Shown piece after piece: positions 1 through 47,288 of a DNA stretch of 47,288 nt (position 1 is the first letter of the stretch; every line of letters begins with the position of its first letter). The notes below the pieces were generated by a model, which worked only from the letters and a program-made list of their open reading frames with translations, made no database searches and had not been told where the DNA came from. The stretch covers positions 1-47,288 of the forward strand of contig CAINMN010000240.1 in assembly GCA_903850735.1 (NCBI GenBank). The letters run 5' to 3'. The stretch comes from an uncultured Burkholderiales bacterium. Its GTDB lineage: Bacteria > Pseudomonadota > Gammaproteobacteria > Burkholderiales > Burkholderiaceae_C. A program made the position numbers and the translations under genes.

Positions 1-1014
1 CAGCGAGGCGTAGTAACCGGCCAAGCCCAGCATGGTGGCGGCAAGGCCCACCCCAATGCGGGCTTCGTTCATCATGTGGAACATGCATCGCAAGCCTTCG
101 CCTGGGCGCCCCACCAGGTAGCCAATGGCGCCACTGCCCTGCCCGTCCAGACCGCCACCACGCACCTTGTACTTGCCTTCGCCAAAATTCAGCAAGGTGT
201 TCACCGTGCCGCGCCAGCCGCATTTGTGGTTCAGCCCTGCCAGGGCCACATCGTTGCGCTCGCCGGTCAGCTGGCCTTCGGTGTTCACCAGTTGCTTGGG
301 CACAATGAAAAGAGAGATGCCTTTGGTGCCGGGAATGGTCTTGCCATCGGCCCCAGGAATTTTGGCCAGCACCAGGTGAACAATGTTCTCCGTCAGGTCA
401 TGCTCGCCTGTGGAGATCCACATCTTGTTGCCCTTGAGGCGATAACGCGCACCCAGCGGGTCTGCCTCAAAATCGTTGCCATCGGGGACTGCGCGGGTGT
501 CCACGTCACTCAGGGAAGAGCCCGCTTGCGGTTCGCTCAAGCACATGGTGCCAGCCCAACGCCCTGAGAACTCATTCAGGGCAAACACCTTCTTTTGCAA
601 CGCGCTGCCATGCGCCATCAGCAAATTGGCATTGCCAACGGTCAGCAGGCCACCCCCAATGCTGACGGAGGCGCAGGCAAAAAAGGCGTTGGCCGCTGAT
701 TCCACGCTGAAAGGCAGCTGCATGCCACCGATCTCGTAGTCTTGCGCTGCGCTCAGCATGCCCGAGGCCGCATAAGCCTCGTGCGCATCATGCGTGGCTT
801 GCGGCAAGATCACCTTGTCGCCCACCATGCGCGGCTCTTCAGTGTCCACCGTGCGGTTGAAGGGCGCGTATTTTTCGCGCGCAATCCGCTCGCAGGTGTC
901 CAGCACGGCATCAAAGGTTTCGCGTGAGTGCTCTGCGTAACGCGCACGCTCACGCAATTGTTCGACCTTCAGCCAGTCGTACAGCAAAAAATCAACGGTG
1001 GGGCGCAAGCTCAT
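1..1014 (-). CDS. acyl-CoA dehydrogenase, FadE-like (C-terminus beyond window)
   Basis: This is the first 338 codons of an FAD-dependent acyl-CoA dehydrogenase that continues past the left edge. It would catalyse the first, alpha-beta desaturating step of beta-oxidation. The translation starts MSLRPTVDFLLYDWL and contains the substrate-pocket block LSEPQAGSS, the MWISTGEHD strand and FHMMNEARIGVG. These match the roughly 600-residue dehydrogenases with an extra C-terminal domain rather than the short 380-residue type. The ATG at 1014 is preceded by GGAG about seven bases upstream. It is the third gene of the minus-strand operon after the hydratase/dehydrogenase and the thiolase, but a terminator-like stem-loop lies in the 80-base gap before it. 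The family call is firm; chain-length preference is unknown. Confidence 0.9.
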   Translation of the reverse strand, partial: MSLRPTVDFLLYDWLKVEQLRERARYAEHSRETFDAVLDTCERIAREKYAPFNRTVDTEEPRMVGDKVILPQATHDAHEAYAASGMLSAAQDYEIGGMQLPFSVESAANAFFACASVSIGGGLLTVGNANLLMAHGSALQKKVFALNEFSGRWAGTMCLSEPQAGSSLSDVDTRAVPDGNDFEADPLGARYRLKGNKMWISTGEHDLTENIVHLVLAKIPGADGKTIPGTKGISLFIVPKQLVNTEGQLTGERNDVALAGLNHKCGWRGTVNTLLNFGEGKYKVRGGGLDGQGSGAIGYLVGRPGEGLRCMFHMMNEARIGVGLAATMLGLAGYYASL

Positions 1015-1026
1015 GCACGACTCCGA

Positions 1027-1065
1027 ATAAAAGGGCCCAGCAAAACTCTTGCGCTTTGCTGGGCC
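1027..1065 (-). terminator. intrinsic terminator/attenuator between thiolase and fadE-like gene
   Basis: On the minus strand an 11-base GC-rich stem (1055-1065 paired with 1034-1044, perfect) encloses a 10-base loop. It is followed by CTTTTATT, a short T-rich run. It lies wholly between the thiolase stop and the dehydrogenase start. It would reduce read-through into the dehydrogenase gene or fix an mRNA 3' end. Structure is seen directly; function is inferred. Confidence 0.65.
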
Positions 1066-1094
1066 AGGGACTACGCGTGGAGGTCAGCGTGGGG

Positions 1095-2270
1095 TCACAG
1101 AACCTCGAACACGCCGGCAGCGCCCATGCCGCCGCCAATGCACATGGTCACGGCGACGCGCTTGGCGCCACGGCGCTTGCCTTCGATCAGGGCATGGCCC
1201 GTCAGGCGCTGGCCGCTCACCCCATAAGGATGGCCCAGTGCGATGGCGCCGCCATTGACGTTCAAGCGGTCGGCCGGAATGCCCAGCTTGTCGCGGCAAT
1301 ACAGCACTTGCACCGCAAAGGCTTCGTTCAATTCCCACAGGTCAATGTCCTTCACGCTCAGGCCCAGGCGCGACAGCACCTTGGGCACGGCAAACACCGG
1401 ACCGATGCCCATTTCGTCAGGTTCGCAGCCCGCGACGGCAAAGCCCAGGAAGCGTCCCAAGGGCTTGAGCCCTTTGCGGCTGGCCATGTCCTCGCTCATG
1501 ATCACGCAGGCGCCTGCGCCGTCCGAGAACTGGCTGGCGTTGCCAGCGCTGATGGAGCCGCCAGCCATGGCCGGCTTGATGGTGCTGATGCCTTCTTTGG
1601 TCGTGCCTTCTCGCGTGCCCTCATCGCGACTCACGGTCACTTCCTTGGTCATGAGGCCCATGACTTTGTCAACGACGCCGGCTTTCACAGTGATGGGCGC
1701 AATTTCGTCGTCGAACTTGCCTGCAGCTTGGGCGGCACAGGCTTTTTGCTGGCTGCCAGCGCCGTACTCGTCCATGACGTCGCGGCTGATGTTGTAGCGC
1801 TTGGCCACTTGCTCGGCGGTTTGCAACATGGGCCAGTAAATTTCAGGCTTGTTTTTCAACAAGCCCGGGTCCTGGAACATGTGCATGTTCATTTCTTGCT
1901 GCACGCAGGAAATGCTTTCTACGCCACCAGCCACATAGGCGTTGCCCTCGCCCGCAATGATGCGTTGGGCGGCCAGGGCAATGGTTTGCAGGCCAGAGGA
2001 ACAAAAGCGGTTGATGGTCATGCCGCTCACGCTGATGGGCATGCCTGCGGCCAGGGCGCATTGGCGCGCGATGTTCCAGCCGGTGGCGCCTTCGGGGTTG
2101 GCGCAGCCCATGATGACGTCTTCAATTTCGGCGGCATCGATGCCGGCACGCGCAATGGCGTGCTTGATGGCATGGCCACCCAGGGTGGCGCCGTGGGTCA
2201 TGTTGAAAGCGCCTTTCCAGCTCTTGGCCAGCGGGGTGCGTGCGGTAGAGACGATGACAGCGTTGGTCAT
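1095..2270 (-). CDS. fadA: acetyl-CoA C-acyltransferase (thiolase)
   Basis: The 391-residue protein has normal thiolase length. It would cleave 3-ketoacyl-CoA with CoA to release acetyl-CoA in the last beta-oxidation step. The acyl-accepting cysteine is Cys90 in NRFCSSGLQ. The general-base histidine lies in [10 protein letters not shown], where family members more often read GHPIGASG. The second cysteine is Cys377 in [10 protein letters not shown]. The ATG at 2270 has AAGGA upstream and follows the hydratase/dehydrogenase stop by 20 bases, so the two are probably co-transcribed and the proteins may form a trifunctional complex. The symbol is by function; a biosynthetic acetyl-CoA acetyltransferase is less likely in this context. 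Confidence 0.93.
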
Positions 2271-2290
2271 GGTGAGTCCTTCGGTGTGAA

Positions 2291-4399
2291 TCAGTTGACG
2301 TTGTTGAAGGACTTGCCTTCGGCTGCGAGACGGGCCAGCAACGGGGCGGGCTGCCAGAAAGCGCCATCGTCCAAGGGGTTCTTGGCGAAACGGCTCATGG
2401 TTTGGGCCACGTTGAACAAGCCGACCTGGTCGGCATAAAGCATGGGGCCACCGCGGTGCATGGGGAAGCCATAGCCAGTCAGGTACACCATGTCGATGTC
2501 GCTGGCTTTGGAGGCAATGCCTTCTTCCAGGATGTGGGCGGCTTCGTTCACCAAAGAGAACACCAGGCGCTGAACGATTTCTTCGTCCGACACCTTGCGT
2601 GGCGTGATGCCCAGGTCCTGGCGATGCTTGGCAATCATGTCCTCGACCAGTTTGGAGGGAATGGCATCGCGCTTGCCGGCCTGGTAGTCGTACCAGCCCG
2701 CGCCGGTTTTTTGGCCGTAACGGCCGAGTTCACACAACAGGTCTGCGGTCTTGCTGTACTTCATGTGCGGCTTCTCTTGGTAGCGGCGCTTGCGAATGGC
2801 CCAGCCAATGTCGTTGCCAGCCAGATCGCCCATGCGGAAGGGCCCCATGGCGAAGCCAAAGCGTTCCACCGCTTTGTCCACTTGCTGGGGCGTGCAGCCT
2901 TCTTCCAGCAGGAAGCCAGCCTGGCGGCTGTATTGCTCGATCATGCGGTTGCCAATGAAGCCATCGCAGACGCCAGACACCACACAGGTTTTCTTGATCT
3001 TCTTGCCCACCGCCATGACGGTGGCCAGCACGTCTTTGGCGGTTTTCTCACCGCGCACGACTTCCAGCAATTTCATGACGTTGGCCGGGCTGAAAAAGTG
3101 CGTACCAATGACGTCTTGCGGGCGCTGGGTGAAGGATGCAATCTTGTTCACATCCAGGGTCGAGGTGTTGGAGGCCAGGATGGCACCCGGCTTCATCACT
3201 TCGTCCAGCTTCTTGAACACGGTTTCCTTGACGCCCATTTCTTCGAACACCGCTTCGATCACCATGTCGGCGTCCTTGATGTCGTCATAACTCAGGGTGG
3301 TGCTCAACAGCGCCATGCGCTCGTTGTATTTGTCTTCCTTGAGCTTGCCCTTTTTCACTTGGGCTTCGTAATTCTTCTTGATGGTGGCAATGCCGCGGTC
3401 CAGGGCGTCTTGCTTCATCTCCAGAATTTTGACGGGGATGCCGGCATTCAAGAAATTCATCGAGATGCCACCACCCATGGTGCCAGCGCCAATGACGGCG
3501 ACCGACTTGATGGCGCGAACGGGTGTGGTGTCCGGCACATCGGGAATTTTGGAGGCAGCGCGCTGTGCCACGAACAAGTGGCGCAGGGCTCGGCATTCGG
3601 GGGTCAGCATCAAACCCATGAACAGCTCACGCTCGTACACCATGCCGTCGTCGAATTTTTTCTGGGTGGCGGCTTGAACCGCGTCCACGCATTTGGCAGG
3701 CGCCGGGAAATTCTTGGACATGCCCTTGACCATGTTGCGCGCGAACTGAAAGTAAGCATCGCCATTGGGATGCTTGCATGGCAGATCGCGCACGCGGGGC
3801 AAGGGGCGCACATCGGCCACGGAGCGGGCAAAGGCAATCGCCTCTTCCATCAAGGACTCGGCCGAGGCCGTGAGCTTGTCGAACAGCTTTTGGCCAGGCA
3901 GCATCGCCAGCATTTCGCTCTTGATGGGCTCGCCGCTGACAATCATGTTCAGGGCCGGCTCGACGCCGATCACGCGCGGCAAGCGCTGTGTGCCACCTGC
4001 GCCAGGAATAAGGCCAATCTTGACTTCAGGCAGCGCCACGCTGCAGCCAGGTGCCACCACGCGGTAGTGGCAACCCAGCGCCAATTCCAGGCCGCCCCCC
4101 ATGGCCACGGTGTGGACTGCCGCCACCGCAGGCTTGGGGCTGTTTTCAAGTGCCAGGATCAGGCTCAAGAGGTTGGGGTCTTGAATGGCCTTGGGCGAGC
4201 CAAATTCCTTGATGTCGGCGCCGCCTGAGAATGCCTTGCCAGCACCGGTGACCACGATGGCCTTGATGGCGTCGTCGGCAATGGCTTTCTCCAGCCCAGC
4301 CATGATGGCCAGGCGCGTAGAAAGACCCAGACCATTCACGGGCGGGTTGTTGAGGACGATCACGGCGACGTCGCCCTGAACGGTGTAGTCAGCACTCAT
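2291..4399 (-). CDS. fadB: bifunctional enoyl-CoA hydratase / 3-hydroxyacyl-CoA dehydrogenase
   Basis: This 702-residue fusion would carry out the hydration and NAD-dependent oxidation steps of beta-oxidation. The N-terminal crotonase domain (about residues 1-190) shows the oxyanion-hole segment [11 protein letters not shown] and the catalytic-Glu strand [16 protein letters not shown]. The dehydrogenase half begins near residue 300 with the NAD fold [14 protein letters not shown] and includes the [15 protein letters not shown] segment with its catalytic His. C-terminal 3HCDH domains follow. The open frame extends nine codons further upstream, but ATG 4399 (MSADYTVQ) has AAGGAA at proper spacing and matches crotonase N-termini. 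It heads the operon with the thiolase and acyl-CoA dehydrogenase; a palindrome lies just upstream. Confidence 0.93.
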
Positions 4400-4436
4400 G
4401 AGAATTCCTTGAAAAAAGAATGGCAAACGACAAAAA

Positions 4437-4450
4437 AGAACGGTCGTTCT
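4437..4450. promoter_or_regulatory. palindromic operator candidate upstream of fadB
   Basis: AGAACGGTCGTTCT has two perfect 6-base arms around a 2-base centre. A further half-site-like AGAACGAT lies at 4462-4469, so motif starts are 25 bases apart. The palindrome is 37 bases upstream of the fadB ATG, in a 94-base AT-rich gap where the promoter must be. Size and symmetry suit a TetR-family dimer. From memory, Burkholderiales fatty-acid genes are controlled by TetR regulators with sites of this general form, but I could not verify the consensus. No regulator gene is present in the window. Confidence 0.5.
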
Positions 4451-4493
4451 ATTTTCATTTTAGAACGATAAAACAGAAGCCAACCGAGGGTTG

Positions 4494-5198
4494 TCACCAA
4501 GGCTCCAGCCATTCTTTTTGGAGATTTTGCTGGTTTTGCAAAGCCTGTGGCGTCCCCTCGAAGACGATCTGTCCACGCCCCATCACCAGCACCCTGTCGG
4601 CCAATGACATGGCCAGCGGCAGGTTTTGTTCCACCAGCAAGACGGCGACCCCCGATTGGCGCAAAACGCCCAACAAATGGGCCACACGTTCGACCAGCAG
4701 AGGGGCCAGACCTTCGGTGGGTTCGTCGATCAGCATCAACTGCGGCGAGCCCATCAAAGCCCTACCCAAGGCCAACATTTGCTGTTCCCCGCCCGAAAGC
4801 ACCGCGGCGCGGGTGTGCTGCCGCTTGGCCAGCATGGGAAACAGCGCATACACCTCGTCAAACTGCCAACGCTTGGCATGGCTTGACTGAAGCTGGGGCA
4901 AGCCCAACACCAGGTTTTGATGCACCGTGAGGGTCGGAAAAACAGCACGGTCTTCAGCCACATAGGCAATGCCCTTGCGGGCAATCTCATGGGTGGCGCA
5001 ATCCATCAATGAATCGCCTTGCCATGACGCCTCGCCTTGTGCAGGACACATTCCCATCAAGGCTTGCACCAGCGTCGAGCGCCCTGCGCCATTGCGCCCC
5101 AACAGCGCCACAATTTCCCCGGAGTGGACGCACAAACTCACGCCGCGCAAAACGGGCGTGTTCCCTTGTTGTGCATGAAGTGCTTGAACGCGCAACAT
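4494..5198 (-). CDS. livF: Liv-type ABC transporter ATP-binding protein LivF
   Basis: The 234-residue protein is one of two cytoplasmic ATPases of a branched-chain-amino-acid-type (HAAT) importer. Signature LSGGEQQMLALGRAL, Walker B LMLIDEPTEGL and switch VLLVEQNLPLA are intact and typical of LivF. The Walker A loop reads GRNGAGRST, so Arg replaces the usual Lys; the codon on the minus strand is CGC. I recall similar Arg variants in some LivF-like proteins, so this may be a subfamily trait rather than decay. Its ATG directly follows the livG stop (TGAATG), which implies translational coupling. Substrate is not necessarily an amino acid; the neighbouring acyl-CoA ligase suggests a carboxylic acid. 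Confidence 0.9.
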   Translation of the reverse strand: MLRVQALHAQQGNTPVLRGVSLCVHSGEIVALLGRNGAGRSTLVQALMGMCPAQGEASWQGDSLMDCATHEIARKGIAYVAEDRAVFPTLTVHQNLVLGLPQLQSSHAKRWQFDEVYALFPMLAKRQHTRAAVLSGGEQQMLALGRALMGSPQLMLIDEPTEGLAPLLVERVAHLLGVLRQSGVAVLLVEQNLPLAMSLADRVLVMGRGQIVFEGTPQALQNQQNLQKEWLEPW

Positions 5199-5963
5199 TC
5201 AAGGCACCTCGGGCTGGGCAGACCCCAAATACGCAGCGCGCACGAGGGGGTTGCGTCGAATGGACTCAGGCGCGTCGTTGGCCACGATGCGCCCATCCAC
5301 CAGCACAACGATGCGATCGGCCAGATCGAACACAACACCCATGTCATGCTCTACCAACAGCAGGGTCTTACCCTCGGTCATGTGCCGTATCAGCTTGACC
5401 ACAAGGCGCGATTCACTGTGGCTCATGCCGGCGGTGGGTTCATCCAAAAGCAACAACGTGCTGTCTGCGGCCAATGCCAGTCCCAATTCAAGCGTTCGCT
5501 GATCGGCGTAGCTCAGGTGTTTCACCAGTATGTTCTGGTGAGCCGTCAATTGCAATTGCGTCAAAAGCAATTGGGCCTTTTCCTCAAGCGCAGCATGCTT
5601 TGACAGTGCGCGCCAAAAGCACAAGCCGATGTTGAACGAGCGCATCAAGGCACAGCGCATGTTGTCCAACACCGTCAGGTTGGGAAACAAATGGGTGATC
5701 TGAAAGCTGCGAGCCAGTCCCCGCTGGTGCAATTCTGAAGGGGTGCAACCTGCGATCGTTTGACCATTCAGAAAAATGCCCCCCCTGGTCGGTCTTTGGC
5801 GACCACTGATGAGGTTGAACAGTGTCGTTTTGCCGGCCCCATTGGGCCCAATCAAGGCCACCCGCTCACCGGGCGCAATCGTCAAATCCATGGGGCGCAG
5901 GATCTCGGTGTTGCCGATGCGGTAGCCCATGTCTTGGACTTGCAAGGCGGGCGTGTACCTCAT
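5199..5963 (-). CDS. livG: Liv-type ABC transporter ATP-binding protein LivG
   Basis: The 254-residue ATPase pairs with LivF. It shows Walker A GPNGAGKTT (normal Lys), the LivG-type segment RSFQITHLFPNLTVLDN, a signature-like HLSYADQRTLELGLAL, Walker B TLLLLDEPTAGMS and the switch LLLVEHDMGVVFDLADR. The signature reads LSYADQR rather than LSYGEQR. The open frame extends 31 codons upstream, but ATG 5963 (MRYTPALQVQ) overlaps the livM stop in an ATGA arrangement, which fixes the start. It is the third of four transporter genes read from livH to livF. Confidence 0.92.
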   Translation of the reverse strand: MRYTPALQVQDMGYRIGNTEILRPMDLTIAPGERVALIGPNGAGKTTLFNLISGRQRPTRGGIFLNGQTIAGCTPSELHQRGLARSFQITHLFPNLTVLDNMRCALMRSFNIGLCFWRALSKHAALEEKAQLLLTQLQLTAHQNILVKHLSYADQRTLELGLALAADSTLLLLDEPTAGMSHSESRLVVKLIRHMTEGKTLLLVEHDMGVVFDLADRIVVLVDGRIVANDAPESIRRNPLVRAAYLGSAQPEVP

Positions 5964-7189
5964 GGTTGAAACGCCTTTGCCCTTTGAGCGTCCTGCGGGG
6001 GACGTAGCCACAGATAAAGCCCGGTGCCCATCAGCACCATGCAAGCCGAAACCCACCAGGGCGTGATGTCATGCACATCCAACACCCAGCCCATGCGCGT
6101 CAACTGGGGACCGAGCACCGACAGCTGTGGCAAGTGATAGGCCATTTCAATCAAGACCCCCATGCCTGCCATCACGCAAACCGCAGCCAAAAGGCGCAGG
6201 CCGAACACCCAACAGTGATGCCAAGACACGGACCTGCTCAGACTTTGACACCGTTGGCGCAGCCCCTCAGACAAGCCCCCGGGCACAAACATCACCACCC
6301 CCATGAACAACACCCCGACATACAGCATCCATGCGGGTGTGTAGGTGGACAGAAGTGACAAGCACAGCACCATCAGGACACCCCCCAGCAGGGGCCCCAG
6401 CAACAGTGAGCTGCCACCCAGGATGGTGAACAAGAGGTAACTGCCCGAGCGTTCTGCGTGAAGCATGTCGGTGGTGAAAATTTCATGGTTAAGGGCTGCC
6501 AGGCCCCCCGCAACCCCAGCGATGAAGCCAGCCAACAAAAAGGCCCCATAACGAATCACATGGGGGTTGTATCCCAGAAAGGCGACCCGCTCTGCGTTGT
6601 CGCGAACCGCATTCAACAGTCGCCCCATGGGGGTCTGCACAAAGCCCATGAGCAACAGTGTGCCTGCCACGTTGTAGGCCGCAATCAGGCCATACATCTG
6701 CAACGGAGAGGCCAAGTTCAGGCCCCATAGGGTCTGGCCGACCACACGGTTGGCACTCAAGCCCCCTTCCCCGCCGAAGGCTTCGGGCCACATCAGTGCA
6801 AGAGACCAGACCAACTCGCCCAGCCCCAGTGAAATCATGGCGAGGGCGGTGCCTGCCTTGCGGGTCGTGATCCACCCCAGCAACATCGCCAACAACAAGC
6901 CGGCCAAACCGCCCAGCAAGGGCACCAGGATCACAGGCAAGTGCAACTCGCCTGTGCCCATGAGTTTCAAACTGTGGATGACCAGAAAAGAACCAGCGCC
7001 CACATAGATGGCATGGCCGAAACTGAGCATGCCTCCTTGTGACCACAACAGCTGAAAACTCTGACAAATCAAAATAGCAATGCCCATCTGGCTCAAGAGG
7101 GTCAAGGCCGAACTGCTGGAAAAAAGCCAAGGGGCCAGACTCAGAACGCCCAGGGTGATGAGGGGCCATGCCCATGAGGGAAGCTTCAT
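5960..7189 (-). CDS. livM: Liv-type ABC transporter permease LivM with C-terminal extension
   Basis: The 409-residue polytopic membrane protein is the LivM half of the permease pair. The family region includes SQGGMLSFGHAIYVGAG and the GGLAALNHEIF and LLGPLLGGVLM segments. A typical LivM ends soon after the PGGLSEGL motif, here near residue 310. This protein continues about 100 residues with two further hydrophobic segments (AAVCVMAGMGVLIEMAYHL and WWVSACMVLMGTGLYLWL) and a polar tail. The ATG at 7189 lies one base after the livH stop, and the stop overlaps the livG start. The extension is in frame and precedes the coupled livG start, so it is not a frameshift artefact. Confidence 0.9.
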   Translation of the reverse strand: MKLPSWAWPLITLGVLSLAPWLFSSSSALTLLSQMGIAILICQSFQLLWSQGGMLSFGHAIYVGAGSFLVIHSLKLMGTGELHLPVILVPLLGGLAGLLLAMLLGWITTRKAGTALAMISLGLGELVWSLALMWPEAFGGEGGLSANRVVGQTLWGLNLASPLQMYGLIAAYNVAGTLLLMGFVQTPMGRLLNAVRDNAERVAFLGYNPHVIRYGAFLLAGFIAGVAGGLAALNHEIFTTDMLHAERSGSYLLFTILGGSSLLLGPLLGGVLMVLCLSLLSTYTPAWMLYVGVLFMGVVMFVPGGLSEGLRQRCQSLSRSVSWHHCWVFGLRLLAAVCVMAGMGVLIEMAYHLPQLSVLGPQLTRMGWVLDVHDITPWWVSACMVLMGTGLYLWLRPPQDAQRAKAFQP

Positions 7190-7190
7190 C

Positions 7191-8060
7191 TCAGGCGCCC
7201 CGCTGACCCATCAGGCCTTGTGCACGCAAGGACAACATCAGCACCATCAACAAGAAGGGCAGCACCGGCGCCCAAGGCCGAATCAGTGCAATCTCCAGGC
7301 ACAGTGTTTGCACCAAGCCCAACACCAGCGAAGCAACAAATGCACCCATCAATGAGCCCAAGCCGCCAACCACCACCACCACAAAAAGCACGGAGCCAAT
7401 GGTGGCGGCCATGCCCGGCTCGGTCACAAACAAATTGCCACCCAAAACGCCCGCCAACCCGGCCAAGGCGGCGCCACCCGCAAACACGCCCGTGAAAATC
7501 CGGGGCACGTTGTGCCCCAGGGCTTGAACGGCTTTGGCGTGGGTCAGCGCGGCTTGCAAAATCAAGCCAATGCGTGTGCGAACCAAGGCCAGCCAAAGCA
7601 ACAACAAAACCACCGTCGCCATCGCCATGATGAAGGCGCGGTAGCGCGAGAATGGCATGTCATAGAAAGTGAACAAACTGCCCTGCAGCGTTTCGGGGAT
7701 GAGGTATGACACAGACCCCCGCCCCCATACCAACTGCACCATTTCCAGCAGCAGAAAGGACAGGCCGAACGTCAACAGCAACTCGGCCACATGGCCCTGG
7801 CGGCTCACCCGGCGCAGGCCATAACGTTCAAACGCCATCCCCAGCAGGCCTACACACAAGGGGGCCCAAACCAGTGCCCACGCAAATCCCCAAATGTTGG
7901 CCAGGGTGCTGGCCAGGTAGGCCCCCGCCATGTAAAAGCTGGCATGGGCAAAATTGAGCACGCCCATCATGCTGAAAATCACGGTCAGGCCGGCACTGAG
8001 CATGAACAACAACATGCCATAGCTCAGCCCATTCAAGGCAGCAAGGAACAGGGACTCCAT
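7191..8060 (-). CDS. livH: Liv-type ABC transporter permease LivH
   Basis: The 289-residue inner-membrane protein is the LivH permease partner of LivM. It begins MESLFLAALNGLSYG and has the family segments TVIFSMMGVLNFAHASFYM and VVVVVGGLGSLMGAF. The frame is open 15 codons further upstream, but those residues are polar and not family-like, so ATG 8060 is preferred. The upstream acyl-CoA ligase ends at 8102, leaving 41 bases, so ligase and transporter are probably one operon. No periplasmic binding protein gene is in this operon; the only LivK-like gene in the window is some 23 kb away. Confidence 0.92.
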   Translation of the reverse strand: MESLFLAALNGLSYGMLLFMLSAGLTVIFSMMGVLNFAHASFYMAGAYLASTLANIWGFAWALVWAPLCVGLLGMAFERYGLRRVSRQGHVAELLLTFGLSFLLLEMVQLVWGRGSVSYLIPETLQGSLFTFYDMPFSRYRAFIMAMATVVLLLLWLALVRTRIGLILQAALTHAKAVQALGHNVPRIFTGVFAGGAALAGLAGVLGGNLFVTEPGMAATIGSVLFVVVVVGGLGSLMGAFVASLVLGLVQTLCLEIALIRPWAPVLPFLLMVLMLSLRAQGLMGQRGA

Positions 8061-8101
8061 GGTGACCGCGCCGCAGGCAGGGTGCCCGCTGCGTGCAAAT
8101 C

Positions 8102-9730
8102 TCAAGCCGTGGGCAGAACGTAGTCCGCCAATTGCTCGCGCAATTTGGTTTTCAACATTTTGCCGGTGGCGCCGATGGGGATGGCGTCCACAAACACCAC
8201 GTCATCGGGGATTTGCCATTTGGCGGTTTTGCCTTCGTAAAACTTCAGCAAGTCTTCGCGGCTGACTTGTGCGTCGGGCTTTTTGACCACCACCACGATG
8301 GGGCGCTCATCCCACTTGGGGTGTTTGATGCCAATGCAGGCCGCCATGGCCACGGCGGGATGTGCCACGGCGATGTTTTCAATGTCGATGGAGCTGATCC
8401 ATTCGCCGCCCGACTTGATCACGTCTTTGCTGCGGTCGGTGATCTGCATGTAGCCATCGGCGTCAATGGTGGCCACATCGCCGGTGGGGAACCACCCGTC
8501 CTGCAGCGGATCGCCCCCCTCCTGCTTGAAATACTCACGCACCACCCAGGGGCCTTTGACCAGCAAGTCGCCGTAGGCTTTGCCGTCATGCACCTGTTCT
8601 TGGCCTTCGTCGTTGACGATCTTCATGTCAATGCCAAAGATCGCACGGCCCTGTTTGAGGCGAATCTTCATTTGCTCGGCCTCGGGCAGTTTCAGGTGCT
8701 TGTTCTTCAAAGTGCAAAGCGTGCCCAGCGGGCTCAACTCGGTCATGCCCCAGGCATGCAGCACGTCCACGTTGTACTCTTCGCGGAATGCCGTGATCAT
8801 GGCCGGCGGGCAGGCAGAGCCGCCAATGACGGTGCGCTGCAGCGTCGAAAACTTCAGGTTGCTCGGCTTCATGTGGGTCAGCAACATCTGCCACACCGTG
8901 GGAACGCCAGCGGCAAAGGTCACGCCCTCGTTCTCGATCAAGTCGTAAACCGATTTGCCATCGAGGGAGGCGCCCGGAAACACCAGTTTCGCACCCACCA
9001 TGGCGGCGCTGTAGGGAATGCCCCAGGCATTGACGTGAAACATGGGCACCACCGGCAAGATGGCATCGCGTGCGGAGATGCACATCACATCGGGCAAAGC
9101 GGCAGCGTAGGCATGCAGGATGGTCGAGCGGTGGCTGTACAGCGCGCCCTTGGGGTTGCCTGTGGTGCCACTGGTGTAGCAGAGGCTCGAAGCGGTGTTT
9201 TCATCAAACTCGGGCCAGGTGTACTGGGTGGATTGGCCTTGAACCCAGGCTTCGTAACTGACCAAGCCCGGAATGCCGGTATCGGAGGGCAGTTGGTCGG
9301 CATCGCACAAGGCCACGTAATGGCGAATGGTGGTGCAGCGGCTGTGAACTTGTTTCACCAAGGGCAGAAAACTCATGTCAAAGCACAACACCTGGTCTTC
9401 TGCATGGTTGGCAATCCAGACCACCTGGTCAGGGTGCAAACGCGGGTTGATGGTGTGCAGCACCCGGCCTGTGCCGCTCACGCCAAAGTACAACTCCAGA
9501 TGGCGGTAGCCGTTCCAGGCGAGCGTGGCCACGCGGTCGCCAAAACCCAGGCCCAGTTGGTCCAGCCCATGGGCGACTTGTCGTGAGCGTTGGGCGATGC
9601 CACCCCAAGTGGTGCGGTGTGTATCGCCTTCGACACGGCGGGAAACGATTTCCACATCACCGTGGTGTTTTTCGGCAAAGTCAATCAGCGAAGAAATCAA
9701 CAGGTTTTGTTGTTGCATCAAGCCCAGCAT
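8102..9730 (-). CDS. fatty-acyl-CoA ligase (AMP-forming), AlkK/DmdB-like
   Basis: This 542-residue adenylate-forming enzyme would activate a carboxylic acid to its CoA thioester with ATP. The P-loop-like motif [11 protein letters not shown] is near residue 185. The WGMTELSP motif, the [12 protein letters not shown] aspartate motif, the hinge [15 protein letters not shown] and the catalytic-Lys tail [13 protein letters not shown] follow in order. Sequence style resembles medium/long-chain acyl-CoA ligases often labelled AlkK or 3-methylmercaptopropionyl-CoA ligase. The frame is open 30 codons upstream, but ATG 9730 has AGGAGA seven bases before it. It heads the unit ligase-livHMGF, suggesting the imported acid is activated by this enzyme. 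Substrate is not determined. Confidence 0.9.
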
Positions 9731-9748
9731 GGGGAATCTCCTAAACAG

Positions 9749-9767
9749 AAAAAGGCACGCTCGTGCC
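9749..9767 (-). promoter_or_regulatory. terminator-like hairpin in the leader of the acyl-CoA ligase gene
   Basis: Reading the minus strand, GGCACGAGCGTGCC (9767 to 9754) can form a 5-base stem with a 4-base loop and is followed by five T (9753 to 9749). It lies 18 to 37 bases before the ligase ATG, immediately upstream of the ribosome-binding site. It could attenuate the operon or, as DNA, serve as a 6-base-arm operator. The stem is short, so this is tentative. Confidence 0.3.
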
Positions 9768-9842
9768 GTCTCGCGCATTTTGCCCCAGACAGTCCCCCTT
9801 TTCGGCAATTGCCTGGTCAACGCCCATGGGATTCAAGAATGC

Positions 9843-9858
9843 CGACAATCAGGGGATG
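9843..9858 (+). promoter_or_regulatory. short-leader start context of selO
   Basis: GACAATCAGGGGATG places a -10-like GACAAT only eight bases before the ATG at 9856. The map start at 19608 has nearly the same layout, GATAATCGGGGGATG. If these are -10 elements, transcription would start at or near the ATG and give a leaderless or very short-leader mRNA. Alternatively the G-run is a poorly spaced ribosome-binding site. No convincing -35 is seen. Confidence 0.3.
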
Positions 9859-11346
9859 ACATCTGCTGCCGTTGCCCTGCCCCTGACTTGGCTGAACCGC
9901 TTTGCCCAATTGGGGCCCACCTTTGGGACGCCGTGTGCCCCAACACCCTTGCCCGAGGCCCATTGGGTGGCTGTGAACCACCGCCTCGCGACCGATTTGG
10001 GTTGGCCCACCGACTGGCAACAGGCTGACGGCCTGCTGGACATTCTCACGGGCAACCGGGCCTGGGCCGACCATCCCAGCCTGGCCAGTGTTTACAGCGG
10101 TCACCAGTTTGGTGTCTGGGCAGGCCAATTGGGCGACGGTCGTGCGCTGTGGCTGGGCGAGTTGGACACACCGCTCGGCCCCCTGGAGTTGCAACTCAAA
10201 GGCGCAGGGCAAACCCCCTACTCTCGCATGGGTGATGGCCGGGCGGTGCTGCGCTCCAGCATTCGGGAGTTTTTGTGCAGCGAGGCCATGCATGGTTTGG
10301 GCATTCCCACGACCCGAGCTTTGGCTTTGACGGGCTCCAAGGGGCGCGTGATTCGAGAAACACTGGAAACAGCCGCCGTGGTGACCCGCGTCGCGCCCAG
10401 TTTTTTGCGTTTTGGCCATTTTGAGCATTTCGCAGCGATCAACCAGACCGAGGCTTTGAAAAAGCTGGCCGATTTCGTGTGCGCCGGCGAGCTGATGCCC
10501 TTGCCCGACCCCGACGCATTCCATGGCAATCCCTATGCAGCCCTGTTGCAGGCGGTGGTCGAGCGAACGGCAGATTTGCTGTCCCACTGGCAGGCCGTGG
10601 GATTTTGCCATGGGGTCATGAACACCGACAACATGAGTTTGCTGGGTTTGACGATCGACTATGGCCCCTTCCAGTTTCTGGACGGCTATGACCCCCAGCA
10701 CATTTGCAACCACTCCGATTCGCAAGGACGCTACGCCTTTCAAAGGCAACCTCAAGTGGCGTACTGGAACCTCTTTTGTTTAGGCCAGGCCTTCATGCCC
10801 CTGGTGAACGACAGCGACCTGATTGTGAAGGTCCTGGAAACTTACACACAGCGCTTCTCCAACAGCCTGCTTGATCGCATGCGTGCCAAATTGGGCCTGA
10901 CCCGCTCGCAAGCCGATGATGGAGCCTTGATCGATGACATTTGCCAATTGCTGGCAAGCGAGCACACCGATTACAGCATTTTCTGGCGCCGTCTCAGCCA
11001 CGCGGCGCATGGCCTGGAAAACGGCCATCCAGCAGCGTTTCAACCCGTGACCGACCTGTTTTTGGACCGTCAGCGCTGGCAAGACTTGACCCTGCGCTTG
11101 CAAGCCCGCTGGGCAGATGAGCCGGCTGGCACAGGCGCTCGCATGTTGCAGCACAATCCCAAGATGGTGCTGCGCAACCATCTGGGCGAGCAAGCCATCC
11201 GCCAAGCGCAAGCGGGCGACTTCAGCGAAGTCCAAACCTTGCTCAAGCTCTTGTCATCGCCCTTTGATGAGCATCCCGGCCACGAGGCCTATGCCGACTT
11301 TCCGCCCGATTGGGCGTCTTCCATTTCCATCAGTTGTTCCTCATGA
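9856..11346 (+). CDS. selO: SelO/YdiU family protein adenylyltransferase
   Basis: The 496-residue pseudokinase-fold protein belongs to SelO, known to transfer AMP from ATP to hydroxyl side chains of redox-linked proteins. Diagnostic blocks are [16 protein letters not shown] (about 81-96), [21 protein letters not shown] from Lys115, [23 protein letters not shown], and the catalytic region [19 protein letters not shown] (Asn259 and Asp268 likely metal ligands). The protein ends SCSS, the tail in which animal homologues carry selenocysteine; here the codon is TGT for Cys. An in-frame ATG at 9826 is an alternative start, but 9856 fits family N-termini. Its stop overlaps the msrB start (ATGA). The ligase operon diverges on the other strand. 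Confidence 0.93.
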
Positions 11347-11750
11347 AGATCGAAAAAACCGAAACCGAATGGCGTGCCTTGTTGGCCGCAAAAAATGCCG
11401 AACCTGTGGCCTACGAAGTCACCCGCAAAGCCGCCACCGAACGCCCGTTCACGGGCCGCTATGAAAACCATTGGTTGCCAGGGCAATACGCCTGCATCTG
11501 CTGCGGCAACAAATTGTTCCATGCGGACACCAAATTTGATGCAGGCTGCGGTTGGCCCAGCTTTTACCAGGAGGCAGTGCCTGGCGCGATTCGCGAGATT
11601 GTGGACCGCAGCCATGGCATGATTCGCACCGAAACCGTCTGTGCGCAATGCAGTGCGCATTTGGGGCATGTGTTCCCCGACGGCCCAGCCCCCACAGGCT
11701 TGCGCTATTGCATGAACTCGGCCTCGCTGGAATTCAAGGCCGAAGACTGA
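11343..11750 (+). CDS. msrB: peptide-methionine (R)-S-oxide reductase MsrB
   Basis: The 135-residue enzyme reduces the R-epimer of methionine sulfoxide in proteins. Zinc ligands are visible as two CxxC pairs, Cys51/Cys54 (CICCG) and Cys100/Cys103 ([12 protein letters not shown]). The catalytic cysteine is Cys123 in RYCMNSASL. There is no signal peptide, so it is cytoplasmic. The frame is open 11 codons upstream, but ATG 11343 overlaps the selO stop by four bases, so translation is probably coupled to SelO. yciB follows after six bases. Both it and SelO act on redox-damaged or redox-regulated proteins. Confidence 0.95.
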
Positions 11751-11756
11751 GTTGCC

Positions 11757-12296
11757 ATGAAGCTTTTTTTAGATTTTTTCCCCATTGTTCTGTTTTTTCT
11801 GGCTTTCAAGACCTTCGACATCTATGTCGCTACGGCGATCGCCATTGTGGCCACGGTGGCGCAAATTGCTTGGCTGCGCTACAAAGTGGGCCGTGTCGAG
11901 CCCATGCAATGGGTCAGCTTGGGGGTCATCGTGCTGTTTGGCGGCGCGACTTTGATCGCTCAAGATGAAAACTTCATCAAATGGAAGCCCACCGTGCTGT
12001 ATTGGCTGATGGGCGGGGCCTTGCTGATCGGGCAATATGTGTTCAAGCGCAACTTGCTGCGCAGCCTGATGAAGGCCCAAATGGAGCTGCCGGACAAGGC
12101 TTGGGCCTTCATGTTGCACAGTTGGGCTGCATTTTTCAGTGTCATGGGGGTCGTCAACCTGTGGGTGGCATTTCAGTTCGACACCGAAACCTGGGTCAAT
12201 TTCAAGCTCTTCGGCGGCATTGGCCTGATGTTGGTGTTCGTGCTGCTGCAGGCCGCCTACCTGAGCCGCTACATGAAAGAGGATTCCTCCTCATGA
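11757..12296 (+). CDS. yciB: YciB/IspA family inner-membrane septation-related protein
   Basis: The 179-residue integral membrane protein matches YciB (also called IspA, intracellular septation protein A) in length and composition. It begins MKLFLDFFPIVLFFLAFKTF, typical of the family, and has about five hydrophobic segments ending in LMLVFVLLQAAYLSRYM. E. coli YciB interacts with cell-envelope and division proteins and helps keep envelope integrity. The stop overlaps the bolA start in an ATGA arrangement, and msrB ends six bases upstream, so it sits in the middle of a tight operon. Confidence 0.93.
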   Translation: MKLFLDFFPIVLFFLAFKTFDIYVATAIAIVATVAQIAWLRYKVGRVEPMQWVSLGVIVLFGGATLIAQDENFIKWKPTVLYWLMGGALLIGQYVFKRNLLRSLMKAQMELPDKAWAFMLHSWAAFFSVMGVVNLWVAFQFDTETWVNFKLFGGIGLMLVFVLLQAAYLSRYMKEDSSS

Positions 12297-12562
12297 CCAT
12301 TCGCGCGCAAGACCTGGCCCAACGCCTGCAAGAGCGCCTCCAACCCCAGACGCTGGAGGTTTTGGACGAAAGTGCAGCCCATGCAGGTCATGTGGGCGCC
12401 AACGACAGCGGCCAAGGCACCCATTTCCGGGTCCGGATTGGCGGCCAGGCTTTCAATGCACTGTCGCGGGTGGCCCGCCACCGGCTTGTGTATGATGCGC
12501 TGCAAGATTTCATTGACCAGGGCGTTCACGCCCTGGCGATTGAGGTTGTTTCGGTGTCCTGA
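12293..12562 (+). CDS. bolA: BolA family protein
   Basis: The 89-residue protein starts MTIRAQDLAQRLQERL. It has the BolA fold pattern of a basic first helix, a loop ending in HAGH, then THFRVRI and a second helix, RVARHRLVYDALQDF. The His in RHRLVYDAL is the conserved cluster-ligand position used when BolA proteins bind an Fe-S cluster with monothiol glutaredoxins. A longer frame runs from 11981 across yciB, but ATG 12293 overlaps the yciB stop (ATGA) and gives a normal BolA length. Likely role is in iron-sulfur trafficking or stress morphology; which is not decided by sequence. Confidence 0.92.
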   Translation: MTIRAQDLAQRLQERLQPQTLEVLDESAAHAGHVGANDSGQGTHFRVRIGGQAFNALSRVARHRLVYDALQDFIDQGVHALAIEVVSVS

Positions 12563-12610
12563 GCATTCCGCCTGACGCCCCCCCTGATTGAGACTCATCG
12601 AGAGAGACCC

Positions 12611-13393
12611 ATGAAAAAGCAAATGATGTTCGCCGCCGTCGCTGTGGCAATGGCCACTGTGAGCCTGGGTGCATCGGCCCAGAACGTGGCGATCGTGAAC
12701 GGCAAGGCCGTGCCCAAAGCCCGCGTGGAAGCCCTGGCACAGCAATTGGCCCGCTCTGGCCGCCCGGTGACCCCTGACATTGAAGCCCAGATCAAGGAAG
12801 AAGTCATTGCCCGTGAAATCTTCATGCAGGAAGCGCAAAAGCGCGGCCTCGATGCCACCGATGACTACAAAGGCCAGCTCGAGTTGGCGCGCCAAACCAT
12901 TTTGATTCGCGAGTTGTTCGCCGATTACCAGAAGAACAATCCCGTGACCGATGCCGACATCAAGGCCGAGTACGACAAGTTTGTGGCAGCCAATGGCGGC
13001 AAGGAATACCGCGCCCGCCACATCCTGGTGGAAAAGGAAGAGCAAGCCAAAGCCATTTTGGCCAGCCTGAAAAAAGGCGGCAAATTTGAAGACATCGCCA
13101 AAAAGCAGTCCAAGGATCCTGGCTCAGGTGCCAACGGTGGCGATCTGGACTGGGCCTCTGCTGGCAACTTCGTCAAGGAATTCTCCGACGCCATGGTGGC
13201 GCTGAAAAAAGGCCAGACCACCGACGCCCCCGTGAAGAGCCAGTTTGGCTTCCACATCATTCGCCTGGATGACGTGCGCGAAGCGCAGTTGCCCAAGTTC
13301 GAAGAGGTCAAGCCGCAAATTGCCCAGCAAATGCAGCAGACCAAAATGAGCGAGTTCCAGCAGAACTTGCGCAGCAAGGCCAAGGTCGAGTAA
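12611..13393 (+). CDS. periplasmic parvulin-type peptidyl-prolyl isomerase
   Basis: The 260-residue protein carries an N-terminal Sec signal (KKQMMFAAVAVAMATVSLG, cleavage after ASA near residue 23). A SurA-N-like helical region follows. The PpiC rotamase domain spans about residues 130-235, with RARHILVEKEEQA, GGDLDWASAGNFV and SQFGFHIIRLDDV. It would assist folding of exported proteins. It follows bolA after 48 bases and has GAGAGA upstream of the ATG. The order yciB-bolA-ppiC is one I recognise from other Burkholderiales. It could be called ppiC or prsA-like; no specific client is evident. Confidence 0.93.
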   Translation: MKKQMMFAAVAVAMATVSLGASAQNVAIVNGKAVPKARVEALAQQLARSGRPVTPDIEAQIKEEVIAREIFMQEAQKRGLDATDDYKGQLELARQTILIRELFADYQKNNPVTDADIKAEYDKFVAANGGKEYRARHILVEKEEQAKAILASLKKGGKFEDIAKKQSKDPGSGANGGDLDWASAGNFVKEFSDAMVALKKGQTTDAPVKSQFGFHIIRLDDVREAQLPKFEEVKPQIAQQMQQTKMSEFQQNLRSKAKVE

Positions 13394-13412
13394 ATCCCGC
13401 AAGGGGACGCTG

Positions 13413-15428
13413 TTGCTGTCACACCAGATTGAGCTGCTGTCCCCTGCGCGCGATGCCGACATTGGCATCGCCGCGATCCATCACGGTGCCGATGCCGTCT
13501 ACATCGGCGCACCCGCCTTTGGCGCCCGCGCCAGCGCCAGCAACGACTTGCGCGACATTGAACGCCTGTGTCGCGAAGCCCACCGATTTCACAGCCGCAT
13601 CTTCATCACGCTCAACACCATCTTGCGCGATGACGAACTCGAGCCTGCACGCCAACTGGCATGGGACGTCTACAACGCTGGCGCCGATGTCCTGATCGTC
13701 CAAGACATGGGCTTGCTGGAATTGGATTTACCCCCGATCCAGCTGCATGCCAGCACCCAAACCGACATCCGTGACCCGGCCAAGGCCAAGTTTTTGCAGG
13801 ATGTGGGCTTTTCGCAAATGGTGCTGGCCCGTGAACTCACGCTGCCGCAAATTCGTGACATTCACCAGGTGCTCGATGCCGACCGCTGCAAGCTGGAGTT
13901 CTTCATCCATGGCGCCTTGTGTGTGGCCTACAGCGGCCAGTGCTACATCAGCCATGCGCACACCGGTCGCAGCGCGAACCGGGGCGACTGCTCGCAGGCC
14001 TGCCGCCTGCCCTACCATGTGACCGATGCGCAGGGGCGTTTCATTGCGCATGACAAGCATGTCTTGTCCATGAAGGACAACAACCAAAGCGCCAACCTGG
14101 CCGACTTGATTGACGCAGGCGTTCGCAGCTTCAAGATCGAAGGCCGTTACAAAGACATGGGCTATGTGAAAAACATCACCGCCCATTACCGCAAGCTGTT
14201 CGACCAGATCATCGAAGACCGGGAAAACTCCACCGACCCTGAGCGTCCGCCCCTGGCGCGTGCCTCCAGTGGACGCACCCAGTTCTTTTTCACGCCCGAC
14301 CCCAACCAGAATTTCAACCGCGAGTTCACCGATTACTTTGTGCAAGGCCGCAAGGAAGACATCGGCGCTTTTGACACGCCCAAAAATCCTGGCCAGCCGC
14401 TGGGCGAGGTCACCGATGTCGGCCCCAACTGGGTGGAAGTCCAGCCCTTCGATCGTGACGTGGTGCTGCACAACGGTGACGGCCTGTGTTACTACGATTT
14501 GCAAAAGGAACTGGTGGGACTGGCCATCAACCGGGCTGAACCCATCGGTAAGAAGGGCCGCTGGCGGCTGTTCCCCAAAGATGCCATGGCCGATTTCAAA
14601 GACCTGCGCCGCGGCGTGACGGTCAACCGCAACCGTGACATGGACTGGGTGCGGGCTCTGGAGAAGCGTTCCAGCGAGCGTCGCATTGGCGTGTGGCTGA
14701 CCCTCCAGGACACGCCGCAAGGCATCGCCCTCAGCGTGACGGACGAAGACGGCTATGCCGCAGAAGCTTCGCTGAGCCTGATCAAAGAGCCCGCGCGCGA
14801 CCCTGTGCAGGCACAAGCCAGCGTGCGCGAACACCTGGGCAAACTGGGCACGACCGACTTTGCGCTGCTGGACCTGGACCTGCAATGGGCGCAAGCCTGG
14901 TTTTTGCCTGCCTCACAACTCAATGCCTTGCGACGCGACGCCCTGGCCTCGCTGGAACTTGTCCGTTCTGCGCATTACCAGCGCCCTGTGCCAGGCCTTG
15001 CCGTCGAACCGCCGGCGCTCTATCCAGAAGACACGCTGACTTACCTGGCCAATGTTTACAACGACAAGGCCCGCGATTTTTACGCCAGACACGGCGTCAA
15101 ACTGATTGCCGCGGCCTACGAAAGCCACGAAGAAGAAGGTGAAGTCAGCCTGATGATCACCAAGCACTGTGTGCGCTTCTCCATGAGCCTGTGCCCCAAG
15201 CAGGCCAAGGGGGTGACGGGTGTTCAAGGTCAGGTGCGCGCCGAGCCCCTGACCCTCATCAACGGCAAGGAAAAGCTCACCCTGCGCTTCGATTGCAAGC
15301 CTTGCGAAATGCACGTGGTGGGCAAAATGAAGACCTCGGTCATGAACCAGCGCGCGCGTGAAATGGCCGAGCCCCAGGCCATTCCCATGAAGTTTTACAA
15401 GACACGCCCTGAGCGGGCGGTTTCTTGA
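13413..15428 (+). CDS. rlhA: U32 family peptidase-like rRNA hydroxylation protein, RlhA/YdcP-like
   Basis: The 671-residue protein is a U32-family member of the long type. E. coli RlhA (YdcP) is about this length and is needed for hydroxylation of 23S rRNA C2501, whereas the tRNA enzyme TrhP (YegQ) is near 450 residues. The N-terminal half shows the U32 signature EFFIHGALCVAYSGQCYIS and the cysteine-rich GDCSQACRLPY. The start is TTG at 13413, preceded by AAGGGG six bases upstream; no ATG gives the family N-terminus IELLSPARDADIGIAAIHHGAD. It follows the parvulin gene by 19 bases. The specific RNA target is inferred from length and family. Confidence 0.82.
   Translation: MLSHQIELLSPARDADIGIAAIHHGADAVYIGAPAFGARASASNDLRDIERLCREAHRFHSRIFITLNTILRDDELEPARQLAWDVYNAGADVLIVQDMGLLELDLPPIQLHASTQTDIRDPAKAKFLQDVGFSQMVLARELTLPQIRDIHQVLDADRCKLEFFIHGALCVAYSGQCYISHAHTGRSANRGDCSQACRLPYHVTDAQGRFIAHDKHVLSMKDNNQSANLADLIDAGVRSFKIEGRYKDMGYVKNITAHYRKLFDQIIEDRENSTDPERPPLARASSGRTQFFFTPDPNQNFNREFTDYFVQGRKEDIGAFDTPKNPGQPLGEVTDVGPNWVEVQPFDRDVVLHNGDGLCYYDLQKELVGLAINRAEPIGKKGRWRLFPKDAMADFKDLRRGVTVNRNRDMDWVRALEKRSSERRIGVWLTLQDTPQGIALSVTDEDGYAAEASLSLIKEPARDPVQAQASVREHLGKLGTTDFALLDLDLQWAQAWFLPASQLNALRRDALASLELVRSAHYQRPVPGLAVEPPALYPEDTLTYLANVYNDKARDFYARHGVKLIAAAYESHEEEGEVSLMITKHCVRFSMSLCPKQAKGVTGVQGQVRAEPLTLINGKEKLTLRFDCKPCEMHVVGKMKTSVMNQRAREMAEPQAIPMKFYKTRPERAVS
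15405..15426 (+). terminator. hairpin plus T-rich run inside the 3' end of rlhA
   Basis: CGCCC (15405-15409) pairs with GGGCG (15415-15419) around a 5-base loop and is followed by GTTTCTT just before the stop codon. The convergent purL stop is one base beyond the rlhA stop, so no intergenic space exists for a terminator. The stem is only five base pairs, so this is weak. Confidence 0.35.
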
Positions 15429-15429
15429 A

Positions 15430-18400
15430 TTAAGCGACCCAACGCCGCGCGTTGCGCCACAAGCGCATCCAAGGGCTGAAGCCCTCCAAGCCGCCAGTGC
15501 GCGAAGCCTCCGTCCAACTGAATTGCAAATTGCGGAACACACGCTCCGGGTGCGGCATCATGGCGGTGAAACGGCCATCGGCCGTGGTCACGGCGGTCAA
15601 ACCCTGAGGGCTGCCATTGGGGTTCAGCGGATAGGTCTCGGTGGGCTGGCCCTGGCCGTCCACAAAGCGCATGGCGGCGTGAACCTGGTCCAGTTGGCCA
15701 CGTTGCGAGAAATTGGCAAAGCCTTCGCCGTGCGCCACGGCGATGGGCAAACGGGTGCCTGCCATGCCCTGGAAAAACAAGCTCGGGGAGTCCAGCACTT
15801 CCACTTGGGACAGGCGGGCCTCAAAGCGCTCGCTGCGGTTGGTGGTGAAGCGCGGCCAGGCTTGCGTGCCCGGAATGATGTCGGCCAGTTCAGCGACCAT
15901 CTGGCAGCCGTTGCACACGCCAAGGCCAAAAGTGACGCCGCGCTCGAAGAAGGCTTTGAACTGATCGGACAGGCGCGGGTTGAAGGTGATGCTGCGCGCC
16001 CAGCCAATGCCTGCACCCAAGGTGTCGCCATAGCTGAAGCCACCGCAGGCCACCAAGCCTTTGAAGTCTGCCAATTGGGCCTTGCCCGACTGCAAGTCGG
16101 TCATGTGCACGTCATAGGCGTCGAAGCCCGCCTCATGGAAGGCATAGGCCATTTCCACATGGGAGTTCACGCCCTGCTCTCGCAAAATGGCCACCCTGGG
16201 GCGCGCCGAATTCACAAATGGCGCAGCCACATTCTCCATGACGCCGTCTGGCAGGTGCACATGCAAACCTGGGTGTGCTGGGGCACCGGCCAGGGCGTGC
16301 TCGGCATCTGCGCATTCGGGGTTGTCGCGTTGCTGGCAGATGCGCCAACTTACGCTGTCCCAGACCTGATGCAAATCGGACAACGAAGCACTGAACACCT
16401 CTTTGGCATCGCGCCAGACACTGACCTGCCCTTTGCCCTTGTCGATGGTGGAAGACAGCGGGCGGGTTTTGCCCACAAAGTGGCTGTGGCGCGAGAGGCC
16501 GTGCGTGCGCAAGACCTGCATGACCTCGTTGCGATCGCTGGTGCGAACTTGCAAGACCACGCCCAGTTCTTCGTTGAACAGAGCTTTCAAGGTCAGTTCT
16601 TCGCGGCGTGCGCTGACTTGCGTCGCCCAGTTCTTGCTGTCGCCGTATTCCGCGCGGCTGTCGTGGATGCCATCGCCTTCGGTGACCAACAAATCCACAT
16701 TCAGCGCCACGCCGACCTGCGCGGCAAAGGCCATTTCACAGACTGCCGCGATCAAGCCGCCATCGCTGCGGTCATGGTAGGCCAGCAACTTTCCTTCTTG
16801 GCGCAAGTGGTTCACGGCTTGGTACAGGCGCACCAGGTCTTGTGGGTCGTCCAGATCAGGCACCGCCTGGCCAGGCTGTGCCAGGACTTGCCCCAGGATG
16901 CTGCCCCCCATGCGGTTCTGGCCATGCCCCAGGTCAATCAGCACCAAAGTGGTGTCGTCGCTCTGGGCGTCGAGTTGAGGCGTCAAGGTGCCACGCACAT
17001 CCGGCAGCGAGGCAAAGGCGCTGACGATCAGGCTGACGGGGGAAGTCACTTTGTGGTTTTGCCCCTCGTCGGACCACTGGGTTCGCATCGACAGGCTGTC
17101 TTTGCCCACCGGAATGGAAATGCCCAAGGCCGGGCAGAGCTCCAGGCCCACCGCACGAACGGTGTCGTACAGGGCGGCATCCTCACCGGGCTCGCCACAG
17201 GCGGCCATCCAGTTGGCCGAGAGTTTGACGCGCGCGAGCTCGACTGGCGCCGCCAGCAAATTGGTCAGGGCTTCCGCAACCGCCATGCGGCCCGAGGCTG
17301 GGGCATTCACCGATGCCAGCGGGGTGCGCTCGCCCATGCTCATGGCCTCGCCGGCCACGCCTTGGAAGTCGGCCAGGGTCACGGCGCAATCGGCCACGGG
17401 CACTTGCCAGGGCCCGACCATGGGGTCGCGGTGGGTCAAGCCGCCCACCGTACGGTCGCCAATGGTGATCAAGAAGCGCTTGGAAGCCACCGTGGGGTGG
17501 CTGAGGACGCCGATCACGGCTTCTTGCAAGGAAACGCCTGTGAGGTCCATGGGCGGCGTTTCGCGAGCGACCCGTTGGACATCACGGTGCATCTTGGGGG
17601 GCTTGCCCAAGAGCACATCCATGGGCATGTCGACCGGTGTTGCAGCGCCCTCGTCCACCAATTCAAGCTGTCTTTTGTCAGTGGCCACGCCGACCACCGC
17701 AAACGGGCAACGCTCGCGCTCGCAAAACGATTGAAACAGTGGCAAGGATTCGGGTGCGATCGCCATCACATAGCGCTCCTGGCTCTCGTTCGACCAGATC
17801 TCCTTGGGCGCCAGGCCTGACTCTTCGAGCGGCACAGCGCGCAGGTCAAAACGCGCCCCACGCCCGGCATCGTTGACCAACTCAGGAAACGCATTGGACA
17901 AGCCACCGGCACCCACATCGTGAATCGCCAAGATGGGGTTTTGTGTACCCAGCGTCCAGCAATGGTTGATGACCTCTTGGGCGCGCCGTTCAATTTCCGG
18001 GTTGCCGCGCTGCACCGAGTCAAAGTCCAGCTCGGCGGCGTTGGTGCCACTGGCCATGGAGCTGGCCGCCCCGCCGCCCATGCCAATCCGCATGCCTGGT
18101 CCGCCCAGCTGAATCAGCAAGGTGCCGGCGGGAAATTCAATTTTGTGGGTGAGTTGGCTGTCAATCACGCCCAAGCCACCGGCAATCATGATGGGCTTGT
18201 GGTAGCCACGCGTCACACCCGCCACTTGTTGTTCGTACTCGCGGAAATAGCCCAACAGGTTGGGCCGTCCGAACTCGTTGTTGAACGCAGCGCCGCCCAA
18301 AGGGCCCTCGGTCATGATTTGCAGCGGGCTGGCCATGTGGGCAGGCCGTCCCAGGGGGCTGTCCCACAGTTTGGACACCGTGAAGCCCGTCATCCCCGCT

Positions 18401-19416
18401 TTGGGTTTGGAGCCGCGTCCTGTGGCGCCCTCGTCCCGAATTTCACCGCCAGCGCCCGTGGAAGCGCCCGGAAAAGGCGAAATCGCGGTGGGATGGTTGT
18501 GGGTTTCCACCTTCATCAGCACATGGTGGGTGGCGGTTTGGGGTGCGTAGCGGGGCAGGCTGACACCCTCGTCGACGGCCACAAAGCGCTGTACCTCATG
18601 GCCTTCCATGATGGAGGCGTTGTCCGAATAAGCCACGACCGTGTGTTGCGGGCTGGTTTTGTGGGTGTGGAGAATCATGCCGAACAAGCTGTGCGTTTGG
18701 GTCTCTCCATCCACAGTGAAGTCGGCGTTGAAAATCTTGTGCCGGCAATGCTCGCTGTTGGCTTGGGCGAACATCATCAACTCGACATCGGTCGGGTTGC
18801 GCTGGAGTTGCTGGAAAGAGCTGACCAGGTAGTCGATTTCATCGTCGGCCAGGGCCAAGCCCCAGCGGCGGTTGGCGTCTTCCAAGGCGGTACGTCCACC
18901 CACCAGCACATCCACCGTCTCCATGGGGGCCGCAGCTTGCTCATGAAACAAGGCTTGCGCTGCCTCGGTGTCTTTCACGACCGACTCGGTCATGCGATCG
19001 TGCAACAGGGTGGCAATGGCCTGCCATTGGGACTCGGACAAACTTGGCGTGCTGAGCAAGCCCTTTTTCAAGACCACATGGTATTGCGTGACACGCTCAA
19101 TGCGTCGCAAGTCCAGCCCGCAGTTGTGGGCAATGTCCGTGGCCTTGGACGCCCAGGGGGACACGGTGCCAAAACGGGGTGTTACCACCAGCGAAGGCCC
19201 TTCCCCGGACAGAGCAGGCTCGCCATAAGTGAGCAGCGCCGCCACTTGACGTGAGGTCTCCTTCGAGAGGGGGGCCGCACTGGCCACCAGATGGATGTAG
19301 CGCGCTGTGAGACCTTCCACTTTGTCGTGGATGGCTTGCAACTGGGGCAACAATTGCCGCAAACGAAAGGCACTCAGGGCATTGCTGCCAGGGAAAAACG
19401 AGATGTGCAGGGTCAC
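15430..19416 (-). CDS. purL: phosphoribosylformylglycinamidine synthase (single-chain PurL)
   Basis: The 1328-residue enzyme catalyses ATP- and glutamine-dependent conversion of FGAR to FGAM in purine synthesis. Length is typical of the large proteobacterial PurL. The N-terminal PurS-like part is followed by the synthetase region with [31 protein letters not shown] and [21 protein letters not shown]. The C-terminal glutaminase domain has its nucleophile Cys1168 in [12 protein letters not shown] and the PHPERVFRN His/Glu pair. The ATG at 19416 begins [15 protein letters not shown]. It is convergent with rlhA, with one base between stop codons, and divergent from map. Confidence 0.97.
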
Positions 19417-19497
19417 GGGGTGGCCTTGGAGTCGGTGAGCTGGCCGACGCCGCTGACTGGGGCGCCGATCCGGGAATTCCCTATTTTACGGCAACCC

Positions 19498-19576
19498 CCG
19501 TCGTTGCGAGGCCCCGAAGGGGCCGCGGCAAACCCTCGCCGGAGAAAAGATCGCCGCGCTTCGCTCGCAATGACGG
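19498..19576. repeat. REP-like palindromic element between purL and map
   Basis: Imperfect terminal inverted repeats CCGTCGTTGCGAG (19498-19510) and CTCGCAATGACGG (19564-19576) bound a 79-base GC-rich element. Inside, GGCCCCGAAGGGGCC (19510-19524) forms its own hairpin. Ends reading TCATTGCGAGCGAAGCGCGGC on one strand resemble short interspersed repeats I know from many proteobacterial genomes. It fills much of the 191-base purL/map gap and ends 31 bases before the map ATG. It has no coding capacity. I see no second copy in this window. Confidence 0.65.
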
Positions 19577-19595
19577 TGGCGGGGCGCGACCCTGA

Positions 19596-19610
19596 GATAA
19601 TCGGGGGATG
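19596..19610 (+). promoter_or_regulatory. candidate -10 element and short leader of map
   Basis: GATAAT at 19596-19601 ends six bases before the map ATG. A possible -35, TGACGG (19571-19576), is the last six bases of the adjacent repeat with a long 19-base spacer. Transcription from this promoter would leave almost no 5' leader. The selO start has the same layout. Confidence 0.3.
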
Positions 19611-20420
19611 ACTATCACTTACAAAGATGCGGCAGGCGCGCAAGCCATGCGTGTGGCTGGCCGCCTGGCTTCCGAAGTTCTGGATTTTTTGACGCCTCAC
19701 GTCAAGCCCGGCATCACCACCAACGAGCTCGACAAACTGGCGCACGACTACATGATCCAGGTTCAAGGGAGCGTTCCCGCCCCCTTGAACTATGCGCCCA
19801 ATGGCTACAACCCCTACCCCAAGTCGATTTGCACCTCGGTCAATCACCAGGTTTGCCATGGCATTCCCAACGACAAAGCCCTGAAAAAGGGTGACATCGT
19901 CAACATTGACATCACCGTGATCAAAGATGGCTGGCATGGCGACACCAGTCGCATGTTCATCGTTGGCGAAGCCTCCATCGCTGCCAAGCGCCTGTGCCAA
20001 TTGACTTACGACGCCATGTGGCACGGCATCGTCAAAGTCAAGCCGGGCGCTCGACTGGGCGACATTGGCTGGGCGATTCAGAAATTCGCCGAAAGCAACG
20101 GCTTTTCTGTGGTGCGCGAGTTTTGCGGCCACGGCATTGGTCAGGTCTTCCATGAGGAGCCTCAGGTGCTGCACTACGGCAAACCGGGTACGCTCGAAGA
20201 ACTCAAGCCCGGCATGACCTTCACCATCGAGCCCATGATCAACGCTGGGCGCAAAGACATCAAAGAGCTGGGCGATGGTTGGACCATCGTCACGCGCGAC
20301 CATTCGCTGTCGGCCCAATGGGAGCACACCATCCTCGTGACCGAGACCGGCTACGAAGTCCTCACCCTGTCGGATGGCAGCCCCCCTTTGCCAGCCTTTG
20401 TCACCACCACCGTTTGCTGA
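19608..20420 (+). CDS. map: type I methionine aminopeptidase
   Basis: The 270-residue enzyme removes initiator methionine from nascent proteins. All five metal ligands are visible: Asp101 (NIDITV), Asp112 (HGDTS), His175 (GHGIGQVFHEEP), Glu208 (TIEPM) and Glu239 (QWEHTI). A conserved His lies in NHQVCHGIP. The start at 19608 gives MTITYKDAAGAQAMR, a usual family N-terminus. glnD follows nine bases after the stop; map next to glnD is a common proteobacterial arrangement. Confidence 0.97.
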   Translation: MTITYKDAAGAQAMRVAGRLASEVLDFLTPHVKPGITTNELDKLAHDYMIQVQGSVPAPLNYAPNGYNPYPKSICTSVNHQVCHGIPNDKALKKGDIVNIDITVIKDGWHGDTSRMFIVGEASIAAKRLCQLTYDAMWHGIVKVKPGARLGDIGWAIQKFAESNGFSVVREFCGHGIGQVFHEEPQVLHYGKPGTLEELKPGMTFTIEPMINAGRKDIKELGDGWTIVTRDHSLSAQWEHTILVTETGYEVLTLSDGSPPLPAFVTTTVC

Positions 20421-20429
20421 GCCAATGAC

Positions 20430-23036
20430 ATGAGCGAGCCAACATACCGTCAACAAAAAGCGGCGTTGTTGGCCGAGTGGCGTGACAGCCCGCCCAACGC
20501 CAATTTGCGCGCAGTCCGCCAAGGCTTGCACCAGTTGTGCAAGATGACCGACCGCGCCTTGATTGAGCTTTGGCAAGCCTGTGGGCTGGACAAACCTTTG
20601 GCCCTGGTGGCCGTTGGCGGATACGGCCGGGGCGAATTGTTTCCCCATTCCGATGTGGATGTGCTGCTGTTGCTGCCCGCCGACCAGTCACCCGAACAAG
20701 ATGACGCCCTGAAAACCCGTCTTGAGACCTTCATTGGCCGCTGCTGGGACTCCGGTCTGGAAATTGGCTCCAGCGTGCGCAATGTGGATGACTGCATTCG
20801 GGAGGCCGAAGGGGACATCACGGTGCAAACCTCGCTGCTGGAGTCGCGCCTGATTGTGGGCGACAAGGCCTTGTACAAAGCGTTCACCCACCGCTTTGCC
20901 CAAACCCTGGACCCCAAAGCTTTCTTCGTGGCCAAGACGCTGGAAATGCGCCAGCGGCACACCAAGTTTGAAAACACGCCCTACTCCCTGGAGCCCAATT
21001 GCAAGGAGTCGCCCGGCGGCCTGCGTGATTTGCAAATCATTTTGTGGGTGGCCAAGGCTGCGGGGCTGGGAGACAACTGGGCCGCCTTGGCGCGCACTGG
21101 CCTGGCCACTCCCTTGGAGGCGCGCTCGCTCAAGCGCAACGAAGCCACCTTGTCGCTGATTCGCGCACGTTTGCACTTGGTGGCCAAGCGCCGTGAGGAC
21201 CGCTTGGTGTTTGACATGCAAACCCAAGTGGCCGACACCCTGGGTTTGGGTCAGCAAGAAAATGGCAGCCGCCACGCTCGCGTGGCCAGCGAAGCCTTGA
21301 TGAAGCGTTACTACTGGGCTGCCAAAGCCGTGACCCAGTTGAACCAAATTTTGCTGTTGAACATCGAGGAAAGGTTGACGCAGGGAGACCACACACACGA
21401 CCCCCAGCCCATCAATGAACGCTTTGCCGACAAGGCGGGCATGATCGATGTGCGCAGTGACGACCTTTACTTTCAGCAACCGCACGCGATTCTGGAGACT
21501 TTTTTGCTCTACCAAACCACGGTGGGCATCAAGGGCTTGTCTGCGCGAACCTTGCGCGCCCTGTACAACGCCCGAGGCGTCAAGGACAGCCGCTTCCGTG
21601 CCGATCCGGTCAACCGTGCTGCGTTCTTGAAAATTTTGCAAGAACCCGAGGGCATCACGCATGCCATGCGCCTGATGAACCAAACCTCGGTGCTCGGGCG
21701 TTACCTGTGGGTCTTCCGTCGCATCGTCGGGCAAATGCAGCACGATCTGTTTCACGTCTACACCGTGGATCAACACATCCTGATGGTGTTGCGCAATGTT
21801 CGCCGTTTCTTCATTGCCGAGCATGCCCATGAGTACCCGTTTTGCTCACAACTGGCGGCAGGCTGGGACAAGCCTTGGGTGCTTTACGCGGCGGCGCTGT
21901 TTCATGACATTGCCAAGGGCCGCGGCGGCGACCACTCGGTGTTGGGCCGCACCGAAGTGCGCCGCTTTTGCCGCCAGCATGGCATTGCCAAAGAGGACGC
22001 GCAACTGATTGAGTTTTTGGTGGCTGAACACCTGACCATGAGCCACATTGCCCAAAAACAAGACTTGAGCGATCCGGAAGTCATCCAGGCCTTTGCCAAA
22101 CGCGTGGGGGATGAGCGCCGGCTGACGGCCCTTTACTTGCTGACGGTGGCAGACATTCGAGGCACCAGCCCCAAGGTCTGGAATGCCTGGAAAGGCAAGT
22201 TGCTGGAAGATTTGTACCGCTACACCTTGCGCACCCTGGGGGGCCGTGCCCCGGATGCCGATGCGGAGGTCGAGGCCCGCAAGCGCGAGGCGCTGACCAA
22301 TTTGGCCTTGTATGCCCTGCCCTTTGAGGCCCACAAAGACCTGTGGGCCACGCTGGATGTGGGCTATTTCATGCGCCACGACGCGGCAGACATCGCATGG
22401 CACACCCGACAGCTTTCACGCAATCTGGCTGTCGCACGCGCCCAGGAAAAAGCGCCAGGCGTCATTGTGCGTGCTCGCTTGTCCACGATTGGCGAGGGTT
22501 TGCAGGTGATGGTCTACACCCCCGACCAGACCGATTTGTTCGCTCGGATTTGTGGCTATTTCGACCAGGCCGGCTTCAGCATCCTGGACGCCAAAATTCA
22601 CACCGCCACCAACGGCTATGCGCTCGACACCTTTCAGGTGGTGGCCTCGATGCTCAATGATCACTATCGCGAGCTCATCACCATGGTCGAACAAGGCCTG
22701 GCCCAAACCCTGGAAAAGGCGGGCTCCTTGCCGGCGCCCAGCCGGGGCCGTATCTCGCGGCGAGTGAGGAGTTTTCCGATTGCGCCGCGCGTCGCATTGC
22801 AACCCGATGAAAAAGCGCAGCGCTGGCTGCTGACGATTTCAGCCAGCGACCGCGCGGGGCTGTTGTACAGCGTGGCGCGGGTGCTGGCCAAGCACAAGCT
22901 GAATTTGCTGTTGGCCAAGATCACCACGCTGGGCGAACGCGTGGAAGACACGTTCTTGATCGACGGTGCAGAACTGCAGCAGAACCGCTCACAACTCGAA
23001 ATTGAGACCGAGTTGCTCGAAGCGCTGGCCAGCTGA
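20430..23036 (+). CDS. glnD: [protein-PII] uridylyltransferase / uridylyl-removing enzyme
   Basis: This 868-residue bifunctional sensor adds UMP to or removes UMP from PII proteins according to glutamine level, controlling nitrogen assimilation. The nucleotidyltransferase motif [15 protein letters not shown] covers residues 63-77, with Asp75 and Asp77 as metal ligands. The HD phosphohydrolase motif [14 protein letters not shown] has His492-Asp493. Two C-terminal ACT domains begin at about residues 685 and 795 ([14 protein letters not shown] and [15 protein letters not shown]). The ATG at 20430 follows map closely and an out-of-frame ATG lies at 20425. Length and domain order are normal. Confidence 0.96.
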
Positions 23037-23061
23037 ACCGATCGACCCCTGTCGCTGACGA

Positions 23062-23355
23062 TCAAACGCCTTCGATGATTCGAATTTCGCGGACCACCGC
23101 GTTGTCACCGAGTGCCGCCAAGGCCTCTTTGTAGCCCGGGCTGTCATAGGCGGCCAAAGCCGCGTCAAGGTTGTCAAACTCAATCAACACCGTGCGCTGA
23201 AGCAGGCCCGCTTCCTTGACGGCCGCAGGCAAGCCGCGGGCCAAAAAACGCCCTCCTGCAGCAGCCACAGCGGGGCCAGCCAGCTTGGCATAGGCTGCCA
23301 GGGCATCGTCGTTGTGAACAGAACGGTAAGCGCTGATCCAGTAAGCCTTGGGCAT
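23062..23355 (-). CDS. DUF1330 family small protein
   Basis: The 97-residue protein begins MPKAYWISAYRSV and contains the DUF1330 pattern: an alpha+beta ferredoxin-like dimeric barrel with GGRFLARGLP, VLIEFDNLDAALAAYDSPGYKEA and a short acidic tail. The biochemical role of this family is not established. The frame is open 29 codons upstream, but ATG 23355 has GAAGGAAA and gives the family start. It diverges from the ThDP enzyme gene across 85 bases. A second member of the family is at 44913-45215; the two share PKAYWIS/PAYWIS starts and the GGRxxxxxG strand. Confidence 0.85.
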   Translation of the reverse strand: MPKAYWISAYRSVHNDDALAAYAKLAGPAVAAAGGRFLARGLPAAVKEAGLLQRTVLIEFDNLDAALAAYDSPGYKEALAALGDNAVVREIRIIEGV

Positions 23356-23379
23356 GGGTGTTTCCTTCGCGTCAATGAA

Positions 23380-23409
23380 TTGGAGAAAGCATTCTAGACT
23401 GCGCATAAT
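23380..23409 (+). promoter_or_regulatory. sigma-70-like promoter for the ThDP enzyme gene
   Basis: TTGGAG (23380-23385) and CATAAT (23404-23409) are separated by 18 bases and lie 31 bases before the ATG at 23441. TGGAGA just upstream of that ATG can serve as ribosome-binding site. Hexamers match consensus moderately, so this is a candidate only. Confidence 0.4.
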
Positions 23410-23440
23410 CAAGCTGTGAACAAATTCATTTGGAGACAAC

Positions 23441-25108
23441 ATGGCCCATTTGTTTGGACGTCAGGCGTTTGTGGAGTTGCTGCTCGATGAGGGCGTGACC
23501 CATTTGTTTGGCAACCCCGGCACCACCGAGTTGCCCATCATGCAAGCCCTGCCGGATTACCCTGACCTGCAGTTCATTTTGGGATTGCAGGAATCGGTGG
23601 TGGTCGCCATGGCCGATGGCTTTGCGCGCGCATCGAAAAAATTGACAGCCGCCAATGTCCACGTCGCGCCCGGCCTGGGCAATGCCATGGGCGCTTTGTA
23701 CAACGCCAAATTCTCAGGCTCCCCGCTGATCTTGACGGCCGGACAGCAAGAGCAAGGCCATGGCTTGCTGGAACCCTTGCTCTATGAGCCTTTGCCAGCC
23801 ATGGCCGCGCCCTTGGTGAAGTGGTCGACCGAAGTCACCCGTTTGCAAGACTTGCCCCGCACCCTGCGACGGGCCGCCAAAGTGGCCATGAGCTATCCCC
23901 TGGGGCCGGTCTTCATCAGTTTGCCGGGCGACATTCTGAACGAGGCGGCCGAGCTGGACTTGGGGCGTCGCGTGCGCATCGACCCACGGGTGCGCCCCAG
24001 CGACGATGCCGTGCGTGAGTTGGCGCAAACCTTGTTGACGGCCAAGAATCCTGTCCTGATCACCGGACAAGAGCTGGCCGCCCATGACTGTTTCCAAGCG
24101 GCCACCGAACTGGCTGAAGTTTTGGGCGCGGCAGTGTTCCAAGAGTCCATTCCCTACAGCGCCACTTTTCCCACGGCCCACCCGCAATACCTGGGCATGC
24201 TGACCCGCAGCCAAGACAATGTGCAAGCCACGCTGGCGCCCTACGACTTGGTGGTCTGCTTGGGCGCAGACTTGCTGCGAATGTCGGTCTACAGCCCGAC
24301 CGAGCCGTTGCCGGCGCACAGCCGTGTGGTGCACATCAGCGAGCGCGCCTGGGAATTGGGGAAAAACTACCCCACCGAGGTCGCCGTGTGTGCCAACGTG
24401 CGTGACACCCTGGCCGTTTTGTTGCCCGCTTTGCGCGCGCTGACCTCGTCCGCTTTCATGCAATCGGCCGCAGAACGCAAAGCGCAGCTGTCCCAAGACA
24501 ACTGGACCACACGCCGGGCCAAGGCCGTGAAGACGGTGATGGCCTCGCAAGCCACGGTGCAGCCCATCACCCCGGCCAACTTGATTTGGCGCATCACCGA
24601 GCAACTGCCCAGCGATGCCATCGTGGTGGAAGAGGCCTTGACCTCCACCCAACCCCTGCCCCAGTTTTTGCATCAACGCGACCCATCCAGTTGGTTTGGC
24701 CTGGCCAGTGGCGGCTTGGGCTTTGCGATTCCTGGCGCGGTGGGCATCAGCCTGGCCAAGCCGGGACGACCGGTGGTGGCCATCGTGGGCGATGGCAGCG
24801 CCATGTACGGCATTCAGGGCCTGTGGACCGCCGCACATTTGAAGTTGCCCATCACCTATGTCATCGCCAACAACCGGGGCTATCGCATCATCAAAGAGCG
24901 TTTGGTGTCCATGCAAGGCTCGAACCGGTTCATCGGCATGGACATTCGTGAGCCCGACATTCAATTCGCCACACTGGCGCAATCCATGGGTTTGCAAGCC
25001 ACCCAGATCACCGATCCCCAGGACCTGGGCGATGCGCTCAAGGCCGCCATGGCGAGCGGGCGCCCCAACCTCATCGAAGTCTTTGTGGCAGACGGGTTTG
25101 GCACATGA
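23441..25108 (+). CDS. ThDP-dependent decarboxylase, benzoylformate-decarboxylase-like
   Basis: The 555-residue enzyme has the three-domain ThDP fold. Glu51 in LQESVVVAMADGFAR is the cofactor-activating Glu. The ThDP/Mg site is GDGSAMYGIQGLW with NNRGY downstream. Blocks FGNPGTTELP, NVHVAPGLGNAMGALYNA and SPLILTAGQQ align by eye with benzoylformate decarboxylase MdlC. His73 would correspond to its catalytic His70. The Ser26 position appears to be Thr and no clear counterpart of His281 is seen, so the substrate may differ; another 2-oxo acid is plausible. Its stop overlaps the next gene (ATGA). An acetolactate-synthase role is unlikely because no small subunit is nearby. Confidence 0.85.
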   Translation: MAHLFGRQAFVELLLDEGVTHLFGNPGTTELPIMQALPDYPDLQFILGLQESVVVAMADGFARASKKLTAANVHVAPGLGNAMGALYNAKFSGSPLILTAGQQEQGHGLLEPLLYEPLPAMAAPLVKWSTEVTRLQDLPRTLRRAAKVAMSYPLGPVFISLPGDILNEAAELDLGRRVRIDPRVRPSDDAVRELAQTLLTAKNPVLITGQELAAHDCFQAATELAEVLGAAVFQESIPYSATFPTAHPQYLGMLTRSQDNVQATLAPYDLVVCLGADLLRMSVYSPTEPLPAHSRVVHISERAWELGKNYPTEVAVCANVRDTLAVLLPALRALTSSAFMQSAAERKAQLSQDNWTTRRAKAVKTVMASQATVQPITPANLIWRITEQLPSDAIVVEEALTSTQPLPQFLHQRDPSSWFGLASGGLGFAIPGAVGISLAKPGRPVVAIVGDGSAMYGIQGLWTAAHLKLPITYVIANNRGYRIIKERLVSMQGSNRFIGMDIREPDIQFATLAQSMGLQATQITDPQDLGDALKAAMASGRPNLIEVFVADGFGT

Positions 25109-25572
25109 ACAACGACGTCTCCACCTTGCGTCGCATCCTCCAAAATTGCCAAACCCTGGCCGTGGTGGGCCTGTCCGCAGAATGGCATCGCCCCAGCTTT
25201 TTTGCAGCCAAGTACATGCAGGAAAAAGGCTACCGCATCGTGCCTGTGAACCCCCGCTATGCTGGCCAAACTGTGCTGGGTGAGACCTGTTACGCCAGCC
25301 TGCAAGAGGTGCCCCACCCGATTGACATGGTGGACGTGTTTCGCAAAACCAGCGAAGTCTTGCCCCTGGCGCAGCAGGCCATCGCACTAGGCGCTCGCTG
25401 CTTTTGGCAGCAACTGGAGGTGATGAACCTCGAGGCTGACACCCTGGTGCGCCAAGCGGGTTTGGATTCGGTCATGAACCGCTGCGTCAAGATCGAACAT
25501 GCACGCCTCTTTGGCGGCCTGCACTGGGCAGGGGTGAACACCCGCATCATTTCTGCCAAGCGGCCTGTCTGA
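25105..25572 (+). CDS. CoA-binding domain protein, YccU-like
   Basis: The 155-residue protein is a single CoA-binding Rossmann domain. It shows TLAVVGLSAEWHRPSFFAA, YRIVPVNPRYAGQTVLGE, and HPIDMVDVFRKTSEV, then GARCFWQQLEVMN and a terminal CVKIEHARLFGG. This is the usual layout of YccU-type proteins related to the CoA-binding domain of succinyl-CoA synthetase. No catalytic function is established for them. The ATG overlaps the stop of the ThDP enzyme by four bases, so the two are translationally coupled, and metY follows 24 bases later. Confidence 0.9.
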   Translation: MNNDVSTLRRILQNCQTLAVVGLSAEWHRPSFFAAKYMQEKGYRIVPVNPRYAGQTVLGETCYASLQEVPHPIDMVDVFRKTSEVLPLAQQAIALGARCFWQQLEVMNLEADTLVRQAGLDSVMNRCVKIEHARLFGGLHWAGVNTRIISAKRPV

Positions 25573-25596
25573 ACGCGCCAAACGAAAGAGTTCCTC

Positions 25597-26904
25597 ATGT
25601 CCGATAGACACTTTCAGCCCGAAACGCTGGCCATCCACGCAGGCCAAGTGCCCGATGCCGCCACTGGGGCGCGCGCCCTGCCGATTTACCAAACCACCAG
25701 CTTTGTGTTTGACAGCGCTGACCATGCGGCGAGTTTGTTCAACTTGCAAACCTTTGGCAATGTCTACTCCCGCTTGTCCAATCCGACGGTGGCCGCGCTG
25801 GAAGAACGTGTGGCCGCCCTCGAAGGCGGTCGGGCCGCCATCGCCTCAGCCAGTGGCATGGCCGCCGAAGCCATGGCCCTGATGACCTTGCTCCAACAGG
25901 GCGACCATTTGGTGGCTGCCGGCGCACTGTATGGTGGCAGCGTCACCATGCTGGCCGTCAACCTCAAGCGCCTGGGCATTGAAACCAGTTTTGTCGATGC
26001 CACAGACCCCAATGCCTTTGCGGCGGCGATTCAGCCCAACACCCGCGCCATCTTTGCCGAAAGTCTGGGCAACCCCAGCCTGAGCCTGCTCGACATTCAG
26101 GCCATCGCCGACGTGGCCCATGCGCATGGCATTCCTCTGGTGGTGGACAACACCGTGCCCTCGCCCTACCTGTGCAATCCCATCGCATGGGGCGCCGACA
26201 TCGTGGTCCACTCGGCCACCAAATACATCGCTGGCCACGGCACCACCCTGGGCGGGGTGGTGGTCGAGTCGGGCAAATTTCCGTGGGACAACGGCAAATT
26301 TCCTGGCATGACCGAGCCATCGCCCGGTTACCACGGCGTCAAGTTCTACGAAACCTTCGGCGACTTCGGTTTCACCATGCGCGCCCGCATGGAAACCTTG
26401 CGGGTTTATGGCGCGGCATTGTCGCCCACCAGTGCCTGGCAAATCCTTCAAGGTCTGGAGACCTTGCCCTTGCGCATGGAGCGTCACTGTGCCAATGCAC
26501 ACCGCGTGGCCAAGCATTTGAAAGACCACCCCGCCATCAGCTGGGTCAATTACCCCGGCCTGGAAGATCACCCCCAGCATGCCCTCGCGCAACGCCAATT
26601 GCGACAAGTCGATGGCAAGGTGGGCACCTCGGGCTTGCTGGCCTTTGGCATTCGTGGCGGTTACGAAAGCGCGGTGAAGTTCATTGAGGGTGCGCAGTTC
26701 ATGAGCCATTTGGCCAACATTGGCGACACCCGAACCCTGATCATTCATCCGGCCTCCACCACACACCGCCAACTGGCGCCAGACCAACAAATCGCCGCCG
26801 GTGTTCTGCCAGACATGGTCCGCATGTCGGTCGGCTTGGAGCATGTGGACGATATTCTTTGGGACATCGACCAGGCGCTGCACAAAGCCGCCGTGTCTTC
26901 TTGA
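25597..26904 (+). CDS. metY: O-acetylhomoserine sulfhydrylase (aminocarboxypropyltransferase)
   Basis: The 435-residue PLP enzyme makes homocysteine from O-acetylhomoserine and sulfide. It shows TLAIHAGQVPDAATGARALPIYQTTSF, the SGMAAEAMALM and GGSVTMLAVNL segments, and the PLP Lys209 in HSATKYIAGHGTTLGG. The C-terminal SHLANIGDTRTLIIHPASTTH block is typical of MetY rather than cystathionine gamma-synthase, and the length near 430 residues also fits MetY. AGAG lies upstream of the ATG. It is third in the plus-strand run starting at 23441 and precedes asparaginase by 34 bases. Confidence 0.93.
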   Translation: MSDRHFQPETLAIHAGQVPDAATGARALPIYQTTSFVFDSADHAASLFNLQTFGNVYSRLSNPTVAALEERVAALEGGRAAIASASGMAAEAMALMTLLQQGDHLVAAGALYGGSVTMLAVNLKRLGIETSFVDATDPNAFAAAIQPNTRAIFAESLGNPSLSLLDIQAIADVAHAHGIPLVVDNTVPSPYLCNPIAWGADIVVHSATKYIAGHGTTLGGVVVESGKFPWDNGKFPGMTEPSPGYHGVKFYETFGDFGFTMRARMETLRVYGAALSPTSAWQILQGLETLPLRMERHCANAHRVAKHLKDHPAISWVNYPGLEDHPQHALAQRQLRQVDGKVGTSGLLAFGIRGGYESAVKFIEGAQFMSHLANIGDTRTLIIHPASTTHRQLAPDQQIAAGVLPDMVRMSVGLEHVDDILWDIDQALHKAAVSS

Positions 26905-26938
26905 AAAACAACCTCTTCCCAACCTCCGTTCCTATCTC

Positions 26939-27934
26939 ATGAGCCTTCCACAAATTGCCCTCATCGGCACAGGCGGCACCATAGCCGGTGCCGCTGCTCA
27001 CGCAACGTCCACCACACGCTATCAACCTGCGAGCCTGGGCATTGAGGCCGTCGTTCAATCGGTTCCCGAATTGCAGGCGCGTTACCGTCTTCAAATGTTT
27101 CAACCGATGCAACTGGGGAGTTATGACGTCACCCCGGCACATTGGCGTGAATTGCATGCGGTGGTCACCCAGGCGCTGGCCGACCCTGAAACCCAAGGCG
27201 CCGTGATCACCCACGGCACGGACACTTTAGAAGAAACAGCCACTTTTTTAAGTCTCAGCATTGCCTCGGACAAACCAGTGGTGGTGATTGGCGCCATGCG
27301 CCCTGCCACAGCTCACTCAGCCGATGGCCCCGCCAATGTCCTGGATGCTTGTACCGTGGCCGCAGACCCCCATGCAACGGGGCGAGGTGCTTTGGTGGTC
27401 ATGAACGGCCGCATTCATGCCGGTTTGCGTGTCACCAAGCGCCATGTCAGCAGCGTGGAGGCTTTTGAGTCGCCGCTGGCGGGCGCCTTAGGCGAAGTGG
27501 CCGACCAAAGCGTGCGCTGGTTTGGACCCGCTCACCGTTGTCCGCCGGTGACAGGCCCCCTGCCAGCGGTCTTGCCGCGGGTGGATGTGGCCGTGTCTTA
27601 CGCCGGTGCAGACGATGTGGCCTTGAAAGCCTTTGTGGCAGCCGGGGCCCGCGGCATTGTGCACGCGGGACTGGGCAATGCCAACGCACCGGCGGGCAAC
27701 CGCGATTATTTGCGACAACTGCCCGCCCAAGGCATTGTGCTGGCCCGTTGCTCGCGCTGGATTCCTGGAACCGTGACCCGCAATTCCAGCATGTTCAACG
27801 ACGATGCGCTCGGCAGCTTGACCGCAGGCACCTTGCCCGCGCACAAGACGCGCATTGCGTTGATGCTGGGTTTGTCACAAGGAATGAATGCGCAAGCCCT
27901 TCAGGCCTGGCTCGATCGCATCAACGAGCACTGA
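26939..27934 (+). CDS. L-asparaginase
   Basis: The 331-residue enzyme would hydrolyse asparagine to aspartate and ammonia. The first catalytic Thr lies in GTGGTIAG (residues 10-17) and the second in HGTDTLEETA with Thr94-Asp95. GAMRPATAHSADGPAN carries the conserved Ser/Asp/Gly block. There is no signal peptide, since the protein starts directly with MSLPQIALIGTGG, so a cytoplasmic location is likely although the motifs resemble the type II family. The frame is open upstream into metY, but ATG 26939 gives the family start. It ends 13 bases from the convergent binding-protein gene. Confidence 0.92.
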   Translation: MSLPQIALIGTGGTIAGAAAHATSTTRYQPASLGIEAVVQSVPELQARYRLQMFQPMQLGSYDVTPAHWRELHAVVTQALADPETQGAVITHGTDTLEETATFLSLSIASDKPVVVIGAMRPATAHSADGPANVLDACTVAADPHATGRGALVVMNGRIHAGLRVTKRHVSSVEAFESPLAGALGEVADQSVRWFGPAHRCPPVTGPLPAVLPRVDVAVSYAGADDVALKAFVAAGARGIVHAGLGNANAPAGNRDYLRQLPAQGIVLARCSRWIPGTVTRNSSMFNDDALGSLTAGTLPAHKTRIALMLGLSQGMNAQALQAWLDRINEH

Positions 27935-27947
27935 CGCAATTGCAAGC

Positions 27948-28910
27948 TCAGTCTTCGGCCCTGAAGCCCGAGGCTTTGACCCAGGGCTCCCATTGGGCCA
28001 TTTCTGTGCGCTGAAGTTGCGCCAAGGCTTCGGGCCGCAGGGGCGCGGCGCGCATGGCGTTCTTGAGAAAAAACTCTTCCTGCTTCATCACCGCCAACTC
28101 CAAAGCCTTGGACAAAGCCTGAAGTTGCGCCTCTGGCAAGCCAGCGGGCGCATAGACGCCGTACCAGCCGTCCACCACCAAATCGATGCCAACTTCTTTC
28201 AGCGTGGGCACATCTTTCAATGAGGTACTGCGTTGCGATCCTGTCGTGGCCAAGATGCGCACCTTGCCGTTGCGGTGGTGTTCAATCGCGTCGGCCAGGG
28301 GTGACACACCCAAAGAAACGTTGCCACCCATCAAGTCCACCATGGTGAGCGCCGATCCTTTGTAGGGGATGTGCACGATGTCTGTCTGCGTTCTTTGGGT
28401 CAAGCCTTGGCCAATGAAGTGAGGAATGGTGCCGGCGCCGGGCGAGCCAAACGATGCTTTGTTTTTGGGGTCGCGCGCCCACTGCAAATACTCACCGATG
28501 GTCTTGGCGGGCGTGGCCGGTCCGGTTGTCAGGGCGTAATCCACCACACAGACACGACCCAGGGGCGTGAAGTCTTTGCTCGGGTCGTAGCGCAGGTTGC
28601 GGTGAATCCAGGGAAACAAGGTCATCGGGCCGTGAGGCACCAGCATCAGGGTGTCGCCATCAGGCTTGGCTTGCTTCACCGCCTCCAGAACCAGACGTCC
28701 TGCCGCGCCAGGACGGTTTTCGACGATGACTGTGCGACCCAGGCTGTCCTTCAAGGCTTCGGCCAAAGCCCTGGCCGTCAGGTCAACCGACCCGCCCGCG
28801 GCAAAGCCCACCAAGAGTTTGACAGACTGGGATTGCGCTTGTACCTGGGCTCCCAGAGAAGCCACAGACAAACCCCACAAGGCTTTGGAAAATTGTCGAC
28901 GGTGCATCAT
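27948..28910 (-). CDS. Bug/TctC family periplasmic solute-binding protein, Tat-type signal
   Basis: The 320-residue protein belongs to the tripartite tricarboxylate transporter binding proteins (Bug), which bind carboxylates. It shows KLLVGFAAGGSVDLTARALAEAL, VIVENRPGAAG, VHIPYKGSALTMVDLMGGNVSL and WYGVYAPAGLP. The N-terminus MMHRRQFSKALWGLSVA has a twin-arginine motif, and AQA lies before the mature part. No TctA or TctB membrane subunit is nearby, as is usual for the many orphan Bug genes of Burkholderiales. It diverges from the oxidoreductase gene across 119 bases. Confidence 0.92.
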   Translation of the reverse strand: MMHRRQFSKALWGLSVASLGAQVQAQSQSVKLLVGFAAGGSVDLTARALAEALKDSLGRTVIVENRPGAAGRLVLEAVKQAKPDGDTLMLVPHGPMTLFPWIHRNLRYDPSKDFTPLGRVCVVDYALTTGPATPAKTIGEYLQWARDPKNKASFGSPGAGTIPHFIGQGLTQRTQTDIVHIPYKGSALTMVDLMGGNVSLGVSPLADAIEHHRNGKVRILATTGSQRSTSLKDVPTLKEVGIDLVVDGWYGVYAPAGLPEAQLQALSKALELAVMKQEEFFLKNAMRAAPLRPEALAQLQRTEMAQWEPWVKASGFRAED

Positions 28911-28948
28911 GCTTTCACTTTAACCGCCCAGGAAGGTGTGCTCTAGCG

Positions 28949-28982
28949 GGTTTTCTCGGACATGGCGTGTCAGCAGAAAACC
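28949..28982. promoter_or_regulatory. inverted repeat in divergent promoter region
   Basis: GGTTTTCT (28949-28956) and AGAAAACC (28975-28982) are perfect 8-base arms with an 18-base spacer. They sit in the 119-base gap between the divergent Bug and oxidoreductase genes, so they could form an operator for both. No transcription factor is identified, and the wide spacer also allows an mRNA stem-loop. Confidence 0.35.
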
Positions 28983-29029
28983 GATCACCCTGCCAGAATA
29001 GCCCGTTCCCCGATTCATCGAAAGAACCC

Positions 29030-30004
29030 ATGAAAGCCACCCTCACCAGCGACAACGGCGCCCAGCTTTTTGAAGTCCCCATGCCCACCGTGGGCGAGCG
29101 CGATGTTTTGGTCAAGGTCCGCGCGGCTGGCTTGAACCGTGCCGACCTGAGCGTGCTGGCCGGCCAGCGCCACGGTTCCGCCAGTGGTCCGGGAACGCCC
29201 CTGGGCCTGGAATGGGCGGGCGATGTGGTGTCCGTAGGATCTGCCGTGAAACATGTTCGCGTGGGCGAGCGCGTCATGTGCTCAGGCCGTGGCGGCATGG
29301 CCGAATACGCAGTGACCGACCTCGGGCGCGTCATGCCCATCCCCCGTGACGACATGTCTTACGAACTGGCGGCCGGCTTGCCCATCGCATTGCAAACCAT
29401 GCACGATGCCGTGATCACCCATGGTCAACTGCAACCTGGCCAAAGCCTCTTGGTTCAAGGCGCGTCTTCAGGCGTCGGCCTGATGGCCATGCAAATCGCC
29501 AAATGGCGTGGGGCAAGCTGTGTCATTGGCACCTCCACCGATGCGGCACGGCGCTCGCGCTTGAACGAAATGGGTGCTGACCTGGCCCTGGACAGCCGCG
29601 ACCCCAGCTGGGTCGAGCAAGTCTTGAAGGCCACGCAAGGACGTGGCGTGGACGTCGTCATTGACCAGCTCAGCGGCCCCTTGGCTTCCTCCAACCTGGC
29701 GGCGACTGCCATTTGTGGGCGCATTGTCAATGTGGGCCGCTTGGCTGGCATGGCAGATCCATTTGATTTTGACCTCCATGCCCTGCGCCGCATCCACTAC
29801 ATTGGCGTCACCTTTCGCACCCGCAGCATTCACGAGGTGGAAGAGATCACCCTACGCCTGCAAGCCGACCTGTGGCCTGCGCTACAAGCCGGTCAATTGC
29901 AACTGCCCATTGACAGCACCTTCGCGCTCCAGGACGTGGCCCAGGCCTACGCCCGCATGAAGGCCAACCAGCACTTTGGGAAAATCATTGTGCAGCTTGC
30001 TTGA
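29030..30004 (+). CDS. NAD(P)H:quinone oxidoreductase-like MDR protein
   Basis: The 324-residue medium-chain reductase belongs to the zinc-free quinone oxidoreductase branch. The GroES-like half includes VRAAGLNRADLSVLAGQ and LGLEWAGDVV. The nucleotide-binding half begins near residue 142 with VQGASSGVGLMAMQIAKW, and the GRGVDVVIDQLSG strand follows. No structural zinc cysteines are seen. ATG 29030 (MKATLTSDNGAQ) is preferred over the upstream in-frame ATG at 28967 because family members start here and GAAAGAA precedes it. Its 3' end overlaps the convergent hydrolase by 20 bases. The substrate is unknown. Confidence 0.9.
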   Translation: MKATLTSDNGAQLFEVPMPTVGERDVLVKVRAAGLNRADLSVLAGQRHGSASGPGTPLGLEWAGDVVSVGSAVKHVRVGERVMCSGRGGMAEYAVTDLGRVMPIPRDDMSYELAAGLPIALQTMHDAVITHGQLQPGQSLLVQGASSGVGLMAMQIAKWRGASCVIGTSTDAARRSRLNEMGADLALDSRDPSWVEQVLKATQGRGVDVVIDQLSGPLASSNLAATAICGRIVNVGRLAGMADPFDFDLHALRRIHYIGVTFRTRSIHEVEEITLRLQADLWPALQAGQLQLPIDSTFALQDVAQAYARMKANQHFGKIIVQLA

Positions 30005-30881
30005 TCAAATCAGCGGTCAGCTTGGGATCTTCCATCGGCAACATGTGGGTGCGGTGCGGCAGGTGGATGTCTTCACCCTGCCTGAATTCCTGCGCAACCC
30101 CTGGCCAGGTCGGTGAGCCCAGGGTGTCAAACGGCAAGATCGTGGGATCCGAAGGGCGTGCACGAATCACCCGCACGGGCAGGTTCAGCGCACAGATGCT
30201 GGTGTAAATGCTGAGATCGCGGCGCGCGGCGTTGTAAATCTGGCCTTCGGTGCTTGGCGCGCAAGCCAAATGAAAGCCCTGACCGTCCTGTGCAGGCAGC
30301 AGGCCATGACGGCAGTAATCTCGCAGAGCCTCTTTTTGGAACACCAGGTAGGGCACTTTGCCTTCGAAACGTTGGACCATTTCTTCGGGGGAAGCAAACC
30401 GGCTTTTTCTTTGGGTCACAGGGTGTGGCGCATCGCTCACCGGCGGGGCCTGCAGGTAAGCCTGCGGCGCAAACAAGGTCGGGTCAATCAACACCAATCT
30501 CGAAAAACTGGCAGGCAACATGGCAGCCGCATGGATCATGGCGTGTGCGCCCATGCTGTGACCAACGCCGATGGCCGATTGCAGTTCCAAAACGCGAACC
30601 GCCGCGGTCACGTCCGCACCGAAGTCTTGCCAGCCGGCGAAGTCTGCAAAATCGCTGCGACCATGTCCACGAAGCTCTAAAGCAATCACATGGTGGTTCG
30701 CAAAATGCGCCACCACCTGATCCCAAACCCGGGCATGGAAACCTGTTGCGTGAACCAGAAAAAGCGTTGGCTGTTGACCCCGCAACTCAGGTCGCCATTC
30801 AAAGTAAGCCAAGCGCAGACCGTTGGCCTCCAAATGGCATAGCGCGGGAGGGGTGTGACAAGCGGTCGAAAAATTCGCCAT
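29985..30881 (-). CDS. alpha/beta hydrolase
   Basis: The roughly 298-residue protein has the alpha/beta-hydrolase core: FLVHATGFHARVWDQVV (oxyanion region), ALELRGHGRSD, and the nucleophile Ser in GVGHSMGAHAMI, with a C-terminal His in PHRTHMLPMEDP. Sequence style resembles esterases and C-C bond hydrolases without fixing the substrate. Two in-frame starts exist: ATG 30881 (MANFSTACHTPP) and ATG 30920, 13 codons upstream; I chose the inner one because the extension is basic and not family-like. It converges on the oxidoreductase gene with a 20-base overlap. Fairly sure of the fold, unsure of the start. Confidence 0.85.
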   Translation of the reverse strand: MANFSTACHTPPALCHLEANGLRLAYFEWRPELRGQQPTLFLVHATGFHARVWDQVVAHFANHHVIALELRGHGRSDFADFAGWQDFGADVTAAVRVLELQSAIGVGHSMGAHAMIHAAAMLPASFSRLVLIDPTLFAPQAYLQAPPVSDAPHPVTQRKSRFASPEEMVQRFEGKVPYLVFQKEALRDYCRHGLLPAQDGQGFHLACAPSTEGQIYNAARRDLSIYTSICALNLPVRVIRARPSDPTILPFDTLGSPTWPGVAQEFRQGEDIHLPHRTHMLPMEDPKLTADLIKQAAQ

Positions 30882-30998
30882 GTTGTCATTGAACCTTCGA
30901 AGCCTCATTCTGTTCGTCACCTTCGCGACCGGGGTTTTTCCCGATCACCAAAACGGCCTCAGCAACTACGATGATCCGAACATCAACCGAGGTTACAC

Positions 30999-32258
30999 AT
31001 GCCACATACACCCTTCCGTCTTGCATCCCTGACCCAAAAATGCGCCGCAGCCTTGCTCAGTTTGGCGGCTGTCACAGCGCCCATGCACCTGAATGCACAA
31101 AACAAGGCCCCCACGGTCAATATCTCCGATGGCGTGGTCAAGATGGGCTTGCTGCTCGACATGAACAGCCTGTACGAAGATGTCGCAGGCATGGGCACCG
31201 TCACCGCCGTGAAAATGGCCATTGAAGACTTTGGCGGCAAAGTGCATGGCATGCCCATCGAGCTGGTCTATGCCGACCACCAGAACAAGGCCGACTTGGC
31301 AGGCACCAAGGCACGTGAATGGTTCGACACCCAAAAGGTTGACATGATTGGCGACGTGGCTGCCTCGGCCACCGCCCTGTCAGCGGCAGAAGTGGCCAAG
31401 CAAAAGAACAAGGTCATCATCATGAGTGGTCCTGGCACCTCGCGACTGACCAATGAAAATTGCTCTGCTGTCAGCGTGCACTACACCTGGGACACCTATG
31501 CGCTGTCGGCCGTGACCGGCCGCGGCGTGGTCAAGGGTGGCGGTGACTCGTGGTTCTTCATCACGGCGGATTACGCATTTGGCCACTCTCTGGAAAAAGA
31601 CGCCTCGGAAATCATCAAGTCCGAAGGCGGAAAAATTGTGGGCTCGGTCAAGCACCCCTTGAACACCCAAGACTTTTCATCCTTCATGCTGCAAGCCCAA
31701 GCCTCCAAAGCCAAAGTGGTGGGCTTGGCCAATGCAGGGGGTGACACCATCAATGCCATCAAGTCAGCCAACGAGTTTGGCCTGACCAAGAACCAGAAGC
31801 TGGCAGGCCTGCTGGTGTTCATCAACGATGTCCATGCCTTGGGCCTGAACGTCACCAAGGGCATGCAACTCACCGAGGCCTTCTACTGGGACATGAACGA
31901 TGAGACACGCAAGTTCTCGCGTCGCTTCTTCGAGCGCATGAAGAAGATGCCCAACATGCTGCAGTCTGGTTCTTATTCGTCCACCCTGCACTACCTGAAT
32001 GCGGTGAAAGCCACAGGCACGGATGACACCGCCACCGTCATGGCCTGGATGAAGGCCAACCCCATCAACGACATGTTCGTGAAGAACGGCCGCATCCGCG
32101 AAGACGGCCGCATGATGCGCGAAATGTACTTGTTTGAAGTGAAGGATCCGTCCGAGTCCAAGTACCCCTGGGACTACTTCAAGCTCAAGGCCACCATCCC
32201 CGCAGAACAAGCGTTCATGCCGGCCTCCAAGAGCGTGTGCCCCTTGCTCAAGAAATAA
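30999..32258 (+). CDS. LivK-like ABC transporter substrate-binding protein
   Basis: The 419-residue protein is a type I periplasmic binding protein of the branched-chain amino acid/amide class (Peripla_BP_6). The signal sequence runs to about residue 34 (cleavage near LNA-QNK). Blocks include VVKMGLLLDMNSLYEDVAG, MAIEDFGGKVHGMPIELVYADHQNKADLA, CSAVSVHYTWDTYALS and WFFITADYAFGHSLE. Members of this Burkholderiales branch more often serve aromatic or other carboxylates than amino acids, but that is family knowledge and not proof. No permease or ATPase gene is adjacent; the livHMGF set at 4494-8060 lacks a binding protein. A stem-loop follows immediately. Confidence 0.92.
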   Translation: MPHTPFRLASLTQKCAAALLSLAAVTAPMHLNAQNKAPTVNISDGVVKMGLLLDMNSLYEDVAGMGTVTAVKMAIEDFGGKVHGMPIELVYADHQNKADLAGTKAREWFDTQKVDMIGDVAASATALSAAEVAKQKNKVIIMSGPGTSRLTNENCSAVSVHYTWDTYALSAVTGRGVVKGGGDSWFFITADYAFGHSLEKDASEIIKSEGGKIVGSVKHPLNTQDFSSFMLQAQASKAKVVGLANAGGDTINAIKSANEFGLTKNQKLAGLLVFINDVHALGLNVTKGMQLTEAFYWDMNDETRKFSRRFFERMKKMPNMLQSGSYSSTLHYLNAVKATGTDDTATVMAWMKANPINDMFVKNGRIREDGRMMREMYLFEVKDPSESKYPWDYFKLKATIPAEQAFMPASKSVCPLLKK

Positions 32259-32284
32259 TTCAAGCGCCCTTCGGGGCGCTTGAA
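32259..32284 (+). terminator. stem-loop directly after the LivK-like gene
   Basis: Arms 32259-32269 and 32274-32284 pair perfectly over 11 bases around a TTCG tetraloop, starting on the base after the stop codon. No T-run follows (CATTGG), so it is more likely an mRNA 3'-end stabiliser or partial terminator than a strong intrinsic terminator. The SDR gene starts 13 bases later. This would let binding-protein mRNA accumulate above that of downstream enzymes. Confidence 0.6.
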
Positions 32285-32297
32285 CATTGGATGAGCC

Positions 32298-33131
32298 ATG
32301 AGACCTGTCGGTAGCTTGAACACACCCACCGATGGCTGCCTGGATGGCCGTGTCTGCCTGGTGCTGGGGGCTGGCGCCTTGTCCAAGGGCTGGGCGATTG
32401 GACAAGCGATAGCCATTGCTTATGCGCGTGCCGGCGCTCGGGTCATGGTGGGTGATCAGAACCTGGAAGCGGCGAATGCCACCGTGCGCTTCATCCAATC
32501 ACAAGGCGCCCAGGCCCAAGCGTGTGAGGTCGAGGTCACGAGCGAGGTGAGTGTTCAAAATGCCGTGTCAAACACTGTTTCGGCGTTTGGCGCCTTGCAT
32601 GTCTTGCACAACAATGTGGGCATTGGCAAGTCCGGCGACTCGGCGCAGACGACTGCGCTGGAATGGCAACGCATTTCAGATGCCAACCTGCTGGCATTGC
32701 ACCTTGCGTCCCAAGCGGCCATTCCTTGCATGCGCAAAGCGGGGGGTGGCGTCATCCTTTGCACCTCATCCATTGCGTCGCACCGCTATGTTGGCATTCC
32801 CCACTTGGCTTATGGCGTCACCAAGGCCGCAACCAATCAGTTTTGCAAGATGATGGCCGTGGAATACGCCCCTGACAACATCCGTGTGAATGCCTTGGTG
32901 GTGGGCCTGGTGGACACACCTAGAATCCGCAACACCCTGATGGGCACTTATGGCCAGGATGAAGAGGCCATGGTGCGCAGACGCAACGCTCAAATTCCAT
33001 TGGGCGAAATGGGCGACGCCTGGGACGTTGCCAATGCCGCCGTTTTTTTGGCCTCCGACCGCGCCCGCTTCATCTCGGGCATTGAGTTGGTCATTGATGG
33101 CGGCATGAGCGCCACCGTGCGCGGCGGCTAG
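32298..33131 (+). CDS. SDR family oxidoreductase
   Basis: The 277-residue protein is a classical short-chain dehydrogenase. The nucleotide loop is GAGALSKGWAIG (residues 24-35), NNVG is at 105-108, and the catalytic residues are Ser near 158, Tyr172 and Lys176 (AYGVTKAAT). The C-terminal FISGIELVIDGGMSA is typical. Asp53 in VGDQN at the end of the second strand suggests NAD(H) preference. It sits between the binding-protein gene and two acyl-CoA dehydrogenases, so it may act as a hydroxyacyl-CoA or alcohol dehydrogenase in the same pathway. The substrate cannot be named. Confidence 0.92.
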   Translation: MRPVGSLNTPTDGCLDGRVCLVLGAGALSKGWAIGQAIAIAYARAGARVMVGDQNLEAANATVRFIQSQGAQAQACEVEVTSEVSVQNAVSNTVSAFGALHVLHNNVGIGKSGDSAQTTALEWQRISDANLLALHLASQAAIPCMRKAGGGVILCTSSIASHRYVGIPHLAYGVTKAATNQFCKMMAVEYAPDNIRVNALVVGLVDTPRIRNTLMGTYGQDEEAMVRRRNAQIPLGEMGDAWDVANAAVFLASDRARFISGIELVIDGGMSATVRGG

Positions 33132-33149
33132 ATACGAAAAAGCACAACC

Positions 33150-34307
33150 ATGATCCGACACCAACCTACCCTTGACGCCCTCCTGTCCGATGTGCGTGCC
33201 TTTGTCAGACACCAATGGCACCCCATAGAGCACGAGGTTGAAAAGCGCAACGAAGTTCCCGAAGAGATGGTTCAAGAGCTGCGCCAACGGGGCTACTTTG
33301 GCTGGAGCATTCCTGAGGCCTATGGGGGTCTGGGCCTCACCACCGAAGAATTGATCTTGGCTGCCTTCGAATTGTCACAGTCTTCAGTGGCGTTGCGGGC
33401 CCGTGTTGGAACCAACACCGGGATTGGCTCCGAGGCCTTGGTAGCCGATGGCACGGAGGCGCAAAAACAACGCTGGCTACCCGCGATGGCGCGCGGCGAG
33501 TTGACGGGCTGCCTCGCCTTGACCGAGCCAGATGCGGGATCCGAAGCCACCAATGTGCAAACCACTGCCCACAAAGAGGGTGACAGCTATGTACTGAACG
33601 GCCAAAAGTGCTACATCACCAACGCGCCAATTGCCGATGTGTTCACGGTGGTGGCTCGCACTGAGACAGGGACCCGTGGCAGCAATGGCTTGTCCGCCTT
33701 CATCGTCGAGCGAGGCACCCCTGGCTTGCGCACGGGCGCGCCGTACCAAAAGATGGGACAGGCGGGATCGCCTGTGTCGGATGTGTATTTTGACAATTGT
33801 CGAATTCCAGCCGACAACCTCATCGGAGGACAGGAAGGGGTGGGTTTCAAAACCATCATGAAAGTGCTGAACAAGCAGCGCATGCATTTGGCGGCCCTGT
33901 GCACCGGCCCTGCGGTGCGCATGCTCTACTTGGCCATGGCGCACACGCAAAAGCGCCAACAGTTTGGCCAGCCCGTAGGCAATTTTCAATTGATGCAGGC
34001 CATGATCGCGGACAGCCAAACTGAAATTTTTGCCGCCAAGTCCATGATTTTGGAGGCTGCGCGCGCCCGCGACCGCGGCGAAGATGTGGCGCTGTCCGCC
34101 TCGATGTGCAAATACTTCGCATCCGAAATGTGTGGCCGCGTGGCCGACCGCTGTGTGCAGATGTTCGGTGGGGCGGGTTATGTCGCCGACTTCAGTCCGA
34201 TCGAACGCTATTACCGGGATGTGCGCTTGTTTCGCTTGTACGAAGGCACCAGCCAAATTCACCAATTGAACATTGCCAAGCTGGTGCTGCGCGACCATGC
34301 ACTTTAA
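33150..34307 (+). CDS. acyl-CoA dehydrogenase (subunit 1 of a pair)
   Basis: The 385-residue flavoprotein has normal length for the short/medium-chain type. It shows LALTEPDAGSEATNVQ (flavin/substrate contact), YVLNGQKCYITNAPIAD, RQQFGQPVGNFQLMQ, QMFGGAGYV and the catalytic base Glu365 in RLYEGTSQIHQ. It starts 18 bases after the SDR stop. The next dehydrogenase gene begins inside its last four codons, so the two are translationally coupled. Adjacent dehydrogenase pairs are known to form mixed tetramers in steroid degradation; whether that holds here is inference. Confidence 0.93.
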   Translation: MIRHQPTLDALLSDVRAFVRHQWHPIEHEVEKRNEVPEEMVQELRQRGYFGWSIPEAYGGLGLTTEELILAAFELSQSSVALRARVGTNTGIGSEALVADGTEAQKQRWLPAMARGELTGCLALTEPDAGSEATNVQTTAHKEGDSYVLNGQKCYITNAPIADVFTVVARTETGTRGSNGLSAFIVERGTPGLRTGAPYQKMGQAGSPVSDVYFDNCRIPADNLIGGQEGVGFKTIMKVLNKQRMHLAALCTGPAVRMLYLAMAHTQKRQQFGQPVGNFQLMQAMIADSQTEIFAAKSMILEAARARDRGEDVALSASMCKYFASEMCGRVADRCVQMFGGAGYVADFSPIERYYRDVRLFRLYEGTSQIHQLNIAKLVLRDHAL

Positions 34308-35478
34308 GCATCTGAGCCCAGAGGATGGCCTGGTGGCTTTGCGAGAGCGGGTGCGCCAATTTGTAGATCAGGCCTGCATCCCCTTGGAGTCCAATGACTT
34401 GTCACACGATGTGGCCGCACTGGATCGCGTTTTGGCAAGTCTGCGCCCCCAAGCGCAAGCTGCAGGCTTGTACCTGCCGCAATTGCCCCCCTCACTGGGT
34501 GGCCTGGGTCTCAGTTGGGTAGAGCGCGCCGTCGTTCTGGAAGAAGCGGGTCGAAGTTTTCTGGCGCCTGGCGCCATGAATTGCGCGCCCCCCGATCAAC
34601 CGAACATGATCAGCCTGATGCGCCACGGCACACCGGGGCAAAAAGAGCGCTACCTCTTGCCCTTGGCGCAAGGAAAGGTGCGCTCGTGCTTTGCCATGAC
34701 CGAGCCCCAACCTGGCGCAGGCTCGGATCCCTCCATGCTCAAGACTTTCGCCACGCGCACGTCCAAGGGCTGGTCGATCACCGGGCACAAGTGGTTCATC
34801 ACCGGCGCCTCTGGCGCGGGTTTCGCCATTGTGCTGGCCATGACTGACGATGGGCCCACGCAGTTCATTGTGGAGACCCGCAACCCCGGCTACCAACTGC
34901 TGCGAACCATTGACGCCATGGACCCCTATGCCATTGGCGGGCATGGCGAGTTGTTGCTGCAAGATTGCTGCGTGGGCGCAGATGCCGTTTTGGGCGAAGT
35001 AGGACAAGGCCTGAGGGATGCGCAAGTCAGGCTGGAGCCTGCACGGTTGTCGCATTGCATTCGCTTCATTGGGCGTGCACGCCGTGCCCTGGAGATCGCG
35101 CAAGACTATGCGAACCAGCGCTCCTCCTTTGGTGCGCAGTTGTCTGACCTGCAGCAAATTCAGGCCATGGTGGCAGATTCCCACATGGACCTGCATGCCA
35201 GCCGCCTGATGACCTTGGACTGTGCCTCGCGCATGGATGCTGGGCAATCTGTCAAAACGGAATCGGCCATGACGAAAATTTTTGTCTCTGAAGCCGTTAA
35301 CCGGGTCGCCGACCGAGCGGCCCAGATGATGGGCGCACTGGGCATGTCAGCCGACACGGTCGTGTCCCTGATCGTGCGCGAGTTGCGGCCGTTTCGGATT
35401 TACGATGGTGCATCCGAATTGCACCGCGCCACGCTCGGTCGTCGCTTTTTAAAAGCCAACGTTTCCAACAAGGAGTGA
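34297..35478 (+). CDS. acyl-CoA dehydrogenase (subunit 2 of a pair), Asp in catalytic motif
   Basis: The 393-residue protein begins MHFKHLSPEDGLVALRERV. It has SCFAMTEPQPGAGSDPSML, WSITGHKWFITGASGAGFA and QRSSFGAQLSDLQQIQ. The segment that normally carries the catalytic Glu (YEGTSEI) reads RIYDGASELHR, with Asp, as in ACAD10/11-like dehydrogenases. ATG 34297 overlaps the end of the preceding gene by 11 bases; upstream in-frame residues belong to that gene's coding DNA. The gene differs clearly from the first dehydrogenase and is not a recent duplicate. It may be catalytic with altered specificity or a partner subunit. Confidence 0.9.
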   Translation: MHFKHLSPEDGLVALRERVRQFVDQACIPLESNDLSHDVAALDRVLASLRPQAQAAGLYLPQLPPSLGGLGLSWVERAVVLEEAGRSFLAPGAMNCAPPDQPNMISLMRHGTPGQKERYLLPLAQGKVRSCFAMTEPQPGAGSDPSMLKTFATRTSKGWSITGHKWFITGASGAGFAIVLAMTDDGPTQFIVETRNPGYQLLRTIDAMDPYAIGGHGELLLQDCCVGADAVLGEVGQGLRDAQVRLEPARLSHCIRFIGRARRALEIAQDYANQRSSFGAQLSDLQQIQAMVADSHMDLHASRLMTLDCASRMDAGQSVKTESAMTKIFVSEAVNRVADRAAQMMGALGMSADTVVSLIVRELRPFRIYDGASELHRATLGRRFLKANVSNKE

Positions 35479-35482
35479 ATTC

Positions 35483-36460
35483 ATGACCAAGAACTTTTCA
35501 TCGTTGCGTCGCTGCGCACTGTGCGTGCTTTGCGCCTGGACGGTGAGTGGCGCATTCGCCGCAGATTACCCCAGCCAGACTGTTCGCATCATCGTGCCCT
35601 TCCCCGCTGGAGGCAGTACCGACTTGGTAACACGCGCTTTGGCCACTGAGTTGGGTGCAGCGCTCAATCAAACCGTGGTGGTCGAAAACAAGGCCGGAGC
35701 AGGCAGCCTGATTGGCTCAGAGTTTGTCATCAAAGCCCCAGCAGACGGCTACACCGTCTTGATGGCGGGCCTGACCAATGTGTTCTTGCCCCATGTCCAT
35801 CAAAACTTGCGCTTTCATCCCATCGATGATTTGCAAGGCGTCGGCCTGGTGGCAGATTTGCCCAATGTACTGGCCGTCAATGCTGCAACGCCTTACAAAA
35901 AGTTGGATGAATTGATCAAGGCAGACAAACAAAAGCCAGGCAGTCTTTCATTTGCTTCCGCCGGCATTGCCACCCCCTCCCATTTGGTATGCGAGATGGT
36001 GAATCATCAAGCGGGCAGCAAGCTTGCGCATGTACCCTACAAAGGCAATGCGCCGGCGGTGGCCGACCTGATGGGCGGCCACATTCCTGTGATGTGCAAC
36101 AACCTGGGCGGCACCCTGCCCTACATGAACAGTGGCCAAATTCGCATTCTGGCGCAAACCGGCAAAACACGGTCTGTCGCTGTGCCCGACATTCCCACCT
36201 TTGGAGAGTTGGGCATTGCCGGCTTGGATGCAGGCCTCTGGATGGGGTTGGCGGTTCCCAAAGCAACCCCCAAGGATGTGGTTCAAAAGCTCAACCAGGC
36301 CTTGGCCAAAGCCATGGCGACCGACAGTTTGAAAGATAAGTTGGCGAAGCTTGGCGCAACGCCACTCCAACCGGCCCTCAGTGCCTTTGAGGACCGGGTC
36401 CGTCAAGACCGCAAAGCGTGGGATGCCATGCTGGGCACCCTGAACCTGCAGAGCAAATGA
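35483..36460 (+). CDS. Bug/TctC family periplasmic solute-binding protein
   Basis: The 325-residue protein starts with a Sec signal (RRCALCVLCAWTVSGAFA, cleavage before ADYPSQ). It then shows the Bug blocks VRIIVPFPAGGSTDLVTRALATELG, VVVENKAGAGSLIGSEFV and HVPYKGNAPAVADLMGGHIPV. It would capture a carboxylate in the periplasm. AAGGAGT precedes the ATG, only four bases after the dehydrogenase stop. Its own stop overlaps the CoA-transferase start (ATGA). A Bug protein directly coupled to a CoA-transferase suggests that the captured acid is the transferase substrate. No TctAB permease is present. Confidence 0.94.
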   Translation: MTKNFSSLRRCALCVLCAWTVSGAFAADYPSQTVRIIVPFPAGGSTDLVTRALATELGAALNQTVVVENKAGAGSLIGSEFVIKAPADGYTVLMAGLTNVFLPHVHQNLRFHPIDDLQGVGLVADLPNVLAVNAATPYKKLDELIKADKQKPGSLSFASAGIATPSHLVCEMVNHQAGSKLAHVPYKGNAPAVADLMGGHIPVMCNNLGGTLPYMNSGQIRILAQTGKTRSVAVPDIPTFGELGIAGLDAGLWMGLAVPKATPKDVVQKLNQALAKAMATDSLKDKLAKLGATPLQPALSAFEDRVRQDRKAWDAMLGTLNLQSK

Positions 36461-37671
36461 CCTCGACCGCCGGTCACTTCCCCCTCAAAGGGGTGCGCAT
36501 TCTTGACTTGGCCACCGTGGTTGCCGCCCCTTTCTCTGCCACATTGTGCGGCGACATGGGCGCAGAAGTGGTGAAGGTTGAATTGCCGCAAGGCGGGGAC
36601 CCTTTGCGGACCTTGGCGCCTGTTGACGGTGAGCACGCCCTGTTCTGGAAGGTCGGCAATCGTGGCAAAAAGGGCATCACACTGGATGTGCGCAAACCAG
36701 AAGGTCGACAACTTTTTTTGCAGATGATCCGCGAGTTCGATGTGCTGGTTGAAAATTTTCGAACAGGGACGCTGGATGGCTGGGGCTTGGACATGGCCAC
36801 CTTGCATCAACACAATCCCCATTTGATCGTGTTGCGCCTCACGGGCTTTGGCCAAACGGGCCCTTATGCCCAACGACCCGGCTTTGCCAGGATCTTTGAA
36901 GCCATGAGCGGGTTGACGTACATCACCGGAGAGCCAGATCGGCCCCCTCAGCACACCAATTACCCTTTGGGCGACGCCATTGCAGGTTTGTTTGGCGCCT
37001 TTGCCATTGCCACCGCTTTGGCGCAACGCAATGCGCTCCCCATCGAACAACGCTGCGGGGCGGAAATTGATCTGTCCGCCACCGAGGCCTTGTTTCGCCT
37101 GCTCGACCCGCTGGCGGCGGAGTGGCGCTTCAAAGGTGAGGCACGTGCTCGCGCAGGCTCGCGAGCGACTTACACCGCGCCTTCGAACGTCTTTCAAACG
37201 GAAGATGGCCACTGGATCACGGTGGTAGGCACGGGCAATCCGATTTTTGAGCGACTGTGCAAAGCCATGGACCGCCCCGACTTGCTGACAGACCCGCGCT
37301 TTGCCAACAATTTGCTGCGCACACAGAATTTGGTGGCGCTTGACGACATTCTGTCCGCCTGGTGCCGCAGCTGCCCTCTGAGCGTCATTCAGAAAAAATT
37401 CGATGCGGTCGAAATGCCCTACAGCCAGGTCAATTCGATCGCCGACGCTGCCAAGGACCCGCATTTTCAGCACCGTCAAGCCATCATCGACTTGCCTGAT
37501 CGCGATCTGGGGACTGTGCCAGCGCCCTGCATCGTGCCTAGATTTGTCGGGCTCGAGCGAGAGCCTCCAGCCACCGGACCCGCCACAGGCGAGCACAACT
37601 CTGAAATCTATGCCGCACTGGGCTTGACGTTGGCAGAGCAAGACCGCTTGCGATCTCTGGGCGTGATCTGA
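36457..37671 (+). CDS. class III CoA-transferase (CaiB/BaiF family)
   Basis: The 404-residue enzyme would move CoA between carboxylic acids. It has the N-terminal LKGVRILDLATVVAAPFSATLCGDMGAEVVKVE, the NRGKKGITLDVRKPEG strand, DVLVENFRTGTLDGWG, and LTGFGQTGPYAQRPGF. The acyl-carrying Asp is Asp173 in NYPLGDAIAGLFGA. The frame is open 13 codons upstream, but ATG 36457 overlaps the Bug gene stop by four bases and gives the normal N-terminus. It is the last gene of the plus-strand unit that begins with the SDR. Donor and acceptor acids are unknown. Confidence 0.94.
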   Translation: MTSTAGHFPLKGVRILDLATVVAAPFSATLCGDMGAEVVKVELPQGGDPLRTLAPVDGEHALFWKVGNRGKKGITLDVRKPEGRQLFLQMIREFDVLVENFRTGTLDGWGLDMATLHQHNPHLIVLRLTGFGQTGPYAQRPGFARIFEAMSGLTYITGEPDRPPQHTNYPLGDAIAGLFGAFAIATALAQRNALPIEQRCGAEIDLSATEALFRLLDPLAAEWRFKGEARARAGSRATYTAPSNVFQTEDGHWITVVGTGNPIFERLCKAMDRPDLLTDPRFANNLLRTQNLVALDDILSAWCRSCPLSVIQKKFDAVEMPYSQVNSIADAAKDPHFQHRQAIIDLPDRDLGTVPAPCIVPRFVGLEREPPATGPATGEHNSEIYAALGLTLAEQDRLRSLGVI

Positions 37672-37724
37672 GGTGGCATCAGGCACAATGGCGCTTGATC
37701 TGAAACCTACGGAATGCTTTTTTC

Positions 37725-37973
37725 ATGACCGACGCCGCCACTCGCCCGCCACTGCCTGACCATCTCTCCATTGACCCCCGCAGCCCGCATTACGTTGCCG
37801 AGGTGTTTGAGCACGATGTCGGCATCAAGTTCAACGGCAAAGAGCGTACCGATGTCGAGGAATACTGCATCAGTGAGTCTTGGGTCAAAGTGCCTGCAGG
37901 CAAGACCTTGGACCGCAAGGGCAAGCCGTTGCTGCTCAAACTCAAAGGCAAAGTCGAAGCCTATTACCGCTGA
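37725..37973 (+). CDS. DUF3297 family protein
   Basis: The 82-residue protein (MTDAATRPPLPDHLSIDPRS) is a small conserved protein. FNGKERTDVEEYCISE and the basic tail KGKPLLLKLKGKVEAYYR match what I know as DUF3297. No function is established and no catalytic motif is visible. It has its own likely promoter: CACAAT around 37684 could be a -10 element. It lies 53 bases after the CoA-transferase. Its last ten bases overlap the convergent VOC gene. Confidence 0.85.
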   Translation: MTDAATRPPLPDHLSIDPRSPHYVAEVFEHDVGIKFNGKERTDVEEYCISESWVKVPAGKTLDRKGKPLLLKLKGKVEAYYR

Positions 37974-38482
37974 GCCATCACATCGGCCACGGGCTTGGTG
38001 TTTTCTCCGGCATCGGTCCAGGCCGGGACGCGGCCCATTTTGACGGCCTCTTCCCACGCAAAGTTGAGTTCCACTTTGATGCCATTGATGGGCTCACGCA
38101 TGAACAGCTGGTAGAGGTTGGAGTTGTGGGCCTTGCGCTCACTGAACACCACCCCTCGGCGGGTCAGTCGCTCGACAAACTCGGCCATGCCATCGCAATT
38201 GAGACACAGGTGGTCAATCCGGCCTGAGCCCAAGGCGCCTGCAGCAGCGTAATCTGTACCCGCTTGATCGCTAGGGGTTTGAAGGTAGGTGTCCTGGTGG
38301 GCTGAGTGACGCGCCTTGCCAATGTGAATCACGTCTTGATCACCAATGTAGAGCCAATACACCGGAAAGCCAAAGTCTGGGTGGTCACCGCTGCGAAAGC
38401 CCAAGTTGTCACAAAACCAGTCTCGTGTCCCTTCGGGGTCATGAGTCAAGATCAAGACATGTTCTAGAAAACGCAAGCCCAT
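37964..38482 (-). CDS. VOC superfamily (glyoxalase-like) protein
   Basis: The 172-residue protein has the paired beta-alpha-beta-beta-beta modules of the vicinal oxygen chelate fold. The first begins LEHVLILTHDPEGTRDWFCDNLGF and the second IDHLCLNCDGMAEFVERL. Candidate metal ligands are the His of LEHV, the His of IDHL and the Glu of KVELNF. Members include dioxygenases, epimerases and glyoxalases; a methylmalonyl-CoA-epimerase-like or ring-cleavage role is possible but cannot be chosen. It is the last gene of the minus-strand unit GMC-hotdog-MaoC-VOC, 24 bases after the MaoC stop. Confidence 0.87.
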   Translation of the reverse strand: MGLRFLEHVLILTHDPEGTRDWFCDNLGFRSGDHPDFGFPVYWLYIGDQDVIHIGKARHSAHQDTYLQTPSDQAGTDYAAAGALGSGRIDHLCLNCDGMAEFVERLTRRGVVFSERKAHNSNLYQLFMREPINGIKVELNFAWEEAVKMGRVPAWTDAGENTKPVADVMAQR

Positions 38483-38506
38483 GGCTGTGCTCCTTTGACG
38501 ATGGAT

Positions 38507-38887
38507 TCAGACGCTCAGTGTGGCCGTTCCGACGATGCGTTCTTCACCATCGTCAGCGCCCTTGACCCAAACATCATAGACCGGATGATCTCCTGCTTGC
38601 AGGCGCCCTCCTGACACCAGGCTGTCCTTCAAGCGCACAGGCTTGACGAAACGCACGTCCAACTTCACCTTGAGAAAGTCTTTTGCGGTCAGGCTCTTGG
38701 CGAGGGATTGCCAAATCAAGCCAATGGACATGGTGCCATGCGCAATCACGCTGCCCATGGGCGTGCGCGCTGCAAATTCAGGGTCCAAATGAATCGGATT
38801 GAAATCCTGGGTGAGGTGGGCGTAGGCTTGAATTGCCGCGGGGGTGATCACCAGGGAGGTGGCATGAAGTTCGGAAGGAAATGACAT
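38507..38887 (-). CDS. MaoC-like hydratase, catalytic hotdog subunit
   Basis: The 126-residue single-hotdog protein carries the R-specific hydratase motif DFNPIHLDPEFAA with the catalytic Asp and His, followed by GSVIAHGTMSIGLI. It would hydrate an enoyl-CoA or dehydrate a hydroxyacyl-CoA. It starts three bases after the stop of another hotdog gene that lacks this motif, so the two products probably form a heteromer. Such pairs are known for bulky CoA thioesters, for example ChsH1-ChsH2 in steroid degradation. The substrate is unknown. Confidence 0.9.
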   Translation of the reverse strand: MSFPSELHATSLVITPAAIQAYAHLTQDFNPIHLDPEFAARTPMGSVIAHGTMSIGLIWQSLAKSLTAKDFLKVKLDVRFVKPVRLKDSLVSGGRLQAGDHPVYDVWVKGADDGEERIVGTATLSV

Positions 38888-38890
38888 GGT

Positions 38891-39292
38891 TCAAGCCGCC
38901 CAGATCAAGCTCATTTCGCCCGTGTACAAGGCGCGCTGGCCTTGTCCCGAAGCCTGAACTTGGATGTTGACATAGCGTCGTTCACGACGGATCTCCTTGT
39001 GCGCGCAGACCACCCGGGTGGTGATGGTTTCGCCGATGCGGGGCATGGCGTGCATCTGAAATTGTTGACGGGCATGGACATTGCCAGGCGGCCTGGGCGC
39101 CACCACGCTCAGATAGGCCCGCATGGCCAACGCCAAAGCCAGGCTGGAGAGTTCACCGGGGTGAGGTTCAGCACTGTCCGGCAAAGAAAAAATGGCTCGC
39201 CAAGCTTGGCTCAGGGAGGCATCAAACACTTCTTCGTGTTGTCCCATGAGGCTGCCAGGTTGAAAATCATCAAACAGAATTTTGGAAGTCAT
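38891..39292 (-). CDS. MaoC/FAS1-like dehydratase-family protein, likely non-catalytic partner
   Basis: The 133-residue protein looks like a hotdog-fold (FAS1-like dehydratase) protein: [17 protein letters not shown] at the N-terminus, [13 protein letters not shown] in the central helix, and strands [23 protein letters not shown] and [18 protein letters not shown]. The DxNPxH catalytic motif is absent; the equivalent stretch reads [13 protein letters not shown]. It lies between the GMC oxidoreductase (12-base gap) and the catalytic MaoC gene (3-base gap). I infer a structural or substrate-binding partner role. The family assignment is less certain than for its neighbour. Confidence 0.75.
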
Positions 39293-39304
39293 CGGAAATG
39301 GCTT

Positions 39305-40909
39305 TTATTGTTCAGCATCCGCCAAAATCATGGCGGCACCTTTTTCTGCCACCATCAAGGTGGGCGCATTGGAGTTGCCCGATGTGCCGCTGGGCAAAAT
39401 GGAGGCATCTACGACACGCAGCCCTTGCACGCCGTGCACGCGCAGTCGCGGGTCGACCACCGTGTCTGAGCCCTGCCCCATTTGGCAGGTCCCCACCAGG
39501 TGGTAGCCAGACACCCCTTTGGCACGAGCATAGGCCAGCAATTGCTCGTCACTTTGCATGTCTTCGCCGGGCATGGTTTCATGGACACACCAAGGCTTCA
39601 AAGCCGGCATGTCCATGATCTTGCGCGCCAAGCGCAATCCCGCCAGGACGGCTTGGCGGTCTTGGTCAGCTTGCAAGTAATTGGGCGTGATGGCCGGGGC
39701 TTGCGCAGGGTCACGAGATTTGGCACGCACATGCCCTTTGCTTTCTGGAAACGAATGGTAGACGGCGATGGTCATGCCCCCCTGCACTTCCAGATCGTAG
39801 GTTCCCGGCTCGAAACTGCCAGGCGCAAAACTCAGTACCACATCCGGATGCGCTTGTTCTGGTGAGGTGCGCGCATAGGCCGCGCAAGTGCTCGCACCCA
39901 GGGTCAGGAGGCCTGTGCCTGTCAGGGCGTAATTCAGCAATTCACGCGCAAGCGAGAAGCCATGTGTGCGCTCATTCAGGGTACGAATGCCCTGCACCCG
40001 TTTGGCAATTCGAACGGAATAGTGGTCTCGCAGGTTTTCGCCCACCCCAGGGAGTTCTGTGTGAACGGGAATGCCCAGTTCACCCAACAAGGGCGCAGGG
40101 CCAATGCCAGACAGTTGAAGCAAATGCGGAGAGCGCACCGTGCCCAAAGAGACGATGACTTCGCGCCGGGCCTTCACGATGAAATGACCCGATGCCCCTT
40201 TCAAGCGGGCACCAACGGCACGAGGCCCATCCAAAATCAAATGCTCAGCCAAGGTGCCTGTCATGACCGTCAGGTTGGCGCGTCCTCGTGCCTGACGGAG
40301 GTAGGTTTGGGCTGGTCCGCCGCGAAACCGATTCAAGCGATTTTGATGAAAAGCTGCCGCACCTTCACGCCGAGGCCCATTGATCGAATCATTGATATGC
40401 AAGCCCGCCTCCTGACAGGCCTGCAAAAAAGCATCGCTCAATCGATGCCTTTCGAGAAAGGACGCGACGGGCAGGGGATGATCCGGCGAAGCACCCTCCA
40501 GATTTTCAATCTGTTGGTAAATAGGCAAGGCCTCTTCATAAGACCAGCCCTCACAACCTTGACGCACCCATCGCGCATGCTCCGCAGGCGAGCTGCGGAC
40601 ATACAACATCCCATTGAGAGAACCTGTGCCCCCCAACATTCGGCCCTGTGGGTAGGCGATGGTGCGTCCGTTGTTGAGTGGGTCGGGCTCCGAGCTGTAA
40701 CGCCAGCTCAATTCGGGGTGGTCAATCAGCTTGAGATAGCCCGCAGGGATGTGGATGAAGGGAGATCGGTCAGGGGGCCCCGCTTCCACCAACAAAACTT
40801 TGTAACGGCCACAGGCCGAGAGGCGGTTGGCCAGGACACAGCCGGCACTGCCAGCGCCCAGCACGATGTAATCAAAAACGTTCTCAGTGGGAGGAAGAAT
40901 CACAGCCAT
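39305..40909 (-). CDS. GMC family FAD-dependent oxidoreductase (choline dehydrogenase-like)
   Basis: The 534-residue flavoenzyme would oxidise an alcohol. It begins with the FAD loop [19 protein letters not shown], then [17 protein letters not shown], and the second GMC signature region with [18 protein letters not shown]. The active-site pair is visible as the His of [11 protein letters not shown] and the Asn of [19 protein letters not shown] 40909 ([16 protein letters not shown]) is preferred; the frame is open 14 codons upstream with no better ribosome-binding site. It heads the minus-strand unit with the hotdog pair and VOC gene and diverges from the TRAP genes. The alcohol could be an intermediate in the same pathway. 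Confidence 0.92.
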
Positions 40910-40986
40910 GTTCAATTTGTAGCGGCAAATTTCGACGCACCCTGGCTCCAAGGCGACATCAGCCTTGTCCTGGGGTTAACCTTAAT

Positions 40987-40998
40987 GCCAGCACTGGC
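40987..40998. promoter_or_regulatory. small palindrome in GMC/TRAP divergent promoter region
   Basis: GCCAGCACTGGC has perfect 5-base arms around CA. It is in the 138-base gap between the divergent GMC and dctP genes, 50 bases before the dctP start. It could bind a dimeric regulator of both units. Short arms make chance occurrence possible. Confidence 0.25.
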
Positions 40999-41047
40999 TC
41001 GCTTGGTCAGAATGAACTCATCTTTAGCTACCACAATGGAGACACCG

Positions 41048-42040
41048 ATGAAGAAAAGAGCTTGGTTGGCCTTGGCATCTGCTGCCTTGGCATTGGGGGT
41101 CAGCAGTTTCGCGCCTGGTGTTCACGCGCAAAACAAGGTTGTCTGGAAGGCCTCCGATGTTCATCCGATGGGCTATCCGACGGTAGAGGCCATTGTTCGC
41201 ATGGGCAAGAAGCTGGAAACCGCCACCAATGGCCGAATCAGCATCCAGATGTATCCCTCCATGCAGCTGGGTGGCGAAAAAGAAATGATTGAGCAGGCGC
41301 AAATCGGTGCCCTGCAAATTGCTCGCATTTCTGTGGGCGCCATGGGACCCGTGGTCGACGAGGTCAACGTGTTCAACCTGCCCTTTGTCTTCCGTGATGA
41401 AGCGCACATGCGCAAAGTCATTGACGGCCCCATCGGCCAAGAACTTTTGGAGCGCATGACCAATGGCCCCGGATCACGCCTGGTGGCCTTGGGCTGGATG
41501 GATGCCGGCACCCGAAACGTCTATGCCAAAAAGGCGGTGACCGCTCCCGCAGACCTCAAGGGCATGAAAATCCGCATGATGGGTAACCCCCTGTTTGTGG
41601 AAACCATGAACGCCATGGGCGGCAATGGCGTGGCCATGGGATTCAATGAGTTGTTCTCAGCACTTCAAACCGGCGTGGTGGATGGCGCAGAAAACAACCC
41701 GCCCACCTTGCTGGCACAAAACCATTACACCGTCAGCAAGGTCATGAGCCTGACCGGACACTTGATCATTCCTGAAATTTTTGTGTTTTCCAAGCGCTCA
41801 TGGGATGCCCTGTCCAAAGACGATCAAGCCCTGGTAAAGAAATTGGCAGCTGAAGCGCAACAGGAACAGCGCGTTTTGTGGGACGCCTACACCCAAGAAG
41901 CAGAAACCAAGCTGAAAGCTGCTGGGGTTCAATTCGTGCCTGCAGACAAAGCAGCTTTCTACAAAGCCACGCAACCTATCCGCGAAAAGTACGGCTCCAA
42001 ATACGCCGCTTTGATCAAGCGGATTGAAGACACCAAGTAA
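41048..42040 (+). CDS. dctP: TRAP transporter periplasmic binding protein DctP
   Basis: The 330-residue protein has a Sec signal (KKRAWLALASAALALGVSS, cleavage near VHA-QNKVVW). DctP-family blocks are SDVHPMGYPTVEAIVRMGKKLETATNGRISIQMYPSMQLG, PADLKGMKIRMMGNP with the conserved carboxylate-binding Arg, and ALQTGVVDGAENNPPTLL. It would capture an organic acid for the DctQM permease. An open frame extends far upstream, but ATG 41048 has GGAGA five bases before it and a proper signal peptide. A strong stem-loop separates it from dctQ. Ligand identity is unknown. Confidence 0.95.
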   Translation: MKKRAWLALASAALALGVSSFAPGVHAQNKVVWKASDVHPMGYPTVEAIVRMGKKLETATNGRISIQMYPSMQLGGEKEMIEQAQIGALQIARISVGAMGPVVDEVNVFNLPFVFRDEAHMRKVIDGPIGQELLERMTNGPGSRLVALGWMDAGTRNVYAKKAVTAPADLKGMKIRMMGNPLFVETMNAMGGNGVAMGFNELFSALQTGVVDGAENNPPTLLAQNHYTVSKVMSLTGHLIIPEIFVFSKRSWDALSKDDQALVKKLAAEAQQEQRVLWDAYTQEAETKLKAAGVQFVPADKAAFYKATQPIREKYGSKYAALIKRIEDTK

Positions 42041-42063
42041 TGCTTGCGAGGTAGCTGGAAGTC

Positions 42064-42094
42064 AAACTGGGGCACTTTGGTGCCCCAGTTTTCT
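42064..42094 (+). terminator. intrinsic terminator-like stem-loop between dctP and dctQ
   Basis: Arms 42064-42075 and 42080-42091 pair perfectly over 12 bases around a TTTG loop, and TTTTCT (42089-42094) forms the U-rich end. It starts 24 bases after the dctP stop; dctQ starts 14 bases after it. This is the clearest terminator structure in the window. It should let binding-protein mRNA exceed permease mRNA, with some read-through. Confidence 0.75.
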
Positions 42095-42107
42095 ATGAGG
42101 AAAACCC

Positions 42108-42632
42108 ATGACCCTGAAGCGCCACTATGCCCAAGCGATGGAAAGGCTTTACATCCTTTGCGTTGTGTTGTCGGGCGTTGCCCTCGTTGCCATCACATTG
42201 ATCATTCCGTTTGGTGTGTTCATGCGCTATGTCATGAACAATCCACAATCTTGGCCCGAGCCCGCCTCGGTGGTCATGATGGTTTTATTCTCATTTGTCG
42301 GCGGAGCCGCGGTCTATCGGGCCAATGTTCACATTGCCGTTGAGTCGCTCACACAAGCAGTCAGTCCGCGGATACGCGGGTACATGGGCCAGATCGTTCA
42401 ATTGCTCATGGCTTTGATCGCCATTTTCATGATCGGGTATGGGTTGGAGCTCTGCCAAATCACTTGGCACCAGTCGGTACCAGAATTTCCAGGTCTCCCC
42501 GTGGGCTTGGTCTACGGCCCCATTCCTTTAGGGGGTGCATTGACACTGTTGTTCTTGATTGAAAAAGTTTGGGTTGGCCCTGCACCCCGGACCTCCATCA
42601 TGTTCAGCGATGAAGCTGTAGAAATGGAGTAA
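42108..42632 (+). CDS. dctQ: TRAP transporter small permease DctQ
   Basis: The 174-residue membrane protein has four hydrophobic segments and the DctQ-type features VFMRYVMNNPQSWPEPASVVMMV and VYRANVHIAVESL. It would stabilise the large permease DctM. ATGAGGAAAACCC precedes the ATG at 42108. dctM starts three bases after its stop. Length and layout are normal. Confidence 0.92.
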   Translation: MTLKRHYAQAMERLYILCVVLSGVALVAITLIIPFGVFMRYVMNNPQSWPEPASVVMMVLFSFVGGAAVYRANVHIAVESLTQAVSPRIRGYMGQIVQLLMALIAIFMIGYGLELCQITWHQSVPEFPGLPVGLVYGPIPLGGALTLLFLIEKVWVGPAPRTSIMFSDEAVEME

Positions 42633-42635
42633 ACC

Positions 42636-43916
42636 ATGGATGTGCTGGTTTTATTGGGCTCTTTCGCATTGTTTTGCGCCATAGGCATGCCTGTTGCCTA
42701 TGCCCTTGGAATGTCTGCCATTGCTGCGGCTTGGTATGTGGACATTCCATTGGAAGCCATCATGTTGAAAATTTCGGATGGCACTGACGACTTCTCCCTG
42801 TTGGCCATCCCCTTCTTCGTCTTGGCGGGTGGCATCATGGCTGAGGGTGGCATGGCCATTCGCCTGATCAATTTGGCGCGCATTTTTGTGGGATTCATTC
42901 GCGGCGGGCTGGCCATGGTGAACATCATCGCCTCCAGCTTTTTTGGGTGTATTTCGGGCTCTTCTGTGGCGGACACCTCGGCCATTGGTTCGGTCATGAT
43001 CCCGCAAATGGTGAAGGCCGGCTTCCCGCGGGTTTTTGCCACCAACGTGACGATTTGCGGCTCAGTTCAAGCCCTGCTGATTCCGCCCTCACACAATGCA
43101 GTCATTTATTCGCTGGCCGCTGGCGGGACGGTTTCTGTCGCCCACCTCTTTTTGGCGGGGATTCTGCCAGGGCTGATGTTTGGCGTTTGTTTGATTGGTT
43201 TGGTGTTGTGGGTTTCTCACAAGCGCGGCTATCCCAAGGGTGAGCCCGTCAAACTGAAAGACGTTCCTAAAATTTTCACCGATGCCCTGTGGGGTCTGGT
43301 GACGGTGTTCATCATCATGGGCGGCATTCTGTCCGGTGTGTTTACTCCCACCGAGTCTGCAGCCGTCGCCTGTGTTTATGCCTTTTTGGTGACCTTCCTT
43401 GTCTATCGCGACTACAAATGGCGCGAGTTGCCACGACTGGTGCATCGTGTGGTGAAAACCGTGTCCATGGTCATGATGCTGATTGGGTTCTCCGTGGCCT
43501 TTGGCTACATGATGACCATGATGCAAATTCCGGCCAAGATCACTTACTTTTTCCTGTCCATTTCAGAAAACAAATATGTTTTCCTGTTTTTGGTGAACAT
43601 CTTGCTGCTGTTGCTCGGCACCTTCATGGACCTGGCGCCCATGCTGTTGATTTGCACACCCATCTTCATGCCGGTGATTGCCAAGCTGGGCATTGATCCC
43701 GTTCATTTCGGCATGATCATGATTCTGAACCTGGGCATTGGCTTGATCACACCGCCCGTGGGCCCCACGCTCTTTGTGGGGTGTGCCGTAGGCAAAGTCA
43801 CCATGGAACAAGTGTCCAAAGAATTGTGGCCGTTTTATGGCGCCATGTGCATCGCCTTGCTCTTGGTCACTTATGTGCCTGCCATTTCGCTGTGGCTTCC
43901 CGGACTGATGAAATAG
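42636..43916 (+). CDS. dctM: TRAP transporter large permease DctM
   Basis: The 426-residue sodium-coupled permease subunit has about twelve hydrophobic segments. Family blocks include FSLLAIPFFVLAGGIMAEGGMA, GGLAMVNIIASSFFGCISGSSVADTSAIGSVMIP, IPPSHNAVIYSLAAGGTVSVAHLFLAGILPG and NLGIGLITPPVGPTLFVGCAVGKV. With DctP and DctQ it forms a complete secondary transporter. A GTG-start dehydrogenase gene begins two bases after its TAG stop, so the imported acid may be handled by that enzyme. Confidence 0.95.
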   Translation: MDVLVLLGSFALFCAIGMPVAYALGMSAIAAAWYVDIPLEAIMLKISDGTDDFSLLAIPFFVLAGGIMAEGGMAIRLINLARIFVGFIRGGLAMVNIIASSFFGCISGSSVADTSAIGSVMIPQMVKAGFPRVFATNVTICGSVQALLIPPSHNAVIYSLAAGGTVSVAHLFLAGILPGLMFGVCLIGLVLWVSHKRGYPKGEPVKLKDVPKIFTDALWGLVTVFIIMGGILSGVFTPTESAAVACVYAFLVTFLVYRDYKWRELPRLVHRVVKTVSMVMMLIGFSVAFGYMMTMMQIPAKITYFFLSISENKYVFLFLVNILLLLLGTFMDLAPMLLICTPIFMPVIAKLGIDPVHFGMIMILNLGIGLITPPVGPTLFVGCAVGKVTMEQVSKELWPFYGAMCIALLLVTYVPAISLWLPGLMK

Positions 43917-43918
43917 CT

Positions 43919-44923
43919 GTGCCACGCGTTCTGCTCACCCATTCGCCCGCACAACTGCAAGGCTATTACGGTCAGAGGGCCTTGAATGCTTTGCAACAAG
44001 CTGCAGAGGTGCGTTTGTGCCAAGACGCTGAGGGAGTGTCAGTAGATGCGCTGATTTCACTGGCACAAGGTTGTGATTACGTTGTGTCGTACCGTCAGAC
44101 AGCCTTTCCCAAAGAAACCCTCGACATGCTTCCCCTCAGTGTCAAGGCCGTTCTGCGGTGTGCTGTGGATATTCGCAACATTGACGTCCAAGCGGCCAGC
44201 GACTGCGGGATTTTGGTGTCACAAGCAAGCCCAGGCTTCATGGCATCGGTCGCAGAGTGGGTTGTCAGCGCCATGCTGGAAATGAATCGGGGCCTTGGCG
44301 CATCAACAGCCGCTTATCACAAGGGTATGCAACCTCCAGCCGTGATGGGGCGTGAATTGCGCGGCAGCACACTGGGCCTGATTGGGTACGGTCGCATCAG
44401 CCAGTACCTGTGCCCCTTGGCCCAGGCTTTCGGCATGCGTGTCATGGTCACAGACCCTTGGCTGAAGATTGAAGCCACAGGCATTGTTCAAACTGATCTG
44501 GACACGCTGCTTTCCAAGGCGGATCATGTGGTTTGTTTGGCGGTAGCGAACGAAGAAACAGAAAACCTTCTGTCTGCCGCGCAATTCCAGCGCATGAAAG
44601 CCGGGGCCTGCTTTACCAATGCCTCACGGGGCAACCTGGTGGATGAGGCAGCCTTGCTCCAAGCGCTCGAGTCGGGTCATTTGACCGCTGCCGCCCTGGA
44701 TGTCGGCAGAGGACCGGATCAGATGCCCTCCTTGTCTTTGGCACACCATCCTCGTGTGGTGGCCTCGCCTCATATTGGCGGATTGACCCCCGCAGCGATT
44801 GAGCACCAATCGATGGAGACGGTCGCGCAGGTCAAGGCGCTTCTACAAGGACAAATCCCTGTGGGTGTGGTCAATGCAGCCCATGGGACGCGTTGGCGAA
44901 ACGCGCTTTCACTCACAGCGTAG
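43919..44923 (+). CDS. D-2-hydroxyacid dehydrogenase family protein, variant active site
   Basis: The 334-residue protein is of the D-isomer-specific 2-hydroxyacid dehydrogenase fold. The cofactor loop reads GLIGYGRISQYL, with Ser at the last Gly position. Catalytic Arg237 is in NASRGNLVDEAALL and His285 in SPHIGGLTPAA. The Glu that completes the usual Arg-Glu-His triad should follow LDV but the sequence is LDVGRGPDQMPS, placing Pro266 there. I recall similar DVGRxPDQMP motifs in Burkholderiales relatives, so it is likely a subfamily. The start is GTG 43919, two bases after dctM; no ATG gives the family start MPRVLLTHSP. Its end overlaps the convergent DUF1330 gene by 11 bases. Confidence 0.88.
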   Translation: MPRVLLTHSPAQLQGYYGQRALNALQQAAEVRLCQDAEGVSVDALISLAQGCDYVVSYRQTAFPKETLDMLPLSVKAVLRCAVDIRNIDVQAASDCGILVSQASPGFMASVAEWVVSAMLEMNRGLGASTAAYHKGMQPPAVMGRELRGSTLGLIGYGRISQYLCPLAQAFGMRVMVTDPWLKIEATGIVQTDLDTLLSKADHVVCLAVANEETENLLSAAQFQRMKAGACFTNASRGNLVDEAALLQALESGHLTAAALDVGRGPDQMPSLSLAHHPRVVASPHIGGLTPAAIEHQSMETVAQVKALLQGQIPVGVVNAAHGTRWRNALSLTA

Positions 44924-45215
44924 CTTCGCCACCTTCCACAATCACATTCTCGACAATGCCACCACCGTTGCGTCGGTGCGAGGCGGCTTGGGTATAGGCT
45001 GGCGATTGAAAGCACTGGATAGCCGCTTCCATGGTGGGGAACTCCAGCACCACAAAGCGGTGAAAGGTTTCGGGCCCTTCCATGATCTGGTAGCGACCTC
45101 CGCGCGCCAGGACCTTGGCGCCGTATTGGGCGATGATGCCGGGCACTTGGTCGGTGTAGCGCTTGTAAGCCACGGGGTCGTTCACGATGCAACGGGAAAT
45201 CCAGTAAGCAGGCAT
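44913..45215 (-). CDS. DUF1330 family small protein (second copy type)
   Basis: The 100-residue protein begins MPAYWISRCIVNDPVAYKRY and shows GAKVLARGGRYQIMEG and RFVVLEFPTMEAAIQCFQSPAYTQA, the DUF1330 pattern. It is related to, but clearly diverged from, the protein at 23062-23355. Its function is unestablished. ATG 45215 has AAGGA upstream; the frame is open 32 codons further but without family-like residues. It is the last gene of the unit DUF3237-aldolase-DUF1330 and overlaps the convergent dehydrogenase by 11 bases. Confidence 0.85.
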   Translation of the reverse strand: MPAYWISRCIVNDPVAYKRYTDQVPGIIAQYGAKVLARGGRYQIMEGPETFHRFVVLEFPTMEAAIQCFQSPAYTQAASHRRNGGGIVENVIVEGGEATL

Positions 45216-45237
45216 GTTGGCATCCTTCAGAATTGTT

Positions 45238-46353
45238 TCAAAGCAGTGCACCGCGCGCACTGATGGGCCAAATGGCCTCCACATGGCCGTTGCGGACGCA
45301 GACCAATTCATCGTACAAATTCACTGTGGGATCACAATGGCCTGGCACCAAGAGCAAAGCATCGCCAAGCTGCAGCTTGGTTGAGGGTGAGACCTGCAAA
45401 ACGCCGTGCTCATCCGATGCCTTGAGGAACTTCAAATCGGGACGTTGCCACACCACAGGCATGCCACTGTCCACGCTCGAGGCTTTCAAGCCCGCATCGA
45501 CAATGGCGCGATCCGCCGTCGGTTGGCTCATGACCGTGGTGCGCACAAACAGCGCGTGCTCAAACATCAGGTCATCAGGTCCCGGATGGTTGTCTCGATA
45601 GTCGCGGTCCATGAACACATAGGAGCCCGCTTGAACTTCATTGAAAACACCCGAATCCCGTTCATGGAGAAAGGTGCCGGTCCCTGCCCCGGTGATTCGC
45701 TCGCAAGGAATCCCTTCTGCAAGAAGGGCGTCACGCATCTCTTGCGCCGTGCGCGTGGCTTGCGCAATGGCTTGTAGACGCTCTTCTGGCAAACGCATGT
45801 GTTGCGCACCGCCGTGGTAACAATGCAGGCCTGCAAATCGCAAGGGTGGGCTGGACACAATCTCGCGCGCCAGTTTCAATGTGTCCTCACCGGGAGATGC
45901 GCCACAGCGGTTGGCACCAACATTGACCTCCACATACACATCCAGAGCCACTTGGGCCTTTTGCGACTGTTCTCGCAAAAGCGTCACCTGCTGCGGGTGA
46001 TCGACTAACACGCCGATGCGGGCACGCTGAGCCAGCGCCAGAAGCTTGGCCACTTTGGAGGGGGACACCACCTGGTTGGTCACCAAAACGTCTTGGATGC
46101 CGGCCTCGACAAAAACAGCGGCTTCACTGACTTTTTGACAACAGATGCCCACAGCACCCAGGGCGATCTGCCGTTTGGCGATTTCAGGGCATTTGTGGCT
46201 CTTGGCATGGGCGCGTAGGCGGACACCCTTTTCGCTCAGGGCGTCTGCCATGCGCTTGAGGTTTCGCTCGAACGCATCCAGGTCGAGAATCAAGGCTGGC
46301 GTATCGATGGACTCGACAGCATCTCCAATTTGGGCGGCATGCCATGGGCTCAT
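45238..46353 (-). CDS. D-threonine/3-hydroxyaspartate aldolase-like PLP enzyme (DSD1 family)
   Basis: The 371-residue enzyme is a fold-type III PLP protein. The PLP Lys is probably Lys51 in RAHAKSHKCPEIA. GICCQKVSEAAVF and DVLVTNQVV follow, with GAGTGTFLHERDSGVFNEVQAGSYVFMD in the middle. The metal-binding HCDPT is in LVPGHCDPTVNLYD. The tail VEAIWPISARG closely resembles that of 3-hydroxyaspartate aldolases (BhcC type) as I remember them. Such enzymes split beta-hydroxy-D-amino acids or 3-hydroxyaspartate into glycine and an aldehyde or glyoxylate; D-serine dehydratase is the other option. A TRAP transporter and a hydroxyacid dehydrogenase lie next door on the other strand. Confidence 0.87.
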   Translation of the reverse strand: MSPWHAAQIGDAVESIDTPALILDLDAFERNLKRMADALSEKGVRLRAHAKSHKCPEIAKRQIALGAVGICCQKVSEAAVFVEAGIQDVLVTNQVVSPSKVAKLLALAQRARIGVLVDHPQQVTLLREQSQKAQVALDVYVEVNVGANRCGASPGEDTLKLAREIVSSPPLRFAGLHCYHGGAQHMRLPEERLQAIAQATRTAQEMRDALLAEGIPCERITGAGTGTFLHERDSGVFNEVQAGSYVFMDRDYRDNHPGPDDLMFEHALFVRTTVMSQPTADRAIVDAGLKASSVDSGMPVVWQRPDLKFLKASDEHGVLQVSPSTKLQLGDALLLVPGHCDPTVNLYDELVCVRNGHVEAIWPISARGALL

Positions 46354-46429
46354 GTGTCTACAGGCCGGGCCTGCTCCTCGTTGTTTTCAACATGGTATCT
46401 CAGACTTTCTGAATGCAGCAATTGGTCCT

Positions 46430-46897
46430 TCAAGCCACTTCAAAGAAGCGCATCACCACCTTGTCCGGGTGACGTGCGCCCGTGCCGATGAACAAACGCT
46501 CTGCGATCCAGGAAAGCGCGGGGCTGGCGGTTTCAAAACTGGGCGAGCATCGAAAATAGACGGTCGATGGGTCCACCGGTTCACCCCGAATGATTTTGGC
46601 CATGACTTCGGGTGAAGCCGTGCGCACGGCTCGGTTGGTGACAAAAATCATGTCGCCCGCATCGGTTTCGATCAAATAGCGTGCGTCCAGTTCGGCCATC
46701 GATGGACCCAGCAACAATTGAAAATCGGCACCGCCAGACAAGACGCGGCCACACCATCCCTGCGCTTCCACCGTGCCGCCTAAAATGGGGATCACCCGGC
46801 GCACACCGTGATGGGTTTTGCCCACTTCTTGGGGCTTGTCCACTTGAACCGACAAATCTGCAAAGAACTTCAACTCGGGTGTAGGCAAGGTGTGCAT
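46430..46897 (-). CDS. DUF3237 family protein
   Basis: The 155-residue protein matches the DUF3237 pattern: PELKFFADLSVQVDKPQEVG, RRVIPILGGTVEAQGWCGRVLSGGADFQLL, ARYLIETDAGDMIFVTNRAVR and FETASPALSWIAERLFIGTGARHPDKVVMRFFEV. No enzyme activity is established for this beta-barrel family, although it is often found in catabolic clusters. It heads the minus-strand unit followed by the aldolase (76-base gap). Its ATG overlaps the candidate ATG of the divergent hydrolase within the palindrome CATG at 46895-46898. Confidence 0.87.
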   Translation of the reverse strand: MHTLPTPELKFFADLSVQVDKPQEVGKTHHGVRRVIPILGGTVEAQGWCGRVLSGGADFQLLLGPSMAELDARYLIETDAGDMIFVTNRAVRTASPEVMAKIIRGEPVDPSTVYFRCSPSFETASPALSWIAERLFIGTGARHPDKVVMRFFEVA

Positions 46898-47288
46898 GGG
46901 GCTCAGTTTCCTTCAACAATTTGCGGATATTACCTTGTCATTGACACCCTCGCTCCCCTTGCTGTGTGTGCCTGGCCTGATGTGCAATGCCGCTGTTTGG
47001 GCGCCTGTTTTGTCTCAACTGGGTCTTCCCATGGACTGTCATGTGGCGGAGCAAGGCAATGCCCGAAGCTTGAGGGGATTGGCGCAACAACTGCTGGACC
47101 ACGCGCCAGACCACATGCTGCTTGCGGGCCACTCGATGGGCGCGCGCATTGTGTTGGAAGCGGTCAGGTTGGCACCCGAGCGCATTCACGGGGTCGCGCT
47201 GTTGGATACCGGCTTTTTGCCTCGTTCGCCCGGAGAGGCTGGAGCGCTTGAGGAGCGCAAGCGCATGGCATTGCTGGAGGTGGCTCAA
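46896..47288 (+). CDS. alpha/beta hydrolase (C-terminus beyond window)
   Basis: This frame reads to the right edge and gives 131 residues. It shows LPLLCVPGLMCNAAVWAPVLSQL (oxyanion region) and the nucleophile elbow LLAGHSMGARIVLEA, then RIHGVALLDTGF. That is the N-terminal half of an alpha/beta hydrolase; the acid and His lie outside the window. ATG 46896 is the most upstream start and overlaps the divergent DUF3237 ATG. TTG codons at 46935 and 46941, closer to the family core, are alternatives, so the start is uncertain. The substrate is unknown. Confidence 0.8.
   Translation, partial: MGLSFLQQFADITLSLTPSLPLLCVPGLMCNAAVWAPVLSQLGLPMDCHVAEQGNARSLRGLAQQLLDHAPDHMLLAGHSMGARIVLEAVRLAPERIHGVALLDTGFLPRSPGEAGALEERKRMALLEVAQ

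Follow-up and report, generated by a model that had tools for sequence, protein, structure and literature searches.

The region at positions 30,999–46,897 of the window (the whole 47,288 nt stretch analysed, from an uncultured Burkholderiales bacterium; assembly GCA_903850735.1, contig CAINMN010000240.1) belongs to a composite. A backbone common to a sister species – LivFGMH-type genes with a CoA ligase, LivK, SDR, VOC–MaoCa–MaoCb–GMC, and DUF1330–DTA – is accompanied by two further blocks, an ACAD1–ACAD2–Bug–CaiB cassette and a TRAP transporter with a D-2-hydroxyacid dehydrogenase (2HADH). We interpret this as a composite catabolic locus whose substrate would most likely be a short dicarboxylic acid or another acid with two charges, and give this reading a probability of about 0.45. 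The source genome is a fragmented bin of 382 contigs with 6.3% contamination.

Table 1. Features of the locus, with window coordinates and the basis of each assignment.
Feature	Position	Strand	Basis
LivK-like ABC substrate-binding protein (Peripla_BP_6)	30999..32258	+	Pfam, 352.9 bits
SDR oxidoreductase	32298..33131	+	Pfam adh_short_C2
ACAD1, canonical acyl-CoA dehydrogenase	33150..34307	+	Pfam; Tyr364-Glu365 motif; Arg83
ACAD2, ACAD10/11-LvaC-type acyl-CoA dehydrogenase	34297..35478	+	Pfam; start inferred
Bug (TctC) substrate-binding protein	35483..36460	+	Pfam, 235.5 bits
CaiB/BaiF-type class III CoA-transferase	36418..37671	+	Pfam; best NCBIfam model succinate-glutarate CoA-transferase, far below cut-off
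DUF3297 gene, between two blocks	37725..37973	+	Pfam PF11730, 133.7 bits
VOC (glyoxalase-like) protein	37964..38482	-	Pfam
MaoCa, hydratase subunit with D-x-N-P-x-H motif	38507..38887	-	Pfam MaoC
MaoCb, partner without D-x-N-P-x-H motif, directly before MaoCa	38891..39292	-	Gene order; profile match to 5cpg
GMC oxidoreductase, choline-dehydrogenase-like, below subfamily cut-off	39305..40909	-	Pfam, NCBIfam
DctP, TRAP substrate-binding protein	41048..42040	+	Pfam on longer ORF; start assigned
DctQ, TRAP small permease	42108..42632	+	Pfam
DctM, TRAP large permease	42636..43916	+	Pfam; TIGR00786 above cut-off
2HADH, start inferred	43919..44923	+	Pfam
DUF1330 protein, likely start 45,215	44913..45311	-	Pfam on 44,913–45,215
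DTA, PLP-dependent D-threonine-aldolase-like protein	45238..46353	-	Pfam, NCBIfam, PDB comparison
DUF3237 protein	46430..46897	-	Pfam, 144.8 bits
LivF/G/M/H-type ABC ATPase and permease genes, acyl-CoA ligase	4494..9820	-	Pfam

All of the gene families named in the original prediction are present, with Pfam matches for the LivK-like protein, SDR, both acyl-CoA dehydrogenases (ACADs), Bug (TctC), CoA-transferase (CoA_transf_3), glyoxalase/VOC, MaoC, GMC (N and C domains), DctP, DctQ and DctM, 2HADH (2-Hacid_dh), the aldolase (Ala_racemase_N and D-ser_dehydrat), DUF3237 and DUF1330. The two hotdog proteins are borne out only for MaoCa; the second (MaoCb) has no Pfam match. With the in-frame ATG at 34,297 taken as the start of ACAD2, the reported overlap of the two dehydrogenase genes measures 11 bases. 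These family searches give the genes of the locus family names only.

The backbone sharing rests on one sister genome (G492), and the comparison gives no direction of change. LivK (97–98% identity), SDR (86%), VOC (95%), MaoCa, MaoCb, GMC (90%), DUF1330 (86%) and DTA (82%) are kept there at the same place, at 72–98% identity, and DNA synteny with the sister contig C73 runs in order through window positions 5,003–32,281, 32,314–33,131, 37,743–40,879 and 44,919–46,386. The LivF/G/M/H-type and ligase genes are collinear too and are the likely partners of the lone LivK; the ligase scores 1009.5 bits on the NCBIfam model for 3-(methylthio)propionyl-CoA ligase, above its cut-off of 822. MaoCb occurs in 2 of 84 genomes of the genus. 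Missing from the sister are ACAD1–ACAD2–Bug–CaiB (33,150–37,671, 4.6 kb), in whose place stand 6.8 kb of unrelated genes, and the TRAP–2HADH block (4.0 kb in the window vs 24 bp); searching all four pieces of its contig gave no match for DUF3237. The sister has a dehydrogenase pair of its own, 2.3 kb long and facing only 32 bp in the window, whose best NCBIfam models are PimC and PimD, the large and small subunits of pimeloyl-CoA dehydrogenase (332/624 and 158/653 bits, both below cut-off). That pair is missing from the window locus, where ACAD1–ACAD2 stand on the other side of SDR from its position. The two species offer a clean natural experiment, the same hydratase and oxidoreductase genes with two different dehydrogenase pairs.

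ACAD1–ACAD2–Bug is a Burkholderiales cassette in its own right. Outside the window, 18 loci have an ACAD2 of at least 60% identity, and in all 18 it lies together with ACAD1 and a Bug protein; nine of them have CaiB, the other nine an NDP-forming acyl-CoA synthetase, and none has both. IclR homologues (at least 30%) occur in 17 of these loci; no regulator gene was identified in the window cassette. At a threshold of 40% identity over half of the protein, VOC, MaoCa, MaoCb, GMC, DctP, DctQ, DctM, 2HADH, DUF1330, DTA and DUF3237 are absent from the stretches examined around all 18, and the window SDR has a counterpart in none of them. On Polaromonas plasmid pW11NP2 a LivK (55% identity), a CoA ligase (52%) and the cassette (ACAD1 81%, ACAD2 70%, Bug 66%, CaiB 64%) lie within 10 kb, whereas the plasmid stretch examined is without the MaoC, GMC, TRAP and aldolase genes of the window. 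The paper describing the plasmid mentions both the LivK-type protein and the ligase, for which it proposes a role in membrane remodelling (PMC6015842; the role is for the ligase). We found no described function for the recurring cassette; if our reading is true, it marks a catabolic route in Achromobacter, Bordetella, Variovorax, Ramlibacter, Polaromonas and others.

In ACAD1, Arg83, Tyr364 and Glu365, invariant in 10 of 10 aligned sequences, match the Arg94 and Tyr369-Glu370 positions of glutaryl-CoA dehydrogenase (GCDH), in which the Arg itself binds the terminal carboxylate; the motif Tyr has been described as contacting that carboxylate and hydrogen-bonding the Arg. The Arg94 column holds Arg in each of 22 ACAD1-like sequences and in the GCDH of the same genome (at C187, confirmed by 753 bits to 3gnc), as well as in 2 of 110 other aligned ACADs, one of them encoded on an Antarctobacter plasmid directly after a MaoCb–MaoCa pair. 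ACAD1 is not itself a GCDH by sequence: BLASTP against the genome's GCDH gives 31% identity, with the Arg aligned without a local gap, and the sole GCDH among PDB matches at E 1e-60 is 3mpi (222 bits). ACAD1 scores 250/470 bits on the GCDH model NF045552, which the genome's true GCDH also fails (216). Identity as a 3-sulfinopropionyl-CoA desulfinase (Acd) was likewise rejected (260.5/600 bits, NCBIfam; Glu365 of the YEG motif is kept). The residues checked suggest an acyl chain with a second negative group and lend no support to the possibly branched or alicyclic acid of the original prediction.

CoA-dependent breakdown of an imported organic acid, as originally proposed, is consistent with the gene families, and the steps may be as follows. 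Bug, with a putative tripartite tricarboxylate permease encoded elsewhere, and/or LivK would import the acid, to which CaiB would transfer CoA from a donor such as succinyl-CoA, an NDP-forming CoA ligase replacing CaiB in other carriers. The best NCBIfam model for CaiB is succinate-glutarate CoA-transferase (240/750 bits), although the score is far under every transferase cut-off shown; CaiB-type enzymes are reported to convert glutarate and succinyl-CoA to glutaryl-CoA (PMC7645780). ACAD1 could then form the α,β-double bond with Arg83 near the distal carboxylate, as in GCDH, and ACAD2 could oxidise a related intermediate whose negative group at or near C4 would sit in an Arg/His/Arg clamp. 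Water would be added by MaoCa as the active subunit with MaoCb as a non-catalytic partner, the hydroxyacyl-CoA might be oxidised by SDR, and FadB and a thiolase at 1,095–4,426 may perform the last steps. TRAP–2HADH and the aldolase are probably side inputs outside this chain.

ACAD2 could also be read as pointing to a different substrate, which we judge to be on the unlikely side: a 4-hydroxy, levulinate-like acid, with ACAD2 acting as LvaC/ACAD11 on a 4-phosphoacyl-CoA supplied by a kinase encoded elsewhere and ACAD1 performing ordinary β-oxidation of the product. ACAD11 is its best match in the profile search and its nearest solved relative, and Asp366 and the Arg241/His249/Arg252 clamp (numbering from codon 34,309; HMMER alignment to ACAD11) are kept in 84 of 84 homologues. 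In ACAD10/11–LvaC these positions are reported as the catalytic Asp and as residues that bind the 4-phosphate (PMC12440821). Every ACAD10/11-type sequence sampled keeps the clamp, so its retention is no sign of a changed ACAD2 substrate. The genome also has an LvaA-like kinase adjoining another ACAD (at C349) that could act in trans. However, an APH-type kinase domain or gene is found near ACAD2 in none of 26 close relatives (0/18 cassette loci, 0/8 next-nearest) and nowhere in the window, whereas 43 of 57 distant homologues have a kinase gene at most 3 kb away. The cassette further differs from LvaA–LvaC and ACAD10–ACAD11 in pairing ACAD2 with ACAD1, Bug and a CoA-activating enzyme, and CaiB and Bug would fit doubly charged carboxylic acids better than hydroxy acids. 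Should the doubly charged acid be the true substrate, an ACAD11-type enzyme, known for 4-phosphoacyl-CoA, gains a second use without a kinase.

The gene pairs bear on a further reading, built on the original prediction, in which one acquired island handles a bulky branched or alicyclic acid by means of a heteromeric dehydrogenase and a heteromeric hydratase like those that degrade steroid side chains. The adjacent genes are real on both counts, but the analogy fails for the dehydrogenases because ACAD1 (Glu365, 10/10) and ACAD2 (Asp366, 84/84) both keep a catalytic acid, while the steroid α2β2 enzymes are described as having the catalytic glutamate in only one subunit (PMC8399759). This residue test replaces the analogy and is applicable to other paired acyl-CoA dehydrogenases. 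For the hydratases the likeness holds in outline only. MaoCa and MaoCb look like an active/inactive pair: MaoCa has Asp28 and His33 (10/10 aligned) and PDB relatives that are R-specific enoyl-CoA hydratases, and MaoCb lacks the Asp/His motif. The order MaoCb then MaoCa is the same in nine of nine other loci and in the sister species. Fold evidence for MaoCb comprises a weak match of its family profile to the R-specific hydratase 5cpg (E 5.8e-4), a profile–profile probability of 3.6% with MaoCa, and a low-scoring single-sequence model (pLDDT 49). In 7 of 9 loci, relatives of the pair share their stretch with thiolase and DUF35/OB-fold genes, as in the steroid MaoC–DUF35 hydratase–aldolase complex, and the PimC/PimD-like genes of the sister are a further dehydrogenase pair; yet DUF35/OB-fold and thiolase queries had no match beside the window pair. 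One island with one pathway holds only in part. It agrees with the genes kept together in the sister species, but the splitting of units in relatives, named in the original prediction as counter-evidence, is seen for two blocks, ACAD (18/18 loci and the sister) and TRAP–2HADH (the sister). We consider the steroid-like island very unlikely. Chance neighbourhood of independent catabolic operons with no common substrate, which we regard as improbable, would accommodate the alternating strands of the blocks, the DctPQM triplet, intact in 12 of 12 related loci and directly followed in one of them (L160) by a 2HADH of comparable identity, and the nearest DTA homologues outside the genus, whose neighbourhoods (12/12) are without the other gene types of window 37.9–47 kb. 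It sits poorly with the conservation of LivK, SDR, VOC, MaoCa, MaoCb, GMC, DUF1330 and DTA as a group in the sister, and with the grouping on pW11NP2.

A broader proposal, which we advance as doubtful, is that ACAD1–ACAD2–Bug, completed by CaiB or an NDP-forming CoA ligase, makes up a pathway module that is exchangeable and undescribed. A kinase-less ACAD11-type branch would have been turned to acids already carrying a negative charge at C4/C5, and would work together with ACAD1, which would have gained its GCDH-type Arg independently. The module would have been placed into resident loci that elsewhere carry another dehydrogenase pair, the swap of the oxidation step changing the substrate of a conserved hydration operon.

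Two known systems resemble the cassette. The gcdR-gcdH-gcoT system for glutarate in Pseudomonas putida likewise places a dehydrogenase with these Arg and Tyr-Glu positions (residues compared through the GCDH of the window's genome) beside a CoA-transferase that acts on the free acid, a role that is putative for CaiB. The window differs in having a second ACAD and Bug, the true GCDH of its genome lies elsewhere, and the gcdR regulator is of LysR type, in contrast to the IclR-like regulators beside the cassette in other genomes. The 3-sulfinopropionate/dithiodipropionate locus of Advenella mimigardefordensis (MIM_c31380-31430), likened here by published gene content, groups the gene of a family III CoA-transferase closely with one ACAD-family gene and two that encode TctC (Bug) proteins, for a doubly charged acid (PMC5373536). 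It differs in having no ACAD2, its single ACAD-family protein being described as a desulfinase without the catalytic Glu (AGG replaces YEG; PMC8360864).

Among the remaining genes, DctP has 4xfe, 4ng7 and 4x04 as its nearest PDB entries. The family of the 3-hydroxyaspartate-aldolase-like enzyme stands, but DTA scores higher against structures of D-threonine aldolase (7dib, 372 bits; 4v15, 352 bits) than against that of D-3-hydroxyaspartate aldolase (6qkb, 337 bits), and identity with the 3-hydroxyaspartate aldolase BhcC was rejected (427.9/690 bits on the NCBIfam equivalog model). The DUF3297 gene between the CoA-transferase and VOC genes, missing from the original list, occurs in 17 of 41 genomes of the genus, the window's own genome counted.

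Compared by sequence, the locus at 30,999-46,897 is a patchwork with one recurrent dehydrogenase cassette. All of the gene families that the original prediction named in this region were recovered by Pfam, in runs of genes spaced by at most 76 bases, with some spacings negative; scans for promoters and terminators gave chance-level results. The genome bin containing the contig (3.09 Mb in 382 contigs) is 95.8% complete and 6.3% contaminated. At 1009.5 bits, the CoA ligase that adjoins the ABC transporter genes exceeds the cut-off (822) of the NCBIfam 3-(methylthio)propionyl-CoA ligase model, so the substrate of the ABC-ligase run is possibly a sulfur-containing or short-chain acid.

Genes of the window by position (ACAD, acyl-CoA dehydrogenase; Bug, TctC substrate-binding protein; DTA, D-threonine-aldolase-like; 2HADH, D-2-hydroxyacid dehydrogenase)
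Genes	Position	Strand	Basis	Remark
FadB-like, thiolase	1,095-4,426			
Two ABC ATPases, two permeases	4,494-8,105		Pfam	candidate partners of the lone LivK
CoA ligase	8,102-9,820		Pfam	adjoins the ABC genes
SelO, IspA, PpiC-type isomerase, U32 peptidase, PurL	9.8-27 kb			among genes scanned
Second DUF1330	23,062-23,442			beside a thiamine-diphosphate enzyme gene; distinct from the DUF1330 below
LivK, SDR, ACAD1, ACAD2, Bug, CaiB, DUF3297		+	Pfam	in this order
VOC, MaoCa, MaoCb, GMC		-	Pfam	in this order, after DUF3297; MaoCb itself without a Pfam hit
DctP, DctQ, DctM, 2HADH		+	Pfam	in this order, after GMC
DUF1330	44,913-45,311	-	Pfam	followed by the next row
DTA, DUF3237		-	Pfam	in this order, last in region

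MaoCb is present in two of 84 genomes of the genus, the window's own and that of a sister species (G492), whose 50.9-kb contig C73 is collinear with window positions 5,003-32,281 at 83-90% DNA identity. Further collinear matches, at 77-78%, cover 32,314-33,131 (SDR), 37,743-40,879 (DUF3297, VOC, MaoCa, MaoCb and GMC) and 44,919-46,386 (DUF1330 and DTA), and protein identities are 97-98% for LivK, 95% for VOC, 90% for GMC, 88% for DUF3297, 86% for both SDR and DUF1330, 82% for DTA, 74% for MaoCa and 72% for MaoCb. The intervals between these shared genes differ: LivK and SDR are 32 bp apart in the window, versus 2.3 kb in G492, where two further dehydrogenase genes lie between them; SDR and DUF3297 are separated by 4.6 kb (ACAD1-ACAD2-Bug-CaiB) versus 6.8 kb that include genes for a CHASE2-adenylate cyclase, a FecR protein, a cNMP-binding protein and an alpha/beta hydrolase (9656-16453 of L175, the G492 locus); and GMC and DUF1330 are separated by 4.0 kb (the TRAP genes and 2HADH) versus 24 bp. 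With only 24 bp at the last of these, DTA-DUF1330-GMC-MaoCb-MaoCa-VOC reads as a single six-gene run in G492. That locus has its own DctP-like (38%) and DctM-like (35%) genes, as well as a 3-hydroxyisobutyrate-dehydrogenase-like gene upstream of DTA; DUF3237 and the window 2HADH have no match on contig C73. No common 12-mers were found in the stretches compared at the block edges, and this presence and absence of blocks, being compared between two genomes, does not polarise the older and newer states.

The ACAD2 relatives were collected by scanning a species-genome collection with an ACAD2 alignment that already included four cassette members; at least 577 relatives were confirmed, of which the best 80 were kept (L041-L120), and three loci had been found earlier, in sampled genome G097, on Polaromonas plasmid pW11NP2 and on a Variovorax plasmid. 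Eighteen cassette loci (ACAD2 at 60% identity or more) are among the matches listed (L015, L030, L031 and L041-L055; L042 and L045 end at contig ends), and their hosts are Ramlibacter, Variovorax, Noviherbaspirillum, Polaromonas, Achromobacter, Bordetella, Advenella, Alcaligenes, a gammaproteobacterial bin and G097. All 18 of these listed loci encode ACAD1 and a Bug protein; nine encode CaiB and the remaining nine an NDP-forming acyl-CoA synthetase (Succ_CoA_lig plus ATP-grasp_5), none having both. IclR homologues accompany 17 and a relative of a zinc-type alcohol dehydrogenase 11 (at least 30% identity), and LivK is found in one, pW11NP2; SDR, VOC, MaoCa, MaoCb, GMC, DctP, DctQ, DctM, 2HADH, DUF1330, DTA and DUF3237 are found in none at 40% identity over half of the protein. 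ACAD2 above 55% identity occurs in one (G097) of 149 other genomes in the family sample; the 40 others from the genus reach 47% at best. Given this make-up in the 18 listed loci and this rarity in the family and genus samples, the cassette is a separate accessory module. A search of open-licence papers, judged by title and the opening of the abstract, found no description of it, although absence from print is not thereby proven.

Two of the cassette loci have further features. The 52-kb Arctic Polaromonas plasmid pW11NP2 carries LivK, a CoA ligase and the entire ACAD cassette (L030 8649-18336), and the available part of its description proposes membrane remodelling as the role of the ligase (PMC6015842). 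Two TauE/SafE family genes follow the cassette in Ramlibacter albus (L041 13327-14800), which might point to a substrate containing sulfur.

Both dehydrogenases of the cassette have residues that bear on the substrate. Tyr364-Glu365-Gly and Arg83 of ACAD1 are kept in 10 of 10 aligned members, and Arg83 lies on the column of glutaryl-CoA dehydrogenase (GCDH) Arg94 (human) or Arg97 (Burkholderia), the residue that in GCDH itself binds the carboxylate. Unaided BLASTP of ACAD1 against the own genome's GCDH (753 bits to 3gnc, 560 to 1sir) pairs the two arginines with no local gap. The loci fetched yielded, once short or broken ORFs were left out, a non-random set of 133 distinct full-length ACADs, of which 25 have arginine at this column: all 22 that score at least 500 bits against the ACAD1 profile (21 ACAD1 proteins and one own-genome paralogue, G000:C50:27112-28221, locus L139), the own GCDH, and two of the other 110, one of them an ACAD (45% to ACAD1) immediately after MaoCb-MaoCa on an Antarctobacter plasmid. 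The motif tyrosine of GCDH is described, in the available part of the source, as contacting the terminal carboxylate and hydrogen-bonding to the arginine (PMC3169403). Since ACAD1 and GCDH are only 31% identical, we take Arg83 as a hint at substrate type and not as a family assignment. Arg82 of ACAD2 was also considered, as a cassette-specific glutarate-type arginine, and was rejected, the alignments placing it off the GCDH Arg94 column.

A profile search with ACAD2 ranks ACAD11 at the top (2wbi, 257.6 bits), with 4hr3 (241.4) and 2dvl (226.4) as the best non-ACAD11 entries; in a single-sequence search 2dvl and 2wbi tie (171.3 and 171.2 bits). The catalytic Asp753 of ACAD11, and Arg626, His634 and Arg637, which reportedly hold the 4-phosphate (PMC12440821, available part), align with ACAD2 Asp366, Arg241, His249 and Arg252; by our count the PDB chain numbering is one lower than in that paper. 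These four residues are conserved in 84 of 84 aligned sequences from the best-listed homologues, cassette and non-cassette alike, and nearly fixed differences separate cassette-type ACAD2 from the distant sequences at positions such as 82, 97, 98, 248 and 368. The phosphate of the known pathway is made by a kinase. In a survey with a single-pass profile from three seeds, 43 of the 57 listed homologues at 45-52% identity have an LvaA-like kinase within 3 kb, one has it 9.3 kb away, and 13 have none in the examined stretch, some loci being short; the kinase was found beside none of the eight listed homologues at 55-58%, in none of the stretches examined at the 18 listed cassette loci, and not in the window. 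The stretch around an own-genome ACAD on contig C52 (46% to ACAD2) likewise has no kinase. The plainest reading is that the ACAD2 branch would act on an acid already bearing a negative group. Its main rival is a kinase serving ACAD2 in trans, because the own genome encodes an LvaA-like kinase on contig C349 (G000:C349:3214-5563, locus L134) followed by an ACAD 34% identical to ACAD2, an order known from 4-hydroxy acid catabolism.

By the rule in the available part of PMC8399759, the catalytic residues rule out a steroid-type heteromeric pair for ACAD1-ACAD2. The large member of the G492 pair has pimC_large as its best model (332 bits, cut-off 624) and Tyr-Gly-Gly-Thr instead of Tyr-Glu-Gly-Thr; the small member has pimD_small (158 bits, cut-off 653) and neither a Pfam N-terminal-domain match nor a Tyr-Glu-Gly motif. 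It is the G492 pair, rather than ACAD1-ACAD2, that looks like the heteromeric type meant in the original prediction, and a relative of its large member (43%) is on own-genome contig C268. That prediction of a single steroid-like island stands in part: the backbone genes are together in G492, whereas the ACAD and TRAP-2HADH blocks are absent there and the ACAD1-ACAD2 catalytic residues contradict it.

With an acid already bearing a negative group as substrate, import would proceed via Bug and/or LivK, CaiB would transfer CoA to the acid, ACAD1 and ACAD2 would desaturate it, MaoCa/MaoCb and SDR would carry out hydration and oxidation, and enzymes encoded further left in the window would perform thiolysis. 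Gene co-occurrence and residue conservation are established by the comparisons; each reaction, the step order, and the charged and probably dicarboxylic nature of the acid are inferred. As far as the available parts of the sources go, two known layouts come near: in one, a glutarate CoA-transferase gene adjoins that of GcdH (PMC6667623), and in the other, the Advenella 3-sulfinopropionate locus, an ACAD-family desulfinase is accompanied by two TctC proteins and a family III CoA-transferase (PMC5373536). Glutarate CoA-transferase activity is also reported for a CaiB-type enzyme (PMC7645780). Both layouts serve substrates with a second charged group, consistent with the proposed acid, but unlike the cassette neither is described in those parts with an ACAD11-type partner.

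Outside the genus, 17 MaoCb loci came to light, in 11 plasmid records and six genomes, and nine of them were fetched. MaoCb is immediately before MaoCa in all nine (Azospirillum, Roseovarius, Antarctobacter and six Burkholderiales genomes) and in G492. Asp28 and His33 of MaoCa are kept in 10 of 10 sequences; MaoCb is without this Asp/His pair and has fixed residues of its own, including Arg67, Gly70, His73, Gln76, Glu100 and Arg105. Single-sequence structure models were poor (pLDDT 49 for MaoCb, 43 for MaoCa). A thiolase and a DUF35/OB-fold gene share the stretch with the pair in seven of the nine fetched loci, resembling steroid hydratase-aldolase systems (PMC8399759, available part); the window pair differs, with no thiolase or DUF35/OB-fold match beside it. 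GMC genes (40-43%) occur in three of the nine. GMC was discarded as a marker because no MaoC gene is annotated within 8 kb of the plasmid match listed first (47%, Antarctobacter pSMS3-2).

DctP, DctQ and DctM are together in all 12 loci with a DctP 59-77% identical, 2HADH (54%) directly follows DctM in one of these (L160), and otherwise the window genes are represented there only by distant members of the Bug, SDR, DctM or 2HADH families. The nearest PDB entries to DctP, 4xfe and 4x04, were reportedly solved with a uronate; uronate uptake by this block was set aside, as neither the database matches nor a literature search showed such a ligand. DTA was likewise rejected as a link between blocks, the neighbourhoods of its 12 best homologues in the family sample having no TRAP, 2HADH, MaoC, GMC, VOC, DUF1330 or DUF3237 match, with the other window genes represented solely by members of the Bug, CaiB, FadB and LivK families. 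Unlike in these neighbourhoods, DTA stays with GMC, MaoC and VOC in G492.
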